This document shows, piece by piece, positions 1 to 64,000 of a stretch of DNA of 64,000 bases (its first letter is position 1; each line of letters opens with the position of its first letter). The stretch is from Amphibalanus amphitrite (taxonomy: Eukaryota; Arthropoda; Thecostraca; Balanomorpha; Balanidae). Both the position numbers and the translations under genes were made by a program. The notes beneath the pieces are model-generated. The model was not told the origin of the DNA. It did no database searches and worked only from the letters and a program-made list of their open reading frames with translations. Location of the stretch: NCBI RefSeq assembly GCF_019059575.1, contig NW_024882021.1, positions 310,001-374,000 on the forward strand, in the 5' to 3' direction.

Positions 1-995
1 GACGATACGGATCGACTGATATGCAACATGACCCTTTCCGGTCAGGTCATGACCTTGACCTGAGGTCAAATTTTCAAGTTGACCTTTCAAGGTCAAGTTA
101 TTGTTCATTCGATGCGTCTTGACGAGAGGAACACGATGCCGGTAAAAGTAAGCTCGTACAAGGCTTGGGTCAAAAGTTATTGCAGAAAAACTGTTTTCGA
201 AAAAATCGGTTATTTTTGCAGTTTTTGCCCCCTGCAGGCAAAACCGTTGACGTTAGGTCAAATCTGAGAGAATTGCTCAGAAAGGGCGTTAATAGGGCTA
301 TCGAATGCGCTTTTCCGCGGCGCTGTAGCTCTATTGGTTCCCGAGTTATGCGTTGGCTTCTTGGAAATTTTCGACATTCGACCTGGAAATCGGCGAAATT
401 TTGCCTTCAATGACCTCTGGTGACCTGACCTTTGACCTGACCAAAAAATTGACCGAAGTGATTTCGTCATTATTTTTTGCGCTCTTTCGAACGCCGCCTT
501 CCGCGTATCGCTACGTGGCCCAGGAGCCGAGTTACAAGGGGGGGGGTGTTCAAACACCCCCCCCCCCCCCAGCAGGGCGTGGAAATCCAGGACCCCCAGC
601 AGGGCGCGGTTTAAGGCAACCCCGCCAACAGCAGCTATCAGTCACTTGTGTAGGTAGCGATCATGAACGTTTGTTTCAATACCCATGTGCTAGCTGCGTC
701 GAGGCTGACCTCTTTCTACTGCTGTGGTTTGCAAGAGATATTGCCGTGGGCGTCGATTGATAGCGTTGTAAAGTCGCCAAATGAATAAATTAATAAGAAA
801 AAGTCGAGCTCTGCGACGCCTATGCCCTTCCTACCGCATGGTGTGTCACAAGTTCGATTCTACGGGTCGTATATTGATATATCATTAGACGCTTGTATGG
901 GTAACGATTAAAGTCGTGTCATTTTCAATACCCATATGTCTTTGGACACATATATTGTACGGTACGCACTTATAACGGTGACCGTCTGCGTGCAG
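1..995. other. Intron upstream of the first visible ATP13A1 exon, with half-site-rich repeat
   Basis: No exon is supported here. Positions 30-110 and 410-460 carry dense TGACC/AGGTCA motifs, including back-to-back copies (AGGTCATGACCT near 44-55, TTGACCTGAGGTCAA near 55-69). A poly-G/poly-C hairpin lies near 539-570 (GGGGGGTGTTCAAACACCCCCC). Similar sequence recurs in the transposon-like segments at 8.6-10.3, 18.3-18.6 and 55.9-57.1 kb, so this is probably a degenerate transposable element in an intron. The segment ends in the acceptor TGCGTGCAG before exon 996. Confidence 0.5.
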
Positions 996-3900
996 GTGTA
1001 CCGGGGCCGCCGCTGGCGTCCGCTGCCCTCGGACCAGCTGATTCCCGGTGACATCGTGTCGGTGACGCGCTCGGAGCACGTGGTGCCCTGTGACCTGCTG
1101 CTGCTCCGCGGACCGTGCATCGTAGACGAGAGCATGCTGACCGGTCAGTGGCAGTGGCGACCGGCCGCGGACATTTATCCATATCTGTATGTTTTAGATA
1201 TGAATGTATGTTTGTCTGCTCATTCGTTTGTGACTGGATGTCCCTGTGAGCTTTTGGCTGCCTTTGTCCATTTCGAGCATAAAAATCATTTGACCCAGCC
1301 GGGCGCGGAAGTCGATCTGACCACTCCGTCTGACCGCTCTGACCGGCGGCTCTTACCTCTCTGTCCTCTGTCTGTTTGATATGGCCGCTGTCTGACCGCT
1401 CTGTCTCGCCGCTCCGTCCGGCCTCTCTGACCGCTCCGCCCTCTGGCCGGTTTCGCCAGGCGAGTCGGTGCCGCAGATGAAGGAGCCAATCGAGGACGGC
1501 GAGCCGGCTCAGCTGCTCGACATGGACTCAGAGGCCAGGCTGCACGTGCTGTTCGGCGGCACGCGCGTCGTGCAGCACACCACGCCGCCAAAGACCACGT
1601 CCACGCTCAGAGGTAGGTGGCGGAGAGGCAGGAGGCCGGTGACGCTTCCACACTAGCTGTTACCTCCTGTCCACGTCAGAGGTAGGCGGCTGGTTAGGTA
1701 GGTGTCGGAGAGCTGGGCAGCCGGCGACGCCAGCACGTCACCCTGGCCGTCCGATCCTTCCCAGACCAGCTGGCGAGGCGGGATAGGTGTCCTTCCCCCA
1801 TCCAGCACTGTCCGCCGGCTGTGGTGGGCGCCGGCTGTGACTGACGCGCCGCCCCGCCGGCATCGTCCGACAACGGCTGTCTGGCGCACGTGCTGTGTCT
1901 CTGTGCTGTGTCTCTGACGGGCGGACGGCTGTCTGGAATACGTCGTGCTGTGTCTGACGCGGCGCCCTGTCGGCAGCCTCCGACAACGGCTGTCTGGCGT
2001 ACATACTGTGTCTCTAACGCGGGTTCCCGCCGGCAGCGTCGGACAACGGCTGTCTGGCGTACGTGCTGCGCACGGGCTTCTCGACGTCTCAGGGCCGTCT
2101 GCTGCGCACCATCATGTACGGCGTGAAGCGGGTGACGGCCAACAACCTGGAGACGTTCGGCTTCATCCTCTTCCTGCTGGTGTTCGCCGTCGCCGCCGCC
2201 AGCTACGTCTGGATCGAAGGTAAATTACTGCCTAGTGGGCCGACCCCGCCGTCCTGGCGTTAGACAAATACTGCGGTCATTCTACTGTATCGATCGACAT
2301 ATGACCAAGTTGGGCGGTACTCCTCTACTGAGACTGCGGTATTGGCTTTATAACTCCTACTCGGGACTATTCGGATTGATCATAATGCCCACACTGTGAG
2401 CACGGGAAATTGATACTTTGTGCAGCCGCTTATGAGAGGAGTGGGGTGGAGCTAGGGACGTGGAGAGTCTGTAGGCCGGATTTACCCCACTCGGGAGAGA
2501 AGTGGTGTGCTCAGTACCCACTCGACGCCGCCTCCGCTGTGACAGGCACCAAGGACCCGAGCCGCAGCCGGTACAAGCTGTTTCTGGAGTGCACGCTGAT
2601 CCTGACGTCGGTGGTGCCGCCCGAGCTGCCCATCGAGCTGTCGCTGGCCGTCAACAGCTCGCTGGTGTCGCTCATCAAACTCTGTAAGTCCGCCGCCCAC
2701 CCCCTACCGTATCAAATCACCGCTCTTGGGACAGACTGCAGCTCTGTGACTGCGCCGCACTTGCCTCTCCGTTCTGACTCGTCCCTCCCTCCCGCCCGTT
2801 ACCCGCTCCTGCCGCCCGCTCTAACCCGCCCCCGCCCGTTACCGTCAGACGTGTACTGCACGGAGCCGTTCCGGATTCCGCTCTGACAGTATTCCCTCCC
2901 GCCCTGACCCGCCCCGCCCGTTACCGCCAGACGTGTACTGCACGGAACCGTTCCGGATCCCGTTCGCCGGCAAGGTGGAGATCTGCTGTTTCGACAAGAC
3001 CGGCACGCTGACCAGCGACAACCTGATCGTCGAGGGCGTCGCCGGACTCAGGTGCGTCGCCTATCCGTGTATGAACACTGTGGCTGGTGCGTCAACTCCC
3101 CGTGTGCCCGTCCTCCCTTCTGGGCCGGACCCGGGACCATCGCCCTCCTGCCGGTCCCGCGCCGGGGCCCCGCTCTCACTGACACCAATAGCTGGCGTGT
3201 ATCGCCGACATCTGTGATTACTGATTAGTGTGAGTGCTCCCTGCCGCCATGGAGGTGAGTGCCGCACACTCCCCTCTGAGTGCTGCCTGCCGTCAGGGAT
3301 GACGTCAGTGTCGCACGCTCACCATTGAGTGCTCCGTGCCGCCAGGGAGCGTCCGGAGATGTGTGAGATCGCCGAGGCGCCGCCGGAGACGGTCCAGGTG
3401 CTGGCCTCGTGCCACTCGCTGGCGCAGCTCGACGACGGCCTGGTCGGCGACCCTCTGGAGAAGGCCACGCTGACGGCTGTCGACTGGAGTCTGACCAAGG
3501 GTGCGCACCGCCGCCGGCCGGGCGCTGGGCAGTAGACGGGCTGGGTGACGGGCGGCGGGCATTGCTCAGTGATCAGGGGTCAGGTGTAAAACCAACTCAT
3601 TAATATGACATTAATAGGTTTGATTGAATTTTGTGAGGTCAGCTGTAGCAGGAATCAGTGTCTGCCGGCGCTGTGCCGACACCGTCCCGCTGCCGTCAAC
3701 AGGAGACGCCGTGATCCCCAAGAAGGGTAAGATGCCGGGCCTGAAGATCTTCCACCGGTACCACTTTTCGTCGGCGCTGAAGAGGATGTCCGTACTGGCC
3801 GGGTTCACGGAGCCGGGCACGTCCGAGACCCATTACCTGGCCACGGTCAAGGGCGCGCCGGAGACCCTCAAACCGATGGTGAGGGCAGCTGGGACCCCGG

Positions 3901-6900
3901 GATGGGTCCGGGGACAGTCGGACAGGCCCCTGTGACAGTCGGACGGGCCCCCGGGGCAGACGGGCTCGGTCACCGCCCGCCACTGTCGCTCGCAGCGTTC
4001 GATGCCCGCGGCGTGTTACCCGCCGGTGTCGCCGTCCCGCTGCACAGCCCGGGTCCTCTGTGTGCCCCGACCTGACGTCCACCTCCCCGTGTCCCCACCG
4101 TCAGTTTGTGGACGCCCCGGACGACTACGACGCCACCTACCTGAAGATGTCGCGGCGGGGCGCGCGCGTGCTGGCGCTGGGTCGCCGGGATCTGGGCCGT
4201 CTCAGCCACCAGCAGGTCAAGGAGCTGACCCGGGACACCATCGAGGCCGAGCTCGAGTTCGCCGGGTTCGTCATCATCTCCTGTCCGCTGAAGGCCGACT
4301 CGCGCGCCGTGATCCGCGAGATCCTGGCTGCCTCGCACCAGGTGAGATAACTCACCCAGACGGCCACTGGGGCCTCCTTGTCTCCTCGAGTCTGCAATAG
4401 GACTGTCCATCGCCCAGCCTGGCGTCAGCTCATTTCATTAAAAGTGTGTTTCTTTCGAGTCGTCCATAGCTGTGCAATTGTGTTCTTGCCACAGCGATCC
4501 CCCGTCTGAAACGCGCGCTCGTGCCGGACAGGTGGCGATGATCACGGGCGACAACCCGCTGACGGCGTGCCACGTGGCCAAGGAGCTGCGCTTCTCGTCG
4601 GGCGGACGCACCATGCTGATCCTCAGCAGGCGCGGCGGCGACGACTGGGGCTGGCGCAGCATCGACGAGACGGTGTGGCGGCCGCTGGAGCCGACCTCGT
4701 GGGCCGAGCTGCTGGCCCAGCACGACCTGTGCGTCACCGGCGAGGGCGTCACCTTGCTGCAGCAGCGCTCCGAGCGCCTGCTGCAGACCGTGCTGCCGCA
4801 CGTGCGCGTGTTTGCGCGCGTGGCGCCCAAACAGAAGGAGCTGGTCATCACCACGCTCAAACAGCTCGGCTTCGTCACGCTGATGTGCGGCGACGGCACC
4901 AATGACGTGGGCGCGCTCAAACACGCGCATGTCGGTACGTGCGCGAGACCAGCTGCCGGCACTAGGGCCGCGCCTGCGGGGTAGGAGGCCTTACCCTCTG
5001 CAGACTTGGAACACCTCTAAAGGCTGAAGCAGACTCTTTCCGCGTTCAGGAAATCGCATGCGAGAGCCTATTCAAATACATTGTAATTCTTCTCGCATCA
5101 ATCGCTTGCGGGAGGTGCGTGCGATTGATGCGAGCGCGCTTCCAAGTTTCTCATCTCATCTCATCTCATACTGTATTAAGGACATCCGCAATATACTTGC
5201 GGCTATTACTGCCTTTCGTCACGTGATAAAACCAATGAACGTAAATCGGCAATGGGAGAGTAGGCACTCGCAGGGCCAGCTTCACCGCTCACACACACAC
5301 GCTCTCAGAGGCTAGGAGTGGCGGCACGGGGCGAGACACGGGGGAGGTCGGGGGCGCCGGCGCTGCGACCCGACCCCGGGCGCGGCGCAAGTTCCATGTA
5401 TTTGAATAGGCTCTCGCATGCGATTTCCTGACTGCGGAAAGAGTCTCTTTCAGGCTTAAGGTTCTAAGGACGGGTTCTGTCGTTTAAGGTAGGGGTTGTC
5501 CCCCTGGGGACGGGTGGTGTGCAGAGGGATAGGACTGTGTCCCCTGGTGGCGGAGATCTACCCATCGGGGCTGAAGAGAGCCTCCATGCATGGAATAAGC
5601 TCTGGATGTTGTATACTGAGTGTGCCGGTCGCCCTGTACCGGCGCGCACTCACTGTGGACCCGCCGCGCCGGCCCCTGAGACTGACCGCGCGCCCGCTCC
5701 GCTGCAGGTGTGGCCATCCTGGCCAACGCGCCGGAGCGGCTGCCGAGTAAGCGGCGCCGGGAGCCGGCGGCGGCGCGCGAGGACGCCAGCTCGCCGCGCG
5801 ACCGGCTCGATCAGATGGTGGCGCGCGGAAAACTGGGCCGCCGAAACGAGCGCGCGCGGCCCGACCGGCCCACCAACGCCCGCCAGGTGGGGGCTACAAC
5901 TGCTGCCGGCTGATCAGCGCCGGCAGACAGGCCAGCGGGAACACTTGAGATGGGGGCTAGAGGTTGATCAGCTCGGACCAGCGGGAACCTTTTTGACTCC
6001 GAATTTTTAGCAATGAGTACGATTCAACTCTTCTTGGTGTTTACGGTTTATTGCATCATGTATCCTTTATATTCAACACTGGCAGCTAACCCTGGTCAGC
6101 TCTCTACACTGGTGGCCCTCCACGGGCCTGTCCCTGCGTCCCTCGGTAGCGGTCGTGCTGCCACTGACAGTCACTGTCCGTCCGTGTTCTTTAGGAGCGG
6201 CTGCAGCAGCTGCAGACGATGCTGAAGGAGTTGGAGGAGGAGGAGGGTGCCCAGGTGGTGAAGCTCGGCGACGCCTCCATCGCGGCGCCCTTCACCTCCA
6301 AGCTCTCCTCCATCAACAGCGGTGAGTCGCACAGATCCCGATCTGTCTGTCTGCAGCTGGCCGGCTCGGTGGGCGGGGACAGGACCACTCTGCGTGGGAT
6401 TCTTGGCCTGGTGCGTGACCCCCACCCAGTGCGTGTCTGCTGTCATGTGGACGGACCGGTGTTGGTGTATTATCACTTGGTGGGTGTCTCGACTGTGTTT
6501 GGGCGGACCTGTGTTAGTGTATCACCTTGTGGTGCGTGTCGGTTCCGCTCACGGCCCTGCCGTCCGTTCCAGTGTGCCACATCATCGAGCAGGGCCGCTG
6601 CACGCTGATGCCTCTGTGCTGGTGGGTTGTGTGGTGTGTGTCCGCGTGCTCACGGTCCCGCCGTCCGTTCCAGTGTGCCACATCATCAAGCAGGGCCGCT
6701 GCACGCTGGTCACCACGCTGCAGATGTTCAAGATCCTGGCGCTGAACGCGCTCATCCTGGCCTTCTCGCAGTCGGTGCTCTACCTGGACGGCGTCAAGTT
6801 TTCTGACGGCCAGGCCACGCTGCAGGGCATCCTGCTGGCCGGCAGCTTCCTCTTCATCTCCCGCTCCAAGGTGAGCCGACAGCTGCCACCTGACGGTCCA

Positions 6901-9900
6901 CGGTGAGCCGGCAGTTCCCTGTTCATTTCCCGGTGTTAGTTATGTGTGAGTTTTTGTTTCAAGTCAACCTTTCGTCAGTTTGATAGTTAACGTTCGCAAA
7001 TTACTGTAGGAAAATGTCCGGCATTGGCTAACGTATTTATCCGTCCAACCATTATAACGCTCGGCACCTGTTCTCTCCGGCAGCCGCTGAAGGTGCTCTC
7101 CTCTCAGCGGCCGCTGCCCAACATTTTCAACGTGTACACGATCCTGACGGTGCTGCTGCAGTTCGGCGTCCACTTCGGCTGCCTGGTGTTCCTCGTCTCC
7201 GAGGCCAAGGCGCGCATGCCTGTCAGGTGAGTCGGCCGCCGGGAGCGGCTGTAGTGTGGTGTGGAGACCGCCGGTCACCCGGGCTGGCGGCCACTGCGCC
7301 CGGGGGCGGCGTGCCGTACTGCGTCCTGTGTCTGTCTGAACCGTGCGGGGTGAGACTGTGCTGCCAGCCTGTTGACGGCGTCTGGAACTGTAAGTGACGC
7401 GTTTTTCGGGCTCTGTCGCCAGGGAGAGCGGCTTTCCGGACCTGGAGAAGGAGTTTGAGCCCAACATTCTCAACTCGACCGTGTACATCATCTCGATCAC
7501 GCTGCAGGTGGCCACGTTTGCCATCAACTACCGGGTGAGTGGGAAGGCGGACGGAATCTCAGTCAGTCAGTCAGTCAGTCAGTCAGTCAGTCAGTCAGTC
7601 AGTCAGTCAGTCAGTCAGTCAGTCAGTGTTGGCCAGGACGTCAGTCAATGAGTCAGTCAGCCAGTCAGTCAGACAGTGGGACTGGTCATTCAACAGCCGG
7701 CCAGTTCGTCAGCCATGCAGTCAATTATCTAAAGAATCAAGTGGTTAGTCGACTTTCTAAAATAAATATGTAAAATTTTGCTATTGCTGTGAAGTTATCG
7801 ATGAACAGAAAAAATAAACATTCTTAAATGCGTTCAAGGAACTTTTCTGGAGAGAAAAATTATGCAGTTCACTCCTGACGCACACGTGAACTGCGATATC
7901 TTTCCGTTGCTTACCGCGTGTAGCTGTGCGTATGACTCGCTGTGTCTGGGCCCCTCGGCGGCCGGCTGAGGTGCTGACGCCGTACTGTGTCTGTGTGTGG
8001 CTGACGGACTGCTGAGGTGCTGACGCCGTGTGTCTGTGTCTGTGTGTGGCTGACGGGCTGTCTCTCCCCCCCCCCCTCCGGGGCCGGCTGAGGTGCTGAC
8101 GCCGTGTGTCTGCGTGTGGCTGGCGTACTGTCTCCCCCCCCCCCCTCTGCGGCCGGCCGAGGTGCTGACGCCGTGTGTCTGTGTGCGTATGACTCGCTGT
8201 GTCTCGCCCCCCCCCCCCCCCGGCCGGCTGAGGTGCTGACGCCGTGTATCTGTGTCTGCGCTGCCCCGCCGCAGGGCCACCCGTTCATGGAGAGTCTGTG
8301 GGAGAACCGGCCGCTGCTGTACAGCATTGTCGGCTCGCTGGCCGTCGTGTTCGCCATGGCCAGCTGCGTGATGCCCGACCTCAACGAGCAGTTCTCGGTC
8401 GTCATGTTCCCGGACGACGTGAGTAGCGCGCCGGCGCAGGGAAAACATGAGTAGCGCGCCGGCACACCGGAGACGCTCCGACTAACGCGCCGTCACACTG
8501 GGGACGCAGCTGTGACTAACGCGCCGTCACACTGGGGACGCAGCTCTGACTAACGCGCCGTCACACTGGGGACGCAGCTCTGACCAACGCGCCGACACAC
8601 TGCACAGTGGGGATTTTTCCGATCTAGCGCCTATTAATTCAAAAAATCTTTTTGGATTTTTGCTTATTTTTTGTGTCAGTGGGGCTAAGAAATGTCTGAA
8701 TTTTTCATATATGGCATTGTTTTATCTGTATGTCCACAGCAAAACTAGGAAAAATGCGCCCAAAGTTCACACTCATGCGTGATTACTCAATGGGCTCAGC
8801 AAGGCCCGAAAGTATAGCTCAATTTCATTGTCCTGTCCTGTTGGTTTTAATCTTGCGAGGTCTTAAAGTTGCATATCGTCTGAAAGGCACCTTTATTAGG
8901 AATGGAATGGCAAACAGAAAGTATGCCACAACCTTACTAAGGTCACAAAAATGCCCTTTACAAAAAACCCTTACAGACACCATATTGAAGGAATGGTATT
9001 CTAAATAAATGTAGGAAATCAACAATGTTCTCCACACTTTTCCACTCCGAAATATATCCTATCGAATTCGCCACTTTCTCCTGCACAAGACAACGCCTAG
9101 TTTGGCTGCCGAAACTTGCCTGAACACGGAATATTCACATTAGAGTATCTTAACACCCCACTTGAGGAGCGCTAGGGCAAACAGCACGATATAGGTATGT
9201 TCCGGACATAGGCGAATAATTTTACTTCGTGATTTACATGATGCATATTTTCTGAGACACATTCATTAGGAATAGGATGACAAGCGTAAATTATACATAC
9301 CGTAACCTTATGAACCATCGCACTTGTGGGGAGGGGGAGGGGGAAAGGGTCGGATAAAACCCCATGGTTTTCCGCAAATTACTCGCGCAAAAAGCGGCCA
9401 ATCGCGCCGAAACTTTCGGTGCCCTCGAGATCATCAATTTTACATCTAACCTTAAAATTTCATGACTCTGACCCAACTGACCTTTGACCTGTGGCATATT
9501 TCTCGAGACCATGTTTGGCCGGAATCGCGATTCGGCGTATGCCAGCTCACATTATCCGCGGTTTCCAGTCTTTTTGTGGTTTTAAACGTTCAAATATGAG
9601 AAATGATGTTGGTGCCATGCATAATGGTGGGTGTCAAGGTCACGTGAAGGTCAAGTCAAGGTCATTGACCTTTTGATGACCTTGTTTCTTTTTTTCAAGT
9701 TTCACTTGTTTCTAGGGTAGTTTTTGGTGCTGATTTCGATTTTAGCAGCCATTTGAATATTTACGAAGTAGTTCTGGTGCCTTCGTTCCATGTTACGAAG
9801 CTATCAGTAGTAGGTGACACTTCTATGTATGGCCGGCAGGACGCCTACTAGTTGATCTAACCTGACCTGACCCGACCTGGCCTAAATGCATAAAGACATC

Positions 9901-10717
9901 GTCTGTGATCAAAACTAACATGAAATTCGTGATCAGCACCCCAAAATACCCCGTAACACCCTAACTTTGCGAAGTTTCAAGAGGTCTCGATTTCCCAACT
10001 TTAGTTGGGTCATTAAACTGACTTGGAAAGTCAGCTTATGACCTTGGACTTTGAAATTGGATATATTCGGCCTCATTTCGTCATAGGCAGCACGCTTGAC
10101 TTTTCCGCGAAGCTCTAGCTTGATCAGGGGCCAAACGGCTGAGCGGGGGGTCCAGATGAACCCCCTATACTCTGTTGATTATGCACATTTACAGGTAAAA
10201 TTCTCACCAGGACACACCAGCCACCATCTGTGCACAATCTGGCTACAATTCTAATTTTGGTTTGCCCTCTACGAATAAATACGTGCTAGATCGGAAAAAT
10301 CCCCACTGTGCACTGGGGACGCAGCTCTGACCAACGCGCCGTCACACTGGGGACGCAGCTCTGACTAACGCGCCGTCACGGGGGAGAGAACGGGAAGGGC
10401 GCGGCCTGTCTGTAACACTTGATGATCGTGTCTGCCGTGCCACAGACTGACCCTGTCCCCCTGGGTATTCGCAGTTCAGGGCCCTGTCCCACTGGCACTG
10501 ATTGACCCCATTGCACTGTCTCACACGCCCCCTCTCCCGTCCCATTGGCCACTAACTGACCCTGTCCCACTGACTGACCCCCCCCCCCCCGTTCCGGCAG
10601 TTCCGGACGGTGCTGGTGCAGGTGCTGATGGCCGATATCGTGCTCTCCTACATCGCCGACCGCGTCGTCCGCTTCCTGTTCGGACAGGCGCGCCTGCGAC
10701 GCGAGCTGCGCACCTGA
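996..10717 (+). CDS. ATP13A1: ATP13A1, P5A-type ATPase (ER membrane), 5'-truncated by window edge
   Basis: This is the P5A ATPase of the endoplasmic reticulum, known in yeast (Spf1) and mammals as a transmembrane-helix dislocase and formerly called a manganese-transporting ATPase. Sixteen exons join in phase: 996-1143, 1460-1612, 2037-2219, 2546-2683, 2931-3051, 3346-3500, 3703-3878, 4105-4341, 4532-4934, 5708-5886, 6195-6321, 6674-6870, 7084-7226, 7423-7534, 8275-8418, 10601-10717. Together they encode about 910 residues; about 290 N-terminal residues lie upstream by comparison with the animal protein. Visible motifs are MLTGES (actuator), VVPPELPIE (P5A TM4 signature), [13 protein letters not shown] (phosphorylated Asp), [20 protein letters not shown] and [13 protein letters not shown]. 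The stop follows [12 protein letters not shown]. Family and exon structure are near certain. Odd points are duplicated exon heads in several introns and an ADVG-to-AHVG change at residues spanning 4924-4934/5708. Confidence 0.97.
1601..1700 (+). repeat. Donor-edge duplication after ATP13A1 exon 1460-1612
   Basis: The genuine junction reads CCACGCTCAGAG|GTAGGTGG. About 70 bp downstream, at 1670-1690, CCACGTCAGAGGTAGGCGG repeats the last exon bases and the donor, and a third GGTAGGTGTCGGAGAG follows. These look like tandem copies of the junction. Confidence 0.7.
1849..2036 (+). repeat. Three decoy copies of the exon-2037 head (acceptor side)
   Basis: The true exon begins CGGCAG|CGTCGGACAACGGCTGT. 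Preceding copies of this head occur at about 1858-1900 (TCCGACAACGGCTGTCTGG), 1919-1950 (degenerate, GGACGGCTGTCTGGAATAC) and 1971-2012 (CGGCAGCCTCCGACAACGG). The spacing is roughly 50-60 bp. The third decoy keeps the AG acceptor and the first coding bases. Confidence 0.8.
2546..3051 (+). CDS. ATP13A1: ATP13A1 exons for TM4 region and phosphorylation site
   Basis: Exons 2546-2683 and 2931-3051 encode [17 protein letters not shown], the hydrophobic TM3-TM4 segment with PPELPIE, then [15 protein letters not shown] and the invariant DKTGT. PPELP distinguishes P5A from P5B ATPases (PPALP). The junction splits a Tyr codon (T|AC). The real acceptor TTACCGCCAG at 2921-2930 has a near-duplicate about 84 bp upstream. 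Confidence 0.95.
2839..2930 (+). repeat. Decoy copy of the exon-2931 head with acceptor
   Basis: CCCGTTACCGTCAG followed by ACGTGTACTGCACGGAGCC (2837-2870) nearly duplicates the true CCCGTTACCGCCAG|ACGTGTACTGCACGGAACC at 2917-2950. The copy keeps about 35 coding bases, then runs into a stop (TCTGACAG). Confidence 0.85.
3232..3345 (+). repeat. Tandem acceptor-edge repeats before exon 3346
   Basis: Three units of about 50 bp share GAGTGCT-CC-TGCCG-CAGGGA. The last is the genuine acceptor TGCCGCCAG|GGAGCG at 3346; the earlier ones (near 3236-3255 and 3280-3300) are degenerate copies. Confidence 0.6.
4532..5886 (+). CDS. ATP13A1: ATP13A1 exons for the P-domain hinge and the following cytosolic loop
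   Basis: Exon 4532-4934 carries [31 protein letters not shown] and [14 protein letters not shown], the Mg-binding and hinge motifs of the P-domain. Exon 5708-5886 continues [12 protein letters not shown] into a basic, charged loop that is poorly conserved between species ([13 protein letters not shown] and so on). The intron between them (4935-5707) contains a foldback element. The sequence at the exon end reads L-K-H-A-H-V, where P-type ATPases normally have Asp or Glu in place of the second His. Confidence 0.95.
5006..5467. mobile_element. Foldback (inverted-repeat) element in an ATP13A1 intron
   Basis: The left arm around 5030-5086 and the right arm around 5388-5445 are near-perfect reverse complements. 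They share CTTTCCGC, AGGAAATCGCATGCGAG and GAGCCTATTCAAATACAT. Weaker complementarity extends to the outer limits given. The centre holds a TCTCA-type short repeat and a CpG-rich segment. It has no coding capacity; it is probably a non-autonomous MITE. Confidence 0.85.
6195..10717 (+). CDS. ATP13A1: ATP13A1 exons for the C-terminal membrane domain (TM5-TM10)
   Basis: Exon 6195-6321 gives a Glu-rich helix and [19 protein letters not shown]. Exon 6674-6870 gives [19 protein letters not shown] and two hydrophobic helices. Exons 7084-7226, 7423-7534, 8275-8418 and 10601-10717 give the remaining helices, [29 protein letters not shown] and [14 protein letters not shown]. All junction phases agree (1,0,2,0,0). 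The last intron, 8419-10600, is unusually long because a 1.7 kb transposon is inserted in it. Confidence 0.95.
6558..6673 (+). repeat. Decoy copy of the exon-6674 head with acceptor
   Basis: Positions 6553-6610 read CCGTCCGTTCCAG then TGTGCCACATCATCGAGCAG, duplicating the true acceptor and exon head 100 bp further on (Lys codon AAG in the real exon, GAG in the copy). The copy loses similarity after about 36 coding bases. Confidence 0.85.
7561..7627. repeat. (AGTC)n microsatellite
   Basis: An uninterrupted run of about 16 AGTC units, starting 26 bp after the donor of exon 7423-7534. Degenerate copies continue to about 7680. Confidence 0.97.
7960..8265. repeat. Intronic minisatellite with poly-C runs before exon 8275
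   Basis: Repeated units contain GGCCGGCTGAGGTGCTGACGCC followed by GTGTGTCTGTGTGTGGCTGAC and C-runs. There are five or six imperfect copies, ending about 30 bp before the acceptor. The exon head itself is not copied here. Confidence 0.85.
8419..8602. repeat. Minisatellite starting at the donor of exon 8275-8418, continued at 10311-10380
   Basis: Units contain GACTAACGCGCCGTCACACTGG and GGACGCAGCT. The first units (GTGAGTAGCGCGCCGGC, then ATGAGTAGCGCGCCGGC) include the donor and grade into the array. The array is interrupted by the 8603-10310 transposon and resumes at 10311, which shows that the array existed before the insertion. Confidence 0.85.
8603..10310. mobile_element. Non-autonomous DNA transposon, CACAGTG termini, 5-bp target duplication (Transib-like)
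   Basis: The terminal inverted repeats are 28 bp and differ at one position; they begin CACAGTGGGGATTTTTCC and continue GATCTAGC. The element is flanked by CACTG at 8598-8602 and 10311-10315, a 5-bp duplication. Transib elements and the related RAG signal heptamer have CAC-type ends (CACAGTG in the RSS) and 5-bp target duplications, so this family is the best match; that assignment is inference. The interior has no transposase-like reading frame and carries AGGTCA/TGACC half-sites around 9480, 9640-9680, 9860 and 10020-10050. Confidence 0.85.
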
Positions 10718-12760
10718 CTGCCGACCAGCTAGGTCCCAGTGGGTCACAGCCGGCCCCGGCGGCGGCAGTCTCCGCTCCCACTAGGTCACAGCCGGCCCCC
10801 GGCGGCGACCGGTCGGCGCGCCCGCCCGCCCGCGGCGCCAGTCCCCGCTGCCCGCCGAGCCGTCAGGGACCGTCCCTAGTGGGCTCGTGGTCAGCTGAGC
10901 CGGGCCGCCCGACTGCTGGCTGCTCCCGAACGGCTCGGGCAGTGCCGCGGGCGGCGGAGACCGTGATCGAGCCGGTGATCAATGTCCCTGGGCCCGCGGG
11001 GCCGTCCGCTCGGGGACCCGGGGGACTGGTTACTGCCCCCTCGGGGACCCAGGGGGACTGGGTACTGCCCCCTCGGGGACCCAGGGGGCCGGTACTACCC
11101 CCGTGGCGACCCAGGGGGCCGGTACTACCCCCGTGGGAACCCAGGGGGGCGGTACTACCCCCGTGGGGACCCAGAAGGCCGGGACTGTCCCCTCGGCCCT
11201 CGGGGACGGCGTGGCGTGTCCCCTCGGGGAGCCGCGGGTCCGCCATCGGGCAGGCCGCTGCCGCTATTGGTGTGGGCTATTTAGGTGTGTGGAATGGAAT
11301 TGGAATTGGATGGGGTGTGGGTGAGCGGTGTTGATCGCGCTTCTGTGGGTTGCGACAGTCGCGGGCGGCGCTTGCCGCTGTCACTGCTGAGAGATTTGTG
11401 CACTGCAACGGGAGTATGTCGATGTCAATAATATAACCATCACTAAGTCAAACTGGCAGTCAACGCAAGGAAAGGCGAACAGTGGTGGATAGAAGTACGC
11501 TATTTGGGGTCGTCCGTGCGACGCTTACACTTCAACGTTGCGCTTTTAGGCCGGCCTTCTCTCGATTTTGCCGCTCCTCTAGGGATTCCGTGGACTCAAT
11601 GGAGCTATCGTGGAGCTATAGCAAATATTCGTCAGCGCTGGGGGAGACAACCTTTCATAATTCATACACCGTTCGCCTTTTTGTGGCCTAGGGGCCAATT
11701 GAGAGAGCTATGCGTGAAGGACAGACCGCCCCCCCCCCCCCAACCAAAAACCGTGGCGGAGTCCTTGTCCCCTCCCATTCCCCACCCCCACCATGGCGAA
11801 GTTGGCTGTGAGTGCGGTCAGCCTCATAATGGGACGTCTTTCCTATCTCCCCCACCAGGGTGAATTTGGCCGAGTTACGAGTTACCCTGTGCAGTGTGCG
11901 CGGATAAAGGCATCATTTTTCCAATTCACTATCTGTGCAATAAGTGTACACTACCTATACTGCTTAGACACTCCCCAGTGATGAGTTGATAAGAGGCAAA
12001 ACTAATACGTCAGGGAGGGGATCTAAGCGCGAAATGTGACATGCTGCTGTGATTTATTTTCCCGAAGCAAGTATCCTTGACAGACGAGGCTCGATAAGGC
12101 ACGAGCCAATAAAAAATATAGTACGTCGCATTCGTGCAGATGACAATGGCTTGTTGTCAACATTGTGGGCTATTCGTGCCCACGTAATAATACGTATGTG
12201 TCCTACATATTGACATGTTATGACTTCCAGCGTTTATCCTGACGTTTACGTGACGTTTACGATTTGTGAAAAAGAATAAGTCTGAAAATTTCGTCATAAT
12301 TTTACCCTTGGTGACCTGCAGTGACCCCAGCGATGACCCGACCTAAAAACGACCTTCAGAATTTTGAAGATCTTTAGCGAGCTATGTATTGTTTTTTCCG
12401 CTTCCTCTACTCGGTTTTCGAGATAATGGGTTAGGCCCTGGCCAAATACCCCCCCCCCCCTTCCCTACCATGGCGAAATTGGCTGAGACCCCCTTGCAAC
12501 GGCCGATTTTATAATTTTCGTGGTAGGTATTTTAACATCAGGGTGTGTTTTACGCCTCAAATAACTACACCCTTTAGAAATAAGCGGTCATATTTGGATC
12601 CGATGGCGTTACATACTGGATCTATTCCGACTCCTTGAATACGGTATTCGGTAATATCAATATGTTCCGACTCGGAAGCGACAGGGTGGCCGGTGGTGCC
12701 GTTGGAATCAAAGTCGCTGAGTGGCCCCATCTGGGCCGGCTGAGGTCACGTCGGCTCCGT
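10718..12760. other. 3' flank of ATP13A1; no gene seen
   Basis: Positions 10718-11000 are GC-rich sequence with a short duplicated CACTAGGTCACAGCCGGCCC-type unit. Positions 10995-11215 are a minisatellite. Positions 11480-12600 are AT-richer and transposon-like, with C-runs at 11730 and 12450 and a repeated CCATGGCGAA-TTGGCTG segment near 11790 and 12465. An AATAAA occurs at 12108-12113, but nothing ties it to ATP13A1. Confidence 0.5.
10995..11215. repeat. GC-rich minisatellite
   Basis: About six units of CCCTCGGGGACCCAGGGGG plus ACTGGGTACTGCC or CCGGTACTACCCCCGTGG. The period is near 30 bp. Confidence 0.9.
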
Positions 12761-12764
12761 CAGC

Positions 12765-13046
12765 CCCCCCCCCCCCCTCCCCCCGGAGCGCCGGGGGCGG
12801 GCGGTGCAGCTGCTGACTGCTCGCCGGCCGCCGCTCTGCCACTTCCCGCCTCGTTCAGGCACGTGGGTGCACACTGCGCGCGCCGGCGCCGGCAGTCGGG
12901 GGCGGCACGGGCGCGCGGCTCCAGTGGCGACTCGGGAGCGGCGTGGCGTGGGGTGGGGTGGTGCAGCCGTGCCGTGGTGGCTGGAGCGAGTGGCGGTGAT
13001 GTTCTGAGAGGCTGAGCTGACTCAGTGACGGAGGAACCCACGACTG
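12765..13046 (+). promoter_or_regulatory. CpG-rich patch ending in a donor-like site; possible non-coding first exon
   Basis: A GC- and CpG-dense stretch in otherwise AT-richer DNA ends in CCACGACTG|GTGAGTAC at 13046/13047. It has no convincing open frame. It could be the promoter and 5' UTR exon of a plus-strand gene such as the one at 20.7 kb, but no sequence link proves this. Confidence 0.25.
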
Positions 13047-13820
13047 GTGAGTACTACAGCTGGCCTGCATCGGCACGGCGCCCGCTGAACGTTTACAGAA
13101 CCAGTAGGTAATCAGCACATTTTTTTTCTTCGGAAATAGCGAGTACGCTGAAGTATTGCATTCAATTCTCCCCCAGGAGTTATCCTAATAGGTAATAGGT
13201 ATATTCGGACACAACCTGTGGTTTGCCGAAATTATGTCATTCGTAGACGATCAACTCGAATCGGTTTTCTGTAATTCTGAATATTTTCCGGCATTAAAAA
13301 ACTGCTCAATATTGATGGGTACCGATATGACCTGACCTGTGACGTCGGTGACTGACCTAAGGAGTAACTTTTCGTGGCCCCCTCCCCTCCGGCCTCCGCG
13401 CCGGACCCAAGGCCCTCTGACAGCACCAATTAGGTACAATTCCCTCCGTGGGAAGGGCGTGGCAGCGGAGTAGATGGGGGCAGGAGGTGACTGGGTCTAT
13501 GTCTCAATTCCTATACACACCGACCGTGAAACTGCACATTGGCCAAACATCAGCCCTGAGCGGGGGATGCGACTCAGCCGGACTCGGGGACGAACGCCAT
13601 CGCGTCCGATCGCGTCTGGTGTGGCACCATTTCCGCTCATCAGCTGCAGAAATCGCCCACGCACATTGAACGTATGCAACATTTTGACAGTCAGGTCACA
13701 TGAACAGCAACCGTCAGTCCGCCCAGGCACGACTTGAGAACAAATGCACTACTGGATAAAGTGCAATAGTGCTCCTCGGCACAGAGTATAACCCTGACGT
13801 CCGTATAGGTTTCCGGGGTA

Positions 13821-15406
13821 CCGTAAAGTGGGGCTATTTGAAACGGATTTTACAGTTTTTGGCCTCTCCCTTTAAGACGGCTCATATTTCTTATAGCATG
13901 TAAATTGCAAAAATGTAGTTCTCTGTGAGCTCTTTCATATAGGTGTATTTTGGTTCAGCTAGTAATAATGACTGAGGTTATTTTTTATGTTAAAGCCTGT
14001 CTCAAATAGCCCCATAGGGTGGGGCTATTTGAGACAGTTTTAGTTGCAAGGAAATTAAAGAAAATCGGTCACGCTAGAGATAATTTTTTAAACGCCATGC
14101 ATTTGGAAATTGAACTTTGATTATTTTGGCAAAAATTGTTTTTTTTTTCAAAGACTGTTATATGACCTTTATATTCAATCTTTTCCTTTTTCGTAGGACA
14201 CTTCATTTCGGTAGGGTATAAAATTGCATCACTATATGCTAAGGCTATCATAATATGATGTGACCCATAGCTTTCAAACTGACAGGATGATCATCAAGGA
14301 CTATTTTAAAGTCATCGACAGTAAAATTTTGAAAGTAAGTTTTTGTATATAGCCCCGGTGACGTGAAAACAGATATACCGAAAGTCGGTGGGGCTATTTG
14401 AGACAGTCTCGCTACCTTATGAAGCACACTGTAATGAATCAAACAAGGCAAAAGGTTTCCCAAAACATTTGAGTGAATGGTCTGCATGATTGTTTGTTCC
14501 ATTGTACATCTCCATGCGAAGAAATAACAGAAAAATGTTAAACGGTTTTGATTTTATGCCGATTTTCCTCGATCGCTGCATGCCGTATCAATTGGCCGGT
14601 TACCCTATCACATCAAGTACTTGGATAGGCTCACCTAACAGTACGTTCATGTGTTAAGTAACATTCGATGGTGTTTTTTGGTCAACCAAGGTAGACATAT
14701 GTTGATTGTCGAATGAGTCAGTGACTGATGAAGCACATTTTAAGCACATATTCATCAGAATTACTAGTTTGGTCACCAGCTAAAGGGTTAATATGTTACA
14801 CTACGAACATGTAAATATTGCTTGCTGCTAAAAGTACCTACCATGAACCCACTGCACGTTTATGACCACGACCGATTCACCGGTGTTGCTTATGTCGAAC
14901 GTTCGATGCACTTCAGGTAGATGGCGGTAAGTCTTCTCGGGTGTATCGCATCACCGTTATCATCAGCTATTTGGCATATCCGTTGAGGTTTGACCAGGTG
15001 GGCATCATCGGGATTCTGAGACAATGGGTTACGCAATCGGCAGTACCGTTAACAATATATAATATTTTCATGAAAAATGTGCTTAACCTATAAGCAAAAA
15101 GGTAGTAGCGATAGATACAGTGGCGAAGCTGTTAAAACTTCAACTTTTTTAAGCTGCAGGTAGGGGTCCTTTTCGAGCAACTTAAATTGTGCGTTTTTCT
15201 GTATTTCGTATTTTATTGCAAATTTCTTTCAGAACTTTTCGAAATTTTCAAAAAGGTTATTCAGAGCATTCATTGTTCAATTCCACATCAGCTTAAGCAA
15301 AAATGACGAAAAAGCATCAAACGGTTTTCATTTTACAGCGATTTTACTATACCATTACCTTACTGTCTCAAATAGCCCCACTGTCTCAAATAGCCCCACT
15401 TTACGG
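13821..15406. mobile_element. TIR element flanked by TA, with internal copies of its own terminus
   Basis: Ends are CCGTAAAGTGGGGCTATTTG and its reverse complement (23 of 24 matched over the terminal segment), flanked by TA at 13819-13820 and 15407-15408. The subterminal motif GTGGGGCTATTTGAGACAG recurs: as an inverted pair at 14001-14037, singly near 14389-14407, and doubled at the right end (15362-15400). No transposase frame is visible. The TA flanks resemble Tc1/mariner insertions, but the family is not established. The extra motif copies could be transposase-binding sites. Confidence 0.85.
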
Positions 15407-15964
15407 TATATAGGGCCTTGGGTTTCCGGAAGGCGGATGATGTCGCATGGCCCTATTCACCGCACTCTGCCCGTATCGGGTCAGGCCTCAGTCACAGTAT
15501 CGGCCATCTCTGCCGACAGTCTTTAATGGGGTGTTCGGTGCCGTCGGTCCTCTGCCAGTGTCCATGCACCGTTGTCGGTGTCCGGAGGAAGCTGAGGGCG
15601 GCCCACCCCCGGCAGCCCACATCTCGCTGTATGTCGCCGCCTGACAGAGGCGGTGCGTGCGTCTGACCGGTGGCATGGTGCCGTGCATTCCCCACGAGCC
15701 ACTGAGTCCCTTCAGGTGTCAACTTCTATCTGCTGTGGTGTAGGGTGGCCTGCTCCATCCTCACTGACCTGGCCTCTTCCTCCCCTCCTCTCTCTCTCTC
15801 TCGCTCTCGCTCTCGCTCGCACCGCTCTGTGCCGTTTGTTTCGGCCGGCTGGCCGCCGGTTCACACCAGTCGACTGGTGTGTGGCAGTCGTTCAGTCAGG
15901 CAGGGTTTCACGGCTGGCTGGCGGGCCGGGCCGCCCGGCAGCACCGCAGGACACGCCTGGCCGA

Positions 15965-16335
15965 CTGCCGGACCTGACTGCAGCTCCCCCACAGCTGCCG
16001 GAGCCGACTGCAACTCCCCCAGGTCCACAGCTGCCGGAGCCGACTGCAACTCCCCCAGGTCCACAGCTGCCGGAGCTGACTGCAGCTCTCCCAGGTCCAC
16101 AGCTGCCGGAGCTGACTGCAGCTCTCCCACAGCTGCCGGAGCTGACTGCAGCTCTCCCACAGCTGCCGGACCTGACTGCAGCTCCCCCACAGCTGCCGGA
16201 GCCGACTGCAACTCCCCCAGGTCCACAGCTGCCGGAGCCGACTGCAACTCCCCCAGGTCCACAGCTGCCGGAGCTGACTGCAGCTCCCCACAGCTGCCGG
16301 AGCTGACTGCAGCTCTCCACAGCTGCCGCAGCTGA
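15965..16335. repeat. Minisatellite, CACAGCTGCCGGAGC-type unit
   Basis: About eleven units of CCACAGCTGCCGGAGCTGAC plus TGCAGCTCTCC or TGCAACTCCCCCAGGT, in 27-bp and 36-bp forms that interleave. Because both unit lengths are multiples of three, long spurious open frames appear on both strands. Confidence 0.95.
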
Positions 16336-17372
16336 CTGCACCTCTGCCACAGCTGCCACAGCTGCTGGTCGTGGAGCCAGCGGTGCCGCCGGCTCCCCTC
16401 CCACGCCGACGTCGGCAGTCTGCGCCAGGCTGAGTCGGCTCATGGGGAACGTGCTCACCAAACGCGGTACTCGCTGCACTGCCATGTGTTACTGGGCGCT
16501 CGCCAAAAGCGGTACCTAGGTACTGTTTTACTGGGCACCCGTCCAGAGACGGCTGCCAGCCCGCTCAGCGGTGCTGTACCGGCGCCTGTCCGTGTCTGCT
16601 CGCTCCACCGGCGGCGCGTGGCCGAGGAGACGGCCGGGCACGCTGTCGGTGGCTCGGTGCGCCGTCGGCACACTTTACCGTGGCGCTGCCGGTAATGTGC
16701 CGGTCGCGGCCACTGCGCCGCGGTGCGATGGACGATGGTTGAGGCTATCCACCACTGTGTCCTATACAGTGCTCCAGCGGTTGCCGACAATCCACCTCCA
16801 GCCGTGGTCCGGCGGCAGCGCCGTCTGCCGGGCGCGGTGCGGTGAGCTGGCGCAGCGGCAGCGGGCGAGCTGACTGCGGTGTCGGTTTTCAGCCTCCGCC
16901 GCCGCCGGGCCCGCTTGGCCGGTCCGGTCACCCAGCGACATCGGATACCAGGTCTATCCAATGTCAGCTCTGCATATGCTGACCAATTGACCATCGTAAA
17001 GGTGATGTTTTGTGCTATGGAACGATTCAATCGAAAGGGTAGGTACACCTTAAATCACCAGGGCGGCGCGGCGGTCCGTTCCGTTTTTAACATAAGGCGA
17101 ACGTTTGCATTCCCCTCTGTTGCTCGACTCTTGGGCCGCTTACCGACCAACAAGAAACGGTGCTGAAAAGGCTATCTCGCTAAAAAACTATCTCGATGAA
17201 TAATGTCGAGATTTCCCCCCACTTTTTTATCACGTCACGTGGCCAAGCTGACCTCAGGTGACGCTTATGTAAATAGCTATACGAGAAATACAAGCTGTGG
17301 GGGTTTAGAAACTTACTTCTTGTAAGTTTCATCTTCCTTGGAAGATGTCCTTGGCCCTGTTCAGCGCAAGAC

Positions 17373-17471
17373 GCTACCAGGCATTGGCGCTGGGTTTGTA
17401 TGGAAACGTAAAAATTGCAATTCTGCTAATGCTTACGTTTCCATGGGAACCGAGCGCCAATGCCTGGTAGC
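17373..17471. mobile_element. Short foldback element
   Basis: The left arm GCTACCAGGCATTGGCGCT continues to ATGGAAACGTAA. The right arm is TTACGTTTCCAT continuing to AGCGCCAATGCCTGGTAGC. The loop is about 20 bp. It is a compact MITE-like hairpin of about 99 bp. Confidence 0.9.
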
Positions 17472-18329
17472 AACAGAAAAGTCCTGTCGTGAAACATGGC
17501 CCTGAGACTGAAGGCGTCGCGAAACTGCTACATATATTCTTCGGACGTACAGAACTATAAGTGTGACGTCATGGGTCAGTGACCTGCTTGATTTCAAAGT
17601 TCGTTTGGTGTCACAAGATGACTAGTTTATCCAAAATCTGGCATGCCTATACTTTCAGCTCTCTATCGCCACTGTATGCCAAGCAATCGCGAAAGACGGC
17701 TGGGACGGAAACAACCCTTACCGCTCTGCTGGGGGATGAACGTTATGGTTCTCAATCTCGTCTTAAATATCGCCTGGCGATGTGTCGAAGCAGCCGGTCC
17801 ACATTGGATGTGAAACCGCGGATGGCGGGAGGGCCGAGAGAGGACAGGTTCTAGCTTGGTGTTCCGCCACGGTTGCGCTGAGAGTTGGTGCTCGCGGACC
17901 GCGCACCGTTTCCGAAAATACCCCGGACTGACCTGGAATGCCGGGCCCCCACGGAGGCCGCCGCGCCGAGGTCGGGCGCCCCGACCTCGCGGTGCGCAGC
18001 CGTCAGCACTGCAGGACGATCGGCCCGGGGGGGGGGGGGGCTGACATTAGAACATGCGGCAACGTATGGATCGGCGCGGCTGACAGAGATGATCGGTGCT
18101 GCAAGACTAGCGAGACGAATAGAGCGAGCAATGACAGCCGCCTTTAAACTAAATATAGGTAAAGTGTTATTTTTTCAACTGTGTGTTTGTGTGTGTTTTT
18201 ATGAATATTTCGGTCATCGTTTGCCTTGTGTGACGTCATTCCTTCATGTCGTCATAGAGTTTTGCGTCAATAACTCCCGAGAGAATTGAACTAGCGAGTC
18301 GGGGAAGTCACTAATGGACTCGGGAAGGC

Positions 18330-18620
18330 CTGCCGAATCAAATGGTGTACATTGTGACGTCCCTCAACTAGCTTCATGACCTGAGTGGTTCTGACCTGAC
18401 CTTGACCCGCGGTTAACATTTTACGTTAACCTCACCCAAACAAAAAGTAGGATAATCCCACGCGGCTGAGCAGGAAGAGCACGTTGATGCCAAAATCAAA
18501 GCCCTGGAACCCATTTAGGGGAAGTTATCTACCAAAAACCGTAACCATGCCCTGGGGCACTTGACCTGACCGAAAGGTTGACCTGAAACCTTGAAATCGG
18601 GTATCAGTCTCTGCGTTGTT
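18330..18620. mobile_element. Degenerate half-site-rich transposon remnant
   Basis: Contains CCTGACCTGACCTTGACCC, TTGACCTGACC and GTTGACCTGAAACC within AT-rich sequence that resembles segments at 1-450, 9.5-10.1 and 56 kb. No termini could be placed. Confidence 0.4.
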
Positions 18621-20733
18621 TAATGGCACACACAATCGTCCTTTCTTCCGCGAGGTCTAGCTCAATAAGGCCAAAACAAACGGTGAGGGCGCTTGTATCC
18701 GCCTTCTCCCATCCGGAAAACTAATAAGTCAGGAGATGGAGTACCTACATTAACGTGCTAAGCATCTTTTGTTTACTTTTGTGAGCCCTGAACACCTAAG
18801 TTTTCTACCGACAAGAGGCGCTGCAGGTGTCTGTTGCTCAACTTTTTGCCTTCTAGGTCCTCTGGCCACAACTTTCGTATTGAACTCTCCTCATTCATGA
18901 TTCAACAGTCGAAGCTGTCAAAGCGCAACAAACCTGACGTTGCCACCTTTCAAGGATAACGCAACACAATATTTGAGGGAGGAAATGCAAAATGCACGCA
19001 GTTAGTCTTGTTTCAAGGCGCAATCAGTGACAGCAGGGGAAAAGTTTCGTCACTCTGCCGTAGAAGCTCGAACATCAACATGTGAACTTGGGAAATGTCT
19101 ATTTTTCCGAAATATGACGTTTGTCCTTCCACATGCCGAGTGAGATTTCCATGTTTGAGGTGAATCTCGACCTTCCGGCCGTGTCGGGCAGTTGACTGAC
19201 TCAGCGGTGCGCACAGAGGGCATTCCGCTGCCGGCGGCCGGACGTCCTGCTCAGATAGGGCCGACTACGGCTATCCGCGCCGCCGCCGCCGCTGTCTGCA
19301 GGGACGGCGGCGGGACGAGGCCCGCTTCCCCGGCCGACCCCCGGCGGTCTCTCTGACGGTCGGCACTGCTGTTCGGGACCCTCAGTCGGCACTGCTGCCC
19401 GGTGGGTCTCCGCCATGCCCTGAGGCAGCTGGTGCGCGACCTGAGACCGGTCACATTACCCGGTCAACGATGGTCGATGACTGACTCACTTTGAACAAAG
19501 GGCTGGATGAAATGGCCAATTAATCGTTGTGTTAATGAGACAATGAAAAGTATACAAATGACAAAGTTGAGCGTACGAGTATGTGCGGAACCGCAATGCT
19601 AAAAATGCACGGGTCCACCTGTTCTGAATAGCGGGAACGTCCAAAACCACCAGCTGGATACTAAATAAAGAGGTTCGTACTCGTAAATATACATATGCCA
19701 AAGTGCATTGGACGAGACATAAGCCGGCACAGCATAAGCAATTCCTAAGCCATAACCGTGTGCGTATATCTTCTGGCGCCTGTTCACCTGCCGCGCTGAT
19801 TTCGCTGTTGGTCCGTCAGTGTTGGTTTCGTTATTTGTCCGGTGTTCGTAAAAAGTCGATCCGGTGCGGTAGTGGGCACCGACTCGTGGCTGATCTGGGG
19901 TGCAGTCAGTGTGTACCGCTGAATCTGACCCCGCCGCGGTGGGGTCTCAGTGCGGCAGGTGCCAAACAAAGCGCCGCTGCTGGCTCGCGTTTGGCTGCCT
20001 GCCACCCTCCGATGTCAGTACGATGGTCGTGAGCTATATGTAAAAGTTATCACCAAGGCCCTGTTATCACCATCTATTGCAATAATGAAACAAAGGAGGT
20101 AAAGAGGGATAGAGAGCTATCGAGAGAAAAGTTGGAAGGAGAGAAGAGAGAAGGGGAGAGAGGGGGAAGGGAAGGGGAGGAAGACAGCGAGGGGACGGGG
20201 CTGGCACTGGAAATGTGACTACTTGGCTGTCGCTGCACCGTCGTCAGCCGTGTGACTCACAGACTCCGACTCCTGCTCGTGGAATGCCCGTGACTCAGCA
20301 CTGGCGATGGGGCGGAGGGAGGGGAGGGGCCGCCGCCAATCGAGCTGGTCCGTACCCTCCGACAGCAGACGGCCCGGCCCCCTCATGTAGGTACGGACAC
20401 TGGACACACACGGTGTCACGAGTGCATCCGTAGCCGCAGTCACACTTCACAGACACTGGCACTGATATATGTAGACGTTCACAGAATCGGGTGCATCAGT
20501 ACTCAGACATAGTTATTCCCGAGTCACATTTTCAGCCCACGCTCGGACACAGCCGCAGTCAGCGGCCGCGTCTCGCCGCCTGGGCTGTCTGCAGTAGCAG
20601 TACGCCCGCGGCTGGTCGCTCCCGCGGCGAGTGTGCCCCGTCTGCGCCGTGCAGTGACGTGGCCTCTGTACCCCGCAGCGTCCATCGGTCTTCGTTAGGG
20701 CTCGTCAGCGCCAACCGGCGCCGCGGCGTGGCC

Positions 20734-20881
20734 ATGAACGAGTGGGTGCGCCGGCTGCGCTCCTCCGTCCAGGCCGCCGTCGGCAGAAAGCGCAGGAAGA
20801 GCGCCGACCCGTCAGCTGCCGGCGAGCCACGCAAACAAAAACCCGCAGATGTGAGTACAGGAAATCACAGGAAGATCGCGC

Positions 20882-20956
<75 letters not shown>

Positions 20957-22009
20957 GCGCCTCTCTCTCTCTTTCTCTCTCTCCTCCTCCTACCCTCCTG
21001 AGGTTTTTTTCTAAGTTCTATACTTCATTATTTTGAGGCTGTTCTTATAGACCTGTCGTCACTGTTAGTTATTTAGATAAGCGCATGTTTTACTCGCCTA
21101 TTGTCTGTGTAGTTTTAGTGACTGGCACGCAGCTCTGTAGTCGAGTGTAGTTGATCTAACGGCGCGGTGGTCCCGCGTCTGCAGGCGACTCCTGCCCAGA
21201 CTCCGTCCGAACCGGAGCTGGAGCTGCCGCCGGTGGCGCCGCCACAGCTGCCCGGCCTGACCAAGCAGCGCGCCCGCGGGCCGCCTCGGCGCCGGCCGTC
21301 GCCGGCCCAGCAGCGCACCGTCTCCTGTCCGCCCGTGGAGGCTGACTCGACCAGCTTCGCCTGGGGCCGCGACCCCACCATCGACCCGGCGCTCTTCTTC
21401 AGCGACGTGGTGGGCCGCAGCCTGGGGGCGCGCGGCGCCCACCGCCCGCTCACCAGCATCGCCGAGCGCGCCGGCCGGACCGGGCCCGCCTCGGACCGCG
21501 CCAGTCGGCTGTCTGAGGCCAGTCGGAGCGGTCCCGGGGCCTCGGACCGCGCCAGTCGGCTGTCTGAGGCCAGTCAGGGCGGTCCTGGGGCCTCGGACCG
21601 CTCCAGCCGGCTGTCTGAGGGCGGCCCCGGGGCCTGGGACCGCTCTAGTCGGCTGTCTGAAGCCAGTCGGAGTGGCCTCGAGGGCTCGGAGGACGGCGAT
21701 GGCTCCCGAGCCGGGGAGGCGGGGGCGAGGCAGGAACAGTCGGAGCGCCTCCCGGCGGCGCCGGCGGCGGGTGACGGGGAGTCAGTGCAGGACGGGGCGC
21801 CGGCGGGGAATGTGACTGACGGGACTGATGGGACTGAGCAGACGGCGGAGGGTGGGATTGATGGGACTGGTGTGACTGGTCAGTTGGCTGATCAGACTCA
21901 GACGCGGACTGATCAGTCTGCCGGTGACGGTCGCCAGTCGCCCGTGCTGCGCCTGACGGGGGGAGAGGTGGAGGGGACGCCCAGACGACGGCTCTGCGCC
22001 CTGCTGTGA
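20734..22009 (+). CDS. Unrecognised CAAX-box protein (two exons visible)
   Basis: Exon 20734-20850 starts at a purine-context ATG (GTGGCCATGA) and encodes a basic N-terminus, MNEWVRRLRSS followed by GRKRRKS. It ends GAT|GTGAGT. The next exon, 21185-22009 (acceptor GTCTGCAG), continues in phase 0 for 274 residues, about 313 aa in all. The middle has four or five degenerate repeats of the kind SDRASRLSEASRSGPGA. The rest is Pro-, Ser-, Gly- and Asp-rich and probably disordered. The last residues are RRRLCALL: CALL is a CAAX motif whose final Leu favours geranylgeranylation, and the preceding Arg cluster suits membrane binding. I do not recognise a family. The frame is open upstream to about 20491, so additional 5' exons or an earlier start are possible. 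GC-rich composition matches the neighbouring real exons. Confidence 0.55.
20881..20990. repeat. (CT)n microsatellite
   Basis: A nearly pure CT run of about 100 bp that begins about 30 bp after the donor at 20850, in the intron of the CAAX-box gene. Confidence 0.97.
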
Positions 22010-22333
22010 GGTCGCCGGGACCACTGTGCGGCCTGGCCAGCACTCAGGAGACCCGGACTCTCTGACGGAGCTCTCTCAGCAAGTCTAAGTCACAATGGAT
22101 TGGTGTGCTATGATGTGCTATGCGCTGTTGTGATAGGACAGAGGAAGGTATCCGCACTCCCTTGGGGAGCCGTTTGATCCAGCAGACATGCAGTGCTGCC
22201 TTGCGAGGCTAACTCAGAGCTTATGTTTGTGTGGTAAACAGTCTTTTATCTCCCAGTGTGTTTCCGATTACATCTGCATATGTATAGCGACGCTGGATGT
22301 GAAGATAATGTGGCGATGTGTTACCAAAGAATT

Positions 22334-22339
22334 ATTAAA
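22334..22339 (+). terminator. Possible poly(A) signal ATTAAA
   Basis: ATTAAA lies 325 bases after the stop of the CAAX-box protein. It is the first canonical or near-canonical signal downstream on this strand. Support is positional only. Confidence 0.3.
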
Positions 22340-22521
22340 AACCTCAGCAGTATTTCGGCCAAGTTAGAGTTGCACCCCGCTAACTGTGTCATATAAGCCA
22401 TTTTTCTCGCGGGCACCCACTGTGACATGAGCGGTGAAGTGTGCGCTGCCGAGGGTCCGAAGTCGACCGTCTCAGGCCGTTTGGCTCCGACTTTCTCCGA
22501 GCTGCGGCAGCGAACCGCACT

Positions 22522-22935
22522 GGTGCCGCCCGCTCTGGGATTCTACCCGTAGTGGTGCCACCGGCTGTGGGATTCTACCCGTACTGGTGCCGCCGTCTCT
22601 GGGATTCTACCCGTTTAGGTGCCGCCGGCTCTGGGATTCTACCCGTTCAGGTGCCGCCGTCTCTGGGATTCTACCCGTACAGGTGCCGTCGGCTCTGGGA
22701 TTCTACCCGTTCAGGTGCCGCCGTCTCTGGGATTCTACCCGTACAGGTGCCGTCGGCTCTGGGATTCTACCCGTACTGGTGCCGCCGTCTCTGGGATTCT
22801 ACCCGTACAGGTGCCGTCGGCTCTGGGATTCTACCCGTACTGGTGCCGCCGTCTCTGGGATTCTACCCGTACAGGTGCCGTCGGCTCTGGGATTCTACCC
22901 GTACTGGTGCCGCCGTCTCTGGGATTCCACTCGGA
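22522..22935. repeat. 32-bp minisatellite
   Basis: About thirteen copies of a unit containing CTCTGGGATTCTACCCGTAC followed by AGGTGCCGTCGG or TGGTGCCGCCGT. The two variants alternate, giving a 64-bp higher-order period over part of the array. Confidence 0.95.
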
Positions 22936-25205
22936 ACGGCAGTGCCGCTCTGGCCTCTGAGCCTGGAGCGACAGAGCTGCACTACAGGGATGGAACGGCT
23001 GCCGTGCAGTCTGCTGTGGCCGGCGTTCCGCCGTCTCTGAGCAGCGGCACATCAGTGGACGGTAGTTTTCGGCTGCACGTCGTCCAGTGCTCGTTTTCGG
23101 AGATTGATTGTCCCAGTGTCAGCCCTGCTATTTTTAGAGGCAGATCCGCCACATCGTTCAACGCTTACGCGTCTGTGGTTTCTTCAGACACGTATTGAAG
23201 AAGATTCATCGATTTCAAAATTTTGTTACAAATGGAAGTAGCGGCATTTCTAGTGAAAGGTGCCTTGTGAATCTGATGCCTTGGATTTTATTAACATTAT
23301 TGATCTTTAATGGGTAGGCTGATATTATGCTACAATGACCGTGCTCATTGAGCTGCACTACTGACCAGTGATATCCTGCTTTATAAAAAGGTTACCAAAG
23401 CCATGTCGCCGTCGGTTCGGCGGTGCCGTGTGTCGCTGCCGACTGCCGTTACGTTGCCACTGTTCTTTAGTTAGCCGGACAAGTAGTGTAGGTGTATAGC
23501 TCGCTATGATGGCTGAGGAGATATTGGTAAAGAGACCAGATGAGAGAAGCCTGAGACTGCTGACACGAGTGGCGATACAGTGCCTTAGATGGCTGCCCGT
23601 CGCAGCGGCCGCGGCAGAACCGCCAGGCTGCTGCAGCCGGTCTTCCGTTTTGTACCGTGCAAAGCAACACGATCAATACAATAATTTTCACTTTGCAATC
23701 GCCTTTCCAGTGGCGTTCGCATCAACCTGTTTTGCCGAACATCTGTGATCTATTTTCTGCAGACTATATGAAGACTCGGGGCAGCACTTTAAATTCCTTC
23801 GGAAGGCGCCGCTCTCCTTGTCAATTTATGGGCAGCAGATATACCTTTTACATCGCACAGCAACCTATAAGCCGAATACATGAATATCGCACTCCATATA
23901 TCCATATAATGTAGGTAAACATGCATCAAATGTGTGATTTTTTCTCAGTGCTCGGCATAATGATAAGCATGCAAAAAACAATGGAGAGGGACGAAGCCGG
24001 TGTGACAGTGAGTTCTGTACTGCTGACCGCCGCTGACCAGTGTGTCAGTGCATGTGACGCTGGTCACTGCCACTCACCATGTGACTGATGTATGTGACGC
24101 TGGTGACCGCCGCTGACCAGTGTGACAGTGCATGTGACGCTACTGACTACACTGACCAGCAGCACCCTGCCATTCTGGGCCGGGGGTGCACCCGCCCAGA
24201 GCCGCCGCCGCCTCGCGTGTTCGGCGCAATCGGCCGGCCGGATCCCTCAACCGTGACTCCGGCTGTGAGTGGCCCGCAGAAAGGAGCTCAGCGGGGCGGT
24301 GCGGCGGCGCGCCAGCCATGGGTGCAATGTGGCGCAGCAGTGCGGACAGACGCGGATACACCCACCCATTGTCACCGACCGAACAATGTCCTCACGTATG
24401 GCATTGAGTGCCGGATAAAGCAGTTTGGCTCCTAAATGTTCGAACAAACCAGGCAATTACCTATCTTTTGACAGTCTTGACATTCTGCTACTTAAGATTT
24501 TTTAACGTTATCACCACTTCCATTTACGATAATAATGAGTACCTATATAGCACCAGCCAGGTACTATTTGAAGATATACCGGTATTGTTGAAAGCTGAAT
24601 CGTCGAATCTCGTTCGATATCTGCCTGTCGAGCGGGCCCCAGCCCAGGTGGCGGCTGCTCGGCAGGTGGCGGCGCCCAGACAGCCCAGACAGCTCGGCGG
24701 GCGACCGAGACCGGCCTCCCGCGGAGTCGGAGCACCGAGCGCGGCTCCGGCGGCGGCGGCGGCGCGTCACACACGGGACGGGGCGGCTGCCGGTGCCGGC
24801 GAGCGGCTGCCGGTGCCAGCCCCGCGCCACCGGCGGCAGAGGGCGCAACTAGAGCCTGGCACCGCGACCAGCGGCTGGCAGCACCGGCCGTGCATCACCC
24901 TAGGTCCCGAGACCCTGAAACCGCACCACTTGGGCACGCCGCCCGGCCAAACGGGGACAGAGCTGCAGAGACACACCGACCGGTATCAGTCGCCGGTCGG
25001 AGATGAGGCCTAGGGGTGGTGCAGCGGCACCGTCCAACGAATGGCCAGTGTCCGACCGGCTATATAGCCTTGGTCCGGCCTGCCACCTGAACCGCAGGTG
25101 TAGGTGTTCCATCTTCGGCCGTCCGTGGATGGAACCCTGTGAGCGCCGGTGAGCCGGCAGGATGGCTCTGGATCAGCTCAGCCCACTAGGATGATCATGG
25201 GATGT
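22936..25205. other. Intergenic stretch with no supported gene
   Basis: Mostly unique sequence. There is a short TGACCAGTGTGACAGTGCATGTGAC-like repeat near 24010-24140 and a CpG-rich block at about 24620-24900. The open frames there show no recognisable domain. Confidence 0.5.
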
Positions 25206-25760
25206 TGAGGTGCTGACCACTAGCGCCATCTCAGAACAGCTATTGAAGTGCATGTGTAACGCGGCACAGTATCTGTGCGCTCACAGGCGTTAACTACTAG
25301 CGACATCTCTGGACTGAAATCGGAGTGAATGTGTAACGCGGCACAGTATCTGAGCTTTCACAGGCGTTTACCGCTAGCGCCATCTCTGGACAGTAACTGA
25401 AACGAATGTGTAATGCGGCACAGCATATGCTTTTGAAAGGGGCGAACTACTAGCGCCATCTCTTGACAATCAAAGGAGCTGGTGTGTAATGCGGCACAGT
25501 ATCTCTATGCTTACAGGCGTCAACTACTAGCGCCATCTCTGGACGGCAATTGGAATGAATGTGTGATGCGGCACAGTATCTTACGCTTCCGGGCGTTTAC
25601 TGCTAGCGCCATCTCTGGAAAATGATTAGAGCCATTATGTAATGCGGCACAGTATGTTCACAGGAATCAACAGCTAGTCTGCAGCGGCAGTGCCTTCAAG
25701 GGACAATGGAATTGATGTGTGCTGACTGCTGCGGCACAGGTCTCTACAGGCGTCACCTCA
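25206..25760. repeat. 77-bp tandem array
   Basis: Six to seven units with period 76-77 bp share ACTAGCGCCATCTCTGGAC and GCGGCACAGTATCT. GCGGCACAG recurs at 25261, 25338, 25415, 25491, 25568 and 25644, and a degenerate copy follows at about 25731. Confidence 0.95.
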
Positions 25761-27191
25761 GCATATCCGCGCCACAGGATGTTTTGTGCTTGTGCACGGT
25801 TGACAACTCGCTTTACCTAAACAGACGCTACTGTTCTGTGCCATTTCAGGAAAACACTTTGGGTTCATGTCAAATGCCTCCTCGCTCACTTGCTGCCACT
25901 TTATCATGCGAATTAGTGTATAAAATGTGTGTCAGATTAGTCTGGCACATTTGACAACCCAGAACACGCAACCTCTAATGTCTCCGACACGTTTATTTAT
26001 GGGATGTAAAACATTGTCATCACCAAAATATACGAATGCATGTTAAGGTACTTCTCGCTTATAACATTACAATGTTAGTGTTCATCCAAACTGGAAATGA
26101 TCGCAAAAATACAGGTGCATCAGAGATGCGTGCTCGTCCATCGGCTGCAAAAGCTAGTTAAGACACAGAATGTGCTCACTGGCCGTTAACACCTACAGGT
26201 ATCCTGGGAACACACGGTACAACGGTCACCGATCTCTCGGTATTACCACATTCACAATCACAAACATGATCACAATTATATCCCGCCAATATTTCACCAC
26301 TCCACCCCAGCAGTATTACTTTAGTGGGGCTGAACACAAACCAACGTGTACATATATCGGAATAAAATAGTGCGAACTCAGAAAGCGTAACATAAAAAGA
26401 GGCATTACATGGATGGAATGGAATGCATCAAACCCTGATTTGTGGAGTGACAAAAGTCACGTTCGAATCGTCCCTGACATTTTATGCTGTAAGTGCTGTT
26501 ATAATTATCGTCCCTGAACGCCGGATGAAGAAAGTGACGTGACCTCAGGGGTCTTGTGAGATTTTCGGACGTTATGGATTGCATTATTTCAGTTACACAA
26601 TAATATGCGAGTAAAAGAAGATTTCATGACACAATTATCACACACATAAACTTGCTTGCCACATTCATCATGCATCACAATAATTATGTCGAAGTGTCCT
26701 GCAGCCATCGGTGACAACTGACAAACCCAGCGTAGTCGTTCACAGGCTCGAAATGACGACAGAAACGGACCGCACACTAGGGGAATTAACTGAGCAAAAG
26801 GACCCTGTGACCAGTCCTACTGAAAAGAAGTGCAACTGATTAAACGCGCTGAACATGACACTCGGTGCAGTGAACGCAATCAGCGGGTAAAACGGGTGCC
26901 GACCCACCCTGTCACCGATGGACACTCGGGTGCTCCGAGCCGTCACTGCGAGCGGCTCGAACACGGCACGCACACAGACACACAGACATACAGTCACCGG
27001 CGCATAGAGCGGCGACGACGGGCGGTGATATGGAAGAACTGGACGGATCGACTGTAGAGATGGCAGCACACGCAGGAAGACTGCTCAGCTGACTGACCCC
27101 CGGTACCGTTTGTCCAGGTGGCAGGTCACTGAGGTGGCACACGGGGCCGCTCGTTTGGTCAGCGGCCGGTCTGTGGTTCTGCCCCGCGCAG
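25761..27191. other. 3' flank of the Oatp gene; no exon seen
   Basis: AT-richer unique sequence. On the minus strand an AATAAA lies at about 25989-25994 (TTTATT on plus), 1.2 kb beyond the Oatp stop; it could end a long 3' UTR, but this is unproven. No coding exon is supported. Confidence 0.4.
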
Positions 27192-30100
27192 CTACGACTC
27201 GACGAAGGCGGGGTTCTCCAGTCCGCCCTCGGGCCGACTGGTGAAATCCTTCTCTGCCTCGCTGGAGCCCACTGGTCGGCCGGCTGGCGAGGGGTGGAAA
27301 TGGGGGGTCAGCACAGTGTCAATGGGGGGGGGGGCAGCAGTCAGCACGTCAGCCAGGTGGAGCGAGCACCGGCGGCTTTGATAATATATAACTCAGGGTA
27401 ATTAGGGCATACCTGCCCGAACGGACAGCAGACATGCAGAGGCTCGGTGACATTGCCAAAACACAGAAGTTTGCTACAAGCCCTGAGCCCATGACTCTTC
27501 CCTTGCTCCGAAATCCGAGCCCATGGCTCATCCATTACTTTACTATCATTTTCATGGCGACAGGGAGCGCGCCCTGGCATAAAATTAGGTTTTGACATTT
27601 ATCTAGCATGGTAAGTACCTATACCAGCGGGCGAACCTTGGTCGACGGTGGCCACCGGGTACTCCTCGCTGCCCTCTGGCGGCTTATAGAAGATCCACGC
27701 CAGGTTGTAGAAGATGAACGAGGAAAACTTCCACATCAGCGTGGCGCCCATCAGGTACCTGGCGAAGAAGCCGCCGGGCGGTGAAACGGGCCCGCCAACA
27801 CCGGGTCACTGCCGTACCTGCAATCTCCCACCCAAACATCGCCTGGCCTCCGCCTGCGTCGCCAAATGGTCCCAGGCATTAGACGAACATGAAAGTAAAG
27901 AAGTGATTGTACACGTACGTACATGCACGTCGAAGTAAAGAACAACAACGATGGAAGCCTATTGAGGAAAAGTGACCTATTTGATAAGGCAGCGGCTGGG
28001 GCGATTACCTGCTCATCCACCAGTTGTCGTAGACCAGGCAGTGACTGGGGTAATTGGGGTAATTACCTGCTCATCCACCGGTTGTCGTAGACCAGGCAGT
28101 GGCCGGGTAATTACCTGCTCATCCACCAGTTGTCGTAGACCAGGCAGTGGCTGGGGTAATTGGGGTAATTACCTGCTCATCCACCAGTTGTCGTAGACCA
28201 GGCAGTGGCTGGGGTAATTACCTGTGGCTGGGGTAATTACCTGTTGCCGGGGTAATTACCTGCTCATCCACCAGTTGTCGTAGACCAGGCAGTGGATGGG
28301 GTAATTGGGGTAATTACCTGCTCATCCACCAGTTGTCGTAGACCAGGCAATGGCTGGGGTAATTACCTGTTGCCGGGGTAATTACCTGCTCATCCACCAG
28401 TTGTCGTAGACCAGGCAGTGGAACCTGTTGCCGGGGTAATTACCTGCTCATCCACCAGTTGTCGTAGACCAGGCAGTGGATGGGGTAATTACCTGTGGCT
28501 GGGGTAATTACCTGCTCATCCACCAGTTGTCGTAGACCAGGCAGTGGCTGGGGTAATTACCTGTGGCTGGGGTAATTACCTGCTCATCCACCAGTTGTCG
28601 TAGACCAGGCAGTGGCTGGGCCCGCTGCACGGGCTACCCCACAGCTGGCACGAGCGGTCGATGAGCGCGCCGAATATGATCGGACCGGGGATGGTGCCGA
28701 CGATTCTTAGTACTGTGGTGGAGATGCCCATGGCCAGCGGCCGCTGCCGGGGCGCCACCGACCTGCCGCACCGTCAGGTCGGGTCAGGGCAGGGCGGGTC
28801 GGATGGGACGCTTTGTGAGATCAGAGGCGTGGGCATGCATGATCCCGTTATCTAAACGGTCTGGACTATTCACATCGTCCGCTAATATCTGGGATGGGGC
28901 AGGCTTGCGTTAACTCGCATGATTTCAGTACTACGGCGTTTCTGGGTTCCAAGTTCGGGGCTCTTCTGGGTACAGTTCGAGCTGACCTGCGGTTCATATT
29001 GTTTGAGTTGCGAGCCAAATCAATGCACATTAATATCGCACATCGGCGCTCGGCTGAACTATGGAGTCGCCGCTCCTCCACACCGAGGGTGGTGTTTGCT
29101 TGCGCCACATACCGGCCGAGGTCAGTTCACAGGGCGACGCGCCACGGCGGGCGGCGCCGCTGGACGGTCCGGTGCTGCGCCCCACGGTTCAGCGGCAGCT
29201 GGTGCCAGATATCCCAGTCACGGCCCGGCCGCCGCCGGCAGTGACACCCACCTGAAGATGGCCGTGGAGCTGGGCGACGTACCGACGAATGTACAGAAGG
29301 CGGCCACGCTCTGCGTGATGACGATCAGCGCCAGGTAGGGACAGGCGCCGGCGCACCGGTCCGGCGCCGACAGGCCCTCGGCCGAGTCGTCCATACAGCG
29401 GCAGTCGACGCCGCTCTGCCGACGGCACACACAGGGCGTCAGACAGGACAGCGGACACACCGGGCGTCAGACAGGACAGCGGACACACACCGGGCGTCAG
29501 ACAGGACAGCGGACACACACCGGGCGTCAGACAGGACAGCGGACCGACCGGGCGTCAGACAGGACAGCACACACAGGGCGTCAGACGGGACAGCGGACAC
29601 ACCGGGCCTCAGACAGGACAGCGGACACCGGGCGTCAGACAGAACAGCCCGGACACCGGTCGACAGACGGAACAGCAGACATCGGGCGTCAGACAGGACA
29701 GCGGACACAGGGCGTCAGACAGGACAGCCCGGACACCGGGCGTCAGACAGGGCAGCGGACCGACCGGGCGTCAGACGGGACAGCGGACACCGGGCGTTAG
29801 ACAGGACAGCGGACACCGGGCGTCAGACAGGACAGCGGACACCGGGCGTCAGACAGGACGGTACACACAGGGCGACAGGACAGCGGACCGACCGGGCGTC
29901 AGACAGAAGAGTTAGGAGAACTGCAGACGGGACAGTAGGCAGGAGAGCAGGCATCGAGCGCAGACAGGATAATTCTGATCAACGTGTCACTGACCAAGTC
30001 AGTGACAGTGTCACAGCCGTGTCATCACTGTCAGTGTCGTGTCACTGACCGTGTCAGTATCAGTGTCACAGCCGTGTCAGTGTTAGTGTCAGCTGTGTCA

Positions 30101-33100
30101 GTGTCGTGCCCGTGTCCGTGTCACTGACCGTGGCTCCTGGCGCCGAGCAGCCGGCGTGACACGCCGAGAAGTAGGTGATGCCGTCCGGGCCGCAGATGGG
30201 CTCGAAGCGGCCCGAGCCGCAGCCGCAGCCGCTATTACACGCGTCCTGCAGGCGCGCCGCGCTGTCGGCCAGCAGCCACGACTCGCTGTCGGCGGAGCTG
30301 GCGGCCAGAGGAGCGAACGGAGGGTCAGCGGGCGGCACGGGGCGGTCAGCGGGTCAGCGGGCGGCACGGGGCGGTCAGCGGGTTAGCGGGCGGCACGGGT
30401 GCGGGTCAGCGGGCGGCTCGGATTCGGATTCTGAGCAGTGATCGCCAAACATTTGGAATGTGGATTGCTCTTTAATGTAAATACAAATACAAATACACGG
30501 CGGGTCATCATGGTAGCATGACACCACCCAGTGATAACTTATACAGAACACGTTTAAATGCATTATGGATAACGAGCAGGACAGCACACAGGACAGCACA
30601 CAGGACAGCAGACACCGGGCGTCAGCCAGAGCAGCAGACACTGGACAGACTACCATTGGACTACTATGGCGCTGCTAAAACGTGCCATTCATCCAACACC
30701 AATTTAACAAAGCACTTGGTCGAATCGAAATGATAGTGCCTGGCTCTGCCGGTTTTTACTCTTCCCTGCCGCGAGTTCCAGCGCGGTGAAATGGAGCCGG
30801 CCTTGAACTCCGTCAACAGCGCCATTAGAGCCGGCGGGCGGACGGAAGGCAGTTGTTAGCAGTCGGAGCTGAATGAGTGGGTCTGGAACGGTTGGTGCCT
30901 GACTGCGCGCCGCCGCACATTGCTGGCTGATTTCACGGGTCAGAGGCGGCCTCTGCCGCCCCGGGTCGGCTCAGCACGGCGCACAGATACAGCAATGAGC
31001 GGCAGCTGGAGCCTGGTAGCACGCCACCGTCCGCGCCCAGCTGTGGGGACGCGCCATCCCGGCTGTGCATGCACGCGCCGACCTGCCAGTCATCCCGGGC
31101 AGCCTCCGGCGAGGTACGACACAATGAACCGGGGACAGTACGACACAGTGAACCACACACGGTACGACACGGCGAGCCACACACAGTCCTATAGTGAACC
31201 CGGCGCGGTACGACACAGCGAGTCAAACACAGTACGACACAGTGAACCACAGACAGTACGACACAGTAAACCCTAGACAGTTCTACACACTTCACAGTGA
31301 ACCCCGAACACAGTTAGCTCAGGGCAGTTTGACACATTGAACGGTTCGACACACTTCACAGTGAACCCGGGACAGTACGCCACGGTAAAACCCGAACGGT
31401 ACGCTACAGTGAACTGGGACTGTTGTCACCAAGGCCGTATAGGAGGTTGTCACAGTGAACCCCGGGCGGTATAAAGTTACAGTGAACCCCGCGGCGATTC
31501 GTGACGGGGCACTCGATGTCAGTGACGACCTTGGCCAGGCCGTCTGAGGGTGGGGGGGGGGGGGGGGCGCTCCACTCGAGTGAGGTAGGCAGCTGGAGTG
31601 GGGGCCGGCTGGTGGGGGGGGGGGGGTGCACGCTCCACTCTAGTGTGGTAGGCAGCGAGGGGGGGGGGGTTGGTTGGATAGAAACGACCTCTGGTGTGAT
31701 AGGGAGCTGGGCAGGGGAAGGGGAGGCGCTGGAAACTACATACATCCGGTACAGTGTTAAGTGCCGCCTTCCCTGCCGCTCATAGGACGCCAGCTGACGG
31801 AGAGGCAGTGCGGCTACAAACGGAAGGGGTGGCCGAGCCGCACGACACAGGACGTGCCGCTCTGTACAGCACAGGTGAGCGCGCCAGTACGATACAGCAC
31901 GGGACGGCGCGGTGTGAGCCGGCTGCTGTATAGCACGGTATAGTTCGTAAAGGCGGGTTACAAACCGGGATGATGTGTTATGACACGGAATGGTGTGTTA
32001 TAACACAGAATAGCGCGGTAAAACACGGTATGGTGCGGTATAAACCGGGAATGCATGGTATAATAAAAAATGACGCTCTTTAACCCGGGATGATGAGGTA
32101 TACCTAATACCTAATTACCGCATACTTAATATGCGGTAACTTGGGATGGTACAACATCACTCATGCATGTCTACTCAGCCAATTATAAGGTACAGTCACA
32201 TTATCACAAGGTACCTATCAACGCCCTCGTCACCTTTTCCTTGTCAGGGGCTCGGTACAGGATCAGCAGCAGAGGAGGGAGAGCCGCTCCTGCCGTCCAC
32301 TCACCGGTTCCGGTAGGGCGTGTTGACTCCCGCGAACGGAACGTTCGGGCAGCTCGCCAAGAACACGAACGTCGAGAGAAAGGACAGAAACGAGAAGATG
32401 GCGATGAACTTGAGGATGCCGGTGAGTCGGAGCTGGAGTCGCTTCACCAGGTAGCCGCCGACCACGGTTCCCGAGGCGCCGCCGACCAGCGCCGCCGCGC
32501 CTGGGGACACGGACGGCCGTGAGGGAGGGCGCACGGCGGGGCGGCTGCTCGTGGGGGGACGCGGGCGGCAGTGCGGGAGGGGGACGGCACACGGCGAGGC
32601 GGCTGCTCGTGGGGGGGGGGGGGGACACGGACGGCCGTGAGGGAGGGCGCACGGCGGGGCGGCCGCTCGTGGACAGACACGGGCGGCCGTGAGGGAGGGG
32701 CAGCTGGGGCAGCTGCTCGTGGACAGACACGGGCGGCAGTGAGTCCGTCAGGGGGACGACACAACGCGGAGCAGCTGATCAGCCGGTCATGGAGTCACGG
32801 ACAGCCGTGAGTCCCTGACGGAGGGCGGGCCTACGACGGAATGAGCAAAAACGACCGCGGGCCGAGACGGTTCAAGCGAACACCGGACAGGAGTGTGTTA
32901 ATAATACAGTAAATTGACCATCGGCACGCCGGACGCGGCACTGCCTGTCCGCGCCATCCATGGGTGGAGGCTGCACTGTGCCCGCTCACCTGTGTAGAGG
33001 CCCGACTGGCTGGCGGGCAGGCCGAACTGGTTCTGGATGAACTTGGGCATGAAGGTGGACATGCCGGCCATGACGGCGCCGTCGGTGGCGCCCGCCAGCG

Positions 33101-36100
33101 AGATACACAGGAAGGTGGGGTTGGTGAGGCAGCCCCAGATGGCCGCCGGCAGGTCCTGCCCGGGCACACCGCACACCGTCACGCCGCCATCAGAGGCGCT
33201 ACAGCCGTCAGTTTGCATATCCCATGAATACGAATCACTACCGATAGGTACCACGGCACGTAGAGGTAACCGAGTACGACGGCAGGCATAACCAGCGCCG
33301 TCTGCTCGTGCACGGAGCGGGTGAATAGCAGCCGACTAGTGACCCACCCGGCGCCGTCGACTGACCTTGGCGCGCCCAGTGGCCGCCCGGCAGCCCGCCC
33401 GGCGCCGTCGACTGACCATAGCCCGCCCAGTGACCGCCCAGTGACCGCCCGGCGCCGTCGACTGACCTTGGCCCGCCCAGTGACCGCCCGGCGCCGTCGA
33501 CTGACCTTAGCCCGCCCGGCAGCCCGCCCGGCGCCGTCGACTGACCTTGGCGCGGCCCTCTGCCAGCTTGTTCTCCAGCTTCTCCAGCTGCTGGGCGTCC
33601 CGGCCTCCGTGCGTCTCCGTGTCCCCCGAGTCCAGGTCCCGGGACTGGGGCAGCACGCGCGGGAACGCCAGAACCGGCAGCGCCGCCAGCCACGTGACGA
33701 ACGAGGCGATGAAGAAGCCCAGCCACCAGGCGCCCACCCAGCCCTCGCTGCCGGGGCTCAGCCCCATACTGAGGGACAGCGGGAGAGGGCGCACTGTTAA
33801 ACCCGGGCGGGAGGCAGGAGTGCAGCGCACTGTCAAACATAGAAGGGGAGTAGAGCAGCCTGCTTGCAAGGCCACCCGGGGACGACACATATTCGAACCA
33901 ATTTACACTGCGCGTGATAAGCAGCAGGCGCCGTGTCTGTTTCCGGCACCGGCTCGTATCAGCGGCACTAGGCTAACGGTAATTCACCTTCACCTTGTCG
34001 GCTGCTCCAGTCGGGCGTCCTAGCAGGCACTTTTGAAACGGACCCTATCGGACCCCACAAACACGTACAGTACACAAATACGCGTGCGCATGATAGGACG
34101 CGTTGTTACTCGCAAAAACTAGACGGCAAAAATAAACAAAACTCCCGAAAGACCGTGCGAGTTGTATACCTAGTCCCAACTGACAAAAAAAACTGGCCAA
34201 CAAGACCAGCTAACAAGACAACTGACTGACCGACCCGACCCGTCTGACCGACTGACCGACCCGTGACACCGACTCGTCTGACCCGACCCGTCTGAACAAC
34301 TGACCCGACCCACGACACCGTCTGACCCGACTGACCGACCCGTCTGACCGACTGACCGACCCGTCTGACCGACTAACCGACCCGTCTGACCGACTGAACC
34401 GACCCATGACACCGTCTGACCCGACTAACCGACCCGTCTGACCCGAGACCCGTGTGACCGACTGACCTGCGGGCGTCGACGGTGACAAAGTCTGTGTGGA
34501 TGTTGAGCAGCGTCGATCCGCCCAGGTAGCCGATGGCCGGGCCCACCAGAGCCATGGTGTAGTACACGCCCAGGAACACCTGGCGGGCAACACACAGCGG
34601 TAGAGGTGAGCATAGGCTGACAACGAAATGGCCCGCAAAAGACAGCGGTATGTGCTTCCCGAGTTAGTTTTCGAAAGGATTCCACTCACCGAGACGAGTT
34701 TCTTTTTGACGTTGGCGTCGATGTAGGCGACCCCGAGTGACCAGAGCGGCGCGGCGCCCAGCCCGTGCAGCACCTGGGCCAGCAGGAACACGTACAGGAA
34801 GCGCGACACGTCGCCGCCGCCTCCCGCCCCGGCCTCGGCGTCACACGAGTCGGCGCCGGCGCCGCAGGCCGACTCGGACGGCTGCGTCAGCACCAGGTAC
34901 TCGGGCGTGAAAAAGTGCGGCAGGCTAAACACCAGCGAGCTGCCGGCCGGGGGAGCACCGGTCAGGGCGGGGTAAACTGCGGCAGGCTGAACACCAGCGA
35001 GCTGCCGGCCGGGGGCGTACCGGTCAGGGCGGGGTAAACTGCGGCAGGCTGCCGGCCGGGGGCGAACCGGTCAGGTCGGGGTAAAGTGCGGCAGGCTGAA
35101 CACCAGCGAGCTGCCGGCCGGGGGCGTACCGGTCAGGGCGGGGTAAACTGCGGCAGGCTGAACACCAGCGAGCTGCCGGCCGGGGGCGTACCAGTCAGGG
35201 CGGGGTGAATGGTCTGGGTACACGGGCGGAGTACAGTGGTCAGGTCATGGTACACATACAGAGTACACTCGCTAGGTACATGGGCGGATTACAGTTACAC
35301 CAATCAGGTCAGGGTACACAGAGAGGGTTCACGGGCGGGTACTCTCGAGTCAGCGCGCACGGTCAGGGCCAGGCAGGACACATAAAATTGACGTAATATA
35401 TGGGTTCCGTCAATAGCGTAGCGAATGTTCATATCCTGTGCACACAATCCAACGCCCAGCCACCATCCACTTATCACCCACCTGCCCACCCACCCAGCAC
35501 CCAGAGGTGGTGGTCAGCACTCAGCACCCAGAGGCGGTGACCAGCACCCACCCAGCACTCAGAGTCGGTGGCCAGCACCCACTCAGCACCCAGAGGCGGT
35601 GGCCAGCACCCACCCGATGCCCATGACGATGAGTCCGATGCCGATCCAGCGCGGTTTGCTGGCGGCCGCGCGCCCGCCGGCGTACGCGATCGGTACCGAG
35701 CACAGGGTGGCCGCGATGTCGTACGTGCCCGCGATCAGGCCCGCCTGCGCCGACGTCAAGCTGAAGCGCCGCTCCAGAGACGTGATGCTCACGTTGATCA
35801 GACCGTTGATGATGAAACCTGCACAGACGCAGAGATTAGGGGCGCCGGTCAACGGTGGGCCCCGAGCGCATAGGCTCGCGGCCGCAGAGTCGAGTCAGAC
35901 TTCTAGTTATAGGGGTCTGAGGCAGCATTTTGGGATATTGGCGCTGTCGGCTTCTTAATATATACACATTTTTTCGAAACATTTGTACAAACTACAAGTT
36001 AACGCTTTCTCTGGCCATAGCAGAGGGCAGATTCTGCAAGTGATTTCAGGGCGGGCAAGCAGTAAGCTGGTGCAGATGCCGAATCGTTCCCACGACGCCT

Positions 36101-38546
36101 CTCAATGAACCCATTCCCGTTGCGTGACCTATAGGTACACCGCTGTGCGCTGCGATGTTCGCAAGACATCCCTGTAACTCACCTTGCATTGTGACGCCAC
36201 AGCACACGAAAAACAGGTAGATCTTTGGGGAGCGGAAACTCATCAGAAAACTGGGTCGGAAGCATAGCCATCCGCATGAATCCTCCGGAACCTGGGGACG
36301 GGACGGCTGCGCTCAGAACGATCCCCAAAGTCACCGCACAGTCTTGTCACATCATTTGGTAGGCAAATAATAGGCACAAACCAATAAAATTACGCATGTT
36401 TACTGTTTACTCATTTATTTCCAGTGTTAGCCACCGCCAGCGCGGCAGTGGGGCCGGCGCGGTGAGACAGGCCGGCCGCAGTCAGTCCGGTCGTCGGGTC
36501 AGCGGAGTCATTGTTGACAGAGGCGGCCGAGTGCGCGACTCCCGAGAACCCTCTGGGCTCGGCCGGCCCGCTCAGCTCCGGGTGGTCTCGCGAACTCCTC
36601 AAACAGGCGACTTGTGTGCACAGTGGCACGTGACGAATAGCTAACTAATGACACAGTCGAGAGGAGTGTCCAATAGGGCTTTATTAGCGGGCTTTAATTC
36701 ACAGCCATGAATTCACACCCAGCCGCAGCCGTGCTGAGCCTCACCTGGTACGCCAATTTCTGCGAAAGCACTTCAGTAGATGGCAGAATGGACTTGACTC
36801 CTGAAAGAAAGGACACATGTTAGGCATATTCCTTCGTTGGCGAGCATAAACATCTTTGTCTAAATCAGATCGCCTTATGTTCAGTGAAAGGTATGCGAGC
36901 CAGAACAGATACCTACTGGTGGTTCACGTCTCCTTTTCTCCAAGATAGCGGTATAGGTATACGGTACGCCTAAGCCTTCGAGGTAGCTGATGTAGATGAT
37001 GTTTCCCTGACCTTGGTCCTATAGTCGCGGTATCGTCGCGGTATAAATAGTAAGGTATCGTCTTTTTTTGGGAAGGCGGGGGATGGGAATATGGGTCGGC
37101 CAACGTTCGATCAGTCGTAACGAGATGACCCCGGTCTGTTAGGTATACAACCTCTTATCGTATCACTAAGTTTCCAACCATTTCATAGTTATGTTTATAA
37201 TTCAACACAAGTTTAAAAAGCCAAAGTACGTCTATTGTACTGAGACGGTTTATTTTATTTGTTCGCAGGTTTTCTGAACCGCAGGTACAGTGCATTGCGG
37301 TGATGCACCAAAATGTTGTGTCGGCCTTGGATCAGACCGATGCGACCAGATGGAATAGGTATCAGACGCCCGCGAGGAAGAAATCGAGGCCGGGGAGGTG
37401 ACAACCGGATTCCGAAAGGTTGTCGAAACTTACTGGCACGGTGCTGGCAAGTCTTTCATTTTTGTCAAACGGAGTTAAAACCCCTGGACGAATCTGCCAT
37501 TATTCATCCCACCAGATTCGACCTTAAATCAACTGACTGACCTGAGGTCAAAAAGCTGCGACGGCTGGGCAACCAACCAGGCAAAAACCACCGGAAAGAC
37601 GTTTTAACGGAATCGATTTTTCTGCATACCTAACATTAAAAATGCTCGACCCACAGCACTGGCCGTTTATCACCATTCGCCGGACATTTTCTGTCAGCCG
37701 CCGACGTCCTGCCCAGGTCAGCAGCGGGGTCGCCGTGCCGTGTTTCCCACCTTATCCGGACACGGAAAATGCCGTACCAGTACCGCCAGTCCCCACCACA
37801 GGGGCTGTTCCCGGTTTGTCACGGGTCGCGGTGGTCGGCTGGGACGGACTCCCTGATTTAGGGTTTCGCTATATGATGGGCGCTGTGAATCGTGTCACAG
37901 ACAGGGTGAATTTCTTTTTGTTTTGTTGAGAGCAAGCCCTTTCGGCCTATCATTTAGGCCTACATTTTTTAAGCCTATATTTTTAGACCATTGTAGAGCT
38001 ATGGGATGTTAGGACAGGGCGTAGACATTGGGCTGTGCGGGACACCGACAGTGAGCCGCGGAGGCGAGACCGTCCCGATGGGACCGGATTGCCCCGTTTT
38101 GACAGTCCGCCCGCCTCCCAAACGGTCACCACGGCGAGGATTTACATTTTACAGATCCCGACCTCATCCACCGGTTGTCAGACCTGGGGAACCGCCAGCC
38201 CGAAGAGAAAGCATCAGGGGGATGCGGATGGGTTTGTTCTGGGGACGGATGATGGACAGAGTGAAGGGGTCGGCGACTTTTCGGGTGGTGGGGGCTCGGT
38301 GCCGGCCGGAGGGATCGGTAACAGTTGGAGTTCATTGGCTGGCGAGCTCGGTGACAGATGGGAGTGAGGCTCTGTGACAGGTGGGAGTGAAGCTCGGTGA
38401 CAGGTGGGACTGGGTGTGAGGCTCAGTGACAGGAGTGAGGCTCGATGACAGGTAGGAGTGAGGCTCGGTGACAGGGTTGGCTCCCGGTGGCCATGGCAGC
38501 GCCGCTCACCTCTGCCGTTCCCGTTCTGTGCGCCGTTGGCCGCCAT
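27192..38546 (-). CDS. Organic anion transporting polypeptide (Oatp/SLCO family), complete
   Basis: This is a twelve-helix plasma-membrane transporter for amphipathic organic anions. Fourteen exons, read from the right, join in phase: 38546-38510, 36800-36745, 36291-36183, 35818-35614, 34939-34690, 34579-34467, 33768-33546, 33155-32990, 32500-32305, 30297-30129, 29415-29252, 28762-28580, 27758-27625, 27283-27192. They encode about 698 residues, normal for the family. Landmarks are MAANGAQNGNGRG at the N-terminus, CGWLCFRPSFL, FSLPHFFTPEY, GWVGAWWLGFF, NPTFLCISLAGATDG, a Cys-rich Kazal-like loop, GPIIFGALIDRSC and CLVYDNWWMSR. The protein ends GGLENPAFVES. The end of the penultimate exon is ambiguous because donors at 27637, 27625 and 27619 are all in phase. 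Nearly every intron carries a tandem array. Confidence 0.95.
27990..28579 (-). repeat. Nine decoy copies of the Oatp exon-12 end plus donor
   Basis: The genuine exon ends (minus strand) CTGGTCTACGACAACTGG then TGGATGAGCAG|GTAATTACCC at 28580. The string ACCTGCTCATCCACC (plus strand) recurs nine more times, near 28008, 28066, 28112, 28172, 28260, 28319, 28387, 28445 and 28513. Each copy carries about 35 bases of the coding end and the same GTAATTACC donor. Coding copies are nearly invariant, whereas the intronic spacers vary in length. Confidence 0.95.
29252..30297 (-). CDS. Oatp exons for the extracellular Kazal-like loop
   Basis: Exon 30297-30129 encodes DACNSGCGCGSGRFEP, then ICGPDGITYFSACHAGC, a Kazal-type Cys pattern. 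Exon 29415-29252 continues SGVDCRCMDD and DRCAGACPYLALIVI, leading into the next helix. The family's large loop between TM9 and TM10 has this Cys-rich domain. Confidence 0.92.
29420..29900. repeat. Minisatellite, CGTCAGACAGGACAGCGGACAC unit
   Basis: About eighteen imperfect 24-28 bp units in the Oatp intron, ending at the acceptor of exon 29415-29252. Similar ACAGCACACAGGACAG sequence reappears at 30578-30650. The exon head is not copied. Confidence 0.95.
29975..30128 (-). repeat. Donor-derived GTCAGTGACACGG repeats beside Oatp exon 30129-30297
   Basis: The genuine donor region reads CCACG|GTCAGTGACACGGAC on the minus strand. CACGGTCAGTGACACGAC recurs about 90 bp away near 30030-30050, and further degenerate GTGTCAGTGTCA-type units fill the gap. 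Confidence 0.75.
31090..31490. repeat. Minisatellite, GTACGACACAGTGAACC unit
   Basis: Roughly fifteen imperfect units of GTACGACACAGTGAACCACA-type sequence within the long Oatp intron 30298-32304. G-runs at 31550-31670 and GGTATAACACGGAATGG-like repeats at 31960-32100 follow. Confidence 0.9.
32501..32770. repeat. Minisatellite abutting the acceptor of Oatp exon 32305-32500
   Basis: Four or five units contain GGGACACGGACGGCCGTGAG and GGCGGGGCGGCTGCTCGTGG. The array begins 3 bp outside the exon, so the intronic flank, but not the coding edge, is repeated. Confidence 0.9.
33340..33545 (-). repeat. Decoy donors beside Oatp exon 33546-33768
   Basis: The genuine junction is GCCAAG|GTCAGTCGACGGCG. 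On the minus strand AAGGTCAGTCGACGGCGCCG recurs three more times and near-copies (ATGGTCAGTCGACGG, TAAGGTCAGTCGACGG) add to it. Each is separated by GGGCGGGC-type spacers. The copies retain an intact donor consensus. Confidence 0.9.
33546..33768 (-). CDS. Oatp exon with the family signature
   Basis: Encodes MGLSPGSEGWVGAWWLGFF followed by a helix and a charged cytosolic loop (QQLEKLENKLAEGRAK). W-V-G-A-W-W-x-G-F matches the Oatp superfamily signature at the extracellular loop 3/TM6 boundary. Its donor AAG|GTCAGTCGACGG is repeated several times downstream in the intron. Confidence 0.95.
34205..34466 (-). repeat. GTCAGTCGGTC minisatellite at the donor of Oatp exon 34467-34579
   Basis: The donor reads CGCAG|GTCAGTCGGTCACACGGG. 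The following 260 bp consist of GTCAGACGGGTCGGTCAGTCG-like units, each containing GTCAGTCGG or GTTAGTCGG. The intronic side of the donor is what is amplified. Confidence 0.85.
34940..35215 (-). repeat. Decoy acceptors and exon heads beside Oatp exon 34690-34939
   Basis: The genuine start is GGCCGGCAG|CTCGCTGGTGTTTAGCCTG. Three full copies (near 34982-35006, 35091-35115 and 35153-35178) and one partial copy near 35043 repeat GGCCGGCAGCTCGCTGGTG followed by TTCAGCCTGCCGCAG, about 26 bases into the exon. The period is about 55-62 bp. Confidence 0.93.
35440..35613 (-). repeat. Decoy donors beside Oatp exon 35614-35818
   Basis: The genuine donor is GGCATCGG|GTGGGTGCTGGCC. GTGGGTGCTGG(C/T)CACCG recurs about three times at near 30-bp spacing, with CCTCTGGGTGCTGAGT between. 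Confidence 0.8.
36183..38546 (-). CDS. Oatp 5' exons: start codon, linker exon and TM1
   Basis: Exon 1 (38546-38510) has ACAACATGG start context, encodes MAANGAQNGNGR and ends AGAG|GTGAGC. Exon 2 (36800-36745; acceptor TTTCTTTCAG) encodes VKSILPSTEVLSQKLAYQ. Exon 3 (36291-36183) encodes VPEDSCGWLCFRP and the first membrane helix. The phases (1, 0, 1) agree, which makes these short exons credible although exon 1 has no homology support of its own. Exon 1 sits beside a CpG-rich block, fitting a promoter. Confidence 0.8.
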
Positions 38547-38549
38547 GTT

Positions 38550-38920
38550 GTCTCCGTCCGTCTCGCTCTGGCCTCAGTTCCGTGGAGCACCTGTGCGCTG
38601 TCACCGGGACAGCACACCGCACCTGACCGCCGCGCCGCGGGCCGGCGACTGCCGCCCGCCGCCCGCGTCACCGGTATACCGGTCCGCCCCCCCCCCCCCG
38701 CCCCGCCCGGCGCGGCGCGACTTTCCCGCCGGCCCCGACCGCGGCCCGGCGCGCTGGCGGAACGGGCGCGCCTCTGCCGTTCGACACACGGCGCGCCGTT
38801 TCGCAACACGCGCCGCGCCGTGCCGTGCCGTGCGTAGCGAAATCGGCGACTCCCGGAGTCAGCGGAGCCGGAGCCGGCCCCCAGGCCGCGGCTGGACGAC
38901 GTGGGCAACCCGCGCACCTA
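38550..38920 (-). promoter_or_regulatory. CpG-rich block upstream of Oatp exon 1
   Basis: A CpG-dense stretch directly upstream (on the minus strand) of the ATG exon at 38546-38510, in otherwise less CpG-rich DNA. This is the most plausible Oatp promoter region. No TATA box or initiator could be assigned. Confidence 0.4.
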
Positions 38921-39954
38921 ACTGCAGCTTCAGCGTGAGAGGGGCACTTCACAGCTGAGCTGGAGCGGTCTGAGCAGGTGAGCTGGAACGGTCTGTGCAG
39001 TTGAGCTGGAGCGGTCTGTAGGTGAGCTGGAAGGGTCAGTACAGGTGGGCTGGAGCGGTCTGAACTGTGGAGGTGGAGCGGTCTGAGCAGTTGAGCTGGA
39101 GCGGTCAGTACAGGTGGGCTGGAACGGTCTGTTCTGGTGGGCTGGACTGGAACGGTCAGTACCAGTGAGCTGGAAAAGTTATTGATAAGTTTGCACATGT
39201 CGGGGAGCAGTCTGTGCAGGTAGGGAGCAGTCTGCTTAGGCGGGGGAGCGATCTGTACAGGTAGGGGAGCAGTCGCAATCGCTGAAAGTTTTAAAACAAT
39301 TATTCTGTCGGTGAAGCTATGGTGAACGTTTACTTTTTCTTGAGATGAAGTCACTTGTTCTGACAAGTGACCTGCTCTTGAATCACTCGGATCTGACAGC
39401 TTCACATATGTGAGATAGTGTACCTGTTTATGTTCCCGAAACATTACCTAGTGTCTCACGTCTCCCGTTTTGTATTACTTTAGATATGACGGAGACGGGT
39501 GTTCTCCAAAGTTTTGACAGGATCGGCGGAGTCTTTTGGCATCCGCTCCTGTCCACTTTTAGGGTGCGCTCGCCACAGACTTGGGCGGAAACTTGACGCG
39601 ATTCTGACCACGTTTTTCAGCGTTTGATTTGGCTGGTAATTGCGTTTGGATGCCGACCTTCATCTCGGCGCAGTCCCGCGACCTCCGGAGGCCTATCGAT
39701 GCGTGCAGGTATTCACGTAAAGTGGCCCTCGCCCGGCGGGGCTGGCGCGGCGCCGCGTCTAACGCGATGGACAAACGCTGCTGGTGTCCGGTCCCGCGTC
39801 CCGACGTGGTTATAGTGTCACTTCTAAAAAGCTACGGCTGGCTTGTTTAGCGATTATCTCCCTGCCGTGAACCACGGCGCTAACAAGTTTGCTGAATGTA
39901 GGCAGACGGAGGCCGCCCGGCGCCCTCCCGCCGACGGCACGGATGGAGTCGGCC

Positions 39955-40235
39955 CAGGACCCACAGCCGGACACCAACAGACGGGATACAGGACCCACAG
40001 GACCCAAAACTGGACACCTACAGAAGGGATACAGGACCCACAGCCGGACACCAACAGACGGGATGCAGGACCCACAGAACCCACAGCCGGACACCAACAG
40101 ACGGGATACAGGACCCACGGCCGGACACCTTCAGACGGGATACAGGACCCACGGCCGGACACCAACACGCGGGACCCACAGGACCCACAGCCAGACACAG
40201 ACGGGATACAGGACCCACAGCCGGACACAGAACGG
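39955..40235. repeat. Minisatellite, GACCCACAGCCGGACACCAACAG unit
   Basis: About eight imperfect units of GGACCCACAGCCGGACACC and AACAGACGGGATACA, period near 34-43 bp. Confidence 0.92.
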
Positions 40236-40311
40236 CCACAGTACCCGCAGTCGCTCACCTACAGACAGTGCCGCTGTCTGCACAGACCTCACCAGGCCAC
40301 CCGGGACGGAA

Positions 40312-40528
40312 GTACAGTCTGTCTTAAAAGTACCGCGCAAAGTGACGGTGGATCCATCGAGCCTGATTGAGCAAGGGCCTGCTAAATTTGGGTCACCGAA
40401 GCAATTGACATCCTTGTCCATTCCCTAGGTCAATTGGTCAGTGACTTTTAAATTAAAACAGGCCCTTTCTCGGTCAGGCTTGACGGATCCACCGCCACTT
40501 TGCGCGGTACTTTTAAGACAGACTGTAC
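40312..40528. mobile_element. Foldback element of about 217 bp
   Basis: The left arm GTACAGTCTGTCTTAAAAG continues through TACCGCGCAAAGTG, GGTGGATCC and AGGGCCTG. The right arm is its reverse complement, ending CTTTTAAGACAGACTGTAC. The arms are about 75 bp with a few mismatches and a central loop of about 65 bp. It is MITE-like with no coding capacity. Confidence 0.9.
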
Positions 40529-41175
40529 ATAGGACGCCGGGCCCCGCGGAACGCAGCCGGTCAGGGTGCAGGCACGCCATCGACACCTGCTGGGAGTGAA
40601 ATATCGCGGCTGGTCAGAGTCACCCTATAGCCACAGCCACTCGAGTTCAGGTCCCAGTCAGGCGGCAGTGACACACTCTGGCTGGGTGATGACCACTCAC
40701 TCATTCAGCCCGTTAACGTGACGGGCACTGGACAGACGCGAGACCAGGTGTCGGGCCCGGTACCTACCCCGGTGTTCGCCAACAGTCCAGAGAGTTCATA
40801 CCACGGAGAATAAGGTCTTGTGGTTGTATTTGAGCGCGCGAGCGTATGTTTGTGTCCCACATTCTTCCATTTGCTTGCAATACTGGACGTGAGAAGACAA
40901 CAATTCCTTTCAAATATAGATCCCATTCAAATATTCCCGATTTAGACATTTAATGGCAGTTTTGATTCACGCGCCCTGCAACCTGGGAAAACACACTGTC
41001 TGGGCAGGCTGGCCGGTGTATATTTGACTCGCAGCGCCGCAGCGCATTAGTTATACCACCCGAGCCCGCACGCTGAGCCCACACATATCGATACATCGCA
41101 GACCGGCGCCTATCCGCCGCCACAGCTCTGGCACCTACCCTTCGAAGAGCGACTCGGAAATTTGACTATACATAC

Positions 41176-41252
41176 CGCTGAATGCGTACATAAATAACGT
41201 GGAACGCGGCGCAGATCACCAGGAATATAATCATACACAACCGTCTGTACAT
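41176..41252 (-). CDS. Possible first exon with a signal-anchor helix
   Basis: On the minus strand, ATG in context CAGCCATGT encodes MYRRLCMIIFLVICAAFHVI then YVRIQ, and ends CAGCG|GTATGT, a good donor in phase 2. The short basic head followed by a hydrophobic helix resembles a type II signal anchor. No convincing downstream exon was found; PYSPWYELSGLLANTG near 40765-40815 would be in phase but has a weak acceptor. It may be chance. Confidence 0.22.
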
Positions 41253-41589
41253 GGCTGGTACCTGCCTTCTTCCCGCCGGCGACAGGCGCACCCCGACCCG
41301 CCAACACGTCCTGAGCACACACGTGTCAGGATACACACACATAGATACACCCAAACCGCCGAGATCGCGCCACTGATTCGCGTCCCACCCGTCCCTTCAC
41401 CTCCCGAACACACTGTGACTGTCGTCTGAGCCCAGCGGGGTGGCCTAGCCGGGTCACGGGTACCGCAGACCTCACCTACCGAACAAACTGCGACTGTCGT
41501 CTCAGCCGGGCATAAACAGATAAAGCAATGGGGCGGCTACGGACTGCCCAGCCGGGACACTGGTACCGGCGAGTAACTGTGCGCCAAAC

Positions 41590-42150
41590 CCAGAGAGCGC
41601 GATGACTGGACCGGCCGCCGACAGCCCACTCTGCTCCGGATACCCAGGGAGCGGGGTGGCTAAGACAGCCCACTCTGCCCGCCAAACCCATAGAGCGGGG
41701 TGACTACAGACTTACAGCCCACCCTGCTCCGGATACCCAGAGAGCGTGCTCCGGATACCCAGACAGCGGGGTGGCTGCAGACAGCCCACTCTGCCCGGGA
41801 TATCCAGAGAGCGTGCTCCGGATACCCAGGGAGCGGGGTGGCTAAGACAGCCCACTCTGCCCGCCAAACCCATAGAGCGGGGTGACTACAGACTTACAGC
41901 CCACCCTGCTCCGGATACCCAGAGAGCGTGCTCCGGATACCCAGACAGCGGGGTGGCTGCAGACAGCCCACTCTGCCCGGGATATCCAGAGAGCGTGCTC
42001 CGGATACCCAGGGAGCGGGGTGGCCAAGACAGCCCACTCTGCCCGACAAACCCAGAGAGCGGGGTGACTGGACCGGCCACCAACAGCCCACTCTGCTCCG
42101 GATACCCAGAGAGCGGAATGGCTACAGACAGCCGAATCTGCCAGTGATAA
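41590..42150. repeat. 182-bp higher-order tandem repeat
   Basis: The segment at 41700-41881 is repeated almost identically at 41882-42063, and partial copies flank it. Within each unit, the subrepeats GCTCCGGATACCCAGAGAGC and CAGCCCACTCTGCCCG recur. This is recent duplication on top of an older minisatellite. Confidence 0.95.
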
Positions 42151-42339
42151 CCAGAGGGCTAGACAGCCGCACCGGCCTCTGACAGCCGACTCTGCCCGCT
42201 CGACATACGCAGACAGCCCGATAGCTACAGATCAGCCCACTCGGGGCCTCCGAGGCGGTCGCACCGGTTCGCTAATAGTCCCCCAATGATCTGGGTACGG
42301 CCACACTGTATCTGGACGGCCAGACACACACTCTCCGGA

Positions 42340-42610
42340 GCCTCCGGCGCTCCACCAGTCTCCGGAGGTCCGGACACAGTCTCCGGAGGTCCGGACACAG
42401 TCTCCGGAGGTCTGGACACCCCCTAACACAGTCTCCGGGGGTCCGGGCATTCAGTCACAGTCTCCGGGGGTCCGGGCATTCAGTCACAGTCTCCGGGGGT
42501 CCGGACACAGTCTCCGGAGGTCTGGACACAGTCTCCGGAGGTCTGGACACCCCCTAACACATGATCCGGGGGTCCGGGCATTCAGTCACAGTCTCCGGGG
42601 ATCCGGGCAA
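42340..42610. repeat. Minisatellite, CACAGTCTCCGGAGGTCCGGA unit
   Basis: About ten units of ACAGTCTCCGGAGGTCTGGAC or ACAGTCTCCGGGGGTCCGGGCATTC, period 20-28 bp, lying 3' of the GPR107-like stop codon. Confidence 0.93.
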
Positions 42611-42796
42611 TCAGTTACACAGCCGGATATACGGACGCGCTCAGCCGTAGTCGTGGCTGCTCTCCGGAGGCCCGGGTCTCCCTCCCCCAGCCGGAGGTTC
42701 GGGCGCTCAGTGGGAGGCCTGGGACCTCCCCCACACAGCCGGAGGTACGGGCCGGCTCCCTCGCCCGGTCTCCAGAGGACGGGGCTCCGGAGGCAC

Positions 42797-54021
<11,225 letters not shown>

Positions 54022-55624
54022 CTGAAAAAAGAACATCTATTAATCATCGCCTGTGAGTGGTTTGGGGCAGCGGAATACTCGTGCGGGGATGGGTTGGTCT
54101 TCTCCGACACTCCTTTCATGCTGTGTTTGGCAGTATGACTGCATCAGCTCAGCTGATGTCACAACTGGCAATGATGCTATCCAATCACCGACCTTGCAGC
54201 CTCGGATAAGACACGGACACGGACGGATGATACTCTCTATACATACGGCCTTGGGATGAGACCCCACCCCTTTACCCTTCTCGTTCCTAGCTGAGCTAGA
54301 GCTTCGCAAAAAAGCGAGCATATGCGCCATCACGAGACACAGCGACTGGTGCCCAATTTCAAGGTTCAGGCCAACTGGTGACCTCTCAGCTTATGATAAG
54401 TGTCCCAAGGTGGGGCTTGGGTTTTGGTGTAAAATCCCTCAAGATTTGCCACGTCTTGCAGTATGAGAGATAAGTGGATGTGGCCAAATATGCCTCCCCC
54501 CCCCACACACACACTCAGGTAAAGTCGGCTGAGACCCCCATCCAGGCACAGGATAACCTACTAACCTTACTTTACCCAACCTAGTTTATTTAGCTTTCCT
54601 AGGACATTTGGCTTCCACCAAAAGTTATGAAGTCTCTCATAATGTCACTTAGCTGCATAATATTTTGCACCAGCTGACAACAGGTCTGCACAACAGCTGA
54701 CAACATGTAAGGAGCTTATGGTTAGGAGAGTTAAAAGAAATATACCACTTAATCATGGCGTTTGAACTGAAATAGGAATTTTATAGCTTGAATTGGGACT
54801 AGCACATGAGGAATTTTTATGGCCCATTGATCATCACATTTCTCATTCCAAGATTATTCCTTTACACAGGAATTTTCCCTTATGAAAGGATGCCAAGAAT
54901 GCAGCCACCTGTGGCAGATTCTAATTATCAACCAATCCGCATGCATTTGTTTTAAAATTGGTGGGTAATATTGTAGGTCGACACATAATAAGCTTCAGTT
55001 GCCAGCACTATCTAGTATCTAGCCTCCACCAAAGATGGCAAATAGTTCTTCCTATATGAAAATACTTCAAATTCCTTTTTAAAATATTCATGACTTCCTT
55101 TCTGATAATTTTATGCAAAAAATATAAAACTGCAGCAAGAAAAGTAATTTGAGGAAAGTCGTATATTTCATTTAAGGACTAAAGATAAGAATATGATTAG
55201 CTAGCTTGAGCTGAACACAATTGATCAGTAACTCGGTGCTACATTTTTCCTTGCTCAGCACAGGTTTCTCTAGGAGAATACAAATGAGAATACTAATTAG
55301 AAGAGAATTACTTATTGTCTGGTGGGTATCTGAATTGGGGACTTCAGCAGAGGTATGTAACTCAGTACTACATTAGGGCAACACCACTCCATGCAAAATC
55401 TGCACTGCACCAGTCAATCATAACCGCACATCACCTGAGTGCCTCCGCGCCAAGGTCTTGTCAAGAATGCCAGCTTCAGTTGGGCAAACTAGACTTCCAG
55501 AATCAAAATACTACCCTTATGTCTTTTACTACCCCTCAAAAGTCAGATTACTATGATTAAAACAATATTCTTGTGCTCAGTAAAGAGTTCCAACATTTCT
55601 GTTCAACATTATGCATGTTCCTCT

Positions 55625-55838
55625 GGTATAAGTAGGTAAGCCTGGCGTCCCAGGAAGATGCAATATACCGTTGTAGGCCGTTGTAGGTTGAGGGTTTGTA
55701 GGTTTGTAGGGTATGTTGCAGGTTTGTAGGTTGTAGGGTTGTAGGTAAGGTTAGATCAGGTCAGGTTAGGTTTGTTTTGGTTTATATATCTGTTGTCCCA
55801 ATATGGCATCTTCCTGGGACACCAGGCTTACTAATACC
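55625..55838. mobile_element. Foldback element with GTAGGTTT repeats in the loop
   Basis: Arms GTAAGCCTGGCGTCCCAGGA then AGATGC (left) and GCATCTTCCTGGGACACCAG then GCTTAC (right) are reverse complements with one or two mismatches. The loop carries TTGTAGG/GTAGGTTT repeats and GGTCAGGTTAGG. It is MITE-like. Confidence 0.88.
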
Positions 55839-55884
55839 GTTCTTTCTCGAAACACTGGCTTATTTCTAGATGATTGGTGATTAA

Positions 55885-57060
55885 CCCGCGCCCCGTAGGG
55901 CTACCGGCGGACCCTACCACCCGTAGGGGGGGGGGGCCGTATCGGCCCCCCCCCCCCTAAGATCTCGGAAAGTTACCGGCCGATTTTCAAAATTCAAACG
56001 GCGTTCGATAGCCCCACCCGGGAACTACCTTGTGACCAAATTTCATTGACCTAGGTCAAACCGATGACGTCACAGGTCAGGTCAAAGGTCAGATTTTCAC
56101 CGTTCACAGGCAATTCAAGAAATGTGCTGTGAAAGCGAGTAAATTGGTAATTTATTGAAAACCATCGATGGTACATTGTTCGTCAAACACATACTTTGCT
56201 ATCTGAGGTCACTGATACCAGGTCAGGTCACAGCGAGGTCAGGTCACCGGGGTCACAATATGAATGTGTCGTGTGATACATGTTTTATGGTCCATTTTAC
56301 ATGACAAATGCGATTATGTGGGTTAGGCAGCCTTTGGGGCCAGCCTAGGTCATGTTTTTGTGAAGGTCAGGTCAAGGTCAGGTCAAATTAGGTCAAATTT
56401 CAAAGTTGATATTTTTGCATAAAATGGGTACCTATCGATTCGATGCAGCTCGTCACGGGGAGTCTGATGGTGGTCTTCGTTTTGCTCTACGAGTTCTAGA
56501 ATTGCCAAAAATTGAGTTTGAAAATTTGACGTCATCATTTTGAACAGTTTTTTTCGCTATAACTTGGCCAAAAAACGAGGTATCGATCTGAAATTTGGTA
56601 TGTAGATAGAAGACGGTAGGCACTATCACATTTATTCCGGTTTTTTTCGAAACTCAAAAAACTTTTTGGATTTTTTGGCGAATATATCCAAAAAAATGCT
56701 TTTTTGATTTTTGGGGGTCAAAACTCAAAAATTTCAAAAATTCGAGATAGCAGTTTTGTAGCCCTGCCAATTCTACACCTTTTATGTTTTGATCATTTTT
56801 CTGTATCTTCAAAGCTGTAGTCCTGACAGGTCTTCTCGCGAAGGTCTTTTTCGGTCGAAAATGACAGAACATGACGTCACTCTGACGTCATTTGTGGCCA
56901 ACCTATCATAGCCTCTGGAAAAATTTTTGGTCACAATGTGTAAAATTGATGCCCGGAGGGGTCCTGAAAGTTTGGTGGCGATATCTCCAGCCGTTTAGGA
57001 GACATCGACCGAAAAGGACAGGGGGGGGCCGTTTCGGCCCCCCCCCCTACGGGGCGGGGG
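55885..57060. mobile_element. TTAA-flanked, piggyBac-like non-autonomous element
   Basis: TTAA occurs at 55881-55884 and 57061-57064. Termini are CCCGCGCCCCGTAGGG (left) and the reverse complement of CCCCCGCCCCGTAGGG (right). Each end has a subterminal G-run/C-run hairpin (GGGGGGCCGTATCGGCCCCCC on the left, GGGGGGCCGTTTCGGCCCCC on the right). TTAA duplication is typical of piggyBac and also of Kolobok. No transposase frame is visible. The interior has AGGTCA repeats at 56050-56110, 56200-56260 and 56360-56400. Confidence 0.85.
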
Positions 57061-57570
57061 TTAAGAAACAGTCAACATTTATGCCCAAATATGGTCATAA
57101 AGAAGCAATGGTAAATATTTACTTTAGGACCGGCACACTTTTTCAAAGGGAAATTTTTGACAATCTTCCATTATTTGACATCCTAAATCAAGAAATGATG
57201 CTTACATGTCACTAAAACTGCAAAAAGTCACACAAAAACTTGATAAAATCCAGCCATCTCACCCCGCGTCACGTACCGTACACCGACGAAATTATACGAA
57301 TGCGGCGATTACGATATAAACAACGTGTTTGCACCGCTGCCATTTGCGAAAAGGAAAAATATGTGCATGTTTAATTCAATGAAAATGACGTCATAATACC
57401 AAAAAAAAATACATATTGGCAAAATTTAAATGGTTAAAAATTGGGTGATATGGGGTAGGATAGCAAATTAAACACGGAAAAAATTATCAGAACATAACCT
57501 AACCTTACCTAACCTGACCTACTGATATTCGCCTACCCGGGGATAAGGAAAAAGTTGCTCGCATGAATAG

Positions 57571-57697
57571 ATTGCAAGCAATGGTAGGTCAAATATTTTT
57601 AGGTTAAGTGATTGTGCATTAGGCTTCAGGCCTTCGGCCTGAAGCCAAATACACAACCACTTAACCTAAAAATATTTGACCTACCATTGCCTGTAAT
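57571..57697. repeat. Long near-perfect hairpin
   Basis: Arms of about 60 bp contain CAATGGTAGGTCAAATATTT, TTAGGTTAAGTG and GGCTTCAGGCC on the left and their complements on the right, with a TTC centre. There are only a few mismatches. It is a young foldback repeat or MITE; no RNA gene is implied by the sequence alone. Confidence 0.92.
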
Positions 57698-59170
57698 CTC
57701 TCCTAAGGCATTGCCTTCGGCACTGCCGCTGCTTCACGACGAAAAATTTCATGACGTCACTTTCCTCACAGTTGAATAGCATCGTTAATATGTATTCACT
57801 AAACCTTGGAGCGCAGTGCGTGGCCGGTGGAGTACGCAGTCGGTGGGATCTACGGCGGTGACGGTAAATATTGTATTGGTGCATTTTAACTTATTTGTGC
57901 CATGAATGACTATCAGCTATGAAATAAAAAGGTCAAATTATGTCATGCGATATGCTTCTTACTATCACTTGGGGTTCGCAACAAAAGTAATGGCTGCCGG
58001 TCCTAAAGTAAATAAATACCGAAGCAATTTTTGTTGCCTCCATTTTTTGATTACAGAAGACTAGTTTGCCCAACTGACTTCAACTTTGCACTTTGCAACA
58101 CACCTCCAATTGTAGCTCATGGATGCGTCCAAATGATGATGTTGTCCATATGATAAGAATTAAGATGCAGTTCTTGATATACATCTTGACCTAAGTAATA
58201 TAACAAACTGAAATATAGCAACAGAAAATCTGGACAATAAAAAGGCATCAACACTTTGGTCTTTGACTAGATCGCTGCTGAATCATCCATACGCATTCAC
58301 TGTAAATTTTGCTTTAGCGACAATAAATGCTCAAATGAGATAATTTTATATGGCGATACACCTAAGCAAAAGTACTGATATTTCTTGATAATTCAAGCGC
58401 TTTGTATCACAGCTCCCCCTCTTCTCAATTCTCTCCCCCGCTTGGGGTGCTGCTTGTGGTTGCTATACGATTCCTGCGCTCTTGTTTCAATATCAAACAA
58501 AAAGCATTTCTGAAAAAGCTGATGTATATTAAGAAGCTTTTAACTAATATGCACAATTAGACTAATTTTACCATGATATATTACCCAAAAATTTGTTTGA
58601 AATAGCAAATAGGATGTAAAATCGTCATTAAAAGTTGATTAGAAACAAAAACTTCCATCACCAATTTATCTACGTCATCAAAAAACGTTACGCGATCATC
58701 GATGCATCGATGCCGTCGAAATCTGTTCGGTTAGGTCGTTACGCAAGTTCCTTTTTGCCTTGTGATCTGACGTATCTACTTTGTGAAGTGAGACTTATTA
58801 GGACAACTTGATATGGTTGATTACAAAAAGGTCATTTCGTTGCTTTTTGTGGGCAAGCTCTTTTAAAAATACCTTCTTTTGAAAGAATTAAGAACTTCTA
58901 ACGGCTTAGTTGCGGTTGTCATGGCAACTACGAATTGGATAGAGATAGAAGGGGTTGGCATAGAACAGAGGAACAGAGGTACGGACTCCCCGCCAACCTT
59001 GCTCACGCCGCGCACGCGTGTTGCTCTGTTGGCTGTGCTTCATGCGGTTTTCTCGGTTTTCTGTTGGATGATTGCCTGTAATCTTGGTACCCTGTTTCAA
59101 GTTAATAGAATTAGACTGTGCGCTTGAAATTCTAAGCAAATTGATTCATCATCAACAAGGATTTGCAATC

Positions 59171-61694
59171 ATGAAGCTGTTGACTCACAACATGCTAACG
59201 TCAAAATGTCTGAAGAATGTGGTAACCGGCTATCCTCTTATCATTTCCATCAATTCGGTAAGGATTAATGCGAGACTAACCATTGAGCATTTGTGTTCGA
59301 CCAGCCATAAAGCATGTCTATTGTCTATGTATGTGCCATAATGGCTCTGTTTATTAATGCCAGCTGCGAGGGGTGTTCTTGTTCTGGGGAACTGCAGCTG
59401 AATGCTGCGAAGACAGCAAGGCTTATGTGTTAGATAGAGAGCAATTCAGAATCAGCTTTTAACTAGGTGAATGATTGATGAGTACATGCTGACCATGTGT
59501 CATTAGTGGATAACAAAAGTTTTTCTGCCAAAAGTTTTATGGTTTCTGATTTCTGATTGTGATTTGAAACAATCCAGAATCTTCAGGAGAGGTTAACTAT
59601 ATGTTCCTAGTACCTACCTATAGAATAGAATGTACAAATGTATTTGAAGCTATAAATATCACACTATGTGAACCTAAGTATAATGCAGTATGTACTCTTC
59701 TGTCCTTGAGTATGATACCAGCTATTCTTAAGTCTGAACTCTTGACCATTAAACTTGTGTATGCATTAAAATGTGTGTTTGTTTTAAACAGGAGAAGCCT
59801 GTCTCATAGCTCATTTGTTACAGTATGGCGCCTGAATTCTAATGGGTTCCTACCTAGAAATGCATGCTCATTTCTCAGACAGGAGGGGTCTGGGCCCACA
59901 TAATGAGCCCTGCCTTGCATAGGCTCTGGCTCTGTTTGTCAATCATTCTAATAATCAAGCTACTTTTTTAATTATTGTGTTGCAGCACAGACCTCTGCTC
60001 AGATTGGTGATCAGTGTGACCTTTCATGTTCATTGTTCAGCCCTGTTTTTTTCTTTCAACAGCCAGAAGACATCAAGGTACAAGAAGTGGACTTCAACCC
60101 AGATTTCATTGCAAAAATCATTCCAAAAGTGGACTGGGATGTGCTATGCAAAACAGCTGAGGAGGTAAACCCCTATTGGAACTTTTTAAGGGGAATACCT
60201 AAATACCTAGCAAGAGCTTTAGGCAGTTGTACATGTGCAAGTGTGACATAATTCCCCCAGCTGACATGTGGGATGCCAGTCACCCTTTTAACTAGTGTCT
60301 AGCAGTGTACCAACTTTGACGACTTTGTGACACATTCATGGCAGTCACCCGCAATCACCAACAGTAGTAAAACGATTCCAAACAATCAGCATAATGATTG
60401 CAGAGGCATAAGCATATAAAAAGTGTAGCCACAGGTGGCTCGCCGCAAAAATGCTTACAATTTTCCATTGCTTTACACAACTCCCTTCATGATCCCTCGT
60501 TGATGCCCAGTTCCCACAACTCGATGTTGGTTATTCTCTGTTGATTTGCACTTTGCCCGTCTCTTAGTCTTGCCTCTAAGTAACCCGGGCAATTACTCCT
60601 GGGAGAGAATAGTTCCCGCATGCCACGCCACCCAACAGACCGCCTGCTCCATCACCAAGGCCTACACCCATAGATAACATGAATCTACATATGCTATGTT
60701 ACCTATGCTACACATAAAATCCCGTACTTCTAAGCCATCTTCCATTAGTAACGTTGGCAGGTTTTGAACGAGTATTCGTTTCAGGTCGGTCACAAAGGGG
60801 ACCTGCCCGGCGCGGTGGACCAGGACTTTGAGACGAACGAGGAGTTCCTGAAGAAAGCCCACCACGTTCTCCTCGAGGTAAACCAACCTCACGCCCCTAG
60901 AAAACTTTGCGAGATGTACCTATGCATGGTGTTTTTTTTCATCTGGTACAAACGATTGTCTCGAGCATGCGAACGTTCTGTCGACATAGACCTACTGAAC
61001 TTTATCTGTTTCTTAATGGCCTCGCGTTTCTTTTCATCCTTTGAAACGGCTCGATGTTAAGACTTTAAATTTACGACCCCCAAACTCCCGTGAAGCATAC
61101 TGAGCTGGCGATTGTGTGACGCCCCCGTACCTCGCAGCCACGGTTCGACACGTCCCATCCCCCCCCCCCCCCGAAACGCTCGGTGGCAATTGAGACCATA
61201 ATCTGCATCTCCACGGCGACTTGGTACGGACGCCGCGACCCCATCCGCTGTGACCGGCCGCCGGCGCCCCGTGCCGTCCCAGAGTCTCCGGCGACGCGCT
61301 CTGACGGCCTCTGACCCTATGTGACCCGTCCAGTGACCCCTGACCCTGTGTCCTGTCCAGTGACCCCTTACCCTATGTGACCCGTCCAGTGACCTCTGAC
61401 CCTGTGTGACCTGCCCAGTGACCCCTGACCGCCCTCTGACCCTGGGTGACCCGTCCAGCGACCCCTGACCCGCCCTCTGGCCCTATGTAACCCGTCCAGT
61501 GACCCCTGACCCGCCCTCTGACCCTGTGTGACGTGTGTCCTGTCCAGTGACCCCTGACCCGCCCTCTGACCCTGTGTGACCTCGGACGGCAGGTGGAGGT
61601 GATGAACGGCAGTCTGGTGTGCCCAGAGACCGGCCGCAAGTTCCCCGTTACAGACGGCATTCCCAACATGCTGCTCAACGAGGACGAAGTGTAG
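59171..61694 (+). CDS. TRMT112: TRMT112, multifunctional methyltransferase activator subunit, complete
   Basis: A small zinc-binding partner that stabilises several methyltransferases (tRNA, rRNA and release-factor enzymes). Four exons join in phase 0: 59171-59257, 60063-60164, 60785-60877, 61593-61694, giving 127 residues, close to the usual 125. The start [11 protein letters not shown] matches the family. The middle exons give [20 protein letters not shown] and [15 protein letters not shown]. The last gives [19 protein letters not shown] and [12 protein letters not shown], followed by TAG. The N-terminal Cys-x-x-Cys is not evident here; C38-type residues also vary in animal orthologs, and the conserved C-P-E-T-G-R motif is present. 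Intron 3 holds a GTGACCCCTGACCCGCCCTC minisatellite. Downstream, IQGAP converges. Confidence 0.97.
61320..61590. repeat. Minisatellite in TRMT112 intron 3
   Basis: Six imperfect units of CCAGTGACCCCTGACCCGCC then CTCTGACCCTGTGTGACC, ending at the acceptor CTCGGACGGCAG of the last exon. The exon head is not copied. Confidence 0.92.
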
Positions 61695-61764
61695 GCCGCC
61701 GCCGCCCCGTCCACCCCGCGCCATCGCATCTCATTTGTTTGTGTTTAATACAGATTACGCTTTG

Positions 61765-61770
61765 TTTATT
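61765..61770 (-). terminator. Possible IQGAP poly(A) signal
   Basis: AATAAA on the minus strand (TTTATT on plus), 660 bases past the IQGAP stop and only 71 bases beyond the TRMT112 stop. If used, the two 3' UTRs would overlap or abut tail-to-tail. Support is positional only. Confidence 0.3.
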
Positions 61771-62429
61771 AATAGTCGTGTGCCCCGGCGGACGGTACCA
61801 CCGTTCGGCGCCGGCGGCGGGTCCGCCCCCGGCTGTATCAGTTACTGTCAGTGCGTCAAACTCGCCGCAGTGACACGTCACACACAGACACACACACACC
61901 TGCGCTGCCGCCCCCTCAGCTGCACACATTTCCCCGGCCTCTGATTGTCAGCTGCTACACGACGCCAATGGCTGGACGGTCGGACGGTGGTGACACGGAC
62001 CCATCGTCGTAAAATAACACCCCATAAAGGCAGCCGCCGGGCGCGTACAATGCCGTACACGCCATATTCTATAAAGCACCTACGACCTACGTGTGGTCCC
62101 ATTAGCACCATTTCGTTCCGCTCGTGGCTACCCTGCTGGGTGACGGCCGGGCGGCCCGGGTTTGGAGCGGACCCTGCCCCGGGATCCGCGACCCGCACAC
62201 CGCCCCGCCGCCGCCCGCTCACTAGCGGTCTAACGCTAGTGGATAGAGGAAGCTGAAGACTGGAGCTGCTTCCGAGCCCAAAGATATGTACACTGTACAG
62301 TGCACCAGCCCCCGTGGGCAGCGTGTGACGGCGGCTCCGAGTCTGACGTCACGGCGTGTGACACAGGCACGGAGGGCCCACAGACCCGACCGGGTGTCGC
62401 GGCACACGCCGGCCCTCGGGCGCCGCGCC

Positions 62430-64000
62430 TCACTTCTTGGTCTTGCCGTAGAACTTGCTGTTGAGGAGGAAGATGAGGAGGTTGACGTTGATCCTCACCC
62501 TGCCGAACATGTCCATGACGGAGACGCCGTCGTACTGCAGCTGCAGCAGCTCCTGTGGGGGGTGGCGAGGGGGGAGGTGGTGACACGCCGTCTCACGGCA
62601 GCAGCTCCAGCGCTGCCAGTATGACCGGGAGGTGACCGCAGACAAAAAAAAAAAAAAACTTAACTGTATTATTTCAGTATTTCAGAGTATTCTGATTCAG
62701 TAATTCTGAAAACCCGCCGTTGTTTATTTATGCCTGCTTTTTTGCCCAGCAAAGACGACACTCGGTATATCTCATTATGGAGGTACGGCCAAACAGCCGT
62801 TTGGGCTGTTTGGCCGTGCAGCCGTACGGCCGTACGGTCGTATGGTGCGCCGTTCCCGCCCACACGGCCCTCGGCCTGGCCCAGTGAACAGCAACACACA
62901 GCGCCCGTTTGTAAAGGACGGCAGATATCGACACCTTTTTTTAAACCCCACATTTGTTCTCCGGTGAATTTCAGACAAGTTGGTTAGAGACCTTCAAAAA
63001 AGTCACTCGATTTTTCTCAAGTTTGTCTGTCTTGGCAGATAAAGCAATATCAGAACAGGCCTACGAACACACATATTTGATCAGGATCGGACGATTGGAC
63101 ACTTTTAAAAGGAGATCTTTCGTGCCTCCCGGAAATTCACGGGAGAGCAGATGTGGGGTTTAAAAAAAGGTGTCGATATATGGACGTGACAGAGATTGAG
63201 AGCAGGTATGCGGTCTCGCCCGTAAGTGTATGCCTCCTGACAGGCGCCGTCAAACTGCGCTGATATGACGGGCGCGGACGAAGGCTCACCTGTAGGCTGA
63301 TCTCGACCCGCTCCAGCTGCACGCCGAGCAGTTTGGCGTTCACCTGGAACGTGCTCTCGGCGGCCAGCGGCGAGATCTCGAACTGGACACCCTTCAGCTG
63401 AAAACAATTATACACCACATTATACCAGCGGCGAGATTTCTCGAACTGCACCCCTTTCAGCTGAAAACGGTTACACGATCACATTATACCAGCGGCGAGA
63501 CACCCCCACAGCTGCGAACTGCACAAGACCCATGATACCACCCCTTTCAGTGGAGGACGCACCGAAACCCCATTATATCAGCGGCTAGATCTTAAAACTG
63601 GACCCCGCCCCCATTCAGCTGAACACGCCGGTAAATGATAACAATGTACTGGCGCGGGTTCCAGACTGGGTTTTTCCTACGGGAATTCATGGGAACACTT
63701 GACGTACAACCAAAGGCGATGGAAGCTCTTCAACAGTATAACATACATAAGAAACAAGAGGTACAGGCCACCCAGAGGCCTGAGTCTGGCTCGATACATA
63801 CCCTGCCCAGTGTCCCCCCCCCCCCCCCACTGACCTCTGCCGGCTGCATGCCCTCGATGCTGATGAGCACACCCTTCTCCTTGAGCCGGGCGGCCGAGTA
63901 GCGGCGCGGCGCGGCCGCCCGCTTGGTGCGCTGGCCGGCCGCCATCGCCTGCAGACACGTGTTCAGGTACTGGCTGAAGTAGGCCGCCTGCTCCTGGTAG
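62430..64000 (-). CDS. IQGAP: IQGAP (Ras GTPase-activating-like scaffold), C-terminal exons only
   Basis: IQGAPs are cytoskeletal scaffolds that bind Cdc42/Rac and calmodulin. Three exons, read from the right edge: 64000-63835 (continues outside), 63397-63290 and 62552-62430, all phase 0. They encode YQEQAAYFSQYLNTCLQA, a basic KRAAAPRRYSAARL segment, KEKGVLISIEGMQPAE, then LKGVQFEISPLAAESTFQV and AKLLGVQLERVEISLQ, and finally ELLQLQYDGVSVMDMFG and NVNLLIFLLNSKFYGKTKK, then stop. This is the RasGAP C-terminal region that ends animal IQGAPs. The middle exon has duplicated heads in the upstream intron, and a foldback sits in the last intron. Catalytic-like GRD and IQ motifs lie outside the window. 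Confidence 0.95.
62785..62816. repeat. Short perfect palindrome followed by CGTACGG repeats
   Basis: ACGGCCAAACAGCC-GTTT-GGGCTGTTTGGCCGT, followed at 62822-62840 by ACGGCCGTACGG palindromic units, in the last IQGAP intron. It may be part of a larger insertion that includes the neighbouring foldback. Confidence 0.8.
62925..63179. mobile_element. TIR element in the last IQGAP intron
   Basis: The left end ATATCGACACCTTTTTTTAA continues to ACCCCACAT and TGAATTTC. The right end is its reverse complement, GAAATTCA, ATGTGGGGTTTAAAAAAAGG, TGTCGATAT. Arms are about 48 bp with few mismatches around a 160-bp core. MITE-like, no coding. Confidence 0.9.
63398..63620 (-). repeat. Decoy acceptors and heads beside IQGAP exon 63290-63397
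   Basis: The genuine start is TTGTTTTCAG|CTGAAGGGTGTCCAG then TTCGAGATCTCGCCGCTGG. At 63426-63470 (minus strand) CGTTTTCAGCTGAAAGGGG then TGCAGTTCGAGAAATCTCGC repeats acceptor and about 36 coding bases with a small insertion. More degenerate copies lie at 63487-63560 and 63575-63625. Confidence 0.9.

Follow-up and report, generated by a model that had tools for sequence, protein, structure and literature searches.

Splice junctions of the barnacle Amphibalanus amphitrite are re-copied in tandem, together with the edge of the adjoining exon, inside their own introns. Within the 64-kb stretch of DNA that was analysed (the window), strict and gapped evidence taken together identified 18 of 86 junctions of this kind, 12 acceptors and six donors, and confirmed that the re-copying is real. 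This barnacle adds a new and dense example of mirage-type arrays. The arrays were probably produced by random short tandem duplications, which were tolerated across junctions since the context of the outer splice site is preserved, and which were then expanded.

Results

Exon models were prepared for six genes in the window, which is gene-rich barnacle DNA, and they comprised 43 introns, chosen as GT-AG, with 86 junctions. The annotated A. amphitrite proteins P0241, P0001 and P0121 contain the ATP13A1, OATP and GPR107 models as exact substrings. One OATP donor was altered to match P0001, and the agreement with P0001 at that donor is by construction. Position 27637 was used as the OATP donor in the position-profile and random-placement tests, and 27619, implied by P0001, from the strict test on; the gapped test used an interim, incorrect value at that same intron (donor 27619), where there is no counted site.

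The ends of arrays called by Tandem Repeats Finder are fuzzy. Overlap alone was therefore rejected as proof of exon inclusion, and identity in the exon part and a comparison with swapped edges were required. In the strict test, eight exon and 16 intron bases across a junction had to recur in the adjoining intron with at least 18 of 24 matches, including at least seven of the eight exon bases. Fifteen of the 86 junctions passed, while 0.14 were expected when exon edges were swapped between introns. The gapped test, in which a 30-base exon edge was scored against introns and the own edge was compared with the edges of other introns, contributes acceptor 52374 and donor 6870 beyond the strict set. 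Acceptor 49261, one match below the 18/24 cut-off to which the strict null refers, scored above the best other edge in the gapped test. The edges of other introns reach a score of 24 in just 0.3–0.4% of pairs, and control exon segments located 60–90 bases from the junction reached it in none of the 42 usable exons per side (a 38-base exon was too short). Removal of four weak ends (8418, 35614, 52196 and IQGAP 62552) from a loose count of 22 crossings also leaves 18. Acceptor 33155 (OATP intron 5), one of 13 edges that beat all other edges in the gapped test (24 vs 22), was not counted, since it failed the strict test and its copy is closer to the donor. The exons on either side of ATP13A1 intron 5 resemble each other (score 26).

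The first-pass annotation had named 17 junctions with edge copies, and copies are found at 15 of them (28580, 33546, 50925, 45142, 53599, 2037, 2931, 6674, 34939, 42926, 43510, 45261, 49261, 51414 and 63397). At 35614 the array ends two bases into the exon (5–10 with looser windows) and there is no ungapped decoy, while 52196 is marginal. Junctions 46916, 52374 and 6870 had been overlooked. The claims that donors and acceptors are both affected and that each array has its own unit were borne out, the units looking locus-specific given how rarely other edges score 24. The inclusion of coding bases also stands, but not its proposed range of 6–36, as the largest exon overlap is about 48 bases. 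The features are listed in Table 1.

Table 1. Arrays and duplications at splice junctions in the window (strict, matches in the strict test; gapped, gapped score, with the best other edge after "vs").
Gene	Intron/junction	Positions	Strand	Description
ATP13A1	2/acceptor 2037	1830..2073	+	degenerate array, ~37 exon bases; strict 18/24, lag 173; gapped 50
ATP13A1	4/acceptor 2931	2809..2967	+	duplication, lag 82, ~37 exon bases; strict 23/24; gapped 51
ATP13A1	11/acceptor 6674	6544..6715	+	duplication, lag 101, ~42 exon bases; strict 23/24
ATP13A1	12/donor 6870	6837..6934	+	decayed duplication, ~23-34 exon bases; gapped 26 vs 20
OATP	10/donor 28580	27983..28627	-	array, lags 58/68, reaches ~48 exon bases; strict 24/24
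OATP	5/donor 33546	33338..33564	-	array, lags 39-50, at most ~19 exon bases; strict 24/24; decoys intact 4/4
OATP	2/acceptor 34939	34902..35332	-	62-bp array, ~38 exon bases; gapped 51; strict 23/24; decoy AG intact 4/4
OATP	2/donor 35614	35483..35623	-	array (end 35615) adjoins donor; exon inclusion unsupported, not counted
GPR107	12/acceptor 42926	42887..43198	-	72-bp array, ~40 exon bases; strict 24/24; decoys intact 3/3
GPR107	11/acceptor 43510	43491..44050	-	array, ~12-20 exon bases, broken by hexamer microsatellite; strict 24/24
GPR107	11/donor 45142	45022..45161	-	37-bp array, ~15-20 exon bases; strict 19/24; gapped 25 vs 29
GPR107	10/acceptor 45261	45226..45959	-	array, periods 43/73, ~36 exon bases; strict 24/24; decoys intact 6/8
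GPR107	8/acceptor 46916	46904..47116	-	duplication, lag 64, ~8-13 exon bases; strict 18/24
GPR107	6/acceptor 49261	49244..49478	-	decayed copies, ~18-25 exon bases; gapped 23 vs 20; strict 17/24
GPR107	5/donor 50925	50454..50943	-	30-bp array, ~13-19 exon bases; strict 21/24; decoy GT intact 6/11
GPR107	3/acceptor 51414	51394..51686	-	decayed array, ~21-27 exon bases; gapped 28 vs 22; strict 18/24
GPR107	3/donor 52196	51802..52207	-	array to ~6 exon bases (end 52201), marginal, not counted; decoy 19/26
GPR107	2/acceptor 52374	52343..52515	-	copies with ~30 exon bases; gapped 47 vs 21; no ungapped decoy
GPR107	2/donor 53599	52808..53610	-	36-bp array, decayed exon edge ~11 bases; gapped 21 vs 20; strict 18/24
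IQGAP	acceptor 63397	63372..63508	-	63-bp duplication, ~26 exon bases; strict 20/24

The copies carry decoy splice sites, whose dinucleotides are retained at roughly the rate expected from flank identity (46 of 70 intact against 50.7 expected; with one decayed array left out, 44 of 52 against 39.5). The extremes are OATP donor 28580, where all nine decoy donors read CAG/GTAAT, are intact and are identical (CAG/GTAATTACC), and GPR107 donor 53599, where the GT is kept in only two of 18 decoys and the called array stops two bases short of the exon. The decoy acceptor at ATP13A1 6674 lies in 28 identical bases (flank, 26 of 26). Use of the outer splice site agrees with the annotated proteins in ATP13A1, OATP and GPR107, and the decoys are presumably not used in RNA. 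A further GPR107 gene model, that of the predicted protein P0125, uses decoys at two arrays, and therefore some decoy use in RNA is possible.

Arrays occupy 44% of all bases in introns, and 9,298 of the 26,533 intron bases (35% of intron length) are due to array expansion. These values support the growth of introns that the first-pass annotation had suggested. The median length of introns with arrays is 610 bases compared to 308 in those without (P = 0.003), a gap that vanishes when the expansion is subtracted (300.5 vs 308, P = 0.79). The 47 array families are distributed over 30 of the 43 introns and 25 of them have no junction crossing of at least eight bases, which indicates that crossings belong to a process acting on introns in general.

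It had also been claimed that the junctions are chosen, a claim against which a frequency of edge-including arrays no higher than that of random placement would count. If initial duplications were uniformly distributed, 8.2 crossings would be predicted; 15 were found by the strict test (P = 0.006) and 18 by all evidence (P = 0.0001). Placing whole arrays at random gave 8.3 expected, compared to a loose count of 22. Edge inclusion in the window is thus about two-fold above random placement. One explanation is that junctions are preferred start sites of tandem duplication, through exon-edge sequence, R-loops or splicing-coupled breaks. The density of array ends is compatible with it, since they number 0.42 per bp at 8–60 bases into the exon, against 0.24 expected, and 0.23 just inside the intron, falling to 0.03–0.13 at 61–180 bases, but the difference between the exon side and the near intron side (22 vs 12 ends) has P = 0.12. 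The GC-standardised array share, 44% in introns and 18% in other non-coding sequence (2.4 times), is also in its favor, and plain slippage does not explain this intronic excess. However, most of the two-fold excess is removed when crossings are matched for identity (10 vs 7.9, 8 vs 7.3 and 8 vs 6.4 expected, in a test that undercounts crossings) or when ancestral introns are halved in length, a setting where 14.2 crossings are expected against the 15 (P = 0.46) or 18 (P = 0.11) found. Nor is there a peak at the junction in the position profile over the 86 junctions: coverage is 1% at 60 bases inside the exon, 20% (17 of 86) at the junction and 27–34% at 30–150 bases into the intron, and the 17 junctions spanned compare with 21.8 for random intron positions. 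The profile was set aside as a sole verdict on targeting, given that coverage inside introns is inflated by copy number. Nor does the event-level test suffice by itself: its outcome is sensitive to the length of ancestral introns and to the freezing of the exon copy, which would keep old crossings detectable for longer. What stands of the claim is the excess over random placement, and a preference for junctions as its cause is possible but not the likelier reading.

The first-pass annotation further proposed that the region may show intron gain through tandemly duplicated exon segments that contain AGGT (the Rogers model). This model implies that the 3′ end of the intron resembles the end of the upstream exon and that the 5′ end of the intron resembles the start of the downstream exon. 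None of the 43 introns had such a cross-edge match at score 24 in any of four tests, which detect recent gains only, while the own-side tests identified three and 10 introns. Two introns, OATP intron 9 and IQGAP intron 2, scored 20–21 in the downstream-exon cross-edge test, where 0.14–0.29 were expected, and are taken for GC-rich chance matches. Donor units such as those at OATP 28580 do carry an intact AG/GT, Ebner et al. proposed intron gain for the amphioxus mirages, and a potato gene is described as having acquired an intron through duplication of an intron-exon boundary (PMC4974935). Against these points, all 18 counted junctions have their best copy on the side of their own edge (by gapped scores for 15 and strict-test lags for three), and a solved P5A ATPase and IQGAP1 align without an insert through those junctions of ATP13A1 and IQGAP that bear arrays. 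Intron gain under way is therefore a very unlikely reading of the arrays.

Equally little weight, or slightly less, is given to assembly artefacts, i.e., reads wrongly joined in tandem at repeats or haplotypes. Near-identical GPR107 proteins are encoded on separate contigs, P0121 (479 kb) and P0122 (391 kb), which are probably two haplotypes, and the related barnacle B. improvisus is reported to be very heterozygous (PMC8270832). However, substitutions and small indels distinguish the array copies, one intronic array harbors a transposon-like element whose inverted ends measure 43 nt, and P0125, from a third contig of 185,626 bases, includes units of the arrays at 50925 and 45261 in translated form, similar but not identical to those in the window.

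Discussion

The explanation that we favor is one of random duplication followed by tolerance. Short segments, mostly of about 20–120 bp, would duplicate in tandem at many independent places, and the products would be seen mainly in introns. When a duplication spans a junction, the outermost, exon-proximal copy would retain the original context and still be spliced; the mRNA would be unchanged and the duplication would thus survive. Slippage, unequal exchange or gene conversion could then expand some of the two-copy events into minisatellites that grow inward. Coding selection would freeze the exon copy while the intronic copies drift, and the outcome would be longer introns with rows of spare splice sites. 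The arrays, their units across junctions, the decoys that persist, the share of intron length and, in three genes, the annotated use of the outer site are shown directly; the mechanism by which the copies arose and multiplied, and its neutrality, are inferred. A more far-reaching proposal, which we consider improbable, is that exon edges are duplication hot spots in barnacles as in amphioxus, with a bias of about two-fold, and that repeated re-copying of splice sites drives intron growth and maintains a reservoir of intact decoys. If it were true, this reservoir could give rise to new exons or introns.

These findings extend a lancelet feature to a crustacean, at a density (about one in five junctions within 64 kb) that permits statistics. 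The arrays offer a direct view of intron growth and a test of whether exon edges attract duplications. The nine identical OATP donors provide a way to measure how the splicing machinery selects the outer of many identical sites. The arrays also call for caution in practice: one predicted barnacle protein at least (P0125) includes decoys.

Three known systems can be compared. Introns gained by tandem duplication, described for ATP2A1, fission yeast and the potato RdRp gene (PMC4974935), are alike in that a duplication at or across splice signals adds a GT and an AG. That class is defined by the cross-edge match, and the barnacle introns, as tested, were extended rather than created. The internal tandem repeats of human duplicated genes (PMC2812944) are also similar, with units of about 30 bp that make introns or exons longer and can switch on cryptic splice sites, but about half of those described are coding and they belong to recent segmental duplications, whereas the barnacle arrays are intronic and cross junctions.

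The closest counterparts are the mirages of amphioxus, described as tandem units that span the junction at either intron end (PMC3087553, PMC3902484). Their units are given as 10–160 bp, splicing reportedly proceeds undisturbed, and these reports already include a model of intron gain. They occur at both types of boundary, with the AG or GT in many copies, regular splicing and a variable copy number (PMC3087553). A literature search for an arthropod report of such arrays found descriptions from lancelets only. RT-PCR and instability data have been reported for the mirages, and the barnacle arrays, described from sequence, differ in being found in an arthropod, at 18 of 86 junctions in a single 64-kb window. 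The barnacle arrays share with the mirages units that combine exonic and intronic bases from a single junction, the occurrence at both boundaries and the many copies with AG or GT. As for length instability, the units encoded by P0125 at 50925 resemble those of the window without being identical, as seen at the protein level in one other contig. We treat the barnacle arrays as matching the amphioxus mirages, the cephalochordate taxon being part of the history of their discovery and not a defining feature.

Gene Models and Junction Copies

Splice models were assembled for ATP13A1 (plus strand, 16 exons), an OATP4A1-like transporter (minus, 12), a GPR107-like gene (minus, 13), the IQGAP C-terminus (minus, 3), TRMT112 (plus, 3), and an unnamed gene at 20.7–22.0 kb (plus, 2). 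ATP13A1 was named from P5A ATPase structures and IQGAP from RasGAP_C and IQGAP1-3 structures, while the names OATP, GPR107-like and TRMT112 are based on the Pfam families OATP, GOST_TM and Trm112p. The three large models were compared with annotated A. amphitrite proteins, TRMT112, IQGAP and the 21-kb gene being outside this comparison. They are exact substrings of P0241 (ATP13A1), P0001 (OATP) and P0121 (GPR107), with search identities of 100%, 99% and 100%, respectively, which identifies the DNA as that of this species; one OATP donor was taken from P0001, and agreement there is by construction. Forty-three introns selected as GT-AG, with further 5′ exons of some genes left out, provided 86 junctions in one window of one haplotype. 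Thresholds were set by us, and the main ones were varied with results given for each.

The tandem arrays that start within exons and re-copy splice junctions, described for four genes in the first-pass annotation, are real. At 15 of the 86 junctions, a 24-base window across the junction (8 exon and 16 intron bases) had a copy in the adjoining intron with at least 18 of 24 bases matching, compared to 0.14 expected when exon edges were exchanged between introns. In a gapped test, where each 30-base exon edge was aligned to its own intron and had to score at least 24 and outscore every other edge, 13 of 86 edges won (null means of 0.18 on one side and 0.12 on the other), and none of the control segments taken 60–90 bases inside the exons matched (42 usable exons per side). 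One winning edge, acceptor 33155, was weak (24 against 22) and was left uncounted. Adding 49261, 52374 and 6870 to the strict set brings the total to 18 junctions, of which 12 are acceptors and 6 are donors. Of the sites named earlier, 52196 is a marginal case and 35614 is not confirmed. The clearest case is OATP donor 28580, where the array extends about 48 bases into the exon and all nine downstream decoys (spare splice sites within copies) read CAG|GTAAT.

Coordinates of arrays and other features
Feature	Position	Description
Array at GPR107 donor 50925	50454-50943	30-bp units
Array at GPR107 acceptor 45261	45226-45959	
Shared stretch, exons flanking ATP13A1 intron 5	3052-3345	GC-rich, common to both near edges, score 26, possibly chance
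MITE-like structure, ATP13A1 intron 9	5017-5460	72-nt arms, 88% complementary, 300 nt apart
1.7-kb element, ATP13A1 intron 15	8598-10315	43-nt inverted ends, 91% complementary
34-bp minisatellite copies, ATP13A1 intron 15	8475-8602 and 10311-10379	Seemingly split by the 1.7-kb element
Coding minisatellite, last exon of the 21-kb gene	21488-21690	In frame, 51/42 bp units, RLSEASR-like
Satellite-like array, outside modelled genes	25216-25655	77/153-bp period

Arrays and Intron Length

Arrays are a general feature of the modelled introns: 47 families are spread over 30 of the 43, and 25 of these families do not cross a junction by at least 8 bases. Of intron bases, 44% lie in arrays, against 14% for the remaining non-coding sequence (18% once GC-standardised) and 12% for exons. 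Array sequence is about 2.4 times commoner in introns than in GC-standardised other non-coding sequence. The bases added by extra copies sum to 9298 of 26,533 intron bases. Introns with arrays have a median length of 610, compared to 308 for those without (P = 0.003). Once the added bases are taken away, the medians are 300.5 vs. 308 (P = 0.79) and the difference is gone. Part of it is expected because longer introns have more room for arrays. Therefore, the earlier suggestion of intron growth is supported but not proven. In ATP13A1 intron 15, copies of the minisatellite lie on both sides of the 1.7-kb element; therefore, the array probably predates the insertion.

The first-pass annotation also suggested that the region may show intron gain by tandem duplication of AGGT-containing segments (the Rogers model). 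On this model, the end of the upstream exon should resemble the 3′ end of the intron, and the start of the downstream exon its 5′ start. Both comparisons were run with spans of 60 and 150 bases, and none of the 43 introns reached a score of 24 in either; own-side tests at the same score matched in 3 and 10 introns. OATP intron 9 and IQGAP intron 2 scored 20–21 in the downstream-exon test (0.14–0.29 expected). There is no sign of intron gain in these tests, which reveal recent gains only.

Possible Choice of Junctions

Whether arrays choose junctions, as was implied, received conflicting answers. By event count, with every family starting as a single, uniformly placed duplication, 15–18 crossings were seen vs. 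8.2 expected (P = 0.006 to 0.0001); capping a single composite 392-bp unit lowers the expectation to 7.7. Random placement of entire arrays predicts 8.3 vs. a loose count of 22. The expectation rises to 10.4 or 14.2 if ancestral introns were 75% or 50% of the estimated length. On the other hand, at matched identity (pairs of at least 20, 22 or 23 of 24) crossings number 10, 8 and 8, close to the expected 7.9, 7.3 and 6.4, although this version undercounts them because the exon edge is part of the array's oldest portion. Junctions are not hot in the position profile either (20-base windows, 16/20 match). Coverage climbs from 1% at a point 60 bases within exons to 20% (17/86) at the junction, 23% at 15 bases into introns and 27–34% between 30 and 150 bases. 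When two positions were drawn at random in each intron, 21.8 ± 3.2 were covered vs. the 17 junctions. This profile leans towards no hot spot because copy number inflates interior coverage. Array ends number 22 at 8–60 bases into exons and 12 at 8–60 into introns (P = 0.12), and are rarer still at 61–180 bases (10 over 120 bases). These tests leave room for a preference of up to two-fold but do not establish one. The excess of crossings may have an ordinary source, since a frozen exon copy would stay recognisable after a pair that drifts no longer is.

Decoys and a Possible Mechanism

Ungapped decoys, 70 altogether, were present at 17 of 20 junctions surveyed. The splice dinucleotide is intact in 46, whereas flank identity predicts 50.7. 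If GPR107 intron 2 is set aside, in which a founder copy carrying AT for GT seems to have been multiplied, the count is 44 of 52 vs. 39.5 expected. There is no sign that decoys are purged. Outer-site use is consistent with the annotated ATP13A1, OATP and GPR107 proteins (at one OATP donor by construction).

A tandem duplication would leave the flanking sequence of its outer copies as before. Across a donor, the first donor would stay in its old setting; across an acceptor, the last acceptor would do so. Provided that splicing favours the outer site, the mRNA would not change and the event would be nearly neutral. Expansion could afterwards proceed inward, with the exon copy remaining under coding constraint. 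Judging from the anatomy of the arrays, this is the probable mechanism, and it needs no targeting.

P0125, a predicted GPR107 protein from another contig, includes three translated 30-bp units of the array at donor 50925, and near 45261 its model takes a decoy acceptor. This suggests that the arrays are present, with somewhat different sequence, in another assembly (as judged from the contig), and that gene predictors can be fooled by decoys, which makes them a risk when barnacle genes are annotated.

Comparison with Known Cases

No report of junction arrays in barnacles or other arthropods was found in the open literature, whose coverage excludes most subscription journals, and passages of barnacle papers do not mention them. 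In amphioxus, Ebner et al. (PMC3087553) described minisatellites at exon–intron boundaries, named mirages, and already proposed intron gain; a 2013 paper (PMC3902484) adds PGBD5 and TnC to the cases. Therefore, both the phenomenon and the intron-gain idea are already in print.
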